Positions 1 through 64,000 of a stretch of 64,000 nucleotides of DNA are shown here, piece by piece. The translations under genes were made by a program, and so were the position numbers. Below the pieces are notes generated by a model. That model was not told where the DNA came from, did not search any database, and saw only the letters and a program-made list of their open reading frames with translations. Origin of the DNA: Taxawa tesnikishii (nom. ined.) (taxonomy: Eukaryota > Ascomycota > Dothideomycetes > Dothideales); assembly GCA_030247885.1 (NCBI GenBank), contig JAPDRO010000003.1:1364001-1428000 (forward strand), in the 5' to 3' direction. Numbering within the stretch: the stretch's first letter is position 1; the number at the start of each line of letters is the position of its first letter.

Positions 1-1090
1 CTTGCCCCATGTTTGAGCTGCAGCGTGCCTGTCGACACGCATTGTGTAAGCTTTCTATTCTTGTGCCAAGTCTGGGGCATGATCGACACGAATGCTTAGT
101 CGGAAGCACGCTAACAGATGGAGTATGTCTGTAGGATACAGGTATTTTGGTGTTGCAAATAAGCTTATGAGTGAGCTTGTTGGTGTTCCCACATGTCCAA
201 AGCTGGGTCTCACGTCAGCAGCTCAGCCACTCCCGGGCAGCACGTCGTCAGCCCCGGTGTACGTACATACATGACTTGCAGAGTTCTGTGAATCACAGTC
301 AAACAGCTACCACACAAGCAACGCATGTCGTGATGTTCCTTCGAGACGCGCTCATGATCTCGTCCTGCAAGGAGCAGTGCACCAGCAACCAAGAAGTTCG
401 GCGATGCTTGCGATGCCGCGGAAGCTGCCTGGAGGTGAGAGAAGAAGCGCCGGACTTAACGCTTGTCTGCGTACTGTCAAGTCAATGTGACAACGTTTTG
501 AAGGTATGATGGCCACTTTGTGCTTTGTCCCAAATCCAGCAACTTCAGCTGAGGCTCGATATATTGGGCGGGTCAGTTTGGCGAAAAAGCAGCCGAAGAC
601 TGCTTGCTTGCATTCAGTATAATGCTACCATGACTTCAGTTGCACATTGCGGCGATGCAAGCCTGCGGAAAGCACGCCCTGCGCATGGATCGCATCACGC
701 GCACCGACATGCATACGTCGAGCCAGAAGTTGCGTCTCTTCATTCTGAAAGACATCAAATCTCCGAAGCCCAAGGAAAGCCTCTCGGCTGGGTTTAGTAA
801 TTGCCTCTTCCCGGAACCTGCACTGCAGGTGTCCTCAAAGGGTCCACTTGCGCTGACTGTATCTTGTCTGTACGGCTGCAAGTGATATCTGTTACGCAAC
901 GGTTCCTCGAACAGTGGAAGGAGAAAATTTTGGCGTCCCGCTGGCCATGTTGGAGGTCGGCCCCTGTGCTCCATGTGGAAAATGACAGGCTTCCGTGGCC
1001 CCATAGGTGAGACCTTTGAACAGGATCTGTGCATTCACCCATAGACCGAACCTCCCGTTTCAACATCGTGTTCCTCCATCGCTCTTGAAG
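1..1090. other. Intergenic, no gene seen
   Basis: No open frame here resembles a known protein or carries plausible splice sites. The right end is the 3' flank of the Gtr1-like GTPase gene, which ends at 1091 on the minus strand. Confidence 0.5.
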
Positions 1091-2214
1091 TCATGGGCGC
1101 TCCCATCGCCCTCTGCGGATCGACTCTGTTTTTGCTAGTTGGAATGTCCAGTTCTCCAAATTTTTCTCGCGCAAGAGCAATGTTGATCCTGGCAGCGTTG
1201 AAAAGCGCCTCCCGCTCGGCATGATGACCGCCAAATTGGTGTTCTCCGTGAGCCGCGTGATGAGGAACATGCAGTTCGCCATTTTAATCTGCAGTTCGGC
1301 AAAGTTCGCTGACCCTGCCGGCATGCCTGTATGCTTAGCGATCGAGTGCTTGTGCGTCTTGAGGAGAACAGACAGTCTCTCGAATCGATCGTGGTTCTTG
1401 TTGCCCTCACTTTCGTAAGGCCGTGATATGTGCGTCACCATCAGGCAGGTCGTGCGCTCGTATAGAATCAGCTCATGCGCCTCGATGACGTCGGCCAACT
1501 GCCTGAGTAATCCCTCAATCACGCCTGCGTTGGGTACGAGGAAATAGATGACACGCGTCCATGCCTTGTATAGACTCTGATCCCAGATGCTCGTGGGCCA
1601 AAACTCGACTTCCTTCCCTCCAGTGTCGCCTCCAAATCCTTCGTCGACGCTGATACTCCGTATGTGTTCGCTGCGCTCTCTGAATATATCGTCGCGGCGT
1701 TGGGTAGAGACAAGGTCCATCTTGTGGATAAGGACGAAGATCTTTGCGCCTGGCGAGTTCTCGTGTAGGGCACGAATGATTGAAGAGTAATTGACGAGGT
1801 CGGCGCTGAACTCGCGAGACTCGACATCGAAGACGAAGATCAGGACGGCGACCGAGGCAAAGACGTGGGAACGCTGGTGAGTGAGGTAGGATTCGGTAAA
1901 ACCATCTTGCCTGGAAATTCCATCAGTACAGGAGCACATGAGAGCCGTTTAAATGTCGGTGTATGCCGGGAAGCGGTCGTTTATATACGAATACATGCGC
2001 CTTACCCTCCACAATCCCAGAGATTAAGCATAAGATTTCCCATGAACCTGATGTTGCTATGTTCGACATCGATGGTCGCACCGAGTCTCCGGACGTCCTT
2101 GGCGACATAGTTGCTGAAGACGATTGAGCGCATCGAGGACTTGCCGGCGCCGGACTTGCCCATCAGCAGCACTTTGCGCTGCTTCTGGCGCTTGGCGCTC
2201 CCGGAGCTCATCAT
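1091..2214 (-). CDS. gtr1: Gtr1/RagA-type Rag GTPase
   Basis: The product is a Rag-family small GTPase. In fungi Gtr1 pairs with Gtr2 on the vacuole and passes amino-acid signals to TORC1. Two exons are visible: 2006..2214 and 1091..1910. The intron is 1911..2005 (GTAAGG donor, CAG acceptor), and the 343 codons close exactly (342 aa). The P-loop GKSGAGKSS lies at residues 19-27. The switch-II motif LWDCGGQDGF is restored precisely across the splice junction. HKMD is the nucleotide-specificity motif. The C-terminal half is the Gtr/Rag roadblock-like dimerisation region. Length and domain order match the family (about 310-350 aa). No frame problem is seen. RagC/Gtr2 is less likely because of the short N-terminus and the WDCGGQ motif. 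Confidence 0.93.
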
Positions 2215-2804
2215 CCCTTTCTTGGAGAAATAGGATTTTGAGTCTCAAGAGTATGTTGAGTGAGCGGCAAGGACATGTGAGGGATTCGGATGCTGGAGTA
2301 GTTGTGATTGTGGTGGTGTGATAGTTATCAGCAGTTCCTGGTCGAACAATGACATGTGCTGTGACGTTTCACAAGAGACCCCGACCTTCCTTGCTCGGCA
2401 ATGCACGACCGCCTTCATTCCTCGCCAATTTTATCACCTTCGCAGGTACTGCAGCGAACAACAAAACAAACACATATCCCATGCATCTACCATACCATCG
2501 TATCGTGTATCTGTGGTCACGACAGAAGTACGCGGTCACGCCAGCTTTGCCGCCCTTACTGGCTTGGTCCGATAGAGATATATGCGGGTTGCTCTTTGAG
2601 GGAACACTGTTGGTCGCCGTAGCATTGATACCATGCCTTGTATGCAGGAGGAGTGTAGGTGAGGGTTGCATGAGGCTGCCATTACGGAACCTTGGATTTC
2701 GCTAGTCTCTGTCATGCTCTCGTCCTCTCCATCGCCTCCTTCTGCCACCCCCACATCCTCCATTGGCATCTCTCCCTCAGTCACGGCCGCTGCCCTTCTT
2801 CGCT
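2215..2804. other. Intergenic between gtr1 5' end and GT32 3' end
   Basis: This is the upstream region of the Gtr1-like gene and the 3' flank of the GT32 gene, both on the minus strand. No coding frame is supported. Confidence 0.5.
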
Positions 2805-3935
2805 TCAGCTTTCTTCACTCTCAGCCTTCTCCACCTCCTCTGATCCCCTCCGGTCGGAACCTTCCTTAGTGTCTTCACCAGTCTGCGCAGGTTCATCCTG
2901 GTTGTAAAATGCACTGACCGGAAGCACGAGGATGTCTCCGAACAGAGCAGCATCCTTCAACCCACGGAACGCGTCGAGATCCACATCGTGGCCCTGGTCC
3001 ATCAGAACCTGCATCACAACATCGGTGAACAGACCCGATCCCAGCGCCTCTGCTAAGTCGCTCTCTTTGAGCTTGAGTGCCTTCAAGTCCACGCGCTGCT
3101 GCCGGGCCAGAAACTGGAGATTGGAAATCACACCCCGAGCCGCGGTATCGAACAAGGCGTGTCCAGGTTTGCCCATGAGGGTTCGGTGACTGAAGCGCGT
3201 CGACTGAGCCGTAGTGTTGTTCCCATTTGCAGCGTCACCACACTCGATGCCGACTACGGCATTGATGTTTTGCGTTTTAAGCTCTTTAGGAATCCATTCG
3301 TCGACGGGCACGGTCGACGAGGTGTCGATGTCCGTGTACACCCCACCTTCGGTGAGTAAGACGAGATAGCGCAGAATGTGGGCGCGAAGACTGTCTGACG
3401 CGAGATCATCCCAGAACCGGATGATGGATGGGAGATGCTCGAAATGCTCGTGAATGAAGCTTGTCGCGTCCTTCTCTGAATGATAATGTCAACCACTGCA
3501 CGACCGCAAGCGGACGTGAGCCAGCTACATACCATCAAGGAAATTGTACTCGTAATACTCGTTCACCAAATGCCAATTTCGCGCTTCCACGCTGTTCTCT
3601 TCCCTCTCGACCGCAGTAGCGGACTGCCACAACAGAGTCGGAAATCTCTCTGGGAAAGACGGCGCAGAAGGTCCCGTCTCTGAAGCCGACGACTTGGGCT
3701 CTTTGTCCGCTGGTCGCGCAGGTGCCTCTTGTTCTTCTGGGACATTTATGCCAACACCAACAGGTATTTCGTATTGTCTTGCAAGACTGGATTCCTCATA
3801 CAATGGGATAATGGCGCTGCTAGTCCACCTTGCCGGAGGTGTTGTGAGGGACGAAGTTCCCTTGAAAGTCCAGTATAGAAGGCAAATCGCCATGACTGCG
3901 GTAGCGATATATGTGGTCATCCTTGTAGCCGCCAT
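2805..3935 (-). CDS. OCH1-like GT32 glycosyltransferase
   Basis: This is a Golgi type II membrane glycosyltransferase of family GT32 (alpha-1,6-mannosyltransferase OCH1 group), which extends or caps N-glycans using GDP-mannose. Exons are 3533..3935 and 2805..3475 with a GTATGT...CAG intron of 57 nt, giving 357 aa. An N-terminal hydrophobic anchor (about residues 8-24) is followed by a variable stem. The catalytic region has the family motif LRYLVLLTEGGVYTDIDT, which contains the DXD metal/nucleotide-sugar site. The C-terminus is acidic and low-complexity (Glu/Ser-rich). The protein is somewhat short for OCH1 itself, so it may be a HOC1-like or more distant GT32 member. The frame is intact. 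Confidence 0.88.
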
Positions 3936-4508
3936 CTTGATGAAATATATCGCCGAGATGCCAATGCAAAGAGAGCCGATGAAGAACTATGTGCTCCTCC
4001 AATCGTGTTATTGGAGACACGGATCGCCCATAACACCACTGAACGGACGGAGGCAACGGAAGAGCTCATCGTGCCTTTCTCAAGTCCCTGTAGCCCCTTA
4101 ACGGTCTCCTCTGGACTGCAGCACAATGACAGGCGTAGCTTCCGGGAGCCGTTCAGCTCGCATGGCGTGGGTCACATGTTGACAGGAAAGGGAGCGTAGC
4201 GGAAGCGGAAGATACAAAAACCGCCCCGCAGCCCCTGCATCATCACGGTCCGGTTCGCACGTGTCTGTCATTCGATACCACCGAACCCGCAGTGCTTGTT
4301 TAGACACTATACAGTAATAGATGTGCTAGAAAGGAATCAACTGTATAAACAGAATTGCGCCAAACGACCGCCAGCAATCGAATGTGAGCAGAATTCACTG
4401 AAACGTGAAGTCACCGCGTCTACGATTATGTCTCCGTCTTGGTGATCCTTCCACCCCTCTTACCGATGTGTGAGTCTTCTCGGGCACGGTTATTCCATCC
4501 TCTGGCTT
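3936..4508. other. Intergenic
   Basis: This lies between two minus-strand glycosyltransferase genes. It contains the 5' region of the GT32 gene and the 3' flank of the GT34-like gene. Nothing coding is seen. Confidence 0.5.
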
Positions 4509-5224
4509 CTACTTCTTCGCTGCATCTTGCTTCTTCCCGGCAGCGTAAGCCGCATTGCGCTCATTCATCTCCAGGACCATCTTGTCCACCTTTTCCCGCT
4601 CAAGGGGTGCCTCCTTCTCCCAGAACTCCTTGATCTCTTTGGGGTATGTTGAGTCCTCTAAATCCACTTCCCAGACCGGCGAATGTCGTTCTGACATATT
4701 TAACCAGGGCGACGTCCGTTGCTCACGCAGAATTTGGTGCCCGGCATGGCGTACGGCCAAATCGCCTTCTTTGCACGAATTGGCTTCTCCCTTGTCCAAT
4801 GGTTTGGCTGGGTCCGGAGTCTGGCCTCTGCCACCACGTCCTCCAGCATAGGCGTTGAACCAGCGTTGTGGCACATGCATAACCTCATCACGGAACCGAT
4901 CCTGTAAGACCATACTAGAAGGGCGCACGGAATGTTACGGTAGGGTTAATGTTATACCTCGTGTATCCAGGCTTCCATAGCCGTCTGCTCATCAAACTGG
5001 AGCTGGACTGTAGGATCGTAGATCTCCGTTCCCTTACTGGCGACTACTAGGAAGACCGACCATTCGTGAACTCTGAGGAAGAACGCACCGTTGTTGAGTC
5101 CTCGATGATCGTGGGTGACGACGGCATCGATGTGGCCGACCCCACTCCATGCTCCATATTCTCGTTTCTGATTGACCAAGACTGCTTCACTGCTATTGGT
5201 AATGTAGAGATCCTTGAGAGCCAT
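4509..5224 (-). CDS. GT34-like glycosyltransferase, C-terminal half only
   Basis: Two exons, 4958..5224 and 4509..4901, are joined by a GTATAA...ACAG intron and encode about 219 residues. They match the C-terminal half of the GMA12/MNN10 galactosyl/mannosyltransferase family (GT34). Visible signatures are RGLNNGAFFLRVHEWS, then VPQRWFNAYAGG, then GDLAVRHAG. The ATG at 5224 sits directly at a family-internal position (ALKDLYITN). The N-terminal half with the DxD metal site is not recognisable upstream in any frame, and a stop lies 13 codons before this ATG. The gene is therefore truncated, has an upstream exon I cannot place, or has lost frame through sequence error. Activity is doubtful without the DxD region. 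Confidence 0.62.
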
Positions 5225-5255
5225 CCTGACGAGAACAGAACATATGCTGAGGACA

Positions 5256-6337
5256 CTATGCTAGCAGAAGTTGCAAAGATGCCTGCGTACTATGGGCTTG
5301 ACTGTCTGTCGTCGCTGGCGGATTTGGAGTGGAATATTGAGCGGAACTTGCTCGCGACGGAGACGCAATGATACCAAGTACATGGTATTCTTGCGTGACG
5401 CGAAGAGTCGGCTCACTCGCAAGTAACGAAGTTCTCCGATGCGGAGCGCCGTTAAGAGAAGCTCGTTGGGGAAGTGTTTCGTTTGTAGCCTGCGATCTTA
5501 GCACCGATACAGAGCTGCGGACTGCAGGCGCGTGATTGTTGTAAAGGGGCGCTTCAGCATCTAGAGAAGAGCTTCCACTGCTGGAGCCGGCTTCCGGGAC
5601 TGCGGTCAACACTCTCGGCAACCAAGGTCGTTGCGACCTTACCCCAATCTCGCCTTGTGGCGGCAAGTGTGCGTCGTATGCGTTTGCAAGGCTGAGGCTA
5701 CTGTTCGCGCAAAGGGCTGCAATGGCATCTATCGCGCTTTGGAACCCGTCCGAATCCACAGCGTCCACGGTGCTAGCAAAAGAGAACAAGGCTATCGGAG
5801 GTAGATGTATTCTATTGTCTAGTACACGTGCGCTTCCCGGAGAAAGGTTGTTGTCATAATATGCGCGGACCAGAACTGGCTGGCCAGAGTCTGACGTGGT
5901 ATCGGAGCCCACAATATGAGGTGTTTCCTTGTATACGCGCTGACGGAAAAGGCCAGTCAAAGTACTGAGACAGTGTTGCCACGAGCGAATCCAGAGGTTC
6001 GGGTCTTCTCTGATGAGGACAGAAATGCCACCCGATGTATCTGATTGCCGACCACGATCATATTCAGCCAGAGAAGCCATCTTGGCGATTGATCACCGCG
6101 CTGATACCCAGAGCCGAAGGGAGTGGCCACGCTCATGTCCTTGTCCGAAAGACTTATGCTACGTGCATATCTGAAAGCGTTGGCTAGGACCGAGAAAACC
6201 GCCTCGATACGTGAAGATAGAGACGTTGCATTCGAACAGCTAGCAAAACGCGTTCGCTTTTGCTGGGTTGCGCTTTCGAGGGAGAACGCACAACAGGAGA
6301 CGAGCAGAAACGAATACGCTTGTGAACGTGAAATCAA
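5256..6337 (-). CDS. Hypothetical reading frame, possibly one protein in two frames
   Basis: A 274-codon open frame (ATG at 6080) overlaps at its 5' end a second open frame that begins at 6337. The second starts with a hydrophobic stretch (SFLLVSCCAFS) that could be a signal or anchor segment. A single frame slip near 6080 would merge them into one protein. Composition is ordinary for a coding region: a conserved-looking first part, then a Ser/Pro/Thr-rich tail. I do not recognise a family. It could be the missing 5' part of the GT34-like gene immediately downstream, but no GT34 motif is present. It may equally be a chance frame. Confidence 0.3.
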
Positions 6338-6618
6338 TACAGCATCCTGCTCCTTGAAGTGTGACTGGAATCTCTAGAAAACTCGGCGGTCTATATGTAG
6401 GCGATAGTGTTTATGTTCGATTATGAAGTTCGCACTCAGATGACCACGTGCACGAACATTTGCTTGGCAAGGCCATCATCGTTGCGAACGGCGGAATGTA
6501 TCTCCCTGTTGTAGCAGCGCAAAGAGTTACTTCTTCACTTACACTATTCCCTCGAGCGTTGTTAGCGCCTATTCTTCTTCCTTACTGCAGCTAATCCACA
6601 ATTATACTGTTCCCGGCC
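6338..6618. promoter_or_regulatory. Upstream region of the WW-domain gene
   Basis: Short pyrimidine-rich stretches precede the ATG at 6619 (for example around 6561-6600), as is common before fungal start codons. No specific site can be named. Confidence 0.3.
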
Positions 6619-7532
6619 ATGGCTAGCCCAACACTCGACGATTTTGCGATCAAAGGTGCTGCTAGACGCTCATCCTTACCGGGCGCTCGTGACGAGCACG
6701 CTACGACACGCCCAATATCTCCTCGCCGCAGCCGTTCTCCATCAAGAGATTCCTCCAGCCGTCAAGGTCGCACACGCGAGTCGAGGTCACCTTTGCCGCA
6801 TCAGCGCTCTCCCTCCGAGGATGGCGAGACGCGCGACGATGCACCTCCTCTGCCAGACGAGCCTGTTCCAGGAACAGAAGCACCCCCTCTTCCTCTTGAA
6901 GCTCCCCTGAGGATGATGGTTGGGAACCGCGCTTGGATGAGCAGAGTGGGGCATACTACTACGTCAACAGGTTCACCGGAGTGTCGCAATGGGAAAACCC
7001 TCGCATGCCGGACGACCCTTACGGCTACAAAGCTGCTGCTGCTGCTGCCACCGCCACTGCCCAAACCTCCTCAGATGCTCCCGGCACCGAAGGCACCTCG
7101 GCTGACGCCACGAAACAGCCGTCTCCTCCGCCAGGCCCATACATGGGATACAATCCCAAGATCCACGGCGACTATGACCCCAACGCCGACTACGCAAAAT
7201 GGCACGAGAAACAGCAAGAGGAGGTTTTAGAGGCTGATACATCTAACGCAGCGGATATGATCAACATGTACGACCAGCAAGCCACTTTCAACCGCTTCAC
7301 CGGCGCGTTTCAAGGCGGCAGCAAGAACCCCGAGCACCACAATGACGAGAACAAGTCAAAGCGCCAGATGAACCACTTCTTCGATGTAGATCGCGCCGCT
7401 AATGCTCACGACGGCCGGTCACTCAAGGCGGAGCGCGCTCAAAAGAAGCTCAGCAAGGCGCAAGTCAAGGCTTTCAACGAGCAGCGCAAAGCCAAGAAAG
7501 AGCAGAAGCGGCGCGAGTTCCTGATGAATTGA
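6619..7532 (+). CDS. WW-domain protein, probably splicing-related
   Basis: The N-terminus is an Arg/Ser/Pro-rich region with SR-type dipeptides. A single WW domain follows at about residues 98-130, with its two tryptophans in DDGWEP and SQWENP around an aromatic YYYVNRFTG core. The C-terminal third is lysine-rich and helical and includes HFFDVD and KKLSKAQVKAFNEQRKAKK. This layout is seen in fungal WW proteins assumed to bind proline-rich splicing factors; the function is inferred. The frame breaks at the C-run 6904-6907. One extra C there restores EAPPEDDGWEP and gives 304 residues with no leftover bases. No good donor/acceptor pair explains the shift, so a missing base is the best explanation. 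Confidence 0.72.
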
Positions 7533-8054
7533 TACGGAGTCTCGGCAGTGACCTCAAGGCATACGACGACAGAGTGATAGCTTCAGTCCAACACGAAGCA
7601 GTGACGGCGGTGGTGGTGGGCTCTCGTGAGTAATCGTCGTGATTGCTGACTGTATGAGCATGTTTGCTTCTGCCTACGTAAACGGCTGCTTTGCTATCAT
7701 GACTAACAGTACTGTACAGGGAAGAAAACAATGACATGCATGGCAACGGCGTTGGTGGTAAACGTTGCAACAACGGAGGGCTGGCTTTTCTGGTGATATA
7801 CCCTTTGTACGCCCTTATCGAGGAGCAGTCGGTCAATCGCAGTGTTTTATCAAGTTGAGCTGGCTGAACGAGTTAGTCGAGGTCAACAGGGTGTGTTTCA
7901 GTAGCGTTGGCATTCTCTTCCAAGCGACTAAAGCGAGCTGAGTAAACGGCGGAAGCCAGGGAGGGATGCTTGCGTGAAGAATACTCGCCGGCACAGTTTT
8001 CCGAGAATTGGATATTTTCTGCACACAGGTACGAGCAATTCATGAACAATTTAT

Positions 8055-8076
8055 CCAGTGCCAGTGCCAGTGCCAG
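8055..8076. repeat. (CCAGTG)n microsatellite
   Basis: Three full CCAGTG units plus a partial one in tandem, in a non-coding stretch. Confidence 0.85.
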
Positions 8077-8527
8077 ACCATGAGTCGCAGTCTTGTACCC
8101 CGCTGCGTGTTCTTGATTGAATGGTACCTATCAGAGCTTGAAATTTGACCCAGAGACCATCGGCTCGGGGTTCCGTCCGCTAGGGAAGGGAGCGATGGCG
8201 CATTAGTTGCGGCGGAAGCGTAGGCGATAGAAGAGGCTGAGTAGCGAAGCACAAGCGCACACGTTAGGAAGTAGTGGCTGTGTTCTCTCCAAGCGATTTC
8301 TTCCTAGAGAATGCTTGGTGTTGCAGCGAGTGATAGACCGCATTACACAAAGAGCAAGGTTGGTCGTGGGGAAGGTCATCAACAGGGTCGCCGTGTGAGT
8401 GTCGACTAGGCAAACTCAATTGGCGCCGCAGTCAAGGCTCGCTCAACAGTGGGTTACTCGGTGCGATGCGAGCCACATGGTTGATCAAGTAGGTGTCCTG
8501 ACTTGGCGTGTTCGGCGGCAGATCGTC

Positions 8528-8588
8528 GGGGCAGGGGCAGGGGCAGGGGCACGGCCACGGGCACGAGCACGGGCACGGCCACGGGCAG
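8528..8588. repeat. GGGGCA / GGGCAC degenerate G-rich repeat
   Basis: About ten hexamer-like units (GGGGCA passing into GGGCAC and GGCCAC) in a row. The G-runs are evenly spaced, so the plus strand could fold into a G-quadruplex; that is inference. Confidence 0.75.
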
Positions 8589-9149
8589 TGCACCAAACGG
8601 CACACAGCAGGCGTACGCATGGGCAAGGCATCATCTTGCACGGCTCCGGTCCGAGAACCTCGACGAGCCATCTGAGACCTTTTTGGCGACACTGTCTTGC
8701 ATTGCGTCTCGGGTCTGCCGGGCCCGCACTGCAGTGTTTTTCTGTATGTATGATCAGGAACTTCCGAACAGATGGCGCGTTCTCGGATGCGTGTAGATTG
8801 GGGCTGCGGTGAGCGACAGGGGAAGATGTGCGCGGTGCATTAGCATTTGCTCTCACGTGCGCCGTGCTATGCTGCATTATCGGGCAGTTCTTTTACGTCT
8901 CTGGCTCGTTGGCTTGGCACTTAACGCACTTTGACGTTGTTTGCTTGCAGCAAAGACCCGGACCATTTCGCCGGTAGCGCGGGCGGATAATCCATCCCAA
9001 CTCCCGCAGCAATCGTCGTGTCGAACAGACCAGCCGGTGCTCCAATACACAAACCCGCCCCGCGATAATTGCGCTGAATCGTTCCCTGTGCCTGTGCCTT
9101 CCTGCTTGAGCCAAACCCCGAATCCAGGCTCATGCCTTCCTAGTTCCAT

Positions 9150-9215
9150 CACCATCCACCTTCCACCTTCCACCTTCTACCTTCCGCCTTCCATCTTCCA
9201 CCATCCACCATCCAT
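9150..9215. repeat. Pyrimidine-rich CCTTCCA/CCATC tract
   Basis: This is a degenerate tandem tract of CACCTTC, CTTCCAC and CCATCCA units on the plus strand. It lies upstream of URC4 and could act as a promoter CT-box, which is common in fungal 5' regions. Confidence 0.7.
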
Positions 9216-9438
9216 CTCCCACCGACCTCCCGCCCCCGTCTTCTCTCCTTCTTTACCTCCGCCGCCGCCTACACATCTCTACAGCTACACTCCCACCTTC
9301 TACACGACCAATCCCCACTCGAGTCGCGCATGCAACTCGGTTTCGTGGCATCTCAACGCTCCACTGCCGCATTAGCTCGCCCGCTTCCTCGGCCTATCTC
9401 TCAACCGCCTACAACATACCATACGCAAAGTCGCCCAG

Positions 9439-11086
9439 ATGGGGCTCTTCAAACGCAAAAGTGACAAGTCGACCAACGGCACGGCGGACCTCAAGGACTC
9501 GAGCGCTGCCACCAAAGTATCATCCCGACCCAACATGAACGGCTCACCAGCAGCGAACGCAGTCATTCCGGACATCCCAATCCCCGGGCGCCAGACCCAG
9601 CCTTGGATCCAGCCGCGTACCTGCGCAGTATCCAAGCTGTGAGAGAGCGATCACGATACGTCCTGGAGAAGGCCAAGAGGAACAAGCTCACGCATTTCGT
9701 CGTCGACATGAGCAAATTTCCCGAGACGGCGAGATACGTGGTGTCGATAATCAACGTGCGAAACTGACTGGCAAGCAATTGAGCTGTACAGCAGCTGACT
9801 TTGTGCAGAGAGACTATGCACCAAACTACGCCTCAATCCCCCACATGGCCGCTGGCAGCACCGAAGTCGGTGGCCGGCCACGTGTAGATCAGCTCATGGC
9901 AACATGGCCCATCTCGGTGAACGCACAGGAACGGACTCGCCGGCTGATCGATCTTTTCCTCGTTTCAGTACTTCTGGATGCGGGTGCAGGCATGAAGTGG
10001 CAGTACAAGAGTAAGGAGTCTGGCAAGATCTACAGAAGAAGCGAGGGATTGGCTGTTGCAAGCTTGGAGATGTTTAAGACGGGCCTGTTCAGTAGCGATC
10101 CGGAGGAGCCTTGCCAAGTGGACAGCGCCGCTCTGAAGCGATTAACCGTGCAAGCCATGGCAAAAGGACTGCAGGTGACGGAGCAGAATCCCATTGACGG
10201 TCTGCAGGGCCGAACAAACCTGCTGATCAAGTTGGGAGATGCTCTGCTCAACCAGGAAATCTTTGGTCTGGAAGCGCGCCCCGGAAACATGCTTGGTTGG
10301 TTTCTCCGTACGGGTGGCTGCACGCATGGCGCTGATGTTTCACAACAGATTATCTCTTGTCACACCCCACTACTCAAGCCTCCTCCGTTCCCATCATCCC
10401 CGTTCCCACACTCTGGTCAGTACTCATGGACGGCCTCTCACCGATCTGGCCGACAACACGCACGCAAATCGACCGTGTTTCACTCGGCGACGCCTGGCCC
10501 TGCTCCTCAATGCCTTCACACCCAACTAGTACTTGGGAGAACATCGTGCCTTTCCACAAGCTCACGCAATGGCTGTGCTATTCGCTCATGGTGCCCATGA
10601 CGAAGCTCCTGCACGTCCACTTTGCTGGTGTTGAGCTCATGACGGGTCTTCCGGAGTACAGGAACGGCGGCTTGCTGATCGACACGGGACTTCTCACCCT
10701 CAAGCCTGAAGATGCAAGAAGAGGATTGCAGCAATACCAGATGAACGCCATGAAGCAGGGACAGCCGAATGTGGAGGTTGTGCCACTCTTCACCGCCGAC
10801 GACGACGTGATTGTCGAGTGGCGGGCGCTGACCGTTGGTTTCTTGGACGAGCTGCTTATTGAGGTCAACTCGTTGTTGGGTCTTACCGGATCCAAGAAGT
10901 TGAGTTTGGCGCAGATGCTGGAGGCTGGAACTTGGAAGGTACGTAAACGTTCGCCCTCGGCATGAGATCGCGAAACACCGCATGCTAACATTACCTCAAC
11001 AGGGCGGAAGAGAGATCGCAGAGGTCTCAAGGCCGAACACCAAGGAGCCTCCCATCATGATCCTTTCCGACGGCACAGTTTTCTGA
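9439..11086 (+). CDS. urc4: Uracil catabolism protein 4 (DUF1688)
   Basis: This is the fungal URC4/Urg3 protein (DUF1688 family), part of the URC route for using uracil as nitrogen source. My five-exon model is 9439..9460, 9595..9755, 9809..10295, 10349..10938 and 11003..11086 (447 aa, phases consistent). The first intron is the least certain. Family features include the start PALDPAAYLRSIQAVRERS, SKFPETARYVVSI, the long core ending AQMLEAGTWKGGREIAE, and the C-terminus PPIMILSDGTVF. One oddity: where the family has IPPHGRW-QHF-VGG, this sequence reads IPHMAAGSTEVGG. That is best explained by a missing C in the run 9838-9842 and two more bases about 20 nt later, which together restore the frame. 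Confidence 0.9.
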
Positions 11087-11991
11087 AGATACCCATTTTA
11101 AGTACTGATAGTCCTTTTGCTATTTTGCTTCTGCTCCCTGCTTGTTTCGGCTGTCAAGTCTGGCGCTCGGTTTTGCTATGAGGTCGATCCAATTCTAGGC
11201 GGGTACCAGTCCCTCTCTTCCTCTTTGTAGAAACCATGCAGCATGTACGGGTACGTGTACGTGTACGTATCAGGCGTGGAAAGTCTTCCAGCCGCGGGTC
11301 AGGTGGCGGCCGGCCTCGTGCATAATCTCAGACTCTTTGAACCTTGCTGTTGTTTCTCTCAATCGTGTTGACCGAAGCAGAGGCCGCCGAACAATTCCAG
11401 GCTTGTGGCTTCCTAATCCTCTCACGACAAGGCATGGCACGACCGTCTCTACTGCTTTAGTAGCTAGAAGCGAACAGCTCAAGTAAAGGGCAAAGCGGAC
11501 TTCGGTGTGATATCTCAGGACTTCCTACTACTGAAGTGGTACGTACAGTAGGCTCGGGAGAGGGTAGTATCTGGTCCAGGCCGACAAGGAAATGTTACAA
11601 TTTGGTCGTAATGCCCCGAAACAAATTATCATGACAACGGTATAGCCCAAAAGAAACTAAAGAACACAACGCCTCAACGCTTGAACCGACCGCTCCTTGA
11701 CAAGCTCACAAGGGCCCGGCAGTCTATCCACGGACGAACCGTCACAGGAGAAAGGTTGCGCCAGCCGCGGCCCTTTGCACCCACCAACTCCACAAGACAA
11801 AAAACGTATCCATCACGCAACGAGTCTCTTCAAGACTTCGCCAGGTCGTTACCACCAAATAGTCCCGCCTTCAACGCGTGCTTCACCACCAGGAACGCAG
11901 CGTGGGCGAATTTGCTCTGACAGGAGTGTCGAAATCAGACGCGAGCGTATCGAAATGAGGAGACCACAATTCCCTTTTGGCTGTCCTGTCG
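11087..11991. other. Intergenic
   Basis: This is the 3' flank of URC4 followed by sequence with no supported coding frame. A short GTACGT/GTACGG repeat lies around 11247-11270. Confidence 0.45.
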
Positions 11992-12760
11992 CTAGTTCGT
12001 AGGCGAGAAGGAGGCCATGTCGAGAATCGGGACCTCCTTCTGTGCTCTCACGAGTCGCTGGGCAACGGTCGTCATGAGGGTGCAGTTGTGCATCGTCCAA
12101 TCACCGTCAAAGACACGGCCGGCCCCGCGTCTGAAGAGCTCGTTGAATGCAGAGTGTAGAATGCAGAGTGTGGCCTCGAAAGCCAGACCCCGTTGTTGAC
12201 TTTGCCACGGAACTCGCGTTCCACGATGTTGGAGAATCCGGCTTCCCGCAGGGACAAGGTTGTCCCGCAAAGGATGCACGTTCCAGTCCATGTACATGCG
12301 CCGAGCTCATACATCGCGTCCATGCGCACAAAATCGGATTCGTGCTCGATGCGGGTGATGGTTGTTCTATTGCCGGCTTTGGTCGGAGCAACCACTCTGC
12401 GCACTTTAACCTTCGAGATCGACAGAACAAGTTTCGTCCAGATGTCATCGTCAAAAATTGCGGGCGACTGCGCACGTGCGATAGCTTCGTCTGAGGCATC
12501 GGTGTGGATATAGATGACTTCGGGTTGTAGAAGAGATGTGCGGCATAGATGGAGAGAAAGTGCTTGAACCTATATTTCAGATCGGCTTCAGGATCCAGCA
12601 TGAGGGTCGTGTAGTGGACGCGGTTGGGTATAACGTTACCGTTTCCTCTCAGAGCACTCATGGCTCGTGAGGGTGCTTCCAGCGGCGCGTTCAGGGAGTT
12701 GGCCATCCATGTTGGAAAGAGCGTGCAGAAGACGACCGCAGCGACAGCCTTCACCACCAT
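11992..12760 (-). CDS. DXD-motif glycosyltransferase (GT32-type), frames interrupted
   Basis: Pieces in different frames follow the order of a fungal glycosyltransferase with the DXD sugar-binding region (Pfam Gly_transf_sug). They are: a short hydrophobic N-terminus; IPNRVHYTTLMLDPEADLKY; VIYIHTDASDEAIARA; RIEHESDFVRMDAMYELG; YMDWNVHPLRD (DXD-equivalent D-W-N); REFRGKVNNGVWLSRP; and RVFDGDWTMHN near the end. At least four frame changes are needed: near 12520, near 12300, near 12250 and between about 12130 and 12190. The first three are each fixed by one missing base in a G or C run. A real pseudogene is possible. The same kind of break in essential genes nearby makes sequence error at least as likely. 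Confidence 0.6.
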
Positions 12761-14339
12761 GGGATTGTACGTGATGTCGGGTTCAAAAGAAGGACAGGAA
12801 AGAGCGTAAAAGAAAGGAACGTGGGAGGATACGTGAGGAGTAGATTAAGGAATCCGAAAGAAGAATCGAGTACTCATCTGACGCGCCATGTATTGCCGGC
12901 AGAGAAGACGGATTCATCAACGGCCTGGCTAGCCGTATCAGCCGTCATGTGAGCATCCAAAGGCTTTCTCGATTATCTCTCCTCAAACCCGCGCGTTGTA
13001 CCAGTGATTCACCACTCGTTACGACGGTCTATGTCAAGGACGTGTGAAAACCTCACCTCCAACGTCCCTGCATAGAAGAAAGCATTGATAACTCGAAGCC
13101 CAAGGTCTGCAGAGGCACACGCAGAGGAGTACAGCAACCACAGACAGTCAGGATTTGCAGAAAGGGCGAAATCGACGAGGAACAGGTGGTGTGACGGCCA
13201 ACTATTTCTCGACGCGATCTCCGCAACGGGCTATGTTGGAAAGCCGAAGTACCCGTCTTAGACTTGGATGATCGGACAGGAGAGAGAAGAAGTACATCAA
13301 AAACAATATTGCAGTTGTGTTCAAAGATAAAAATTGGATGATATACGATGATGGAGAGGGAGATGTAAGAGTCGTCGGTAATTCTGTCTGTGCCCTTCCG
13401 ACTTTTGCTTCCGCGATACGGCAGCGCTGGCCAAATGCAGGGGGCAAACCCTCCTCTGACGAGACAAAGCGCTGTGCTCGAATTACCGAAAGCAGAAGAC
13501 AACCTCGTATAGCATGTTTATATCAATTGCTCGGTTAGAGAGATGAGCATCAAGCACGTGACGGTCACACATGTAACCGAAGGTTCGTAAACAGAGTTCA
13601 TGTCAGGGACTTGCAAGCAGTGGTTGTACAGCAGTAGCCCTGAGTGCTACTCTTTGGTTCGCGCGCGTTTGCTGGTATCTGCAAGCCAAAGGAGGGTAAA
13701 TCTTATCCCTCTTCGGGTCGGGCGCGGCCGAGGCGCATGGTACGGGAAGTCAGCCACGGTCTATACTGGTTTCAGCCCAAGGTCGCTGACTGTGCCTTCC
13801 AAACTTAGCCGGAACCCATGCCACACCGGCTGCACCGCACCGCATCGCATCGCATCGCATCGCATCGCATCGTATCGTATCGCATCAGCTGGCCTGACCT
13901 GATCTTCCTGCTCGTACTTTGGCCACATTGAACAAGGTGGCTCCCTCAGATGCAACACCTCGTAGGTTGAGTTGAAGCCGACATGGCATGACAACTTAGG
14001 TAGGTAAAAGCTCGTCCCACCGCCACACCTCAGCCGGCGTTATACCATCCATCTCCATCTGTACCTACTCTCTTCGCTTCTTTTGTTCACTCATTGCACT
14101 TCAAGACGGTTTGCTTTTGCTGCCGTCTGTCACTCACAGCCGTCCAGCCTCCTGTCTCATCAATCCATCTTTCCATATCAGCGTTTGCTCTGCCGCTCCT
14201 CGCTCCGCACCGTGTCACTCAAACGGTCTTCAATTCTTGTTGGCTGGCGGCAAGCGTTCGAATTCTGTCAGATCCCTACCCTGCATCAAAGAGCGCCCCG
14301 TGACATCTCGTTGGATCCCTACAACACTCACCAACTACA
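12761..14339. other. Intergenic with pentamer microsatellite
   Basis: No gene is supported. The region includes the 5' side of the DXD glycosyltransferase and the promoter of the SLC35-like transporter. The latter is C/T-rich between about 14050 and 14330. Confidence 0.45.
13841..13885. repeat. (CGCAT)9 microsatellite
   Basis: Nine pentamers in tandem: six CGCAT, two CGTAT variants and a final CGCAT. The region is non-coding. Confidence 0.95.
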
Positions 14340-15564
14340 ATGTCCGATCCTCGTTCTGGTATGCTGTCAAGATTTCTTGTTAGAAGCTTACTGCTGACCA
14401 CTTCCTAGAAGAGAAGCTTCTTCTCGATGCTGAAAGATCACCCATCGGCTCTCCCATCATGGAAAAGGAAGGGGTCCTTCCGCGATGGAGCGAGCCTGAG
14501 CCAACACCGCGGAAGACCTCCCGTCGAGACCAGATCATCAACTTCCAATGCATATTACTGAACACATCCTCGACGATAGCGATCGTGTTCCTCAACAAGA
14601 TGTGAGTATTGTCGCGCATCCCGTCGCCCTTGGCCGGCTTCTGAATTCCGATCCAGAGCCTTCAGCGACGAGCAGCTCAGATACTGTCAAATTTCGATTG
14701 CCGCATGGCATTTCCTTGTCACCGCCATCGTCATGTATCTGGCAACATGCAGTCCTTTCAGGGCCTTCCAACGCGTGCGCCTGCCCATCGCGCATATGCT
14801 TCCCATCTCTAGTTTCTTTTGTGCCTTCCTTATCCTCGGCAACTTTTCTTTGTCCTACAACAGCGTCGGCTTTTATCAACTGGCCAAGATCATGACGACC
14901 CCCACGGTTGTACTTCTCAACTTCCTAATTTTCGGCGTGACAGTCAGCCACCAAGTCGTCCTCAGCGTCATTGCCGTGTGCTTTGGCGTTGCTGTGGTCA
15001 CAACCACGGTTGTTGCCAGCAACCCCTCGGTACCGCCGTGGCAGTGGCTTCTTTTACCGTGACCGCCTTCTATCAGATCTGGATCGGCAAAAGATCAAAG
15101 ACCTTGAGGTCTCGCCCCAGCAGCTACTGCTGAACCAGGCACCTGTATCGGTCGTGTTGCTGCTGATCCTAATGCCATTCAGCGACACAATGCCAAACTT
15201 CAGTATGTTACAATGTCTTGTTACGATGAGAACAAGTCCTGATGAGGTATCATAGGCACCATACCGTCCAACGTCCTGTGGACCCTGGTCGGCTCCGGTG
15301 TACTGGCCAGCATGCTTAATCTCTCGCAGTTCCTCATCATTGGGCGCACATCAACATTGACAGTAAGCTAGCCGGCCTGCCGCGTTTCAAGTTCTTCTTT
15401 AATAACCCCTCACAGTTCAACATCATATCTCAGGTGAAAACCATTGTCATTGTTGCTCTTTCTTGGTACAGTGAGGGTCGCCCCTGACAATATTGGACGT
15501 CTGCGGTGTCGTTATTGCACTAAGCGGCGCGTATGCTTATGCGCATTTCGCGGCGAAGAAGTGA
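14340..15564 (+). CDS. SLC35E3/TPT-type nucleotide-sugar or triose-P transporter
   Basis: This is a multi-pass drug/metabolite-superfamily transporter of the triose-phosphate translocator group, SLC35E3-like, probably in the Golgi or ER; the substrate is unknown. My exons are 14340..14358, 14409..14601, 14657..15202, 15256..15362 and 15416..15564, all with GT-AG introns of 50-55 nt, giving 338 aa. Landmarks are TSSTIAIVFLNKIAFSD at TM1, FYQLAKIMTTPTVVLLNFL in the core, a second-half KDLEVSPQQLLLNQAPVSV, and a C-terminal SGAYAYAHFAAKK with a dilysine-like tail. Three −1 breaks occur: C-run 15023-15026, A-run 15089-15092 and C-run 15481-15484. Adding one base at each gives an exact reading frame. 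Confidence 0.85.
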
Positions 15565-16192
15565 ACGGAATTTTTAATTTCGCAGAGGCTTGACCTGTGC
15601 TCTTCGAAATCGTATTGACGATATCCTGTGTATGAATCACCTACACTGTTAGCCTCGTTCGAGCTACACACGCACTCGACCTCCGTTGCTGCCCGGCTTT
15701 CTTGCGACGTTAGTCCTTTACGGGTTACTAACTGCGTGTAATACGACAGCATTTGGTAGTCAGAGAACTGACGAGTGCACACGCAGAGATGCGGAGACCT
15801 GGTAGATTTCTTGCCCTTGCGTACATACCTGATCACGCTAGGCTTCACCGCCCTGGCTAGCTTGAATCCCATGAGACATGGGTAGACGATGCCCACTATC
15901 TCCGGAAACTCATCAACGTCCTGGCCTGCAATGCCACTCGCTCCAGCATCTCTTCGCATCTTGATGTTTGTAACGATGGAAGGGTGCATCGAATGTGTGA
16001 CGATCCAGGTATCTCGCACCGCGCGATCCCATAGATCAAGAGCACGAAGAGCTGTAGTTTGTTCCGGTACATAGGGAACCATCGATGGAGCTTGCAATTC
16101 ACACGTCTGTTTGCTCACGCTCGTTGAGTACAACAACAGGCCGCCATTTCATATCGCGCAGGCAAGCTGCGCTGCGAGTATCAGCCATCATG
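15537..16192 (-). CDS. Possible hypothetical protein
   Basis: An open minus-strand frame of about 199 codons (15537..16136) has a fairly protein-like middle part (PEQTTALRALDLWDRAVRDT and FPEIVGIVYPCLMGFKLAR). It lacks an ATG. An ATG-initiated frame ending in VVVLNEREQ lies just upstream at about 16192 in another frame. I recognise no family. It may be a gene with one frame slip or a chance frame, and it runs into the 3' end of the transporter gene. Confidence 0.22.
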
Positions 16193-17628
16193 TCGTCCTC
16201 AGTCGGAGCCTCACCTTATGACGAGACTATGTCTGCAGTCCTCTGCGACCGCCTTGATTACGAGCTCGACGACGGCCTCACCGATACGAGATCCTACCCG
16301 GAGAAGAATACGGATACTGTTACGGATATTTGACGTGTTCCGTATCTGGACCTCGGTCCTCACAGGGCATTGGGGATCCGATGAACACGATCCCTGACAC
16401 GGAAGGAGAAATCAAACATGGCCTCGGCTCAAAGTTGAAACTGTGCATAGACGGTCTGAGAGAGGTGTACCCTTTAGATTGTTGAGGCCTGTAGGAAACA
16501 AGGAGCAAGCCTTGGCTGCGTTTTCGCCGGGTCGAGTATAGCAACTCTGAGTATGACTTGATCAGGAACGCTTGGGGGGAAGAAAACGCAGGTTGTGGAG
16601 GAAATAGAAGTAGACGCGTGTGAGGCGGATAAAAACAACAAGATGAAAACGCCAAAGGCAAGGTTGACCAACATCGGGTAGGTGAGGCGGGAAGATCACA
16701 TTGCTGGAGCGGGGAGTCTCTTGCTTCGTAGAAGGGCTGCAAGTGTTCGCTTGCATGGAGACCTGCAGCCGATATCTGCGAATCCGGCTCAGAGATTCAT
16801 CCTAGATGCTAGAGAGGGAAAATCCACGACGAACCTCCTGACTGTTTCAGACTACCATAGACAGCAACTGTCTAGAGACTCCGTTCTCACAAGGCTTTGC
16901 AGAACCTACCAGCTTTGCACACGAACAACCATCGAACTCTGGATAGATTTAGCTCTCAAAGCGCGAGATATCCGGGATTCCACGGCAAACAAACACGCCC
17001 TAAGTGATTCTTGGATGTTACGCCCAGGCTTGCTGACGCAGAGCCTTCTGGTACTTCAGTCCCAGCCAAAGAATTGGAATGACAGGTAAGAGCTTTCGAC
17101 GCTGATATTGCGGACTGGTGAACGGTCGATGGCAAGGCACATGCAAGGACGAACATTGCCGTTCCCGCTCGAGTTTAGCCCTCGTGCTTTTCAAGGGTTG
17201 CATTTCCTGGAGCTACTGGGATAAGGTTACGGCTTGCTTGCTACCATATGTCGTGCGGATGAGACACCGCTAGTGCCCGACGGTAAGGACTATAGAAAGA
17301 TGATCGTCCAATACTCGGAGTGTCGAGAGATGTCGTTGCCACAATGCAGCGTGGATCTGCTCATCGTTGGTCGAACCTCCTTGTTGCAGAAATGACACAA
17401 GTATTTCACGTCACGTATCCAACTTGCTAAACTGCATGTGTGGGCTTCCTTGTCGAATTTAGGACGAATATGAAAAGATTGGAATTAATGAGATAAGTAC
17501 AGTTTTTAATGTAGTGCGGGTATAGGTAAAATAGCCTCTAGCGAACAAGACCTAGGCAAAGTAACAAACGCATCCCATTTCAGCACCTTAACACCATGCA
17601 GACATTATCCGTAGCGAGAGCAGAGATA
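16193..17628. other. Intergenic
   Basis: Scattered short frames only, without family resemblance or splice logic. The right part is the 3' flank of the Stealth-domain gene. Confidence 0.4.
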
Positions 17629-20159
17629 TCACCTCTCATAGGGGCTGGGTTCAGCCCACAATCCATTGAACAGCTTCTTCATCGTCTTCTGCAAAGCTTG
17701 AAGCTCATGAGTATCGTCCGAGGCGACGTCGTCGTTCAGACACAGCTGCCCGATCTGCCTGTCGCCATTCACGAATCTGTTGACGAGTGTGTTCTGGACT
17801 TGCTCCGCATCCGTCACCATGACAAATAGTGCGTCTGGTTCCACGATGGTGTATTGGTATCTCTTAAGCGCTTTGAGAACCGTCTCGCGTTCTTTAGGGT
17901 GGGTCTTCTTCTTAGGAAGGACAGGGCTAAGGCCGACTTCCTTCCTGTTGAGCAACAGCTTGATAAGGCAATCACCACACTTCGGGTCTTGTCGTGACAC
18001 TCTGTCGAAGATAGCCGCTGTCGAGAAGACCGGGTTCTTGTACCTCTGATCAGATGATGAACTTGAGAATCCGGGAGCCAGACACTGATTCACGTCGAAC
18101 TCGTAGCATTCGATATCCTTGATCATCGCAGGTCCGTCGAGCGATGTCCAAAGAGTGTCGACGTTGACCTTGGGTGCTTCGAGTCCAGCACTCTCTAGAG
18201 AGGACCCAACAGAATAGAACATTCTCTTACGAGCGCTAGTCTTGCCTTCTTGGTCCATTCCTTGTTCGATATCGGTCATCAAGACCTGACGCTCTTTCCA
18301 GCCCAGGTTTCCGTTTCCGTCCAGATCGCTCCGTATCATGACGTAGCTCCAGAGGAGAGCCTCGCGGTGACGCTCAATGGTGTAGTGGAAAGCCGCATAC
18401 CAAGAGTACAGCTGGAAACCGGTCTCTCCTCTGAACTTCTGACAAGCGCTCTTCAGCGCCGGACGAGGAAAGCTGTAGATTGCTTCGCGAGTAACGCTCC
18501 GAGAGAGGGAATGCCCAAAATGGACTTGTCCTTTACGCTTGCGGTTGCCGAAACGGCGGTTCATCATCCAAGAGGTGTAGATGAGATAAGGCTTTTCTCC
18601 GAAGCGGCGAGCGTCCGTCTCAGTAGGCGGGGACAAAGTGTTGTAGCCGTTCGCTTTGAAGCCCATCGTCGGTCCAAACAGTGGGGAGTAGATATCCGAA
18701 GCAGCGTGGGGTCTGCCTAGCAGCATATCGTCGGAGAGAGCGAAAAGCTTAAGGAATTAGCACTTATGCCGAAACTAGAAGAGAAGAGACATACCCTATC
18801 AACGTCCGAAGGCGTGTTGAAAATCTGATTCTCGATAGTCAGAGAGTTAAACGTCGGTAGACACTTTCTCTCATTCTTGCCAAAGAAATCTTCTTGAGAC
18901 AGAATGTCTACCACCTCGTTGGTAGAGGCATCGTCGTTCAGCCACGTCGGCCTTTGTTTGTCCATCCTGCCGAATCTCTCATCGTTGCTTCTATTAACAG
19001 CATTGACAAGAAGCTGGATTTTGTTCCTGAAGGATCCGGCATATTTCTCCACGCTACGGATGGAATAGCGAAGCTCGTCCCAATCACGATACCGGTTGAC
19101 ACCATGCGACGCTATCCAATCGCCGTCCGGGTCATTGAGTGTGGAGTTGGCCTCGAACGGCTCCATGGTTTCAATGAAAGCCTTCTCCGACCCGTTGACC
19201 CCTGATGCAGTCAGTGTCTAACACCTTGAACGCTAAATAGGGCATCACTCACAGTTGTAGACAAAATCAATCTTCGGCTCCTGCAGCTTTCCCCATCTCT
19301 CAGCGTTGAACCGGGCGTGCGTGAACCATTCATCTTCCCACCCCTCCAGTACCTCGTCCCGAACGGCGTCTTCGAATGGAATGTGAAGCAAATCAGGCAA
19401 CCCCTCAGCCTGCTCATCGAGGGCGAGATACTCGAGAAAATCTGGAAATTTGTATGGCGCCGAGGCTTCCGCCTCCGCCACGACGGGCGGAGGGATCGGA
19501 AGATTGAACGGGCTGGAAGTTGTTCCTGGAAGTATCGAAGACAAAGACCCCGGTACAGGTTTCTCAGAAGGAGTAGGAAGTTCAGCATCAGGCTCCGGGG
19601 AATGGCTAATGTACTCTTGCGATTCCGGAAGGATTGGTTGCGCCGTGGAGGTGTCTACAGTCGCCGATGGAGTCGCCGAAGCTGAAATGGAGAAGTCTAC
19701 GGCTAAAGGTACCGTTCCGCCGGTGTTTGTTTGTGTGGATGTTGAGCTGAGGACCGGAGACACTGGCAATGATACCTCGGGCATATCTGCTTCAGCATCA
19801 TGGAGTTGTTGAATGATTTCGTTCCCGGAGGGTTTCACTGTATCCTGTACAGTCTCCTGCTCGAACGCAGGATTTTGTATGCTCGGATCTGGTGCATGTT
19901 GCTCTGCTTGCGATGGGCCCGAGTGTGGTCGACCGTCCCGATATGAATCCGTCGTGATGGGTGTGAGTTTGTCGCTTTGCGCATGGCTTGACCACGGACC
20001 ACTGTGCCCTTGCCAAAAGGCTAACAAACAAAGCGCAGAGACAACGCAGAGAACCTTTCGTCTGTTGAACATATGCTTCCTCAGCGGGCCAGGACTCGAT
20101 CTCCTCTGCCACTTCTCACCCGATGGATGGCGATACATGTTGAGTGTGTTCGATAACAC
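17629..20159 (-). CDS. Stealth-domain sugar-phosphate transferase (Xpt1/GNPTAB-like)
   Basis: This is a type II membrane protein of the Stealth family. The family transfers a sugar-1-phosphate to a glycan; examples are human GlcNAc-1-phosphotransferase and Cryptococcus xylosylphosphotransferase Xpt1. Exons are 19253..20159, 18795..19201 and 17629..18747, with a GTGAGT intron and a 47-nt intron, 810 aa in all and no frame break. The N-terminal anchor is about residues 35-51, followed by a Ser/Thr/Pro-rich stem. CR1 is IDFVYNWVNGSE, whose Trp and Val are created by the first splice. CR2 runs from RDWDELRYSIRSVEKYA through PTFNSLTIEN to SDDMLLGRPH, created by the second splice. CR3/CR4 follow. 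RSDLDGNGNLGWKE in the C-terminal part is an EF-hand loop, as in GNPTAB. The donor sugar cannot be told from sequence. Confidence 0.9.
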
Positions 20160-21785
20160 CCGCTTTACGGCTTTCGCAGCACGCGAATGTTACGAGTCAA
20201 GCACAATCGATGATGAGGGACAATGATGCAAGTGAGTAACAGAAACGGATAGTATCGATAATGGCGAACGATGGTTGGTATAAACGAGCGTGATGGGGAA
20301 GCAGATTGAAGGAATGATCGACAACACCCTCAATAGTTTGTATCAAGAGACGTTGCGCGAGGGGCTCCATAATGAAATAAATGACAACATGACAGCTGAA
20401 GGGTAAACTAGCACAGCTCAGGGGCGAGGTATGAACAGACCGGGTATCAACCGCCATAGTCGTCTACCGGCGATCTCGAGCAGAGCCGCTGAGTGATAGC
20501 GGGGTGCTCAGGAGCTGACGGACAATGAAGGGACTCCGCCGGCTCCACTGGGTTTGGTATCGCGTGCCCGTCGCGAGAAAGACTCGACAGGTTCCAGATT
20601 TGCAGACAGCGGTCGGGGCGTGGCGTGGCGCGGCGGCCCGCTACATGAGGGGTGGCCACAACATGCAGGAGAAGGGAAAGGGGAAAGGGAACGGCAAAGG
20701 GAAAGGGAGGCTAGGACGTTGACGCAATAAGCGCTGGGCGAGGCGTTCCATACCGATTGCGGCCTAGCGTGCCGAGCACTAGCAGACGTTTATCCTGACT
20801 ACACAGTAGCTCAGTTACCTCGAACTCACGTCCTGCGCTCTTCCACAGCATCTAGATGTTGGGAAACGTCTGCGTCTGCTCGCTTACTGCTTCACATTCG
20901 AACACCGCCCCATAATGGTATTGATCTGCAATCCACATCGCACAACAAGTCTATGTGGGGCGTCTGCTGCTCACTATCCAGGAAGCACTACCGCCACGAG
21001 TCGGTGGACACTATGCTGTTGACCACGCGCAGGTGATCGGCGTGCAACAGCACCGGAGGGATGCTCATGGTCGTGATTGCTCTCTGCACTCGTGAGCTCT
21101 CATGACCGTTCAAACGACGGTCGTTCGCAGCGTTCACGACGTGGGAGGAGGATGTCCGAACGTTGTGTGCGCACAATTTCCTTTCAGCTGTCAACCCTAC
21201 ATCCAGCAGAGACGTTGTAGCTGCGTGGTTGGCTGATAAGACCGGAAGAGCAGAGTGACTCGCCACCGCGTTTATCCAGGAGCCAACGGCGTGACAGCCT
21301 CTGCCTATACTCGACAGCGTTTCTTTAACAATGTCCGGATTGGGTAGTTTGTCGTGTGCTGATCGTGTTATTTGTGGCCGTTGTTGCCTGTATACGAACG
21401 GTCAGCGTCCACTAGGGGCAGGCTTCAGCCAGTATTGGTTTCAGCCTTTCCTGCCAGCCTGCCAGCCTGCCAGCATTGCATCAATGCTTTGTATGCCTCA
21501 ATCTCCTCCCTATAATTACCTGGTCCGAACGCGAGGGGTAGTGCATTCACCCTGCAGCTCATCGCTTGGCTCCCACACTCAGGAGGCTACTGCACGACAT
21601 CCGCACCAAGTCGCCCGCCTATATCAAGACGCCCATCCGCCCGCAGACCTCCATCTCATCCACCCAACGATCACCGCCTCTTCAGCACAGTTTTCCGTGT
21701 TTCTTTCAACACTTTCATTCATTGCTCAACATCCATCCTTTCGGGGACAGTCACTCTTTTGAACTATCCATCTATAATAATAATA
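20160..21785. promoter_or_regulatory. Divergent upstream region of Stealth and mucin genes
   Basis: About 1.6 kb separates two divergently transcribed secretory-pathway genes. Low-complexity AAAGGG units lie near 20670-20710 and CCTGCCAG repeats near 21450-21473. The mucin start is preceded by a C/T-rich leader and an AT-rich TAATAATAATAATG start context. No gene is supported inside. Confidence 0.45.
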
Positions 21786-24671
21786 ATGTTCGGAAAGATC
21801 ACGCCCTTCGCGGCGGCCATGATGCTGGGCCTCGCATCTGCTCAATCCTCCGCCATCGGAACCGTCACGCCTTGCCCTGACTGCCCGGCCACTGCAGCTC
21901 CAGCTCCAATCACTGTCACTTCCCAGTTCGAGCCCGTCTCGACCTGCACTCCGGAGACTACCTGCACTGCCAGCACCTTCCCAGTCACCGGCTCAAGCAG
22001 CGTTGTGACCAGCACAACCACCGACTGCAAGGCCACTCCGTCCTGCTCTACCTATGACTACGTCAACACTGTGATCCCGGTCTACGCTGCCAACGGCGAC
22101 CTCTCCTCCACCCGCGTTACCAGCACCGACCAGCCAATCACGGTCTCGTACTCGTTCTCGACCACCACCTCCACCAGCACTAGGACCCTGGCTGCCGCCT
22201 CTGGCACAGGCTTCCCCGCGGTGAACTTCTACAATGGAACCGCCTACAACGGCACCAGCCCTCAGCCAGAGGTGGTCATCATCACTCAAGTGACCGAGTT
22301 TGCTTACGTTGTGCCATTCAACCAGCTTGGCCCATACGCTATCAATGGCTACTCCGGCAGCGGTGCGCCAGGCACTCAGCCTCAAGCCGATGGCACTCAG
22401 CTCCAGCCAGTCCAGATTACTCAGTGCCAGGGCAGCAACTGTGTGAGCTATAACGAGACTCGCACTTACTCGCCTCACACCTACGAGTCCACCACCACCC
22501 AGAGCTTCTCTACCGACGTCGCCGCCCCCACCAACGGTGTTTACACTGTTAACGCCATCAGCAACCAGCCTGCTGTGACCACCACCGTCCAGAATGCTCC
22601 GACCACCTTCACTGTTGACACCACCATGACCGCTGTTCAGACCATGACTGCCAGCACCACTTCTCTGGTTTCTGAGGTCATCCACACCTCCGTGGTCGCC
22701 CCAACTAACGGTGTCTACACGATCTACATCATGGAGACCTTTTACATCACCCAGATCTTCAACGCTCCTACCACCGCTCCAGTCGACACTACCATCACCC
22801 AGACCGTCACTGTTCCTCAGGTCATCTCTGCTACTCAGACCGCTACCGTGACCATTACCGCCTCCCCAAGCGCTGCTCCTGCTGCTGGCTCTTCTGCTGG
22901 CTCCTCTGCCGGTGCCGCCGCCACCTCGCCCGCTGCTGGTACTTCCGCCGCCGCTCCTCTTGCTACCTGCGACAGCGCTGTTATCTGCCCAAGATGCAAC
23001 GGTGATGGCGTCACTGTCGGAAACCAGACCTACGAGATCGGTTGCGACACCACCGCCGTTGGTACTGTCCTTGACGTTTCCATCACCAAGCGTGGCCTCG
23101 TGTCCGACTTCCGTAGCTGTCTCGCTGAGTGCTCTCAGTTCGAGCAGTGCGTTGGTGCCCAGTTTGTCGTCGAGAACTTCGAGTGTATTCTGTGGAAGGA
23201 GATCACCGGTGCCGGCGAGCGCAGGGGTACCCAGCTTGGCTTCGTTCCATCCAGACTCGCTGCTGATGTTCTCCGCCAAATCGAGGACGTGATTGCCGGC
23301 TTGACGTTCCCAACCTCCTCCAGCCTGTCCGCCTCTGCCTCCGCTACCTCTAGCGCCGCCAGCCGCAGCAGCTCTCACTCTGTCTTCTCTCATGGTGTCT
23401 CCAGCATGAGCCACAGCGTTTCTGCCTCCACTACCTCTGTTCCAGCCAGCCGTAACGCCACCAGTTCCGCTTTCTCTAACGGTGCGTCTTCCATGAGCCG
23501 CAGCGCTTCTGCCTCCACTACCTCTGTCCCAGCTGGCAGGAATAACACTAGCTCTGCCATGTCCGCTTCTGTCACTGCTGCCCCCACTGGTGCCAACTCT
23601 ACCGCCACCGCCACCGCCACCACCACTCTGGTTCCTCTTGCCACCTGCGACAGCGCTGTTGTCTGCCCAAGATGCAACGGTGAAGGCGTCACTGCCAGCA
23701 ACCAGACCTACGAGATCGGTTGCGACATTGAGGGATCTGGTGATGAGCTCGATGTCACCCCTATCACCAAGCGTGGCCTTGAGGCTCGCTTCTCCGGTGT
23801 CAACACCTTCCGTGGATGTCTCGAACAGTGCTCCCTCTTCGAGCAATGCTCTGCTGCCTCCTTCGTCGTCGAGACCCTCGAGTGTGTTCTCTTCAAGTCT
23901 GTCACTGGCGCCGGTAAGCGCAAGGGTGCTAGCTTCGGTTTCGTCCCAGCCCGTGTCGCCTACGACGTTCTCCGTCAGATTGAGCAGCTGATTGACGAGG
24001 TCCGCGATGAGGAGTCTTCGTCCACTTCCTCCTCCTCCATCCCTTCTGCTACCTCCTCCGCTGGAGTTCCGGGCCAGTCGACTAACGCCACCTCCATGGC
24101 CTCTGTCTCTGCTTCTGCTACTTCTGCCTTCTCTGGCTCCTTCTCTGCCTCCGCCACTAGCTCTGCCTCTGCCTCTGCCTCTAACAACGTCACTAGCTCC
24201 GCCTCTGGCGGTGCCTCTGCCACCTCCGGCCCAGTCTCTGCCAGCCGCTCCAGCTCTGTTTCCGGCAGCTCTGCTTCCACCACTCCATCTACCTTCATGA
24301 CATCCACCATGTCTGCCTCCATCACTGGCTCCATGAGCAGCATGTCCGCCTCCGTCACCGGTTCTATGAGCAGCATGTCTACTTCCTCTGTTAGCTTCAC
24401 ACCAACCTCCAGCATCCCAATGAGCAGCTCTACTGCCTCTGCCACTAGCACCTCAGTTCAGGCTGACCCATCCGCTGACCCATCTGCTGACATTGACCCT
24501 GACATGGCCGCTTCCACCATTTCCGATCTTCTCCCCAGTGCCACCGCCTACGTCAAGCGTGCCGGTTACGAGAACTCCCGCGTCTACCGCCGCGGTGGTG
24601 TTCTCCGCCGTGCTGACATGGAGGCTGCCGACAAGAAGGCTGCTAACCGCCACATCTCCGTCAAGCTTTAA
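21786..24671 (+). CDS. Secreted Ser/Thr-rich mucin with two PAN-like modules
   Basis: A single uninterrupted exon encodes 961 aa. I chose the ATG at 21786 over the upstream in-frame one at 21759 because it starts a clean signal peptide (MFGKITPFAAAMMLGLASAQ). The mature protein is a Ser/Thr/Ala-rich, probably O-glycosylated stalk with VAPTNGVYT-type repeats. It carries two related cysteine modules of about 115-120 residues, starting near residues 391 and 618 (each CDSAV-CPRCNG ... CL-C-FEQC-A-FVVE--EC). Their spacing fits PAN/apple-like adhesion modules. Lys-Arg and Arg-Arg sites (ITKRGL in each module; YVKRAGY and YRRGG near the end) suit Kex2 processing. No GPI signal is seen, since the C-terminus is basic (HISVKL). 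The strong bias to C-ending codons suggests high expression. The role is probably adhesion or wall surface. Confidence 0.85.
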   Translation: MFGKITPFAAAMMLGLASAQSSAIGTVTPCPDCPATAAPAPITVTSQFEPVSTCTPETTCTASTFPVTGSSSVVTSTTTDCKATPSCSTYDYVNTVIPVYAANGDLSSTRVTSTDQPITVSYSFSTTTSTSTRTLAAASGTGFPAVNFYNGTAYNGTSPQPEVVIITQVTEFAYVVPFNQLGPYAINGYSGSGAPGTQPQADGTQLQPVQITQCQGSNCVSYNETRTYSPHTYESTTTQSFSTDVAAPTNGVYTVNAISNQPAVTTTVQNAPTTFTVDTTMTAVQTMTASTTSLVSEVIHTSVVAPTNGVYTIYIMETFYITQIFNAPTTAPVDTTITQTVTVPQVISATQTATVTITASPSAAPAAGSSAGSSAGAAATSPAAGTSAAAPLATCDSAVICPRCNGDGVTVGNQTYEIGCDTTAVGTVLDVSITKRGLVSDFRSCLAECSQFEQCVGAQFVVENFECILWKEITGAGERRGTQLGFVPSRLAADVLRQIEDVIAGLTFPTSSSLSASASATSSAASRSSSHSVFSHGVSSMSHSVSASTTSVPASRNATSSAFSNGASSMSRSASASTTSVPAGRNNTSSAMSASVTAAPTGANSTATATATTTLVPLATCDSAVVCPRCNGEGVTASNQTYEIGCDIEGSGDELDVTPITKRGLEARFSGVNTFRGCLEQCSLFEQCSAASFVVETLECVLFKSVTGAGKRKGASFGFVPARVAYDVLRQIEQLIDEVRDEESSSTSSSSIPSATSSAGVPGQSTNATSMASVSASATSAFSGSFSASATSSASASASNNVTSSASGGASATSGPVSASRSSSVSGSSASTTPSTFMTSTMSASITGSMSSMSASVTGSMSSMSTSSVSFTPTSSIPMSSSTASATSTSVQADPSADPSADIDPDMAASTISDLLPSATAYVKRAGYENSRVYRRGGVLRRADMEAADKKAANRHISVKL
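22958..24000 (+). repeat. Duplicated PAN-like cysteine module within the mucin
   Basis: Two direct copies lie at about 22958-23310 and 23637-24000, separated by a Ser-rich linker. Both begin LATCDSAV and end with FGFVP-R or LGFVP-R and a DVLRQIE helix. The second has a few extra residues before the central Cys pair. This indicates internal duplication. Confidence 0.85.
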
Positions 24672-26053
24672 ACGCTTGCAGGTGAAGATGAACACAATAT
24701 GGATGGAATGAACGGGTTTGAACGAGATGGAGGTTGGGGTAATGCTAATCCGATACTGGGCGATGGGCGCTCAATGATCTCCTTTTCCAGCGATTATCTA
24801 TTGTTCGATGGATAGGCTGTTGGGCTTTTCCTTCTATGTTCTTCTTTCCTTGGTGCTTTATTCTTTACAATCTTCAAGAAAATACATGCATGACGTCCTA
24901 CACATAGCATTCGAAATATACGTTTTGCACCTTAGCTATCATCTACCGACCTCGGAGCAACGCCCCCTGCTGTTCAGGTAATTACATGTTACTCCCCTCT
25001 GTGAAGGGCCGGTTGGGGTCAGGTCTCTTTGAGCGATCTTCACCAGAACCCCCTTTCCGGTCTTCTCGAATTTCTATCTTCACGGAGTGCGGACTGGTAG
25101 CCTGGTGCCGTAGCCCAGGGGTTTCTGACTGACGTTGGATCCATTGACCGTTGCAACTTGCGCCCTGATGCCATCACAAGCGGCGGCTTCGCACCTTAGG
25201 TGACACCTAAGAAGCCGTGCAAAGACCTGTCGTTTGTTCACGTTTTACATAGCATTGGCTTGCAGACTAACTGTGACTGCATCGCACCGGCGATCCATTT
25301 TAGTAATGGGACGTTATGTGCTTTCTATTCCGGCCTCCTTGGAAACCCGGCAGTTTCACATTCAGGGTTAGAATTGGCATTACGTGTACAAGCTTGTCGA
25401 GCACTTGTAACGGAACTTCACAGGGTGATCATCGCGGCCGGAAAGAAGCCAGCATGCAGTTCAAGAGGTAAGTCTCAGTGTATGCAAATTGTAATAGCGT
25501 CAGTGTCTGTGTACTCGCAGCTTCCAAACGTCTGTCTTCCCGAAGCAGAAACAACGCGGTACAAGATAAGGAAATTTTTAGAGTCATGGGCTCAGGGACG
25601 CACTGGAAGAGGTGGAAGATGTCCGAGAATGACAAGATGGAAGCATCAAGCCCAATCGAAAGCCATGCACTGCAGAACAGGATCAAGGCGGGATGAGCAA
25701 ACGAGACGAAAATGAAAACGGGTGAGTCAAGTGTTTGGACAGCAGCATTAGGCATGAAAGTAGGATGTGAGACTCGGGCTGCGGTTGCATGGTTCTCCGA
25801 TAGAGCGCCTCTGTTGCGGTATCGTATCGTAAGCGTGAACCGTTAAGGGCAAAGTTTCGCGTATGTGAGATACGTGGGGGTTTCCACCTGAAGAGGCGAC
25901 TTCAGCGGAACAGTTTGCCGTATGCACCTCTTTCGAAATGTTTGAGTGCATCGTTATTGAACTGGGAGCCAGGCACAGGGCCTTGAGGTGTTCGGGATTG
26001 ACAAGGAGCGAGACAGGCACGCACTTTGACCACCACACCGCGTCTGTGGTCCC
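24672..26053. other. Intergenic after the mucin gene
   Basis: No protein is recognised. An imperfect inverted repeat occurs at 25184-25216 (listed separately). Confidence 0.45.
25184..25216. repeat. Imperfect inverted repeat
   Basis: The arms CTTAGGTG and CACCTAAG (25195-25202 and 25204-25211) pair perfectly around one central base. GGCTT and AAGCC can extend the stem past a 5-nt bulge on the left. It could be a palindromic protein-binding site or a hairpin. Confidence 0.7.
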
Positions 26054-27076
26054 CTAAGCGTGTTCAGCAGTTGAATGTCGGTAGGAGTGAAGACACTTAC
26101 AGACTTCCCTATGGTTAGTAGGGTGCTGTTGCCAGTGGGGCTGAAGAACGCAAGTGCGGAAAGTATCATCGACGTGCTCAGGCTCCACAGACAGTGCGTA
26201 CAAAGCAAGAATGACGGGTAACTCTCCGATCATGCTTCCGTCGTTCTGCAGTACCTGCCGCTGCCGTACTCGAAGGGCACGATAGCGAGTAGGAAGCAGT
26301 TGTCTGACCCATGCTGCTCGCTGTGGATGTTCAATGCAGAGGCATTGCTTGCCGCCGTCCAGAGTCACGTAAGAGTAGTATGCGCCGTTACTATCCTGTC
26401 CCCAATGGAAACTTATCTCCTTCCAGTCTGTCCAAGGCTTGCTTGACTGGTTGCCCGATTCTTCTTCATCTGAAGTATCTCCATCGTCTCCTTCATCTGT
26501 AGTATGTAGTCCATCACCCACCTTCGCCCCAGTTACGTCGAATGGTACAGCTCGTAGGACAGAGCGGTCGTGATATACCGAGCATATCCTGTAGTGCTCT
26601 GAACGTTGCGGTTGAGTTTGAGTCGGGTCTTGGACGTGGAAAGTGCCACGGTGGTCATGATAGAACCATCTTTCCTCGCCATAGTCTGCTGCTGGAACGT
26701 TTGTTCCGAGAGCCTTTGGTGGTAACCAACTCCCTTGTCGACTACATCGTCCAGGGAGGCCAGGAAGACGTTTCTCACATATCTCCTTGATACTAAAATA
26801 GAATGCCGGCTGGAAGGTCAGAAGCGGAGCCGTCTGATAGCGGGTGATACTTACCGGTATAGATCCTGGCGGCAGTTCAGGCACTGCTGGATTCACCAGC
26901 TGTTCCGGGGGATGATGGGTTGTTCCATGTGTTTTCCAGTCATGAAATATCAAGCTGATGCCGTTGTGCAAGAACGTGGCTGTCAAGATGGACAACGCTC
27001 GCCTGTCGTAAATTCCTGAGTTCCCCGCGCGTACCAGTGATGCCACAGTCGATCTAATGCTACAGACAAGCAGCAC
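26054..27076 (-). CDS. Hypothetical protein
   Basis: An open frame of up to 340 codons contains an acidic stretch (DEGDDGDTSDEEE) followed by WTDWKEISFHWGQDSNGAYY, which looks like real protein sequence. I recognise no family. The first and last parts could contain unrecognised introns; the segment 26770-26880 is poor. Treat the limits as rough. Confidence 0.33.
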   Translation of the reverse strand: MLLVCSIRSTVASLVRAGNSGIYDRRALSILTATFLHNGISLIFHDWKTHGTTHHPPEQLVNPAVPELPPGSIPVSITRYQTAPLLTFQPAFYFSIKEICEKRLPGLPGRCSRQGSWLPPKALGTNVPAADYGEERWFYHDHRGTFHVQDPTQTQPQRSEHYRICSVYHDRSVLRAVPFDVTGAKVGDGLHTTDEGDDGDTSDEEESGNQSSKPWTDWKEISFHWGQDSNGAYYSYVTLDGGKQCLCIEHPQRAAWVRQLLPTRYRALRVRQRQVLQNDGSMIGELPVILALYALSVEPEHVDDTFRTCVLQPHWQQHPTNHREVCKCLHSYRHSTAEHA

Positions 27077-30000
27077 ATGAGCGAGCGGCTATATCGGGCA
27101 CCAAAAGCCCGAACCGGTGTAGATTTTGTCCAGTGGGATCTCGAACAGATAAGCCGCTGAGGATCCATCTACGCAGCGCATCGGTGCGGAGAAACTCTCT
27201 TCACTTTTCATCAAAGGCCGAAATTGAGGGCACCGTCGACGTTGTTTGCATATGCGACCTTCGTGTGTAGTGCCCTAACCCGGGTCCTAAACAACAATAC
27301 TTCTCCGCAATATCGATCGCTTCGTGGAAGCTTGGTCCAGCCAGGCTTTCTGCCGGCCATATGCACGTTCTCCGCCGTCAGCCCAGACAGCAGTCATGGC
27401 CTCACAGTTCAGCGCATGACTAGGTATGCTCGGCGGCATGATATGACGAGCTCGATAAAACGCCGCTTGCCGAGGTTCAGATCCGTTAGGCCGTGCATCG
27501 TAGGAACAGTGCGGAGGATGTGTAATTATCGCTCCAGCTGTGTTCTTCAAACAGTAATGTATGCCAGGATGATTCGAGCCGTCCTGGGAAACGACTCACC
27601 TAACTTGACTTGCTTGAACGCTTGTTTTTACCCCCACTTCAGCGCTCGAGCCGGCTAAACCTTTGCCGGTAGCAAAAGTAGATTAGCGCGGTCAAGTCAG
27701 AGTAGCTCGAATGAGACGATAGCTGATAGGTTGTGCAGCGCGCTAGATGAGCTGAAGACAGCTATCTTCTGATAGCGGGATTTCGTTGTCTGCATCGATG
27801 TGCTATTGGTGCATTCTGTTCTTAGGCCGGAAGTGGTGGCGTCCGATCAGCGAGTACTGGAACTGATGGTTGGTTGGTCCATGCGTGTTCTGTGCGGCTC
27901 CGTTGTTCGAGGCTCTGAAGTTGGCCAACAGATAAGAGGGGCTCCCAGATCCTCGCAGGTGACTGACCTTGGTTGGTGGTCCGTCGGCCGAATCCGAGAT
28001 TGCTTCAACATGATTCGTTGAACATCGAAGACCCCTCAAGCTTCGGCAGCTGTACGGCTCAGCAACATCCGTGCCGTCAATATCTGTATTGAGGAACCGA
28101 CAAGAGCATAGGGTGGAGAGTTCTTGAGAAGTGTTGGAGGGATTTACGGCCTTGCTGAAACGGAGTGCCTGTCGAAATATGCCCGGACTCTGATGCCTAG
28201 CCGTTGAACACGCCTGCGATCGATGCGCGCAAAATGGGGCGTAGCTCGATGCAAGCTATCAATGCATGGCTGCCTCGTTGCCTTCGCTTTGGTGCCTCAG
28301 TTTTGCGAACCGTTCTCGAAACAGGAAGTCTGCCACCAGACCGGAAGATTCGTTGCAACCCTCGAAAACCATCGGGGATGTATGTCTTAAGCAGTCAGAG
28401 AAGTACGTTGACAAAAACCACTCCAGAAGAAAGAAAGCACAAATGTATTGAGCCAAGTAGTGTTTCGAGCGCGATGATTGAGGAGGACTGCTGACACTGT
28501 GGGCGTGCGGAGTATTTAGGGCATCAAGGGAACACAAAGGGCGGCCTCAGCGGCACCTACCTTAAACGATCATGGGACGTGTCATGGGCTCCGTAACTGC
28601 AGGTCAAGACAAGCGCTGAACACATCATGCAGACCGGAAGTTTGGATTGGCTCCTTCAACGGCCAAAGGCGTTCCTTCTGATCCCTCGACTGCGTCGGCA
28701 CGTCAATCCATTATCCATGTCCGATGAGATGGGACAACACACCGCGGACATCTGACAATCTTCTCGCGCCATAGTGGCAGTGGTCTATACACAGAGTGCG
28801 TTGGCCGACCAGCGGTCTTTCAAAACTCTCCAGTACTGAAAACAATGTGGCAGGCTTGTATGTCAGTTAAAGAAAAATCGAGCTTCCAGTGTAACGGGTA
28901 CACAGATGGCGTCTCACCATCCGCAAACGGGCGCCAGATCTGTCTCGGTACCTTCGGATCCTGTTGGGGGTGTGACGGACAGAAAGATTTCATCTTCGTG
29001 GGTTGATATTGCTGCAAATGGGGAACACGGCCGGAAAACAGCAGCCGTACCTCCTAGTCCACGCTTCCGGATTTTTGAATCGGTGGGTGACATCTCCATC
29101 TGTCATGAATTTGTACATAGATCTTTCTCCAGTACATTTTAAACGACCAAGGATTCCAGCCGTCGTTGGACTGCTCATTCTTCAGACCCATTCTGATTCG
29201 GATCCTCAAACCTATAAAATTGACGGAGATTGCTGGCAATTAATGTGGTTTGCTGCAACAGCTTGGAGAGCATACGATGTCTGTGAACTGATCCAGAGGT
29301 CGCAAGCCGCCTGTTCGCGGTGGATACAACCATGCTAGGCCCGAGTGTAACTGTAAGGACACGCAATGTCATGAGGCGCTTCCACGTAAAGCTGAATACA
29401 AGTTCCGCCGGCTGGAACACTGAGGAAGCACAACTACGGGCAGTAAGTGCAGTTGAGTAGGAAGTCGTCTGTGCGGGTTCCGAATGACTGTCAGCATCGC
29501 TGATCAGCAAGAGCCAATGTTCATCTGTGAGCAATGGGGCCACTAAGATGGGCTCAGATCCTCAAAAAGGGGTATGGGCACAGGGATAGTTGGAAAGGAT
29601 GCGCCCGACTAGTACTCATGTTGCTGGAAGAACGAAGTCGTTGCGCATAGACTGTCATCAAAGCGCCGTGCTGTCAGGACAGCGGTGAGAGTGTTGAAGG
29701 GCATGGAAAAGCCATCCTTCCGATTGCTGGGAAGAAGTTCTGCTGCAACAGTTGCTGGAACGGCGATTTAGTGACAAAACTGGTGACATGATGTGAGAAC
29801 AGGTAGTGTTAGTGAATACAAGATAGCACTCGTAGCACATAGAGATCGGTATAGAGTTTTCGTTCTTTGGACGAAGAGGAGTTTAGCCCAGGAGTACTAT
29901 GATTGGTCATTCCGTACATCTCGCATTCGGAATAACGTTTTGCCGGACGCCGCATAGCACATATGTGGCGTACCATCTTCCACATCGGCGTATTTACTCT

Positions 30001-30077
30001 AGTCTCTAAGAAATATTTGTTCTGCAGGTCGTAAAGAGGAGAATCGACTACAGATTACCAAAGACACTCCTGGTAAC
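27077..30077. other. 3-kb gene-poor stretch
   Basis: Many short frames on both strands are present, but none has family resemblance, usable splice sites or sustained coding bias. I see no transposon ends, terminal repeats or tRNA boxes. The last few hundred bases are the NOB1 promoter and 5' leader. Confidence 0.45.
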
Positions 30078-31459
30078 ATGGAGACCGGAAAACCCGTGCA
30101 CACGGTTGTGCTGGATACCGGAGCCATAATCCGCAACCAGCCAACAGTATCAACTCTGTTGGCACAATCAGAGCGAATTGTTACAGTACCCGCTATTGTA
30201 TCTGAAATCAGAGATGCTGCTACAAGGTCGCGTGTAGAAACGACGTTGCAGCCTTTCTTGACTCTACGAACTCCTGGGCCAGCAAGCATAAAATTTGTTA
30301 CAGAATTTGCGCGGAGAACTGGAGATTTGGCGGTGCTCAGCAAACCCGATATTCAGATTATCGCGCTTGCATATGAACTGGAATGCGAACGAAATGGCGG
30401 CGACTGGCGGCTGCGAAAGGCACCGGGCCAGAAAGGACTGAATGGTGCGCCACCGTCCAAGGACGCGAAGACTGAGGAAAAGCCTGCGAGCGAGACCGCA
30501 CAGCCCGCAGAAGCTGGTGCCAATGGGATGGAGCAGGCGGCGCCAACGGACGCCGGTCTAGTAAACAAAGATTTGGCGACACCTACTGAGCCAGTCATCC
30601 AGGCGGGTGCAGAACAACCTGCACAGGAAGAGGTTCAAGCAGAAGTACCGGAGGCAACACCATCCGCAGACGCCCAGGGGAGAAACTTCAAACCGAGCCG
30701 GTCGAAGCTCTCGAGCAATCTATACAGAATGCGTCTATCTCAGACACTGGGGCAGAAAAGGAGGCTGAAGCAGCGCCAAAAGTCGACTCCGCTCTGAACT
30801 CCCAAGAGGATGCAAACTCCACAGATTCAGATTCTGAAGGATGGATTACGCCATCAAATTTGAAGAAGCACCAAGCCAAAGACGTTGGTACCTCCACCAC
30901 GCAAACAACAGAGCCCAAGACTATGCAAGTTGCCACCTTGACTACCGATTTCGCCATGCAGAACGTGATTCTGCAGATCAATCTGAACCTTCTCTCTCCA
31001 TCTATGAACAGGGTGAAGCACCTCAAGACCTTCATTCTACGCTGCCATGCCTGTTTCCAAACGACCAAGGAAATGAACAAGCAATTCTGCCCTCGTTGCG
31101 GCAAGCCAACACTCACACGCGTGGCGTGCTCTACGGACGCGAACGGACAATTCACGCTGCATCTCAAGAAGAATATGCAGTGGAACACGCGTGGAGATCG
31201 CTACAGCATTCCTAAACCAGTAGCCGGATCGGCGAACGGCAGGGTCAAGGGTGGTGGAAAGGAGGGATGGGGGAACGATCTGATTTTGGCGGAGGACCAG
31301 AAAGAGTATGTCAGGACACTTGGTCAGCAGAAGAGAACGAAGGAAAGGGATCTGATGGATGAGGATTATCTGCCTTCGATCTTGACAGGTGACAGGGGAA
31401 GGGCTGGTGGTAGAATCAAGGTTGGCGCGGGAAAGAACGTGAACTCGAGGAAGAGATAA
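30078..31459 (+). CDS. nob1: NOB1, 20S pre-rRNA D-site endonuclease
   Basis: NOB1 is the PIN-domain endonuclease that makes the 3' end of 18S rRNA in late cytoplasmic pre-40S particles. The N-terminal PIN domain (residues about 8-110) has VLDTGAII, with the catalytic Asp, and KPDIQIIALAYELE. A long acidic Ala/Glu/Gln-rich linker follows. The C-terminal zinc ribbon is CHACFQTT ... CPRCGKPTLTRVAC (C-x2-C ... C-x2-C). The tail is basic (GRIKVGAGKNVNSRKR). The gene has no intron. One −1 break lies in the G-run 30677-30680. One added base keeps the acidic linker (GEKLQTEPVEALEQS) open and gives 460 aa exactly. Confidence 0.93.
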
Positions 31460-32430
31460 CTGTGGAGATTCCGGCAGTTTGCGTGATGGACGCGGAAGTT
31501 TTGCTTGCATCAGCGCTGGAGTTTGGCGGTCCAGACTGAGATGGATGGTTGGGTGTTTGATGAATTTTCGTTCCATGAGCTAAATGTTCAACATCTAGCA
31601 TGTGCCTACCGCAAACAGTATGCTTTTCGCTCACTCCACTCTTCCTGAGTCCGTAAAAACACCCATATTGCCCTGAGTTTTGCACCCAGCCCAAAATCAC
31701 GCCTCAGAACGCCGCCGTCGTATGCCCGATATGATCTTCCCAGCGCCTGTCACGCGACTATTGACCAAGAACCTTCAGATCCTCTGTTTACATATCAGAA
31801 CAGATCGGGGTTCGTGCGCCCGCTGAACTCACTCTGTTGGGTCATAAGCAGGCCGTAGCGCTTTTTGAGGGTAACCCGGTGCCTACAGATCCCTCTCGTC
31901 AGCCTTTGTCCTCCTCTGTAATGTGGAGACACGCAAAGTCGCGCGACTCCTAGGCCGAGAGCATATGTATACGCCGTACCTTGAGTACTTGTCGTCAGGC
32001 GAGAATCTTGCCGGGTGTGCAGACTTCGTGACCTCGCCGTCCACAATCTTTTTAGTGTGTAGATGCGCTTGCCGTTGGCGTCGAGGGTGTACATAAGATG
32101 CATATTGGCAGTGTTGAGGGATTCGATGCTATATGCGTTGTAAGAGCCTGTATGTTATGCTGCTGAGCGGGTTTGTAGTTGTCAACCTGTCGCAAAAATC
32201 ATCAAAAGTTGCGGAGGTGTTGCGGAGGTTTCTGTCTGTCCAAAAGCCTGAGAGAAAGCTTAAGCTTAAGCGATTATCTATAGCCGTTTCGGGCTAGCTC
32301 AGCCGAGTAGACCCTTGGAAAGTTGAATCCCAAGATGACAGCATGCTGGTTCCTGAACTGTCCCAAGGAACAACTGTCTGCTCCTCAAACAACAATTCTG
32401 GACGACTGGATGCCCAAGACAGCCATCACG
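31460..32430. other. Intergenic
   Basis: This is the 3' flank of NOB1 and the promoter of LCL2. A short palindromic AGCTTAAGCTTAAGC element lies near 32258-32272. No gene is supported. Confidence 0.45.
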
Positions 32431-32841
32431 ATGTACTGCCTTTCAATACTACTCTACGCTTTCCTGCTGGTTCTCCCGGCGGCCGCACAATTTCAGTTCT
32501 TCGAGAACATGTTCGGCGGGCAGCAGCAGCAGCAGCAGCAACCACAGAATGCTGGTAGCGATTCAGTGTGGTACAGACAGCACTTCGAGAACCGTATGTT
32601 TTCTTCTCACACATCACTTGGTCACAGACACTGCTGATGTCTGCCAGTGCAATGCGACAAGTACCTCTGCCCGCAAACTCTCTCCTGCGTACACTTCCCG
32701 CATCACTGTCCTTGCGCATTTCCAGAGGTAGAAGACAAGGTCGAATTCGGGGATGGAAGCATGGCCTGTGTGAGCAAAGGTGGCTTTAAGGCCGGAGAGG
32801 CAGCAAGGAAGATAGAGCTTGCCCGGAAGGGATTGATATGA
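32431..32841 (+). CDS. lcl2: LCL2, long chronological lifespan protein 2 homologue
   Basis: This is a small secretory-pathway protein linked in yeast to chronological lifespan and probably ER-associated degradation. Exons are 32431..32593 and 32648..32841 (GTATGT...CCAG, 54 nt), giving 118 aa. A signal peptide ([14 protein letters not shown]) is followed by FFENMFGG and a glutamine tract. The cysteine-rich core is [27 protein letters not shown], then [18 protein letters not shown]. Length and cysteine pattern match the family. An in-frame ATG at 32323 would add an implausible leader before the signal peptide, so I use 32431. Confidence 0.92.
32521..32541 (+). repeat. CAG/CAA glutamine repeat in LCL2
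   Basis: A CAG trinucleotide tract encodes about seven glutamines just after the signal peptide. It is likely length-variable between strains. Confidence 0.85.
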
Positions 32842-33465
32842 TTGCATGCGTGGGAACATGGATAGAAGACAGCACTATCTTTCGAAGTTCGCAAGCAGAG
32901 AAGACGACGAGCAACACTATTCATGCATGACTACAACCGACACACGGAAATTCTGAGCGTCAGCTTGTACCCTTGTTAAAGACGAAGACAGCTGTGTCGC
33001 TCCCTGAACGATCCACCACTGTTGATGTTGATGTTGATGTTGATGTTGATAAGGATCCCGATGCGTTCGGCCTTCCCTCTTCAAGTTCGTCTCGTTTCTT
33101 ACTTCAAGAGGGCTTTGAAGCGCATTTTACGCTTGTTTTTTGTTTGGCACTCATGCAGGTAAGTGGCGATTCCTCCAAGCTCCTGTTGGACAAGGCTACA
33201 CGGCGCCGTCACGGACTCGGCACTTCGTCCTTGCAGTTCGCCGTCTATGTGGCCTATCCTGCTCAGAAGTGGCCCGATATTTGCACTCAGGACCCATGTC
33301 GGGCTGACTGGATGCCCTTGTTTAAATGTGGCGAGAGAGTCTAGCCGGACATACATTTCTCCCATGGCGAGCATAAAGTACACACCACTTGGGCCGAGAA
33401 GCTTTCGTCTCTTGTGCATTCTGTCGAACGCAGACACGCCTAACATCCCATGCTAGCTGGAGATA
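32842..33465. other. Intergenic with GTTGAT repeat
   Basis: No gene is supported. A GTTGAT hexamer repeat is present at 33021-33050. Confidence 0.45.
33021..33050. repeat. (GTTGAT)5 microsatellite
   Basis: Five perfect GTTGAT units in tandem. Confidence 0.95.
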
Positions 33466-33890
33466 GTGGATTCAGATTGGGCTCCGGAACATGTTGCTTT
33501 GTCTTACACATGGGGCCCTGCACCATATCGAGATCCTGATCGTCAGGTAGGTCCTTGCACTACCTTCGCCAACAACTGCTGTGTTCCTTTCCAAGAGAAC
33601 TTGTATGACGTATCGACGCATCTTGCTCGGAGGATCAAGGCAATGGATCTTCATGGATGCGATCTGCCTTCATCAAGGCGATGGAGAGGAAAATGCCACC
33701 AGATTTTCTTCGTGAGAAACACCAACAAGAACGTGACATGTGTCTTTGGATGGCTGGGCGTGTCCTGGAACAACAATGAAGCAATGACCGACCTAGAAGA
33801 CAAATTCGTCTTGATCTGATCATCGATGCTCTTTCGCCAGATGGAATCTATGATGAAATGCTTCCTGGCCAGTTTCTCTTCTCACGCTGC
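33466..33890 (+). pseudogene. Degraded HET-domain fragment
   Basis: Short pieces match the order of the fungal heterokaryon-incompatibility (HET) domain: HVALSYTWG, then NLYDVSTHLARR, then a segment around an Asp-Ala-Ile-Cys core, then VFGWLG. The fragment is far shorter than a full HET protein, has no visible start or C-terminal region, and its frame is broken more than once. It is best regarded as a relic. HET genes are often duplicated and decayed in filamentous ascomycetes. Confidence 0.6.
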
Positions 33891-34091
33891 ATTCGAATGA
33901 CTCGAGACCATCCATACGGATGTTTTCTCCATGGAACCTGCCGGCTCCGAAAGATGCCATTCCTCGACGCCCTAGATTCTCCTTGCATAGCCATGGCGCA
34001 TACTCCTGTTTCCCGTTCCAAACGCCACCAATGCCGCTTTCGTATCAAGTCGTTGCCCCATCACCTAACTCCGACTCGTTGCTGTCGTTGC

Positions 34092-34514
34092 TCAACCCAT
34101 TTTCTCAGTCAACCCCTTGATATCCCAGATCCTCTGCTGCTCCGGCTGCCTGACCCTCTCATCCTTCAGCATCCTAGCGTCTTTCCTCACGTCTTCACCC
34201 TCGACCTCTAGTCTCGCTTGTGGTGTCACAGCATCCAGCATAAAATGGTTGTCGCAGTGTGGGCAGTACTCGTCGCTCTCCTCGAACTCCTGCACGTCTT
34301 TCCGGAAGCATTTTCTGCACTTCTTGCAGGCGAAGACCATCTCCAGGGTTGGCTTGAGCTGGTGCGACTCGGATTCAGCGTGGCATTCGGCACAGTCGAA
34401 CCATTTCCGGCAGCAGGGGGACCGGATCGAAACTTGGGCGTTGAGAACGTGTTTGCTGGAGAAATGTTAGGTGGTGGCATTGGTAGAGGTGATGCAAAAC
34501 AAGGCATACCACAT
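34092..34514 (-). CDS. CHY zinc-finger protein (Hot13-like)
   Basis: This is a small CHY-type zinc-binding protein of 122 aa. Exon 1 is only five bases (34510..34514, ATGTG). It is joined to exon 2 (34092..34455) by a GTATGC...CCAG intron of 54 nt. The splice makes MCKHVLNAQVSIRSPCC, the start of the CHY domain. WFDCAECHAE, FACKKCRKCFRKD and YCPHCDNHF complete the Cys/His sets. The C-terminal tail is charged. Yeast Hot13, a zinc-binding intermembrane-space protein that helps small Tim assembly, is the nearest well-known relative of this size; equivalence is inferred. The gene is divergent from the 5-phosphatase gene. Confidence 0.85.
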
Positions 34515-35137
34515 GGTGAATATAAACCGAGCCTCTCTTACAAAATGTACGCGATCGCGATTGACAACGATTGCATGGATGCAGGCAGCCGTAGAGTTGC
34601 TTTAGCGAACGTGTTGCGAATGTTTGTTTCTGGAAAGAGGGGCACTGGATTAAGCTTTCGAACCTGCCCAACACGCTGTGAAACGCACCAACGGCAGCTT
34701 GTGCGAAGGAGGCTAGCGCGATGTGGGGGCTTCTCTAAGAAGCAGGCTTGCGACGTGCGTGCATGCCTTACCACGAAACCTGAACAGTACGTACATAACT
34801 CTCTGAGCCAAAAACCTTACGCCCAGTTACACGCGCCTGTATAGTCCTACGTATACCGCGAATCTAAGGTATCAAGAAGCACATTGAGCAGAGAGTCCCC
34901 GAACAATTGCACGGACGACGGAAAGCCCAGGATCCTTGGGCGGGCTCATCCCACCCGCTACCGTGTTTCGCCGGATTACCCAAGCAGGAGCTCCCATACA
35001 TACGCGTGTAGAAGAGAGGCAAGGGTGACCAGACGTTTCAGTAGAGCGCGACATGGTCATTGTGCGGTGACGGATGTGGTTGGGTCGAAAGGGGGACAAA
35101 CTGGGACAGGCAAGAGACAATACAGGCAAGCGAAGCA
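34515..35137. promoter_or_regulatory. Shared divergent upstream region, CHY gene / 5-phosphatase gene
   Basis: About 620 bp between two divergent start codons (34514 minus, 35138 plus). No coding frame is supported. It is likely a bidirectional promoter. Confidence 0.45.
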
Positions 35138-38100
35138 ATGGCGGACCAAAATGGAGCTCCAGTCAAGTCGGTGTCTTCTCTACGGTCCATGTTCGAGGGT
35201 GGAGGACAGGTCAATCAGGCACCACCACCGCGTCCGGCCGCTCAGAAACCCCAGTTGCGCCCATCAGGACAAGATGAAGCCCGGCCAAACACGCCTGTTC
35301 GCATGTCCCTGGATCTTCCACGTCCTTTGTCAAGCGCTCAGAATGTACCGACCTTAAACGGTCGTGGCCTCCAGACGCCGGAAGCCAGACAGAGGCGTGC
35401 GAGTCCTCCTTCTTCTAGGCAACGTCCATTGTCCATGGTATCTCTAACTCCCAAGCGCTCCCCTCCGCTTGTCACTGTAGATTCTCCTCAGTCACCACCG
35501 AAACACACTGGTTCCCCAGCGATCTCGTCTGCGAGATCTCCAATCTTGAAACCTGCTGGATTTGATACGGAGTCACCCGGGACAGTCAAAGGAGGCCACT
35601 TCCGGAGTCAAAGCAGAGCTACGACGCCTGCCTTGGAGGCTCGCATGTCTATGTTTCTGCAAAATGCCGGATCTTCCGAGAATTTGCCAAAACCGGACAG
35701 ACCTCCCTCGCCTGCGAGTGAAAGACCTAAAAGTCTGTTTGTATCCGCACCTCCTCCGGTCAACCGAGCTGGTAAACCCAAGATCAGCGCCGGTTTATCA
35801 GGAACTCCAGATAAACCTGGATTGAAACCGGTTGCGCCAGATTCACGCGTCATGACGCCGGAGGAGAGAGATCTCTCGCCGTTCAGCACACCGCCAAGTA
35901 GCTCTGAAAACACGCCCGGAGAACAGGTTCCTCCGCCAATCCATGAACATCTCAAACCCAGGATACCAGCTTCTGTGACCGTTCAGGACGGATATTTTGC
36001 GGCGCCTGCTATACCGCGACGAATACCTGAACGGAGAAGGGAAGAACCTTCTAGATTTCTTGCCAGATCACCCACTCTACCGGCCAATTACCAATTCGCG
36101 CAGCCGCGAGCAATAAACGTGGATGGCATGTCACCAGAGGAGCGTCCGGTTCTGCCTGCAAGACATGAGACAATGATGGGTTCCGGTCGAACAAGCCCAA
36201 TAAGGCAGCAAGTCCCTCCTAGGCCAGAATTGCAGACAAGATCCGGAAGGACCAGCCCCACCAGGCAGAACAAGATCCCGGCGCGGAAATCTGAGGACGT
36301 TCCTCGCACGGCGAGCAGCCTGATAGCTGACACGCATGCCCAGTTCCTGCCGCCGCCTCGCCGGGCCAAGCAGAGCGCACTGTTGCAAGGTTTCGATCGG
36401 TCCGGTTCGCTTCCGCCTGCCTTGCCGTCCGCTTCAACCGCAAAACCCGCACCCCTGCAGTCCCTGCGCCGAGGCGGTCAACGGAGCATCGCAGGAGGGA
36501 CATCACTCCTCCAAGCAGCAACGGTCACTCGCGTGTGGACGACTACGAAGATCCTCCGGTGTTGCCGAATGGAGTAAATCTTCCTGGTCCTGCCGACTAT
36601 CCGGACTCCTCCCAAGCCAATCGTCGTCCCCCCGTTTCCAGCACCGTCCATGGCACATTGCTACTGGATACGACACGCGACTCTTCGCAGTCTGCGGAGA
36701 GTACGTCTGCACCACAGGATATGTCACCAGGGTGTGGAACCTTAGGACGGGTGAGTCACTGGGCACGCTGTCGCTTGGTGATAATATCAAGGTCACATCC
36801 ATTGTGTTCAAGCCTGCGATAGACGTTGCGGACGAAGGAAAGCGGCTCTGGCTGGGTACGAATATCGGGGAAATCCACGAGCTGGATATACCGAGTCAAA
36901 GCATTGTATTCACGAAACCGAATGCGCACCCTAGGAGGGAGATTATCAAAATGTATCGGCATGCCTCGGAGATCTGGTCGCTGGACGATGATGGAAAACT
37001 GCACGTGTGGCCGCCTGGTCCAAATGGAATACCGAGTTTGGAAGAGACGCCGAACGCTTTTCGTGTACCAAAAGGGCATTCTTTTTCGGTCCAATGCGGA
37101 AACCAGCTGTGGGTCGCGACTGGCAAGGACGTTCGAGTATTCCAACCGAGTGCTGCGACCGAGACGGCGTTTCAGCTACTCCAGCGGCCGCTCTCGCAAC
37201 CGAATGCTGGAGACGTTACCTCTGGCGCCACCATCACCAGTAAACCCGATTTGATATACTTTGGTCATGCAGATGGCAAAGTGTCAATCTACAACAAACG
37301 CGACTACACTTGCCAAGGCGTCATCAACGTGAGCGTTTACAAGATCAGTGCCATGGCCGGAGTAGGAGACGACCTGTGGGCTGGCTACAACACGGGCATG
37401 GCTTACGTCTACGACATCTCCAATACACCGTGGCGTGTGAAGAAGGACTGGAAAGCGCACGACAATCCCGTCTGCAGCATCCAGGCTGACCAATCCAGTA
37501 TCTGGAAGCTGGATCGTCTGCAGGTCATCTCCTTGGCACTGACAACATGATTAGGATCTGGGACGGCATGCTCCGGGAAGACTGGCTTGACGCGCAAATG
37601 CAGGAACACGACGATGAGTTTTGCGATTTCCAGGAGGTCACTGCGGCAGTGCTGACATGGAACGCTGGCGCGTCGAAGCCGACGTCGCTGCGGAACGACG
37701 AGAGGGACAACAACTTCTTCCGGGATTACATGTCCAGTCACAATCCGCCGGATATATGGGTCTTCGGGTTCCAGGAACTGGTCGATCTCGAGGACAAGAA
37801 GGTAACTGCGAGTAAGTCGTTCCGAAAGCACGCTAGCAACTGCGCGCGCATAACTGATACGACGGTGCTGCAGAGAGTTTTTCAAAAGCAAGAAGAAGGA
37901 TCCGACGGAGCAGGAACACATGAGCCATCAATACCGAGCGTGGCGTGACCACCTGACACGATGTCTCGAGGACTACATGCCGGCGAATCAACCCTATACC
38001 CTCCTTCACACGGCCAGCATGGTCGGCCTCTTCAGTTGCGTGTACGTCAAATCCGCAATCCGCAGCCGGATCAAACACATCCACACGGCAGAAGTCAAGC

Positions 38101-39038
38101 GCGGAATGGGCGGCTTGCACGGCAACAAGGTATGCTCCGTTCCTTCCCGACCACGCCTTCTCCCTCGTCTTCTGCACTCTTGGCGCGATCGCCGCTCTGT
38201 GTCCTAACACGATATCGAATCAGGGCGCCCTAATCCTCCGTCTTGCCCTCGACGACACCTCCCTCTGCCTCATCAATTGCCATCTGGCGGCGGGCCAGTC
38301 CCAGACGATCGCACGCAACAACGACGTCGCCGCAATCCTCGAAGCCGAGTGCCTGCCACCTCTCGGCCCGCCCCTGGGCTCGCTGCCGGACAGCTCCCTC
38401 TTCGTGTCCGGCGGCGACGGCTCCATGATCCTCGACCACGAAATCTGCATCCTGAACGGCGACCTCAACTACCGCATCGACGCCATGTCGCGCGACACGG
38501 TGGTCAAGGCGGTGCTGCAGCGCAACCTCGCCAAGCTGCTCGAGCGCGACCAGCTGCTCCTGAGCAGGAAGAAGAACCCGGGCTTCAGGCTGAGGGCGTT
38601 CAGCGAGCTGCCCATCTCCTTCGCGCCGACGTACAAGTACGACGTCGGCACGGACGAATACGACTCGAGTGAGAAGAAACGGTCCCCCGCGTGGTGCGAT
38701 CGCATAATGTGCCGTGGTGTGGGAAGGGTCAAGGGCGAGGAGTACAGGCGGTGGGAGGTCAGGGTGAGCGATCACAGGCCCGTGAGCTGCAGGTTTAGGT
38801 GCCGGGTCAAACGCATTGATTCTTCAAAGAAGATGCGTGTGAGGGACAGATTGGAGGGCGAGTTCGAAAGGTTCAGGGACAGGGTCGCCGGAGAGGTCAA
38901 GTAAGTTTTCGTTCGTTTCCTGTTGTGTGTGGGAATCTAAATGGCAGACGCTGACCGAGTGTGTCAAAACAGGCTGGACTACCTCGTGAATGTGTTTGGA
39001 CTGTCGAAAAGGAGGCGCAGAGAGTTCTGCAGGTGTAG
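35138..39038 (+). CDS. WD40 + inositol polyphosphate 5-phosphatase protein
   Basis: The predicted protein is about 1225 aa. Residues about 1-470 are disordered and Pro/Ser-rich. A WD40-type beta-propeller follows (FAVCGEYVCTTGYVTRVWNL to RIWDGML). The C-terminal IPPc domain should remove the 5-phosphate from phosphoinositides or inositol phosphates. Motifs are LTWNAG, FGFQELVDLEDKK, NCHLAAGQ, LNGDLNYR, FAPTYKYD, SPAWCDRI and SDHRPV. Exons are 35138..37811, 37874..38129, 38224..38900 and 38973..39038. Five −1 breaks are present: C-run 36452-36455, C-run 36628-36633, near 37531, T-run 37878-37882 and A-run 39007-39010. With one base at each, all phases close. The architecture resembles plant FRA3-type and fungal WD40-5-phosphatases. 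Confidence 0.9.
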
Positions 39039-39323
39039 CCGGATTGTTCGGGGAGGAAATCCATCGTCATAGTGATTCTATGGACCCAGCAATAGTGCTA
39101 CAGGAAAATGGCTCTCTCCCAAAAAAAAACGAGAGCCTCTTTGGCAAAAAGTACAACGTGGTGGTGGCCTCCAATGCCCTTCCAACGAGTATCATCAAAA
39201 GGCCAACCAAGGCATGCCCTTGTCTCATTCCTTCTTCTGTCGTTTGTCATCGTGCTCATCATCGTCTTCACGCAATCCGTCAGAATGATGGACGTGATCG
39301 CAATCGCGGCAAAGGGGTTCCGT

Positions 39324-40271
39324 TTATTTGTTCTCACCCTTCTCGAAGCGCTCGGCACGCTCCTTCTCGCGGTTCCGCTCGAGCTCGCGCACCTGCTCCG
39401 GTGGGCTGTCTTCGATAAGATCGGACTCGTTGGAGAGACCTGACCACTTGGGCAGACCGTCGGGAATGTCCATGACGCGCTGGCCGTAGAACATGTGGCA
39501 TCTGAGTCCCAAGGCGTCAGTGTCATGCGTTTTTCGGGCATGGATGGGTGGCGTGGAAGGGAAGGCAAACTCACCTAGGCTTGAAGTTTGCCTTGTCCTG
39601 ATCGGTCTTGAGGTGGATCAAAGACGGGAACAGCAGGATCATGTTGCGGCCCTCGTCCATGATGGGGCTGTGGCAGTATGCGCAGCGCACCTTGCATGGC
39701 AGCTTGTGCTCAATGGACTTCTCGGTCGGATCGTACCACTCCAGATCGTGGTGGCCGTTGCTGAAGTTGATGTCTTCCTTGTGGAAGATGGCGGCCCACT
39801 GGAACGGCGCGGCTGTGAGGGGTGACGTCAGAGGATGCTATTCTATGCGGAAAGACCGAGAGTCACGGGGGCAACAGACGTACCGTGTTGGGTCTGGCAG
39901 GTGGTGCAGTGGCACAGCTTAGAGTCGAGAGGCTCCTCGCGGCTCAACTGGTACTTGACCTTCCCGCAATGGCAGCTGGCCTCGTAACGAGCCTTGAAGC
40001 CGTCGTTGGACTCGTGGATCCGGTACGGGGCTCTCTTCTTCCACTCGGACTTGCCCTCGGTGGACTCGTGCTTTGCCTGGTCGCTGTCCATCTCTTTTCT
40101 CTCAAGCTCGGTGTTGAGGTAACGGCGGGGTGCGAAGAGTTGGGTGGTTGTGGTGATGGTGGTGGTGGTGATGGTGGTGGTGGTTGGTTGAAGGAAGCGT
40201 GAGGTGGTGCGGACTGCTGGTCGTGTGACTTTAGCAGAGAGCAGGCGAGGAGTGAAGATGCGTACTGACAT
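39324..40271 (-). CDS. GFA/CENP-V domain protein, probable mitochondrial form
   Basis: This belongs to the glutathione-dependent formaldehyde-activating enzyme (GFA/CENP-V) fold, a zinc-binding family. Exons are 39884..40271, 39575..39812 and 39324..39501, with GT-AG introns, 267 aa and intact frame. Zinc ligands lie in ASCHCGKVKY, LCHCTTCQ and VRCAYCHSP. The domain continues through FQWAAIFHKED, NMILLFPS and CHMFYGQRVMDIPDGLPKW. The N-terminus is basic, free of acidic residues and Thr/Ile-rich (TTTTITTTTITTTT) up to RRYLNTELE, which suits a mitochondrial presequence. A second ATG at MDSDQAKHE could give a cytosolic form. The substrate is unknown, and many members do not act on formaldehyde. 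Confidence 0.87.
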
Positions 40272-40745
40272 TTGAAGGGTTGGCGGTGATGATAAGAACG
40301 GAGGAAGGCGGGAGGGGGAGTGGGGAGTGACTGCCTGTACAGAATGTCTGTTTTGCTTGTTGGTGATGATGAGCCAATAACGGTGTCGTTCATGATGACG
40401 TCGCGCGACGACTGATTGACTTTGCGGGCATTCTCCGTCTCGCATCTCGCATCCTCATTCGGCGCGGGAACCGGACGATTACGATTGGCTCGAGCTCGAC
40501 ATGCATGACGGCTTCACAACGCGCTTCAAGCAAGGGCTCGGGCCAAGCGAAAACCTCCCGCCAATGTTCGATTGCCGCCATCGCGATTGCCGCCATCGCG
40601 ATAGTCTGTCTACCTTTGTGTTCTTGTCGACGGCACGGACCGATCAACAGCGGCCTCGATGCATGAGGCATGATGCGTGTAGAGAATAGAGAATGGAGAA
40701 TAGAGTATCACCGTCTTGGTGCCCCCTCCCATCCCTATCTACTGT
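40272..40745. other. Intergenic
   Basis: This is the upstream region of the GFA gene and the 3' flank of the next minus-strand gene. It contains a short GCCATCGCGATT duplication near 40577-40600. No gene is supported. Confidence 0.45.
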
Positions 40746-41420
40746 TCAAACATGTGCCGGGCAAGTGATATCACAGCTAACCGGCATCAACAGCCCTTCC
40801 TCCGCACCTCTTCCCACCTCCAGATCAAAAGCCTCGGCCGCCTTGTTCAACATCCCGTCCACGCCACGCTTGACACTCCCAAGGAGCCCATCTTCAGCAC
40901 CCGAATCCGTCGCCGTCCCACTCGTTTGCGCACATGATACCGTGGCTTCTGCCGCAGTGTCCAACAGACCCTCGAAGAGCCCACCGTCTCTCGACCCGCC
41001 ACTCATCGGTCCTTCCTCTTCGTCCCGTGCCGACTTGAGCCGGACCAACTCAATCCCCAGCGCATCCGCGAAATGGTTGCGGAGACCCTTGGTCTGGATC
41101 TTCAGGCCCTTGATATTCTTCTTACTCGCGTAGAGCCTCGGCGTACGGCGCAAGAGTGGTGATCTGTCTCCACCATGTTCGATACCGGTGCTTGCAACGG
41201 CCGAAGCGTTGCCGTCGCACTCGTCCCCGCAGGCTAGAAAGCCTGTGTCATCGTCAGCTGGCGAGCTGGACGGTGAGTTCCCGTGCTTTGTCGTCCGATG
41301 AACTGGATCGACGGGAAGATCCACGTAGTACAAGAGGATTGCGAGGCAGACTAGCGTGAGAACGGTCGCGAGGATGAGGACCTTGATGATCGGAGGCAGG
41401 GTTGGAAGCTCGAGATCCAT
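40746..41420 (-). CDS. Conserved-looking single-pass membrane protein
   Basis: An intronless frame of 224 aa starts at MDLELPTLPP. A single strongly hydrophobic segment follows at about residues 15-36 (VLILATVLTLVCLAILLYYV). The remainder is soluble, with a basic patch (KKNIKGLKIQTKGLRNHF), an acidic Glu/Asp segment and Gly/Ala helices. The topology fits a short N-terminal tail and one anchor. In-frame upstream ATGs exist (to 41702), but they would place a long non-membrane leader before the anchor, so I prefer 41420. I recognise no family. Confidence 0.6.
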   Translation of the reverse strand: MDLELPTLPPIIKVLILATVLTLVCLAILLYYVDLPVDPVHRTTKHGNSPSSSPADDDTGFLACGDECDGNASAVASTGIEHGGDRSPLLRRTPRLYASKKNIKGLKIQTKGLRNHFADALGIELVRLKSARDEEEGPMSGGSRDGGLFEGLLDTAAEATVSCAQTSGTATDSGAEDGLLGSVKRGVDGMLNKAAEAFDLEVGRGAEEGLLMPVSCDITCPAHV

Positions 41421-42541
41421 GTCGTTGTGCGAGGAGTCTGCCAGACATGTTTCTCCGTGATTACTGGTACGCAGGTGTTGGCCTGCGGGGGTTAGGCAAA
41501 CTGACATGCGCGCTGTTCGTGGACGGAGAACGAAACCTGTACTTGATTGACTAGCTGCGTTTCGCTTCCGAGTTGCGGTGATGAACGGCATGATGACGCC
41601 TGATTTCTGCTGCGCAAGGTTGCACGAGATGAGGTGAGGTTCAAGGGTTGTGAGTGGGAGGTCCGGAGCTTGAAAAGGTATACAAACAAACGGAACCTTC
41701 ACCAGCGGGTTGATACGGTATTGCGCTCAAGATTGTACATGTGTATTTCCGCAGAGTCTTGAGTAGATCGTGTTTCGCGTGGAACAAAATGCAGGACACA
41801 CGAGATTGTTCCTGAAACTCACGGAGAAAGGGTCATGTGTCTTACACGATCACCTGTTCACCATCCACGACCACTTTCCGCTTCATGCTAGAACCGCGAG
41901 ATACCGCGGGTGCTCCACTGCCATGAGACGTCAGACGCGTTTGACTTAAACACGTGGAGTTTTAGTCTTGTGTAGGTGGCGTGATGTTTTGCATCGCTCA
42001 AGGATAGACTAATGACAAAGAAGAGTGATTGTGAGGAAAAAGACAAAGTCACCATGGGTCAGCCTGAGAGTGATTGAACTGTGAACTTATTCTCGATGAA
42101 GCAAAAGAACGGCATCTTCTAAGCCGATCGCTGAGCATAAGGCGAAGGTACTTTTCTGCACGTAGGTTGATCCACTGCGAGCATCAGTTCGTCACCCTGA
42201 AGATGCCGTGTTGTTGAATGGCTGCGTGGAAACGGCATATACCTTCGCATCTTCTGGGTTGCGCAAGTGATGTTTTGCAGCGTGAATCTGCGCTCATTCA
42301 ATGTACACTTCACAAGCTCGGGACCCATTAACTGCTTTCTTTAATCCAACGCCTTCCCAAACAACCTGAGGCTGGGAATGTCTTCGACCAAGGCGTGTTT
42401 TCCAGTCCCCGGGTACTGCGGCTGTAACTGAATGTCTGAGTCCGGAGGTCCAGAATAGCTTAGGAGGTAGTTTTCTTAAAATACGGAAGATTGCGGCGCG
42501 AAGTGATACGAGGTGCCCGAGATTCACTTCAATTCATGTGC
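41421..42541. other. Intergenic
   Basis: Promoter of the membrane-protein gene and 3' flank of COG2. No coding frame is supported. Confidence 0.45.
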
Positions 42542-43518
42542 TCAACCTCCTCTCAACACCTTCACAGCTTCAGCACTCTCGTCCAAATCCCTGTAGAGCC
42601 CGATGATCTTAAGCGTCTGGCCGCCTCCCACGGATCCAGCGGTCTTTGCCTGCTTGAGGGCTGCTCCAAGATCCAGGAGAAGTGTATTCCGAACCTTCAT
42701 CATCCTGGGTTCCTGAGCAACCAGAAAAGGGTGTTCTTTGCCGATCCGGTCGATCATCTGCTGGATAAGCAGATATAGCTGGGCATGCGTCTTGAGCCTA
42801 GCTATCGCGGCCGTCCCGATCCCGCTAGGCAAGTCCGTGCTCCCATCTTCGTCCTCACTCTCCGCGTCGTCTTCGTCTTCGCTACTCGCAACTCCCCAGT
42901 CTGGCCAACCATCAGCCGTGCTTCCAGCTCCCCTAACCGTTCATCAACCTCCAGTAATTTCCTTCCCACATCCACGTCTTTTCTCACTTTCCGCTTTTCG
43001 TCTAGAAGCTCTTTGACTAACGCGTTCCTCTGCCTCACGGTCTCCTTTACTCCTTCGACCTCCCTCTTGAATCCCAACACCCCTAACCTGACCTCTTCGA
43101 CCTTGTCATCCCCTCCTCTCAGCGTACTCCCCAGACCCAGAAACTCTTCGTAATTGCCGTTCACGAGATCTAGAAGCTCCTTTGAGAGGTCTTGCGAACG
43201 GGCGCGTAGATCTGAGCGCAGGTCTTCGAGCGTTTGGTGCCGGTTGTGGAGGGTAGAGAGGTATTGCTGCGGTGAGAAGTCTGCAGAGAGGAAGTCGGAG
43301 CGAGGGAGTGGTGCTGGATACGGAAGGGTGTCTTCGTCGGAGTCGTAGTCGTCGTCGTCGTATTCTGCTCCAGCGGGAAGACGGGAGTTGAAGGAGGGAG
43401 TGGGAGTGGTGGGGGAAAGCGCGGGAGAGGGGGTTGCTGTTGTGGTTGTTGTCGAGCTGGGTAACTGTGTCGTTGTTAGCTGCGGACGTGCGAAGGTAGG
43501 CACAGAGGGACCATGCAT
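42542..43518 (-). CDS. cog2: COG2, conserved oligomeric Golgi complex subunit 2
   Basis: COG2 is a lobe-A subunit of the COG tethering complex for retrograde intra-Golgi vesicles. The N-terminal Ser/Thr/Pro-rich leader and acidic DDDDYDSDED stretch lead into the conserved start SDFLSADFSPQQYLSTLHNR. LRSDLRARSQDLSKELLDLV and NYEEFLGLGSTLRGG follow, then a long coiled coil ending near LGELEARL. The C-terminal helices include KTHAQLYLLIQQMIDRIG and VRNTLLLDLGAALKQAK. One −1 break occurs near 42879-42881. A single base there joins an acidic linker (EDEDDAESEDEDGS) and gives 325 aa, a normal size for the short fungal COG2. I chose the ATG at 43518; the frame upstream has only a GTG. Confidence 0.88.
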
Positions 43519-43942
43519 AGAAGCCACTCATCCTGTCTGCGATAGTCAAGGGTCAAGGGTCAAGGGTCAAGGGTCGTGCAGAGAGATATCACGTGGTAAG
43601 ACGACCGTAATGGAGTTTGGAGCGGGCAGATAAGGTTTGGAGTCCATGGATCGGGCGATAATCTTAACTCAATTGCCGCATCGTCTCGATAATGACGTGC
43701 CGCGGCCGACGATGCCCCTCTATCGCCGTCGCCTATACCTTGCTTACCAATTGGTGCAGTACATTTGCTGTTTGCCTCTGACCGATTGATCGCTGTCTTC
43801 CTGCTTGATTTGTGCAAGAAGTATCAAGTATCAAAGTATCCCAACCCTGTATACCTCTGAGAAAGAATTTGTACAAACAACACTCGAATTCTCTTTGTAG
43901 CCCTCCAATCTCATCTTATATCATATCCTATCAATTTCCGGC
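43519..43942. promoter_or_regulatory. Shared divergent upstream region, COG2 / NPY1
   Basis: 424 bp lie between divergent start codons. A GTCAAGG heptamer repeat (43545-43573) sits just upstream of the COG2 start. A pyrimidine-rich leader precedes NPY1 (about 43895-43940). Confidence 0.45.
43545..43573. repeat. (GTCAAGG)4 heptamer repeat
   Basis: Four tandem GTCAAGG units about 27-55 bp upstream of the COG2 start codon, probably within its 5' leader. Confidence 0.9.
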
Positions 43943-45336
43943 ATGCCGCAACCCGAGCTCCCTCAACCCGCCCACCCAGAACTCGACTCGATGTTGTCCA
44001 GGAAGTTTGGCAAGGAGGTGGCCAACTACTTCTCCGGTATGCGATCACTCTACCAAACCCAGTATCTCATATTGACCCTCATTATCAGGCTCACCTCTCA
44101 ATCGTGTTGGCTTTCTCAGAGGAGACTCTACTTTTCTCTCAGCCGCTGTTCGACACCCGTCAACTTCCTTTCTACTCTGCAAGGATCTGCAGCCGTTGAT
44201 TAAAGAGAAGACAAACCTCGCCTGGGTAAAGCACCAGGATGTGAAGCCCGTCATTGGCGAAGACCCGTATCATCAAACGGAGGATGAGCTGATTTCGCAA
44301 TACAACTCGACTAAATACACCCCTCAAATGATCTTCCTCGGCCTGGATGACCGGGAAGAAGGCCTGACTTACAAGGATCTTTACAAGGGCGCCCCTCGCT
44401 TTGCCGTGGACGTGACGCCAAAGAAGTCCTTGTCGGATGCCTGCAACGAGCTCATTTCCTCTCTGGATTCTCGCGGTCTGACTTTCGCTCAAGGGCGAGC
44501 AATGGATCTTGAGGCTTCGGACGGTACGTACTGCGCTCCGTGGGAGGCCTTCATACTCAGTATACCTGCTGCGTCCCGAGGTCACACTCACTGACATTTC
44601 ACTAGCCGCCATCTACGCCGAAGCACGTCAACTCCTTGACTGGAACGCACGTAACCCCTTCTGCGCACAATGCGGCCAGCCCACACTCTCCGTGAACGGT
44701 GGTTTCAAGCGTACCTGCCCGCCCACCGATCTCGCCAATTTGCCCGCCGGAACAACCTCCACAACCACCGAGACACCCATCACGAACACGACCGAAAGGC
44801 CACCCTGTGCAACGCGCAAGGGCGTTTCCAACCTGTCCTTCCCTCGCACCGACCCAACCGTCATCATGGCAGTCGTCAATTCGGCCGGCAGCCACATCCT
44901 GCTCGGACGCCAGAAGCGCTGGCCGCCGCACTGGTACTCCACGCTCGCCGGATTCTGCGAGCCTGCCGAGAGCGTCGAGGAAGCTGTGCGCCGCGAAGTG
45001 TGGGAAGAAGCCGGCGTCAAGCTGGGAAGAGTCGTCGTTCACTCCACGCAGCCGTGGCCGTACCCCGCGAACCTGATGATCGGAGCAATCGGCCAAGCCG
45101 TGCCGGGGGACGGGGAGAAGATCGATCTTGGAAACGACCCGGAGCTGGAGGACGCGAGATGGTTCAGCTTTGACGAAGCCAGGGAAGCGCTGAGGGTTGG
45201 CACGAGTGGGTTAGGCGAGGATGCGGGACCGGAATACAAAGAGGGTGGATTGAGGCTGCCGCCAAGAACTGCCATTGCGCACCAGCTCATAACGGCTGTT
45301 ACCTCTGGCTTCTTGGGAGCTGAGCCGAAGATGTGA
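43943..45336 (+). CDS. npy1: NADH pyrophosphatase (Nudix), NPY1-like
   Basis: This Nudix hydrolase cleaves NADH (and related dinucleotides) to NMNH and AMP; yeast Npy1 is peroxisomal. Exons are 43943..44036, 44089..44523 and 44606..45336, with exact phases and 419 aa. The N-terminal domain begins after the first splice (GSPLNRVGFLRGDSTFLSAA). The zinc ribbon includes NPFCAQCGQPT and a later Cys pair. The Nudix box is GFCEPAESVEEAVRREVWEE followed by AGV. The NADH-specific motif appears as TQPWPYPANLM, where the family has SQPWPFP. The C-terminus (EPKM) is not a canonical PTS1, so the location is open. The gene is divergent from COG2 and convergent with uL1m. Confidence 0.93.
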
Positions 45337-45526
45337 AATGGGAATGGATCTCGTGAGTGAACAAATAGGGCGTTAGTCAGCTTGGACAAGAGCGGTGTTT
45401 GCGTTGTCTTGATAGAGGCGGGCGAGCCTTCTAGAAAGGGAGCTCGATTCTTTTGGACTTCTGAGACGCTTGGACGAAACACAAAGAGCACAGATCTCTG
45501 AGCCGTTGGGTATATATACAGTATTC

Positions 45527-46633
45527 TTACAGAGTGGACAAGTCTTTTGTCGGGACAGAGTTCGGTCCCTTGAAGTCTCCATTCAGACTCAAGCCGGGCC
45601 CGTTGGTGGAGCTCAGCACCTAATGTCAGCGTTAGCACAAAACTGCTCATCCCACGACGAATACGCTCATCCGCAGAATACGAGCAAAAACTCACCACCT
45701 CGTGAATATCCTTGCTGATGCGATCGCTCAACCCGGCAATGTCCCCCTAACCTTCTCGACAAACGCCCTGATGTTCCTCTGCAGCTCTTCAGGCGTGTAA
45801 CCCAGCTGGCCCACCGCCATTCTCACAACCCCCAGCCTTTCCCTGTACTCGCTGGCGCCCACCATATCCCTCACGCTGGCGCCCACGTCCTTGACCACCG
45901 TTCCCGTCTTGGCGCTCGGCATCAGTCCCCTTGGTCCCAGCACACGTCCCAGACCGGCCTTGTTCAGCTTGGCCAGGGAATCCGTGTGGCAGATGCACCT
46001 GTCGAACTCGATCCTTCCCGCCTTGACTGCCGTGAAGATGCTGTCCTCGCCGACAAGAGTGGCGCCGGCTTTGCGGGCTGCGGCCGCGGCGGCCGAGTCT
46101 TCCGGCGCGACGACGGCGATGCGAAGGTCGGTCTTCACGGGGTGGGGAGACGCAGGCGATTCCGGACCACGGCGCCGTTCTTGGGTGTGCGAAGTTTGAG
46201 GTGGAGTTCGTATTTCGAGCTGCTGGGCGAGCGGCCGACTTCAGCGGCGCGGAGGTAGCTGTGGATATCGTATCAGCTTGACTGTGAGGCAAAAGACTGC
46301 TTTGGAGAGCGTAGTGGGTGGATTGGTGTTCGGTGGAGTGTACGGGCTCGGATCGGGTTGGAGTGGTGGGTTGACATACCGCATGGCATCGACGAGCGAG
46401 AATTGAATCGCATCTTTCAGGTCATACTGTATGAAGGTTGTCCTGCTCTTCTTCTTGCGCGTTGATGTCGGCTGGTCTTTCCGCTTGTACTTTGCTGCGT
46501 TGGCGCTCTGGACCGCGGTACGGTGCTGCTGGAAGGGGAGGAGGAATGGCGGTGGTAGTTGAGCGACGGGCCGCAATGAAGGCGTTAAAGCGGACCTGGA
46601 AATGTGTGAGAGGCACGACTTTGCTGAAGCCAT
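45527..46633 (-). CDS. mrpl1: Mitochondrial ribosomal protein uL1m
   Basis: This is the large-subunit L1-stalk protein of the mitochondrial ribosome, 303 aa. Exons are 46380..46633, 45696..46258 and 45527..45619. The N-terminus is a basic presequence (SHISRSALTPSLRPVAQ) followed by KYKRKDQPTSTRKKKSRTTF. The L1 fold is marked by YDLKDAIQFSLVDAMRYL across the first splice, KTDLRIAVVAPEDS, NKAGLGRVLGPRGLMPSAKTG and YTPEELQRNIRAFVEKVRG, with the end LSSTNGPGLSLNGDFKGP. Two −1 breaks exist, at the runs 46144-46147 and 45732-45734. One base at each restores LRLPHPVKTDLR and TLPGLSDRISKDIHEV and makes every phase fit. Confidence 0.9.
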
Positions 46634-47326
46634 GGCGATGGATGTGCGCTGCACTGCACTGCACTGCTGGAGATGGGAGATGGGTGATAGATCAATCTCG
46701 GGATGCACCTCACACTTCAGTAACAACGGCAAACTCCGCCGGATTTCTTCGCCAAGAGAAATCGAGCAGGGATTTGTTTCTGTACACACGCGCGTGCCTG
46801 ACGGTGACGGTGACGGTAACGGCATTCCCTGTCTTGTCTTGTCTTGTCTTGTACAACGAGATGATTCATATCCATGAGATATCTACATCGGAATGATCCC
46901 TTAGGCCTTGACCAACCACGTTTCAACGTGGTTCGTAGGCTCTTCTCGGGGCACGCCATGCTCGGCAGTACATGGCCCGTAGAGCAATCAATCAGTGTGT
47001 CTTTGGTCTGTACTCTACTCTGTACAGCGTTGCATCCATGCAAGCCAGTATATACAGTACATCCATAACTTCCTGTTTCCTTTCCATCGGCCTCTCACGG
47101 ACGATTACCGCGGTTACTCTCGCGCCCTGGCCCCGATCCATCATTATGTCATCATTCGATGCTGATGCGGGCGGTAGATCATCACCAGTTCCTGGGTAAT
47201 CTTTATTCATAAACCTCTCTTCTCCTGTTCAAGACAGCCAGCCAGCCAGCCAGCCCTCTTTCGATCTTGCATCAACCAAGCCGACTTCTTGCTAAATCAC
47301 CCATTTCAACACCAAACATACCCGCA
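46634..47326. promoter_or_regulatory. Divergent upstream region, uL1m / small mitochondrial protein
   Basis: About 690 bp without a gene. It has GACGGT repeats (about 46800-46821), a CTTGT pentamer repeat (46829-46852) and CAGC repeats (47235-47254) near the downstream gene. Confidence 0.45.
46829..46852. repeat. (CTTGT)n microsatellite
   Basis: Four to five CTTGT units in tandem, directly after a GACGGT repeat. Confidence 0.9.
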
Positions 47327-47662
47327 ATGTCTCTCACCCGCACCTTCCTCTCCGCACGCACCCTCCGTACTCCTGTTTCCATCCGCACCTTCACTACTAC
47401 CCCTCTCCGCCGCTCCGACCCTCCACCAAGCGAGAACTCTCCCTCGGGCAAAGCTGCCGGCCGCACCACCCATCAATCGGAGGACAAGCAGTCTTCCGCT
47501 TCCCAAGCCGAGCACCTCTCTGGAGATGACCACCCAGCAAAGCAACCAGACAACCAGCAGGAGAGCGAGAGCAGCACAGGATTCCACGAGGTAAAGGGAG
47601 GTGTCAAGGGTGGAAAGGAGGGATTGGGTGCTAGGGATGACAAGCCGGGGAAGCCAAACTAA
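47327..47662 (+). CDS. Small mitochondrial-targeted hypothetical protein
   Basis: An intronless 111-aa frame starts with a typical mitochondrial presequence: Arg/Ser/Thr-rich, no acidic residues (MSLTRTFLSARTLRTPVSIR). The rest is hydrophilic and probably disordered: SDPPPSENSPSGKAAGR, an Asp/Gln/Ser-rich middle and a Gly/Lys-rich end (EVKGGVKGGKEGLGARD). I have a loose impression of similar short proteins in other Pezizomycotina but cannot name a function. A pyrimidine-rich leader and CAGC repeat precede it. Confidence 0.7.
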   Translation: MSLTRTFLSARTLRTPVSIRTFTTTPLRRSDPPPSENSPSGKAAGRTTHQSEDKQSSASQAEHLSGDDHPAKQPDNQQESESSTGFHEVKGGVKGGKEGLGARDDKPGKPN

Positions 47663-48538
47663 GCTAGCACGGGAAGAGCAGAGGCATGAAGGAAAGATAC
47701 GGAGGGCTTGTGCTTGGACGAATAAAAGGATGGAAAAATTGGTGGAGTCCTTCAACTAAGCGATACGAACGGCTGTGTACCATATGCCACGAGATGAAAC
47801 GACACAAGTTATATATCAGGACGCTCCATGGGCGGGGTGCTGTCAAGTGCTCACCTTGCCGTGAGCTAGAGTTCTCTTCCAGTCATGATTTGGCGTAAGA
47901 GATATTCCCAAGCACAAATACTTGGCAGCAGCTTAAGATGCTGCTGTAACAGATTACCCTTTAACTCGAAGCATCCACAGTACATATCTGCTGCGCGTGA
48001 TAGCGCGTCCGAAAACGCGTGGGTCCAGGCAACAGCAGCCTTCTGCCTAACTTCGCGAACAATTTCCGAGCTTTTTAAATAGACCGCCTCTTGCCTACCT
48101 TTCGGCGTGTTTCTAACCACTCGACAATATCACGACACACTGACCTCGATCACGGCAGCGTATTGAAAGCTGCCAAACGCGGGCGATGTGTACAACAAAT
48201 CTGAACTCCGACTGCTCGTCCGCAGATCAGGACGGGACGTTTTATCGTACTCTGGGTAGACTGACAAGGGTAGACGCAAGTGCAATGACCCTTTTCCTAT
48301 ACAAGACATTACATAAAAAGGCGGTAAGTATCGGCCACTCGTCGGCACAGCCCATGGGCTTTGAATATGAGACGAAAGAAGAATACGACGGTCAAGAAGA
48401 GGATCATCAAACCCTCCGTGAAGCATCCCGTAAGGTTGGTCGAACGACAACCAAAACGTCAAACGGCAACGGCCGTGCGTAGTCGAAGAGAAGTGCGATT
48501 TCACCGACATCCAGCGTGGTGGCTATTCGTGAACTCCC
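47663..48538. other. Intergenic
   Basis: The 3' flanks of two convergent genes meet here. No coding frame is supported. Confidence 0.45.
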
Positions 48539-50692
48539 TCACACCTCCTCGGTGAACCTGCTCCCACGACTTTCACCGAAACTGGAGAAGGTCGCCGGGG
48601 TATCTCTCCCGCCGCCCGTTCCCGCGAAGCTCGACGCGAGCGGTGTGCTCGGCGTCGCCGTCCTACTCCTTGCGCCTTCTGCGTGCAGCATCGAGCGCGG
48701 GCTTAGCGGCGGAGGCGTCGGGCTACCACCAAAGCCGTAGGGGCCGCCAGGATGCACTGTGGGTGTACGTTGTGGGCCAGGATGAATCTCCATCGGTGTT
48801 TCAGCTGCTGCATCTTCGCTGTTCGCCGAGCCTCCCGTTCCACCCATTCCACCATACCAGCCAGTAGAATCACGGTAGAAGGACGTGTTGCTGTAGCTGC
48901 GGTCGTGATCGGGAGACATCGTAGGGGCGGCGCCGGCTCCTGCTCCAGTGCTCATCATACCAGGAGAGAAGGCCGAGGGAAGTTTCCTGCCACTGATTCT
49001 TTGAAAGCCCCGCTCACCCGTTGCAGGGGAGCTTCGGTGGGCGCAGTATGTCGAAGCTTGAAAGGCAAGATTGAACCCGCAGCAATCGCCAGAGGTCGGA
49101 GACCTGCACGCTCTGCCATACCAGGGCCGCGCGACACAGGACCAGATGAGTGGCCGGCGGGATCGGCTTCCATCTCGGTGATCTGATGCATTCTGCTTGC
49201 GCGACGGCGGTACCAGCGTAGGAAGAGCATTGCTGTCAAAAGGAGAATTGCAAGACCGGCAACTCCGCCAACAATACCGCCAGCCAGGACGGGGGTTGGA
49301 GGTGTACCGTCATCATCATCGTTGTTGTTGTTGTTATTGCCGCCTGCTGCGCTGCTCGTTGCAGAAGAGCCGGATCCTGTCGGTGTGCCCGAACCGACAC
49401 TAACACCCCCTGCGCCGGTTGTGGTTGTAACGTCTAAGCCGGAAGTAGTAGGGAAGGCGCTGGCGCCAGATGTGCTTGCAGCAACATCACTGGTGGCGGC
49501 AGATCCGGAATCGGAGGAATCAGTCGGAGCGGCAGTCGAGAAGTCGCTGGCTGGTATGGTAGATACACTGCCATCAGGCAAGGTGGTAATTTCAGCAGAT
49601 GTTGATTGTGTGCGTGTAGAGACGACCCCGTTGGACAACGTCGTGAGGATTGTTTCGTAGAGATACGTGTCGATTCGTGACGCCGAGACACCGGCGGTAG
49701 AAGTCCTAGTGCTGAGGGGACCCAGGTCGATCGTCGAAAAGCTTGTGTATGTAGTGTGTGAGTTGGAGATTACAATGGCTGATGACAGGGTCAGTCGAGC
49801 GGCTACATTGTTAGCTGTCTTGGCACTCACCAGATGTCGTGAAATTTCTCTCGGCAGAAAGAACCGAAGATGATACGCTTGGCAAGATTGATCCGGTAGA
49901 TGAGTATGCGGGCCCAGTCAGTGTCGCAGAGGCAACAGAGGATGAACCTGACGAAGTCATGGTGCGGTTAGACGCCAATGAAGAGAGCATGGAGCTCGTG
50001 GTCGTCGACCCTCCAATTGGGTTCAAGCCGATCATGCCCTCTGGCAGAACAGAGGAAGATGAAGACGTAGACACAGCGGTAGAAGAGCGAGTTGTGCTTG
50101 GCTCGGTCGAAGCATCTGTGGTAGCCGCAGCAGTGCTGGATGATTGAGGTGTGTCCGCCGAGGTGTTGTCCGATGATATGAGTGTGGTTGTGGAAGTAAA
50201 TGGAAATGATGGGACTGTTGGTACTGTGGGGACCACGTCTGTGGCAGTTGGTACGTCCGGAACGGTCAAGGAAGTGGGAAAGGCTGGCTCTGAGGGCACC
50301 ACGGGAAGAGTAGTTGCATCGACCGTGCTTCCTGATGGGTCGACAGTAGCTACCACTGATACCACAACGGTTTCGCCGGACGAGACGGATACAGCTGTGC
50401 CCGCACTGGTTTGCCGGCGATGTAGCCGATGGTGCGCATCTTCGATGGCTCTGCGGCCGGCCCTGTACGGAGTCTGCTCTCTTTTGATCTCGATGTGCAC
50501 CTCTTCGACCCGTGAGGGCTTGTTTCCGGAAGAAAACCAATGGGGACATTCCTCGACACCGTGGGAGTAGGGAGCGAATGACCGGTCAGCGGTGGTGATA
50601 GTAGTGGTGCTGCTCCGGCTGCAGTCGACTTGCGAGCTGCAGCAACGTAGGGAAGACTTTGACAGCCTGCGACGCTTTGAAGGTTGCTCCAT
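48539..50692 (-). CDS. Ser/Thr-rich single-pass membrane protein (Mid2/WSC-like layout)
   Basis: A predicted 700-aa protein is encoded by exons 49831..50692 and 48539..49778, joined by a GTGAGT...CAG intron of 52 nt. The order is: basic N-terminus; a stretch with EVHIEIKREQTPYRAG and HHRLHRRQ; a very long Ser/Thr region; an Asn6-Asp4 tract; one membrane span (GGIVGGVAGLAILLLTAMLF); a stop-transfer RWYRRR; and a cytosolic Pro/Gly/Ser tail. This layout resembles fungal wall-stress sensors such as Mid2 and WSC, but there is no WSC cysteine domain and no clear signal peptide. One −1 break near 48983-48987 is repaired by one base, giving GKLPSAFSPGMM and one continuous frame. The function is inferred only from layout. 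Confidence 0.65.
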
Positions 50693-52773
50693 GGTAGTAG
50701 ATGGCCTAGAAATGTACTGGAAGTTGGTGTATTCCGGGTGCGGTCAGGTCCTTTGATCTGCAAAACCGTCAAGTGGATCTTTGGGGTATGATCAGCGCTG
50801 TAGCAGTTCCAGATGCGTTGTTGCGAGGGAGAAGCGTCGTTCCAGGTGCGATGCGAAACAGCAAAAAGTAATGTGCGATATGCAGAATCCGGCGCAATGG
50901 ATCAAACGAGCGGACGTCTTCACGGAAGATGCAGTGGTAAAGAGTGGACGCCGGTCGTCGAACCAGCAGGAGACAAGCCTATCCTTCCAGTGTAAGTCGA
51001 AAGAAGATCGGATACGATTTCTCTGGACAAGGCCACGAAAACGTACGGCGTGGGCTGAATGTCAAAGGGGCATATGTCGCTCGGCGGAGGCAAAGCTGCT
51101 GCGGCAAACTGTGTTGTAGAATTCCCGGTCTTGGCTCGGTGCTGTCTGTGGTTTTGTCGTTCCGGTGCGATATCTGGCGGTCAGCAGTCCTCGTCCACTC
51201 CTCCTCGGTGCACGCTTGACGGCGGCGACGTTGTGTTGGGCGTGTGTTGACACGGAGGGAGAGGACGTCCAGGTCGAGGTCAGGGTCGAGTTCGAGGGCG
51301 AGGGAGACCGGGAAAGACGTTGGATTCGGTCAGGTAGCACGGGAGAGGAGCGTTTGACTAGACTCAGGTACCTCATCAAGCCACGCGAACACTAAGACGT
51401 TTTAGCGCTGCAACGCATGGATGCTTTGTGAATTTATATTGGGGACAAATCTCCGGCGCAACCCCTGCTAGGCCACTGGATTACTGGACTACTGGCCTAC
51501 TGGACTGCTGGCCTGCTCTTGGCACCCTTGATAAGCCTTGCAGCTGCCACAACCTGAGTAAAGCAAGTGCTGGGCCAAGGCGACTACGACCGCGACCGCG
51601 CAGGTTTTGACGCAGGGAAGCAAAAGCAGCTCTTACACGCACTGCCGAAATAGCAACCATGTATCGTTATCCGTCACGACCCTGAAGCGAAGCTGAAGCC
51701 GTTGCAACGCCTCTGCCTGAGCAACGCGCGAGAAGCTTCAACAGCAGTACGGTGTATGAATGATGCGTGATGCATGATGCATGATGCATGATGTATGATC
51801 TGGAGTGGAGTGGTGAATTGCCTGAGCCGTGCGAGAGCCTTGATGCTTCGTGTCGCCTTGCCAATCCAGGTCCACGGCAGCATGCAGGTACGGGAGAGAC
51901 CGCCTGCAGCTTTACATGGTTTGCATGGGCTTGCATGGGCTTTGCAAGGACCTGGACCCCGGCGTACGAGCTTATCCAATCACTGCGCTGCAGCCAAGTG
52001 GAGTCAGGCTTACTTCTGCATCTATCCATCACACATCCACAGCTCTGCTTTTTCTGTCTCGACTGCCCTACGCCGTCCACTTCCACGTCCGACCAAGGAT
52101 CGTGTCTCATTGGTCCCACGTTACATAGTGCCCTCGCTCGTCTAAACATGCACCTTCCGCCAGACCTCCTCCCCGGTCATACCATCTATCCTCATCCCCT
52201 CGTCGTTTCACGCCGTCTTGTACAGAGCAAAATGAGCCTCCACAAGCGCTTGTTCACAGCAATCGCCGAATGGCGCCGATAGTCACCCAAAGTCTCAATA
52301 TGTGATGGCGAGACCAGTACTGCAATATGTATTCAATCTCGGCTCTGCAGATCAAACACCAATGCCACGCGACAACCACGCCAGAGATACTCTTGGCCGT
52401 TCGGCAAGTCCAATCCCTCCATAATCAAACAGTCGAACAACTGAACACGCCGACAGCTGCTGGCCGCCGCGACGTGTTTGGTGTTTCTGTCTCGCCGTTC
52501 GTCATTGCAGTCGATCGTGTACATTGCGGCTCTGCTGAGCCTCAAAACGATGATGCATCTTCTACTCGGCATGTCCCACCTCCGCGTTTGTTTCGGGAGC
52601 AGCCGCGCGTTACGCTTCTTTGGGGAGTCCATCACTCTGACCGTCCCCGCCGAACACCGTATATGCCGTACCTGTATAGGGTATATATGTAGATCTGGTA
52701 TAGATCAACACACCCCAGCTTGTCGACGTCCATCGTCCCTGGGTTACTCTGGCATGCACATGCAAACAACATC
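50693..52773. other. Long intergenic region with simple repeats
   Basis: No gene is supported. It contains ACTGG(A/C)(C/T)T-type repeats (about 51469-51517) and a GATGCAT repeat (51759-51799). The end is the promoter of the hydrolase gene. Confidence 0.45.
51759..51799. repeat. (GATGCAT)n degenerate repeat
   Basis: About five GATGCAT/GATGCGT/GATGTAT units in tandem. Confidence 0.85.
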
Positions 52774-55317
52774 ATGTCTGAGAAAAGCGACCATCTCAAC
52801 GTAGCAAAGCCTCCACCTCTGCCGCCACGGACTCCCAGTAATCAACAGCTCCCCCACCTCATGCCCCTCCTTCCTATGACGAAGCAATCGCCGGGTCAAG
52901 CAGTCCCGAACTCCCACCATGGTCAGCCCAGGACCCGCGTTCGTCGTCGCAGCAGTCGCTCTTACCGACAAACTCCAATGAGCAGAAAGAGAGAAGAAGG
53001 CTGTTGTTGATATACATACATGGATTCATGGGCAACGAGACAAGCTTCCAGAGCTTCCCTGCCCATGTTCACAACCTTGTCACGGCATTGGTCGTGGAGA
53101 CACACGTTGTTCATACTAAGATATACCCTAGATACAGGTCGAAGAGGAACATAAGCTTTGCAAGAGATGATTTCAGTAAATGGTTGGTTTAACAAGTTCC
53201 ACGTGTGCATACGCATTTCTGATGACTGCGTGCAGGCTCGTGCCCAACGAAGATCCAACCACGGACGTTGTTCTTCTTGGGCACAGCATGGGCGGTCTTG
53301 TGTCCGCAGAAGTCGTCCTGGTTTCTCTTCAAGCTGAAGTAGGTCTGAGGCACCGCATTCTTGGCACCATCAACTTTGACGTACCATTCCTCGGTATGCA
53401 TCCTGGGGTCATTAAGAGTGGCCTGGCAAGCATATTCAATCCTGCCCCAGACACTCCAACCCAACCTGAAGCTCAAACACTATCCCCAATCACAAGTCTG
53501 GGACTGGCCAGCCCTGAAGCATCGGAAGGCCCATTCTCACCTCCAGCCCGTGCTGACACATTTTTCAATCCCGACCAACCAGATCCGAACTTCAATCCGG
53601 CCTTCCAAAACGACGTCGTCCTCCCTGTCAGGAAAGGATGGAGAAACGTATGGCATTTTGTGAATAAGCACTCCGACAACCTCACTGCAGCAACCAAGCA
53701 GTTGATTTCCTCACACATGGAGTTTGGAGGCGCCATGGCAGACTACAGTGGTCTCAAGATGCGGTATGCCCGCATCAGAGCGCTGGAAGAACAGAATGAG
53801 GACATCAGGCGATCCGTGGTCAGTGGCAATTCCGCTCCCCCAAGAGTGCGCTTCGTCAACTACTACACCGCGAGCACGGGAAGACCCAAGAAGCCCAAAT
53901 CACCGCAGGAATCTCCATCGTCCGGGTTATCAGTAGGAAAGGGCAGCCTCGTCATGAACGATACTACGGCGCAGAACGATGCCCAAGAAGAGCCTGCACC
54001 CCGTCTCAGTACCAGTACGTCTCAATCGAGGAGCCCTCGCCTGTCTTTGGAAGAGCACACCAACGAAGGCCTGATTGTGAAGTATATTGGACAGCCAGAT
54101 GAGGCATCTTCATCTCCCGAACCGTCGCCTCGAGGATCCATGGAGCATCTCGACCCACGCCCAGTTTCCTCGCGCGGCAGCGTCTCCTCGCAGGAAGCTT
54201 GGACCGACGCCATGGAAGAGCTGCAGCTGGCTACGACTACAGAAGACCAAGCCCTTTCTCCCACCCTATCCGGAGCTCTCTCACCCTCGAACACCTCCAT
54301 CCTCAGTCCATCTTCGGCGTCGACCCCTCTGCCGTCTCAATCTCAGGCTTCGCTAGCCTTGACTCCGGCAACATCATCATCATCATCTTCTCTCCTGCCG
54401 ATCCCAGACCTCCCACCACCGCCACAGAAACCCGATTTCTCGACCTTCGCGGATAAAGATACGCGCAAATTAGCGGAGAAGGAGTATCTTCGGCTCTCTC
54501 GTTCGCATGAGAAGGCTGTCAAGGATCGCCAGAAGGCGCTCAAGGAGCGTGCGAAGTTGGAGGAGAAGTTGCTGAAGAAGCGAATGAAAGACGACGAAAA
54601 AGCAGCCAAGGAAAGGGAGAAGGAGAGGAAGAAGAAGGGAGAGGAGAGGGAGGATGAGTATGAGCGGAGGTTAGGGCTAGAGAGGAGGGAGACGGAGAGA
54701 GAATGGAAGGAGTTTCAGGCTGGTGGGGAGCATGAGGATGGGGAAGAGAAGGAGGAGATTCCGAGGGATGAGAACGGTGTGCCGAGGCCGGACTGGGTCG
54801 GTAAGAGGAAAGAAGAGACTCGGGGAGGAAACGAACGAGAGCAAAGAAGTCAGATTATTCCAAGGGACGGGAACGGAGTTCCGAGACCGGATTGGGTGGG
54901 CAAGGATATCCCCCTGATCCACCAAAGGAGAATTTGTCGACTTTACGAGCGGTCGAGGAGAAGTATGGCGAGGCTGTCGCACAACTCAACCTGTCGAACG
55001 ACAAGGCCGTGCCCAAGGGCAAACAGAAGAAGACGGAAGAGCCAGAGAAGTCTACAGGTCCGCCCAAAGATCGCATGTTCTGCACCCTGCCGCCCAAGGA
55101 CTCGGTTGGTAACAGGGATCCGTGCTGGGTGCGGATTTTCATGAAAGATGTGGATGAGGTGGGCGCTCATTGCGGGCTCTTCTTCACTACAGATGGCGAT
55201 AGGTATGAGAGGTTGGTCGGAGATGTCGCGGAGAGGATTGAGGAGTGGGTTGGAGAGGCGGAGAGCGAGAGGATCGCGAGAAGTCTTGGGGGAGTAGATT
55301 GGGTTACGATGGGATGA
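52774..55317 (+). CDS. DUF676-type alpha/beta hydrolase with long charged C-terminus
   Basis: This is a predicted serine hydrolase (lipase-like, DUF676/PGAP1-like) of 830 aa. Exons are 52774..53182 and 53236..55317. A Pro-rich N-terminus (PPPLPPRTPS ... HAPPSYDEAIAG) leads to IYIHGFMGNETSFQSF, the oxyanion-hole region. The nucleophile elbow is LLGHSMGGLV (GxSxG), created just after the splice that restores KWLVPNEDP. TINFDVPFLGMHPG follows. The second half is Ser/Pro-rich, then a highly charged Lys/Glu coiled coil (about residues 555-660). Two copies of a motif IPRDxNGVPRPDWVG come next, and a compact C-terminal region last (WVRIFMKDVDEVGAHCGLFF). Two −1 breaks (C-run 52851-52855, G-run 54898-54900) close with one base each. 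The substrate is unknown. Confidence 0.85.
54755..54903 (+). repeat. Duplicated IPRDxNGVPRPDWVG motif
   Basis: Two copies of a 15-residue motif lie about 30 codons apart in the hydrolase C-terminal region. The DNA also repeats in part (CCGAGGCCGGACTGGGT and CCGAGACCGGATTGGGT). Confidence 0.8.
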
Positions 55318-56075
55318 GGACGCTTCAGAGTAGGCTCGGGCATGGTCGGGTGAAGTTTGCTGATTGAGTTGAGATACCCATCTTGTTGATGTTATGAGGT
55401 TGCGAAAGGATTTGAAGGCAAGGGCTTCTAAAATGATAGCAGGATGCGTTTTTAGACCGCCTTACGTTGTAAGAACTCATCATATGACGTTTCGTTTTCT
55501 GTTGGCTGGGTTGCTGCGTGTAAGGCCTTCCTTGTTCACCACCTGATGATCCTGCGCGCGCAATCTGCAGAGCACCGGAGTGTGGTTGCGGCGAGAAGGG
55601 CGCAGTCTGTGGGAAGTCAGCATCTTCCAGTTGCGTTGATATCACGCTTGAGTATGAGGTGGACCACAATGACAAGCCATGTGATTCTGGTATGAGCGGA
55701 TCCTTACTCTCGATCTCCTCTTTGACGCTTTCGTGATCGTGGTAAGTGCAGACATCGTGACTGCCGGAGCGGGATTAACTCCCTTGAACGAAGTCAATAT
55801 GAATTTTGTGAATGAAGAGTAACAAGTTCGGTTTGTCCCACCAGACTCGCAGTTCAAAATCTCAATCGCATGAGAGAGGCGGCGTTTGGGAGCTTGCGCT
55901 TCTATGGGAGAGGCTAATGTAACAAGTCCACTCTGTTGCAACAGTCATGTCACAGTCTTTTCGAAGAGCCGATGAGGCAACAGGTATCATGGGAATTCCA
56001 CTCACACATAGCGAACACCTCCAGCGCCTCGCTAAGCAAAAAGACGTTCAAAGCAGAGTCACCACCAACTCAACC
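55318..56075. other. Intergenic, convergent 3' ends
   Basis: The 3' flanks of the hydrolase gene and of Ku80 meet here. No gene is supported. Confidence 0.45.
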
Positions 56076-58386
56076 TCATTTCGTAGACATGAACGCCTTT
56101 GCTCCCTCTTCATCCACGTCGCTCGTGTGGCATTCCCTCTTCTGTATTGGGCCGAGTCGTGTTACTCTGACCTGCCACCAAAGCTCTTTCCTCTCTCCGC
56201 CCAGCTCCCCACTCAGGATCTCGCCCTTCAACCTTTGTAAGAAGTTGTTGTAGATGGACGGTTCTTCAAGGTCCACCATTTCCTCCCGCATTATGCGAAT
56301 TGCTTCGATTGCACGGCCATAGCCGGAATCGCCGACAGAGTGTCGAATGTAGTCCTCAATAATGGTAGCAAGCTGGTCCGAAGCATCCCGCATGCTATCA
56401 ACGGATTCTGCGGTATCGAGAAGCTGCTTGTATTCCGGGATGGCGTTTTCGGGAGAGATGCGCTTGCGCTTTTCCTTTGTTTGGAGGAGAGCGTTGACGT
56501 CAAGACCGGAAAGAGGCTTGGGGGCATCACGGCGGAATTTTCGAGACCTTGCTTTCGGTGGCACTTGAATTGGTTAGTAACATGAGAGTGCAGAAGGACT
56601 AGGGAAGGAAGCTTGCCCTTCTTCACGTCCGCCACTGCAAGAATCCTGTCCAGAGCCGGCTGCGCTTGATTGACGAGCTCTTCGGGCGGCTTCGAGTACT
56701 TGGTGAGGATGTCATGAACCGGTGGTAGCCCACTGTTCGGGTATACCGCTCGGTGGCGAATGGCCTGGTTCACCCGGTGTAGAACAGGCGAGAAGGTGTC
56801 CTCTATGGGCATGTATTCACAAGGTTGTCTGCCAAGATTAGCATATACTCTGTGACGGGTTCAAAGAAACACACTACCCTTCGTCATTTGTACCAAACGA
56901 CGACAGGTCCATTTTGTCGACGTATTCGCTCATGGCGTCTTTGAGTGTCTGGCTTGGCAGATTGCGATGCTCCTTGAGCACCTTGCCCGAAACCGTTTCC
57001 ACTCTATCCAAAGGCGGGAATCTATATTCTCGGACATCCTCCGCAAATGGAAGCTCGACATCGTACAAGCACTCGAGATCCGGATCGATCGAAGGCGCAA
57101 GGAGAAGTAAAACCGGATGTTTGCCGTCCTTTGCTACGAAGCGAGCCACAGCGTAGGAGTCAAGCTCATACAAAGCGTGTATGAAGGAAGAAAGAGCCAT
57201 GCTGGCCTTATCGTTGGTCCGCTGGGCGATAATGACGTTTGCTCTAGACATATCCATGTAGCGGTCGTACTGCATTGCATTAGCAGAAGACGCATCTTAA
57301 TCCTACTTCATATTACCTGTTCTTTCGTTACGAAACCAACGATATCGAGGCTTTCCCTGGTCTCGTAATCTGTGACGTTTCTGTCCGATTCGGAAACGTA
57401 GACAGCTGTACAGCCGTACTCATACCCTTTTGACAGCTCATCCGATTCAACGTCCCTCTTGCCACCAGGAGCAGATTCGTCTACAATCTGGTACGTTCGT
57501 GCATTTTTCACTGCCGCTAGTGGATCTTGAGTTGTTTCTCCGTCTTTCCACATAGCTAACGACTGAGTTGCTTCGTCAGGAGCCATGTCTCCTTTGATAA
57601 CAAAACTGCTCGCTGCAGGAGGTCTTGCTACCATTGTGCGTGGATATCGTTCAACGTTAATGTTCATTGCAGTGTCGTAGTCCTCCGGGTTGCCGAGGGT
57701 GAGGTAGCCTTTGAATGAGTGGACTGGCCGTACCGTTTTCAGTCGTGGAATGCCCAGCTCATCGATGGCTTGTACAAGAGTGCCGAATACCCCGTTGCAA
57801 TCTTTAGTCAGGTTGCTCAGGGTTTGTTCGTTGGTTGCTTTGATATCGCTCTTGCCCTCCTCCTTGAAGCCAAACTCTGAGTCGTCGAAATCAACGCCAA
57901 GGATAACGAGCTCCATGTTGTCTTCCCTGATCTTGCTGATGATATCGCCAAGATCATCTGCATCCATAGGTGCATTGGCGTTGGTGACAAGAACGATTCT
58001 GCGAATGTATTGAAGTTTTTGCAATGACTTGAGATCATCTGTATTGCAACGACAAGAGCGGAGATGGCATCTCCCGCGTCTGTGTCACTAGGAAATATTT
58101 GCTCCTTTAGGTGACGAAGATCCGGCATCAGTGCTTGTCCAAGGGGTTGAAGGATTGAGATGTGCTGATAAGCCTCTTCACTATCTAGATCATTCTGGGA
58201 GCCATCCGTTCTGAAGCCAATGACGCCGAGGTGTGCTGTCTTGCGGTCCGTAGCTACAGTAGTAGTAATCTTGTCCCAGACGTATTCCATGGCCCATTCC
58301 AAATCGGTTACTTCACGGCCATGGTTGCGCATGCCCATGGACGAGCCTACGTCCACAATGTAGACGGTGGCTTCCTTGGTAGCCAT
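56076..58386 (-). CDS. ku80: Ku80, NHEJ DNA-end-binding subunit
   Basis: This is the larger Ku subunit. With Ku70 it encircles broken DNA ends, recruits non-homologous end joining and helps maintain telomeres. Exons are 57317..58386, 56878..57269, 56617..56828 and 56076..56563, giving 720 aa, the usual size. The vWA-like domain starts [15 protein letters not shown] and runs through [16 protein letters not shown]. The Ku core has [19 protein letters not shown] across intron 1 and [19 protein letters not shown]. The C-terminal part has [20 protein letters not shown], made by intron 3. That intron (56564..56616) uses a GC donor (GCAAGC). One −1 break near 58038-58040 is repaired by one base ([17 protein letters not shown]) and closes all phases. 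The gene is divergent from the TMEM205-like gene. Confidence 0.93.
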
Positions 58387-58962
58387 CCTGCTGGCGGCTT
58401 TTGTTTTTGACCGAATGAAGCTCAACAGCTGTCCACTAGCAACTTGCCTTCAAAATCCAGATAGTGTACCATTATCGTATTGAAGTTGCTTTCTTTCAGG
58501 GGCTACTTATTGGAAGATGTCTCTGCCTTTCCCGCGATTTGAGGGACGCGACCCCACGCGACAAGACGCGTCGCAGCGAATCCTCGCTTCAAGGGTCTCT
58601 CGTATATCATTGTTCTACTCCGCTCTTAGCTGCACTCTTGACGAAACATACAGACAGGAAGCTCTTGCAGAGATATGATTGCATGCTCGGACACTGGCAA
58701 CTTGTTATGCAGGCAACTGCGAGTTGCTCTGCTCAGAAAGTGTACAGTGACGCCACGTGAGCCCAGTAAAATGCACGACGTCATTGCGGGAGCTGGGATT
58801 CAGATGGTCTGGGGCAGCGATTGTTCTATCCGTTCCCTTTCCCTGTCGCCTCACATCTTCTAATCCTCTATGCATAGTGTTGAGACTGGGGTGCCTATAT
58901 TCCAGTTGATTCCTTGTCTCCTTTGAACGACTCTGCAATTTTCGCGATTGACTATCGCCGGC
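58387..58962. promoter_or_regulatory. Shared divergent upstream region, Ku80 / TMEM205-like
   Basis: About 575 bp lie between two divergent starts. No gene is supported. A C/T-rich stretch (about 58830-58925) precedes the TMEM205-like ATG. Confidence 0.45.
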
Positions 58963-59578
58963 ATGACATTCCTCTCGGCAGTTAGCGACTACAAGGCCTA
59001 CCATATCCTCAGCTATGGCACGCTGCTCGGAGCGACCTTCTTTCAGTCTTTCATGGGAGGAGTTATTGCGTTCAAGGTTCTCCCTCGTCCCATGTTCTCC
59101 AGGTTACAGCAGGCCACATTTCCCATCTTCTTCGCGATGCAAACAATCCTGCCGCTCGTCATGATTGCAACGTACCCAGGAGAAAAGCTTTTAGGAGTTG
59201 GAGGGGCATACATCAGGGAGAACACTGGTTTTGGCGGCTTTATGGCAGAGAAAAACAGATGGTCTGTCATGCTGCCAATCGCCACGATGGTCGTTACAGC
59301 AGCCGCAAATATGTTGTTTATCGGACCAGCGACGACCAAGGCCATGAAGGACAGACACCACCAAGGTATGTGTACTACAGCTCAAAGCTTGTTGCGCTAG
59401 CTTACACGGCATAGAAACTCGTGATGGCAAGAAGAGCTATGATCCTCCACCGCACTCCAAGGAAATGCAGCGACTCAACAAGCTCTTTAGCCAACTGCAT
59501 GGTGTCTCATCTCTTACCAACCTCGCTGGATTCGGCGCCATGATATACTATGGCTTTGTGCTGGCAGACAGGCTATAG
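58963..59578 (+). CDS. DUF4149/TMEM205-like membrane protein
   Basis: This is a multi-pass integral membrane protein of 188 aa. Exons are 58963..59365 and 59415..59578 (GTATGT...ATAG, 49 nt), and the frame is intact. Four hydrophobic segments are visible: AYHILSYGTLLGATFFQSF, FPIFFAMQTILPLVMIA, SVMLPIATMVVTAAANMLF and LAGFGAMIYYGFVLA. GPATTKAMKDRHHQ between spans 3 and 4 is the family signature (GP-T---M--RH). SKEMQRLNKLFSQLHGVSSL is the following amphipathic helix. Function in fungi is not established; human TMEM205 is linked to secretory trafficking and drug resistance. Confidence 0.9.
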
Positions 59579-60157
59579 ACTGCCTCTGATATGGCAGAGA
59601 CAGATCGAAAGCCTGTATTTCCCGAAACCGGAACTGAGACATTCGATGTCTCCTTTCAGGGTGCCTGCGGCTCGGTCAAAGGCAGAAAGACCTTATCCTT
59701 AAGGAGACACTGCGCACGATGAGATTTCTGTACAGCGTATGCAGTTCCGCATGGCGCCCACGAGTTGAGCTGGAACCTGTGTTGTTCCAAGGTTATCGAG
59801 CGTTGGAACTACGGGCGCGTGCGCGGCTGGTCGGTCTGGCCCTATCTACGTAAACTCTATTGTATATATGTACAACAAATTTTGTTCTCCTGAGTGCGGC
59901 TCCATTCAAGCACTCACTGCGTCTCCAACTGACAGCGGCGATCAAGTCCGATACTACAAAGGGTCCGACACAGCGGCACTGGAACCTGGTCTCTGCGATG
60001 GCTTGCTGCAGAGTGTCATGCAGGCACACTATGCACTTCGCACAACGTAAAGTCCCCGACCACAGTCACCTGAGGACCGGTCTTACACCAAGACTCGGCC
60101 CCGCTTGTCTTAGGACCACAAAGCACTGCACCCATCGCGCTAGCGGTTGATAGGGTG

Positions 60158-60184
60158 GCGTGCCTTAACAGCAGTAAGGCACGC
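60158..60184. repeat. Perfect 10-bp inverted repeat (hairpin)
   Basis: GCGTGCCTTA and TAAGGCACGC flank a 7-base loop. It could form a stable hairpin or be a dimeric binding site. No gene boundary is obvious beside it. Confidence 0.8.
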
Positions 60185-60940
60185 TTACGCGGATTTAGTT
60201 GACCGTTTCAAAAGTCGTCGCGGTCAGTTCGGCAACACCACCACAACAAGAAATCCGTGATGATCCATTCGTGGGAGAGTGGGTTTTCTATGACAGCTGC
60301 AAAACATGAACTGAGCATTCCTATCGTAATTTGTGCGGTGTTTGGTCCGTACCCGACGGCCGACCCTCGTGGAGGGTCCGGAGCGCCACATGTGACTATC
60401 ACCGTCCCCGCACATATTATTCCCCAAGGCGAGGACAAGGACGACTAGGCGGAGCGAGGCGGTGCCGCACGATCCAGCTGTTCCGAGGAGGGCTCGATTT
60501 CTCCGGCGATCATTACCTCATCAGGAAGGATGGGTGTTTCGGCGCTTGCCTGCCTCCTGTCTCTACGCGGGCAGTTTTTGCCTGCAGCGTCGAGAGTTCG
60601 GCTGGAGAGGAAGCATGGCTAACCGGCTCTTCCAGACCTCAGGCGAGCCCGAGTGGGGAGGAAGGGAGAAACGTGCTCTCCTCAAAGGTACATACATAGT
60701 TACATGCGTTTCTCCTCACTCCGTTCTCTCCGCACGCAGCCGGAAGCAACCCGTGCGCGCGACGATAAACGGATGGCGATAGCGCGCTAAGGAATGGCGC
60801 ATGATAGCGAAAGCAGGCACACAGGCGGACCCGTGCGGTTGTTTTTCTTGGTTCCGTGATGTGGCAGATGCTGTGGGAATGTCCCGCGATTATATTGCGA
60901 GCAGTGGACACACTTTGGGGAGACATGGCGAGAGGAGGGT

Positions 60941-60968
60941 GAGGAGCAAGGAGCAAGGAGCAAGGAGC
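60941..60968. repeat. (CAAGGAG)n repeat
   Basis: About four GAGCAAG units in tandem in a non-coding stretch. Confidence 0.85.
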
Positions 60969-61775
60969 GCCGCGCAAAACGGACGGCACCGGATTGACAG
61001 CAGACGCTCGTGCGAGACAGCACACAGCGCATGAACAATCCTTGGCGAGGCATTGTGCAACAACAACAGGAGATGTCGCACCCTCTTGCAAGTTGCTCTA
61101 GATCCATGCAGGACAGTCAGCCGCAGATGGACGGGCTTGCAGGCAGGGTCAAAGCCGTTCGATCGTCGTGATCACCTAGCTTCCCACGCGCGAGTGTCGA
61201 TAGGTAATTGAGATTGCAGCGCAGACTAGCAGCTGCCACACTACTACTTAAACAAAACAGCCTGCTTTGTCTTATCCTCCTATGCGTGCAGCGACTATAG
61301 CCCGCTCCGTGCCGCGTAAAGCAACAATAACAATAATACCGTACATCCCGCGACCACTGTCTTTCCGCAGCGTCCGATCTTGGAGCCTTTCCCTGCGCCT
61401 CTCTCTCTCCCCGAGCGGGCGTTCGCCTTTACCCAATAGCAGAGTGCCAACCACCAGCGCGGGGTCCACACCTTGTCCAAGGAAGCTCGAACCCTCCACA
61501 AAGTCGGCCCTCGTTGTACCTGGCCGATTACTTTACTCGCCGTCTTTGTTTCTCGTGCAACTCAAATCTCTCAACTCAATTTCTTCCACAGGCGTCCGTC
61601 ACTCGATCCATTGCTCTGTCCATTGCAACCGCTCGCGTAAGCCTCCTACTGGCCCGTCGAGCCTGCCTGACCGCGAATCACGAGTTTCTGGGGCTGTGCA
61701 TGCATTCATAAGCCTCGCTACTGCCCTGCAGCACTTCCCAGCAGTACGACAGCCGTCTACCAAATTTCTTACAAC

Positions 61776-63228
61776 ATGACTGCGACCAAGGTATGTTGGC
61801 ACCACGATCAACGCCGCCGCAACTCAACGGACCCTGCAGACGTCTGACGGGCTGTCGTAGGATATATCGCGGCCGACGAGCCAACACCGCTCCTCCACTT
61901 CCTCCGCAATGGCTTCCAGTCTGCCCACTCGGCAACCGTACTCGAGATCTCACTCCCATTCCGTGTCGCTAGGCTCTTTCAACCCTACGCATCGCGTGAC
62001 CCGCCGCAAGAGCACCAACCTAGCCGCCAACAATGCCACGCTCAGCGCCGCCGTACAGGCCGCCGCCGAGGGCGATGACGGAGGAGTCAACATTTCTCAC
62101 AGAAGAAGTACTCCATCGAAATCGGCCATTGCCTCCAGTCCTACGGCTGGCAGCCTCCCACACCACATATCCGCTCCAGATGCCCTACAGTTTTCCAAAA
62201 ATAGAACAAACAATGGAAGCGCCGTGGTGGACGGACCATCGCTTGCGAGCATGTCGAGTGAGAAGGGAAGCAGCAAGCCACGCATACGTCGTGCCAGTGA
62301 GGGAACGGCTTTGTCTAAGAAGAAGTCTGGTCAAGGTGATCTGAAGTGCGAGACCTGTGGTAAAGGATATAAGCATAGCAGCTGTCTCACAAAGCATCTG
62401 TTAGTCCCTCTACATCAACCCGCACGTCGGAGCGCACGTACCGTCGTCTTTTGATCGAACAACTCCTTGCTGACAAAACGCAGCTGGGAACATACTCCGG
62501 AGTGGCAGCTGACGTCAAAACTGTTGATTTCCAAGCACCAGCAGGTGCAACTGCTCGAAGCGGCGAGTGTGCTCGTCAACATGAATGCAGACGCTCTCGC
62601 GAGCGCCGAGAATACAAAGGCTATCGATAGTGATAACTCGTCTGCATCTCCTGCGGCATCCGGATCATCCGGTCTTCGTGATGATGATATCAGCTCTGCG
62701 GAAACCACGCCTCCGCCGCAAGCTGAGCACTCTTTCGGGCACAGAAAGCAGCACAGCATCGCGAGCAGCGCCGGTTACTCGCGCTCGTACCAATCCGCGT
62801 ACTCCGGACCAGGAAGCCTTCCTAGGTACCAGGATGATGTTCATAACAGCCGCAAGTGGAGCGTTTCCAGCAGCCGGCCCGTCACCGCCGGTGCATCTAT
62901 TGCTGAGAGTTATCCGGATGAAGACCAGGCAGACCTTGCTGCCGCGGTGGGTCTATTGAGCTGCAGTTACGGGACGCCAAAGTCCGGCCCTGTGCAGCTG
63001 CCTCCGGATGTTCCACCCGTCCCACCGCTTCCAGCGAAATACCAGGGCCTGGCTGGTACCTCATACCAGCAATCGTCGAGCTTGTTGAGGTCCCGTTACA
63101 GCCCGCAGGAAGATGTCGATATGGATGAGGAATCATCCGAGGACGATGGTGAGCAGCATTATCACTCCACCAGGCAGAGCCGGGCAGACGATCACGATGA
63201 CGGCGTCTTCGGCGCCATGGAGGAATAG
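61776..63228 (+). CDS. C2H2 zinc-finger protein (single finger)
   Basis: A probable nuclear regulator of 432 aa. Exons are 61776..61790 (MTATK), 61861..62399 and 62484..63228, all GT-AG, and the frame is intact. A Ser/Arg-rich disordered N-terminus precedes one C2H2 finger, LKCETCGKGYKHSSCLTKHL, completed by WEH after the second splice. The finger thus spans an intron. Next comes an amphipathic helix (TPEWQLTSKLLISKHQQVQL), then a Ser-rich region, a Pro-rich segment (PPDVPPVPPLPAKYQG) and an acidic tail (DMDEESSEDDGEQHYH ... FGAMEE). One finger plus long disordered regions suggests a fungal-specific transcription factor. Targets are unknown. Confidence 0.85.
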
Positions 63229-64000
63229 TCGACTTACCTCCGCAACGATGGATGCTTTCGTGTTGTCATTCTCTGGAAGCATACAGCAACAATCACCTGG
63301 ATCGACTGGGTCTTTTGTGAATCAACCGGCAAGGTCTCCGCAGGCCCTCCATTAGCACCGAGGAGTGGGAATTCTACCTATCAGGGTTAGTATATCCCAT
63401 GAGGTTAAAGCTAAGAAGGTATCTTCGAGCGTCGAGACGGCTGCTTCTTATCACTCATTTGGATGCTGAAATGTTAATGCCATTTTTTTGTGTTGTTTCC
63501 TTTCCTGTGTTTGTCTGTTTCGCGGTGCAAGCGGCGTTCCATGTGGATGTGTCAAGCCGAATAGCTGCTTTCAAGCAGACGAGCATGAGGATTGGCGCAA
63601 TTGAGACCACGCTATGATGGTCTATCCGTATAGGAAATGGAATTGGAGTTCATGTAGAGCATAGCCCGACACAGATGAGTTCCAATTGAGCCGCTTTTCT
63701 CGTTGCTTAAAGTCAACACGAACAGCAAAGACGGGTACACCTGCGAAAGAAGTAGAAGAGAGACAGAGAGCGAGTAGTTACAGAGGTACATGAAGCTTCC
63801 CTTGAGCTACCCTAGTCAGTTCAATCAAAAGCAATGTTCCATCCACGGCGATCTTTTACCCTATTAGATCGACGTCATCCGTCAACGCGTACCAGTCCAC
63901 TTTCCAGTGACGGACCGCTCCACCTTCTTGTTCCTGTCCGAGTGACGTTTTCGCAGTTGAGAATCATCTCCAGATGGGTGACATTCCCAGGACGATCTTC
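63229..64000. other. 3' flank of the C2H2 gene, window end
   Basis: The 3' untranslated region and downstream sequence. No further gene is supported before the window ends. Confidence 0.45.

Follow-up and report, generated by a model that had tools for sequence, protein, structure and literature searches.

Frame breaks in conserved genes of a fungal genome assembly very probably stem from errors of the consensus sequence

The window analysed here is a stretch of 64,000 bases, covering bases 1364001-1428000 of contig 23 in an assembly of 29,367,862 bases on 34 contigs. A profile search confirmed that NOB1, COG2, uL1, and Ku80 are present in this window. Together with the short introns, this gene content indicates a fungus, probably an ascomycete in view of the best structural match of uL1 (see below). 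An earlier note had listed at least 18 frame breaks here, each described as the loss of a single base (-1) and most of them assigned to homopolymers. All 14 intervals that it quoted coincide exactly with single-base runs (14/14), and the runs at 45732-45734 and 54898-54900 are just three bases long. A codon model was trained on long open frames and used, wherever a frame change could be defined, to compare a break of one base with the best GT-AG intron yielding the same change. Ten of the 18 listed sites are supported as -1 breaks by this analysis. Nine of them favour the break over the best intron, by 0.7 to 7.2 nats, and the tenth (46144) rests on homology. As a control, the comparison was applied to five frame changes presumed to be caused by introns, four of which scored as introns and one (38130) as a break by 1.6 nats, so that margins of such size are not decisive. 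For the control at 10296-10348, which is an intron on reading by eye, the test chose another intron of 41 bases.

On the forward strand, a -1 break lies in a WW-domain gene (6900..6951), where it is preferred to the best intron by 4.8 nats. This range contains the C run 6904-6907, and the WW domain is found in frame downstream of the break. The same margin of 4.8 nats was obtained for the break in NOB1 (30590..30700), a range that contains the G run 30677-30680. Here, the PIN domain is separated from the zinc ribbon, with PIN_6 and Zn_ribbon_NOB1 matching in two different frames, and the pieces on both sides of the break match NOB1 chains. A WD40/inositol-polyphosphate-phosphatase-like gene is broken at 36479..36530 (7.2 nats), weakly at 36636..36769 (1.6 nats), and at 37490..37546 (site 37531, 3.5 nats). 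The listed run 36452-36455 falls outside the first of these ranges, the listed C run 36628-36633 lies just outside the second, and the third holds no run of at least four bases. The stretch 35138-38904 on the same strand comprises a WD40 beta-propeller followed by an inositol-polyphosphate 5-phosphatase domain and is apparently a single gene with several frame breaks. A further weak -1 break (54814..54958, site 54898, forward strand) lies in an alpha/beta-hydrolase-like gene, whose PGAP1 and Abhydrolase_6 matches are weak and under their cut-offs; the break is favoured there by 0.7 nats.

On the reverse strand, COG2 carries a weak -1 break (42856..42928, site 42880, 1.6 nats), upstream of which the COG2_N match is in frame. 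A gene without a Pfam name is broken at 48957..49043 (site 48985, 4.4 nats). In Ku80, the break was localised to 58023..58047 (site 58039, 5.4 nats), a range without a run of at least four bases, and the Ku_N and Ku domains match in two different frames. The Ku_N match of the upstream frame reaches position 58009, which counts against an exact placement of this break, and a PDB search with the second Ku80 piece gave no match.

The mitochondrial uL1 gene, also on the reverse strand, is interrupted at 46136..46147 (site 46144) by a break of exactly -1, as judged from homology to chain 6ywe_e, the best solved match of the window's uL1, which we take to be a Neurospora chain. Residue 123 of this chain ends at base 46138, and residue 124, in the next frame, starts there too; two runs of four bases are located within the range 46136..46147. 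Upstream, the 121-base intron 46259-46379 can be placed without assuming a sequence error. The break-versus-intron score alone favours an intron at site 46144 by 17.6 nats, but the scored stretch includes the intron 46259-46379, and on the strength of the sequence alignment the homology to 6ywe_e is taken to override this score. Toward the end of the gene, a possible second break (45730..45746, site 45732, reverse strand) competes with an intron that scores 1.7 nats higher, and a PDB search with the frame of the uL1 tail gave no match.

The indications at site 52851 are likewise divided. A possible break near the start of a hydrolase-like gene (52842..52931, forward strand) is suggested by the frames and by reading by eye, whereas an intron without a branch-like site beats the break by 4.4 nats. 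At two other listed sites, introns make a break unnecessary. The DUF1688 match crosses the run 9838-9842 in a single frame, and its first part lies upstream in another frame; both parts are joined by an intron of 53 nt with a branch-like site (9756..9808, forward strand). This intron explains the preceding frame change, and the break proposed at 9838-9842 is therefore not needed. The whole DUF1688 gene (9465-10962, forward strand), listed earlier as broken, appears to be intact and to contain two introns, each 53 bases long. In the WD40/phosphatase-like gene, a probable intron with a GTAAGT donor (37812..37875, forward strand) is better by 5.1 nats than the break proposed at 37878-37882. The sites 15023, 15089, 15481, and 39007 are situated outside the genes called by the model. 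Whichever strand is read, none of these four is flanked on its two sides by a clear coding frame, and no recognisable coding sequence contains them. Because the unneeded and the noncoding sites have to be removed, the count of at least 18 is too high, and the list shrinks to the ten supported sites and two open ones. The uniform sign claimed for the breaks holds insofar as none of the +1 candidates in the window stood up to scrutiny, but the frame change at 37878-37882 is of the +1 type.

A frameshift model run at 1e-4 returned 14 deletion and six insertion calls in the window and 29 deletion and 12 insertion calls in 20 other stretches. Among the insertion calls of the window, those at 38130-38223, 44037-44088, 44524-44605, and 46259-46379 are introns on reading by eye, and the call at 9622 disappears when the Pfam-supported exon is used together with the intron 9756-9808. 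At least one deletion call (10536) was also dismissed, as it corresponds to the intron 10296-10348 on reading by eye. The remaining insertion call (49837) coincides with a short splice-like stretch. In this region (49781-49900, reverse strand), 28 bases of the form GTGAGT ... CTAAC ... TAG could explain the frame change, but the stretch is far shorter than the other introns and would represent a chance occurrence or a different exon structure. A NADH-pyrophosphatase-like NUDIX gene (43930-45336, forward strand) looks intact despite occupying three frames, which are accounted for by the introns 44037-44088 and 44524-44605. When the same procedure was applied to Escherichia coli, it gave 52 calls (35 deletions and 17 insertions). 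According to the CDS tables, all but two of these are no more than about 45 bases away from the end of a gene, the exceptions being yedL and prfB. The latter is annotated as joined from two pieces in the E. coli record and is a known case of +1 programmed frameshifting. Because introns and E. coli gene ends show the model to be noisy, the raw 43:18 ratio of deletions to insertions was not used, and only the enrichment in runs was considered. Runs of at least four bases account for 0.099 of the positional weight of the 43 deletion calls, compared with 0.034 for random placement (reached in 0 of 300 random sets), even though some of the pooled calls are introns, which dilutes this test. The 18 insertion calls show no enrichment (0.024).

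For the supported sites of the window, the enrichment in runs is not significant, with six of the ten localisation ranges holding a run of at least four bases against 4.4 expected. The earlier assignment of the breaks to runs is thus borne out on other contigs and by the pooled model calls, but the window alone provides no independent link.

To extend the analysis to conserved genes on other contigs, nine Pfam families were searched genome-wide, and the displacement between adjacent pieces of a match was measured for seven of them. The resulting junction table comprises all rows of PF00118, PF00012, PF00562, and PF00083, and only the rows with a visible neighbour for PF00069 (141 rows), PF00324 (16 of 27 entered), and PF00133 (two of nine entered). 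By hand count, the table holds 71 pairs of adjacent pieces. For 51 of these, the displacement amounts to 46-111 bases, which is what introns would give; 11 further pairs are displaced by at least 120 bases, one by 38 bases, and eight by fewer than 30 bases. In these eight short junctions, the displacement is -1 (five times), -7, 8, and 17, and all eight belong to the -1 class. Calculated by hand, this uniformity has a chance of 1 in 256 if both signs are equally likely. The pair displaced by 38 bases, which is also of the -1 class, was excluded from the eight as ambiguous. The Sugar_tr search of the genome gave single pieces only. For DEAD, which stands outside the junction table, three adjacent pairs were found with displacements of 55, 150, and 168 bases (by hand), all far from -1. 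On contig C2, eleven protein-kinase matches were found, several of them in pairs that are near-identical in score and stop content, which would reflect either duplication within the family or a sequence repeat.

The eight short junctions are spread over contigs C1, C3, C4, C7 (two), C14, C30, and C33, with none on the contig of the window. Each junction interval was set from the two pieces, allowing a margin of a few bases; stretches of 120 bases were then read, and random intervals were matched in length. Six of the eight intervals hold a run of at least four bases, compared with 1.45 expected, and this number is attained in only 14 of 20,000 random sets (P about 0.0007). Among the genes broken at short junctions are one of the three Rpb2-type genes (RNA polymerase second subunit), a gene of the CCT family, and a gene of the HSP70 family. 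The genome search returned a single NOB1 zinc ribbon, which belongs to the gene broken in the window. Rpb2-type, NOB1, CCT, and HSP70 family genes are presumably essential.

The run-length spectrum was determined for 244 kb, consisting of the window and 18 GC-normal stretches, with 200 kb of E. coli K-12, a bacterium, as control. Runs of two or three bases grow by one further base with a probability of about 0.2; this value declines from length four onward in C/G runs and at length five in A/T runs. Expected numbers of long runs were computed by holding the growth value of short runs constant. On this basis, the 244 kb contain four C/G runs of at least six bases against 38.2 expected (P about 3e-12) and 22 A/T runs of at least six bases against 45.3 expected (P about 1e-4). 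The corresponding numbers for E. coli K-12 are near expectation, with 194 A/T runs (210.2 expected) and 16 C/G runs (19.8 expected). Exceptions to the cut-off in the window are an A9 run at 39121-39129, the longest run of the window, and a T7 run at 63483. AT-rich stretches on C3 and C20 contain 11 A/T runs of six bases and none longer. These stretches, positions 1-10000 of the two samples, have a GC content of 0.32 and 0.28, respectively; the model finds no coding sequence in them, and they are possibly candidates for repeat-induced point mutation.

Taken together, the frame breaks are very likely errors of the assembled consensus that occur genome-wide, and not the outcome of gene decay or of programmed frameshifting. 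The homopolymer-deletion bias suggested in the earlier note agrees with four tests, namely the -1 sign, the enrichment in runs, the fall-off in run length, and the presumably essential nature of the genes that are hit. Missing bases are the simplest reading because sign, position, and gene identity point in this direction together, and by the same simplest reading the runs in the organism's own DNA would be longer than in the assembly. A long-read base caller, most likely that of a nanopore platform as judged from the run-length cut-off, would have under-counted single-base runs, and the assembly would have been incompletely corrected with accurate reads. Throughout the 29.4 Mb, short homopolymers or their immediate surroundings would consequently lack single bases, and the frames of housekeeping genes would shift by -1. 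Against a strict cap stands the observation that the broken runs are often just four bases long, so that a cap at five bases alone is insufficient as an error model. It also counts against the proposed mechanism that the shortening here affects C/G runs more strongly than A/T runs, whereas A/T-rich 5-mers are the most under-represented ones for one base caller (PMC5889714).

That many of the breaks are merely misread introns in a sequence without defect appears very improbable as a general explanation, although introns do apply to two of the listed sites (9838 and 37878), account for four of the six +1 calls in the window, and also remove at least one deletion call (10536), with a fifth +1 call vanishing once the right exon is used. 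The intron-like displacement (46-111 bases) of 51 of the 71 piece junctions and the better intron scores at 52851 and 45732 point the same way. However, no intron fits the five junctions elsewhere that are displaced by exactly -1, the uL1 break is exactly -1 as well, and nine sites of the window favour a break, three of them weakly and with one of five control introns mis-scored as a break (by 1.6 nats). It is still less credible that the affected genes are genuine pseudogenes undergoing decay in the fungus itself. Natural mutation, too, commonly removes single bases from runs, but the hits concern genes expected to be essential and not dispensable ones. The earlier judgement that decay is implausible is upheld by the one broken Rpb2-type gene among three, by the sole NOB1 zinc ribbon found, and by the CCT and HSP70 families. 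Furthermore, decay should produce indels of both signs and of various sizes, whereas the short junctions are uniformly of the -1 class (8/8), and it would not strip long runs from 244 kb.

Programmed -1 frameshifting or transcript slippage, by which the cell would read the genes as they stand, could produce one-sided breaks that are often located at runs. We nevertheless give this explanation next to no weight, as too many unrelated genes are involved and the missing long runs are left unexplained. Hardly conceivable, too, is a fungus whose runs are truly short, with long homopolymers avoided genome-wide and the -1 frames of dozens of essential genes restored by frameshifting or slippage. As errors of the consensus, the breaks of the window would be an ordinary assembly artefact. 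False breaks would truncate or distort gene predictions made on this assembly, and it would be unsafe to base claims of loss of function on it. With the run-length cut-off and the one-sided junction test combined, assemblies of this kind can be recognised quickly and without reads.

Single-base indels in runs are also a feature shared with consensus sequences from 454 or PacBio CLR reads. To our knowledge, neither of the two yields such a sharp cut-off above five bases, and an assembly of 29.4 Mb in 34 contigs is more in keeping with long reads than with 454 data. For nanopore data, PMC5889714 describes that early base callers capped runs at 5 bp and that A/T-rich 5-mers were the most under-represented for one base caller. 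According to PMC7500977, most errors in conserved genes of nanopore-only assemblies of one fungus lie in homopolymers and alter the reading frame, short-read polishing fixed the homopolymer lengths, and insertion errors outnumbered deletions after long-read polishing. The present assembly differs from those in PMC7500977, which have insertions too, in that no insertion was upheld here, and the one-sided loss would suggest that little long-read polishing took place. In its runs cut near five bases and its frame-shifting single-base errors in conserved genes throughout the genome, it resembles the nanopore-only assemblies as characterised in PMC5889714 and PMC7500977.
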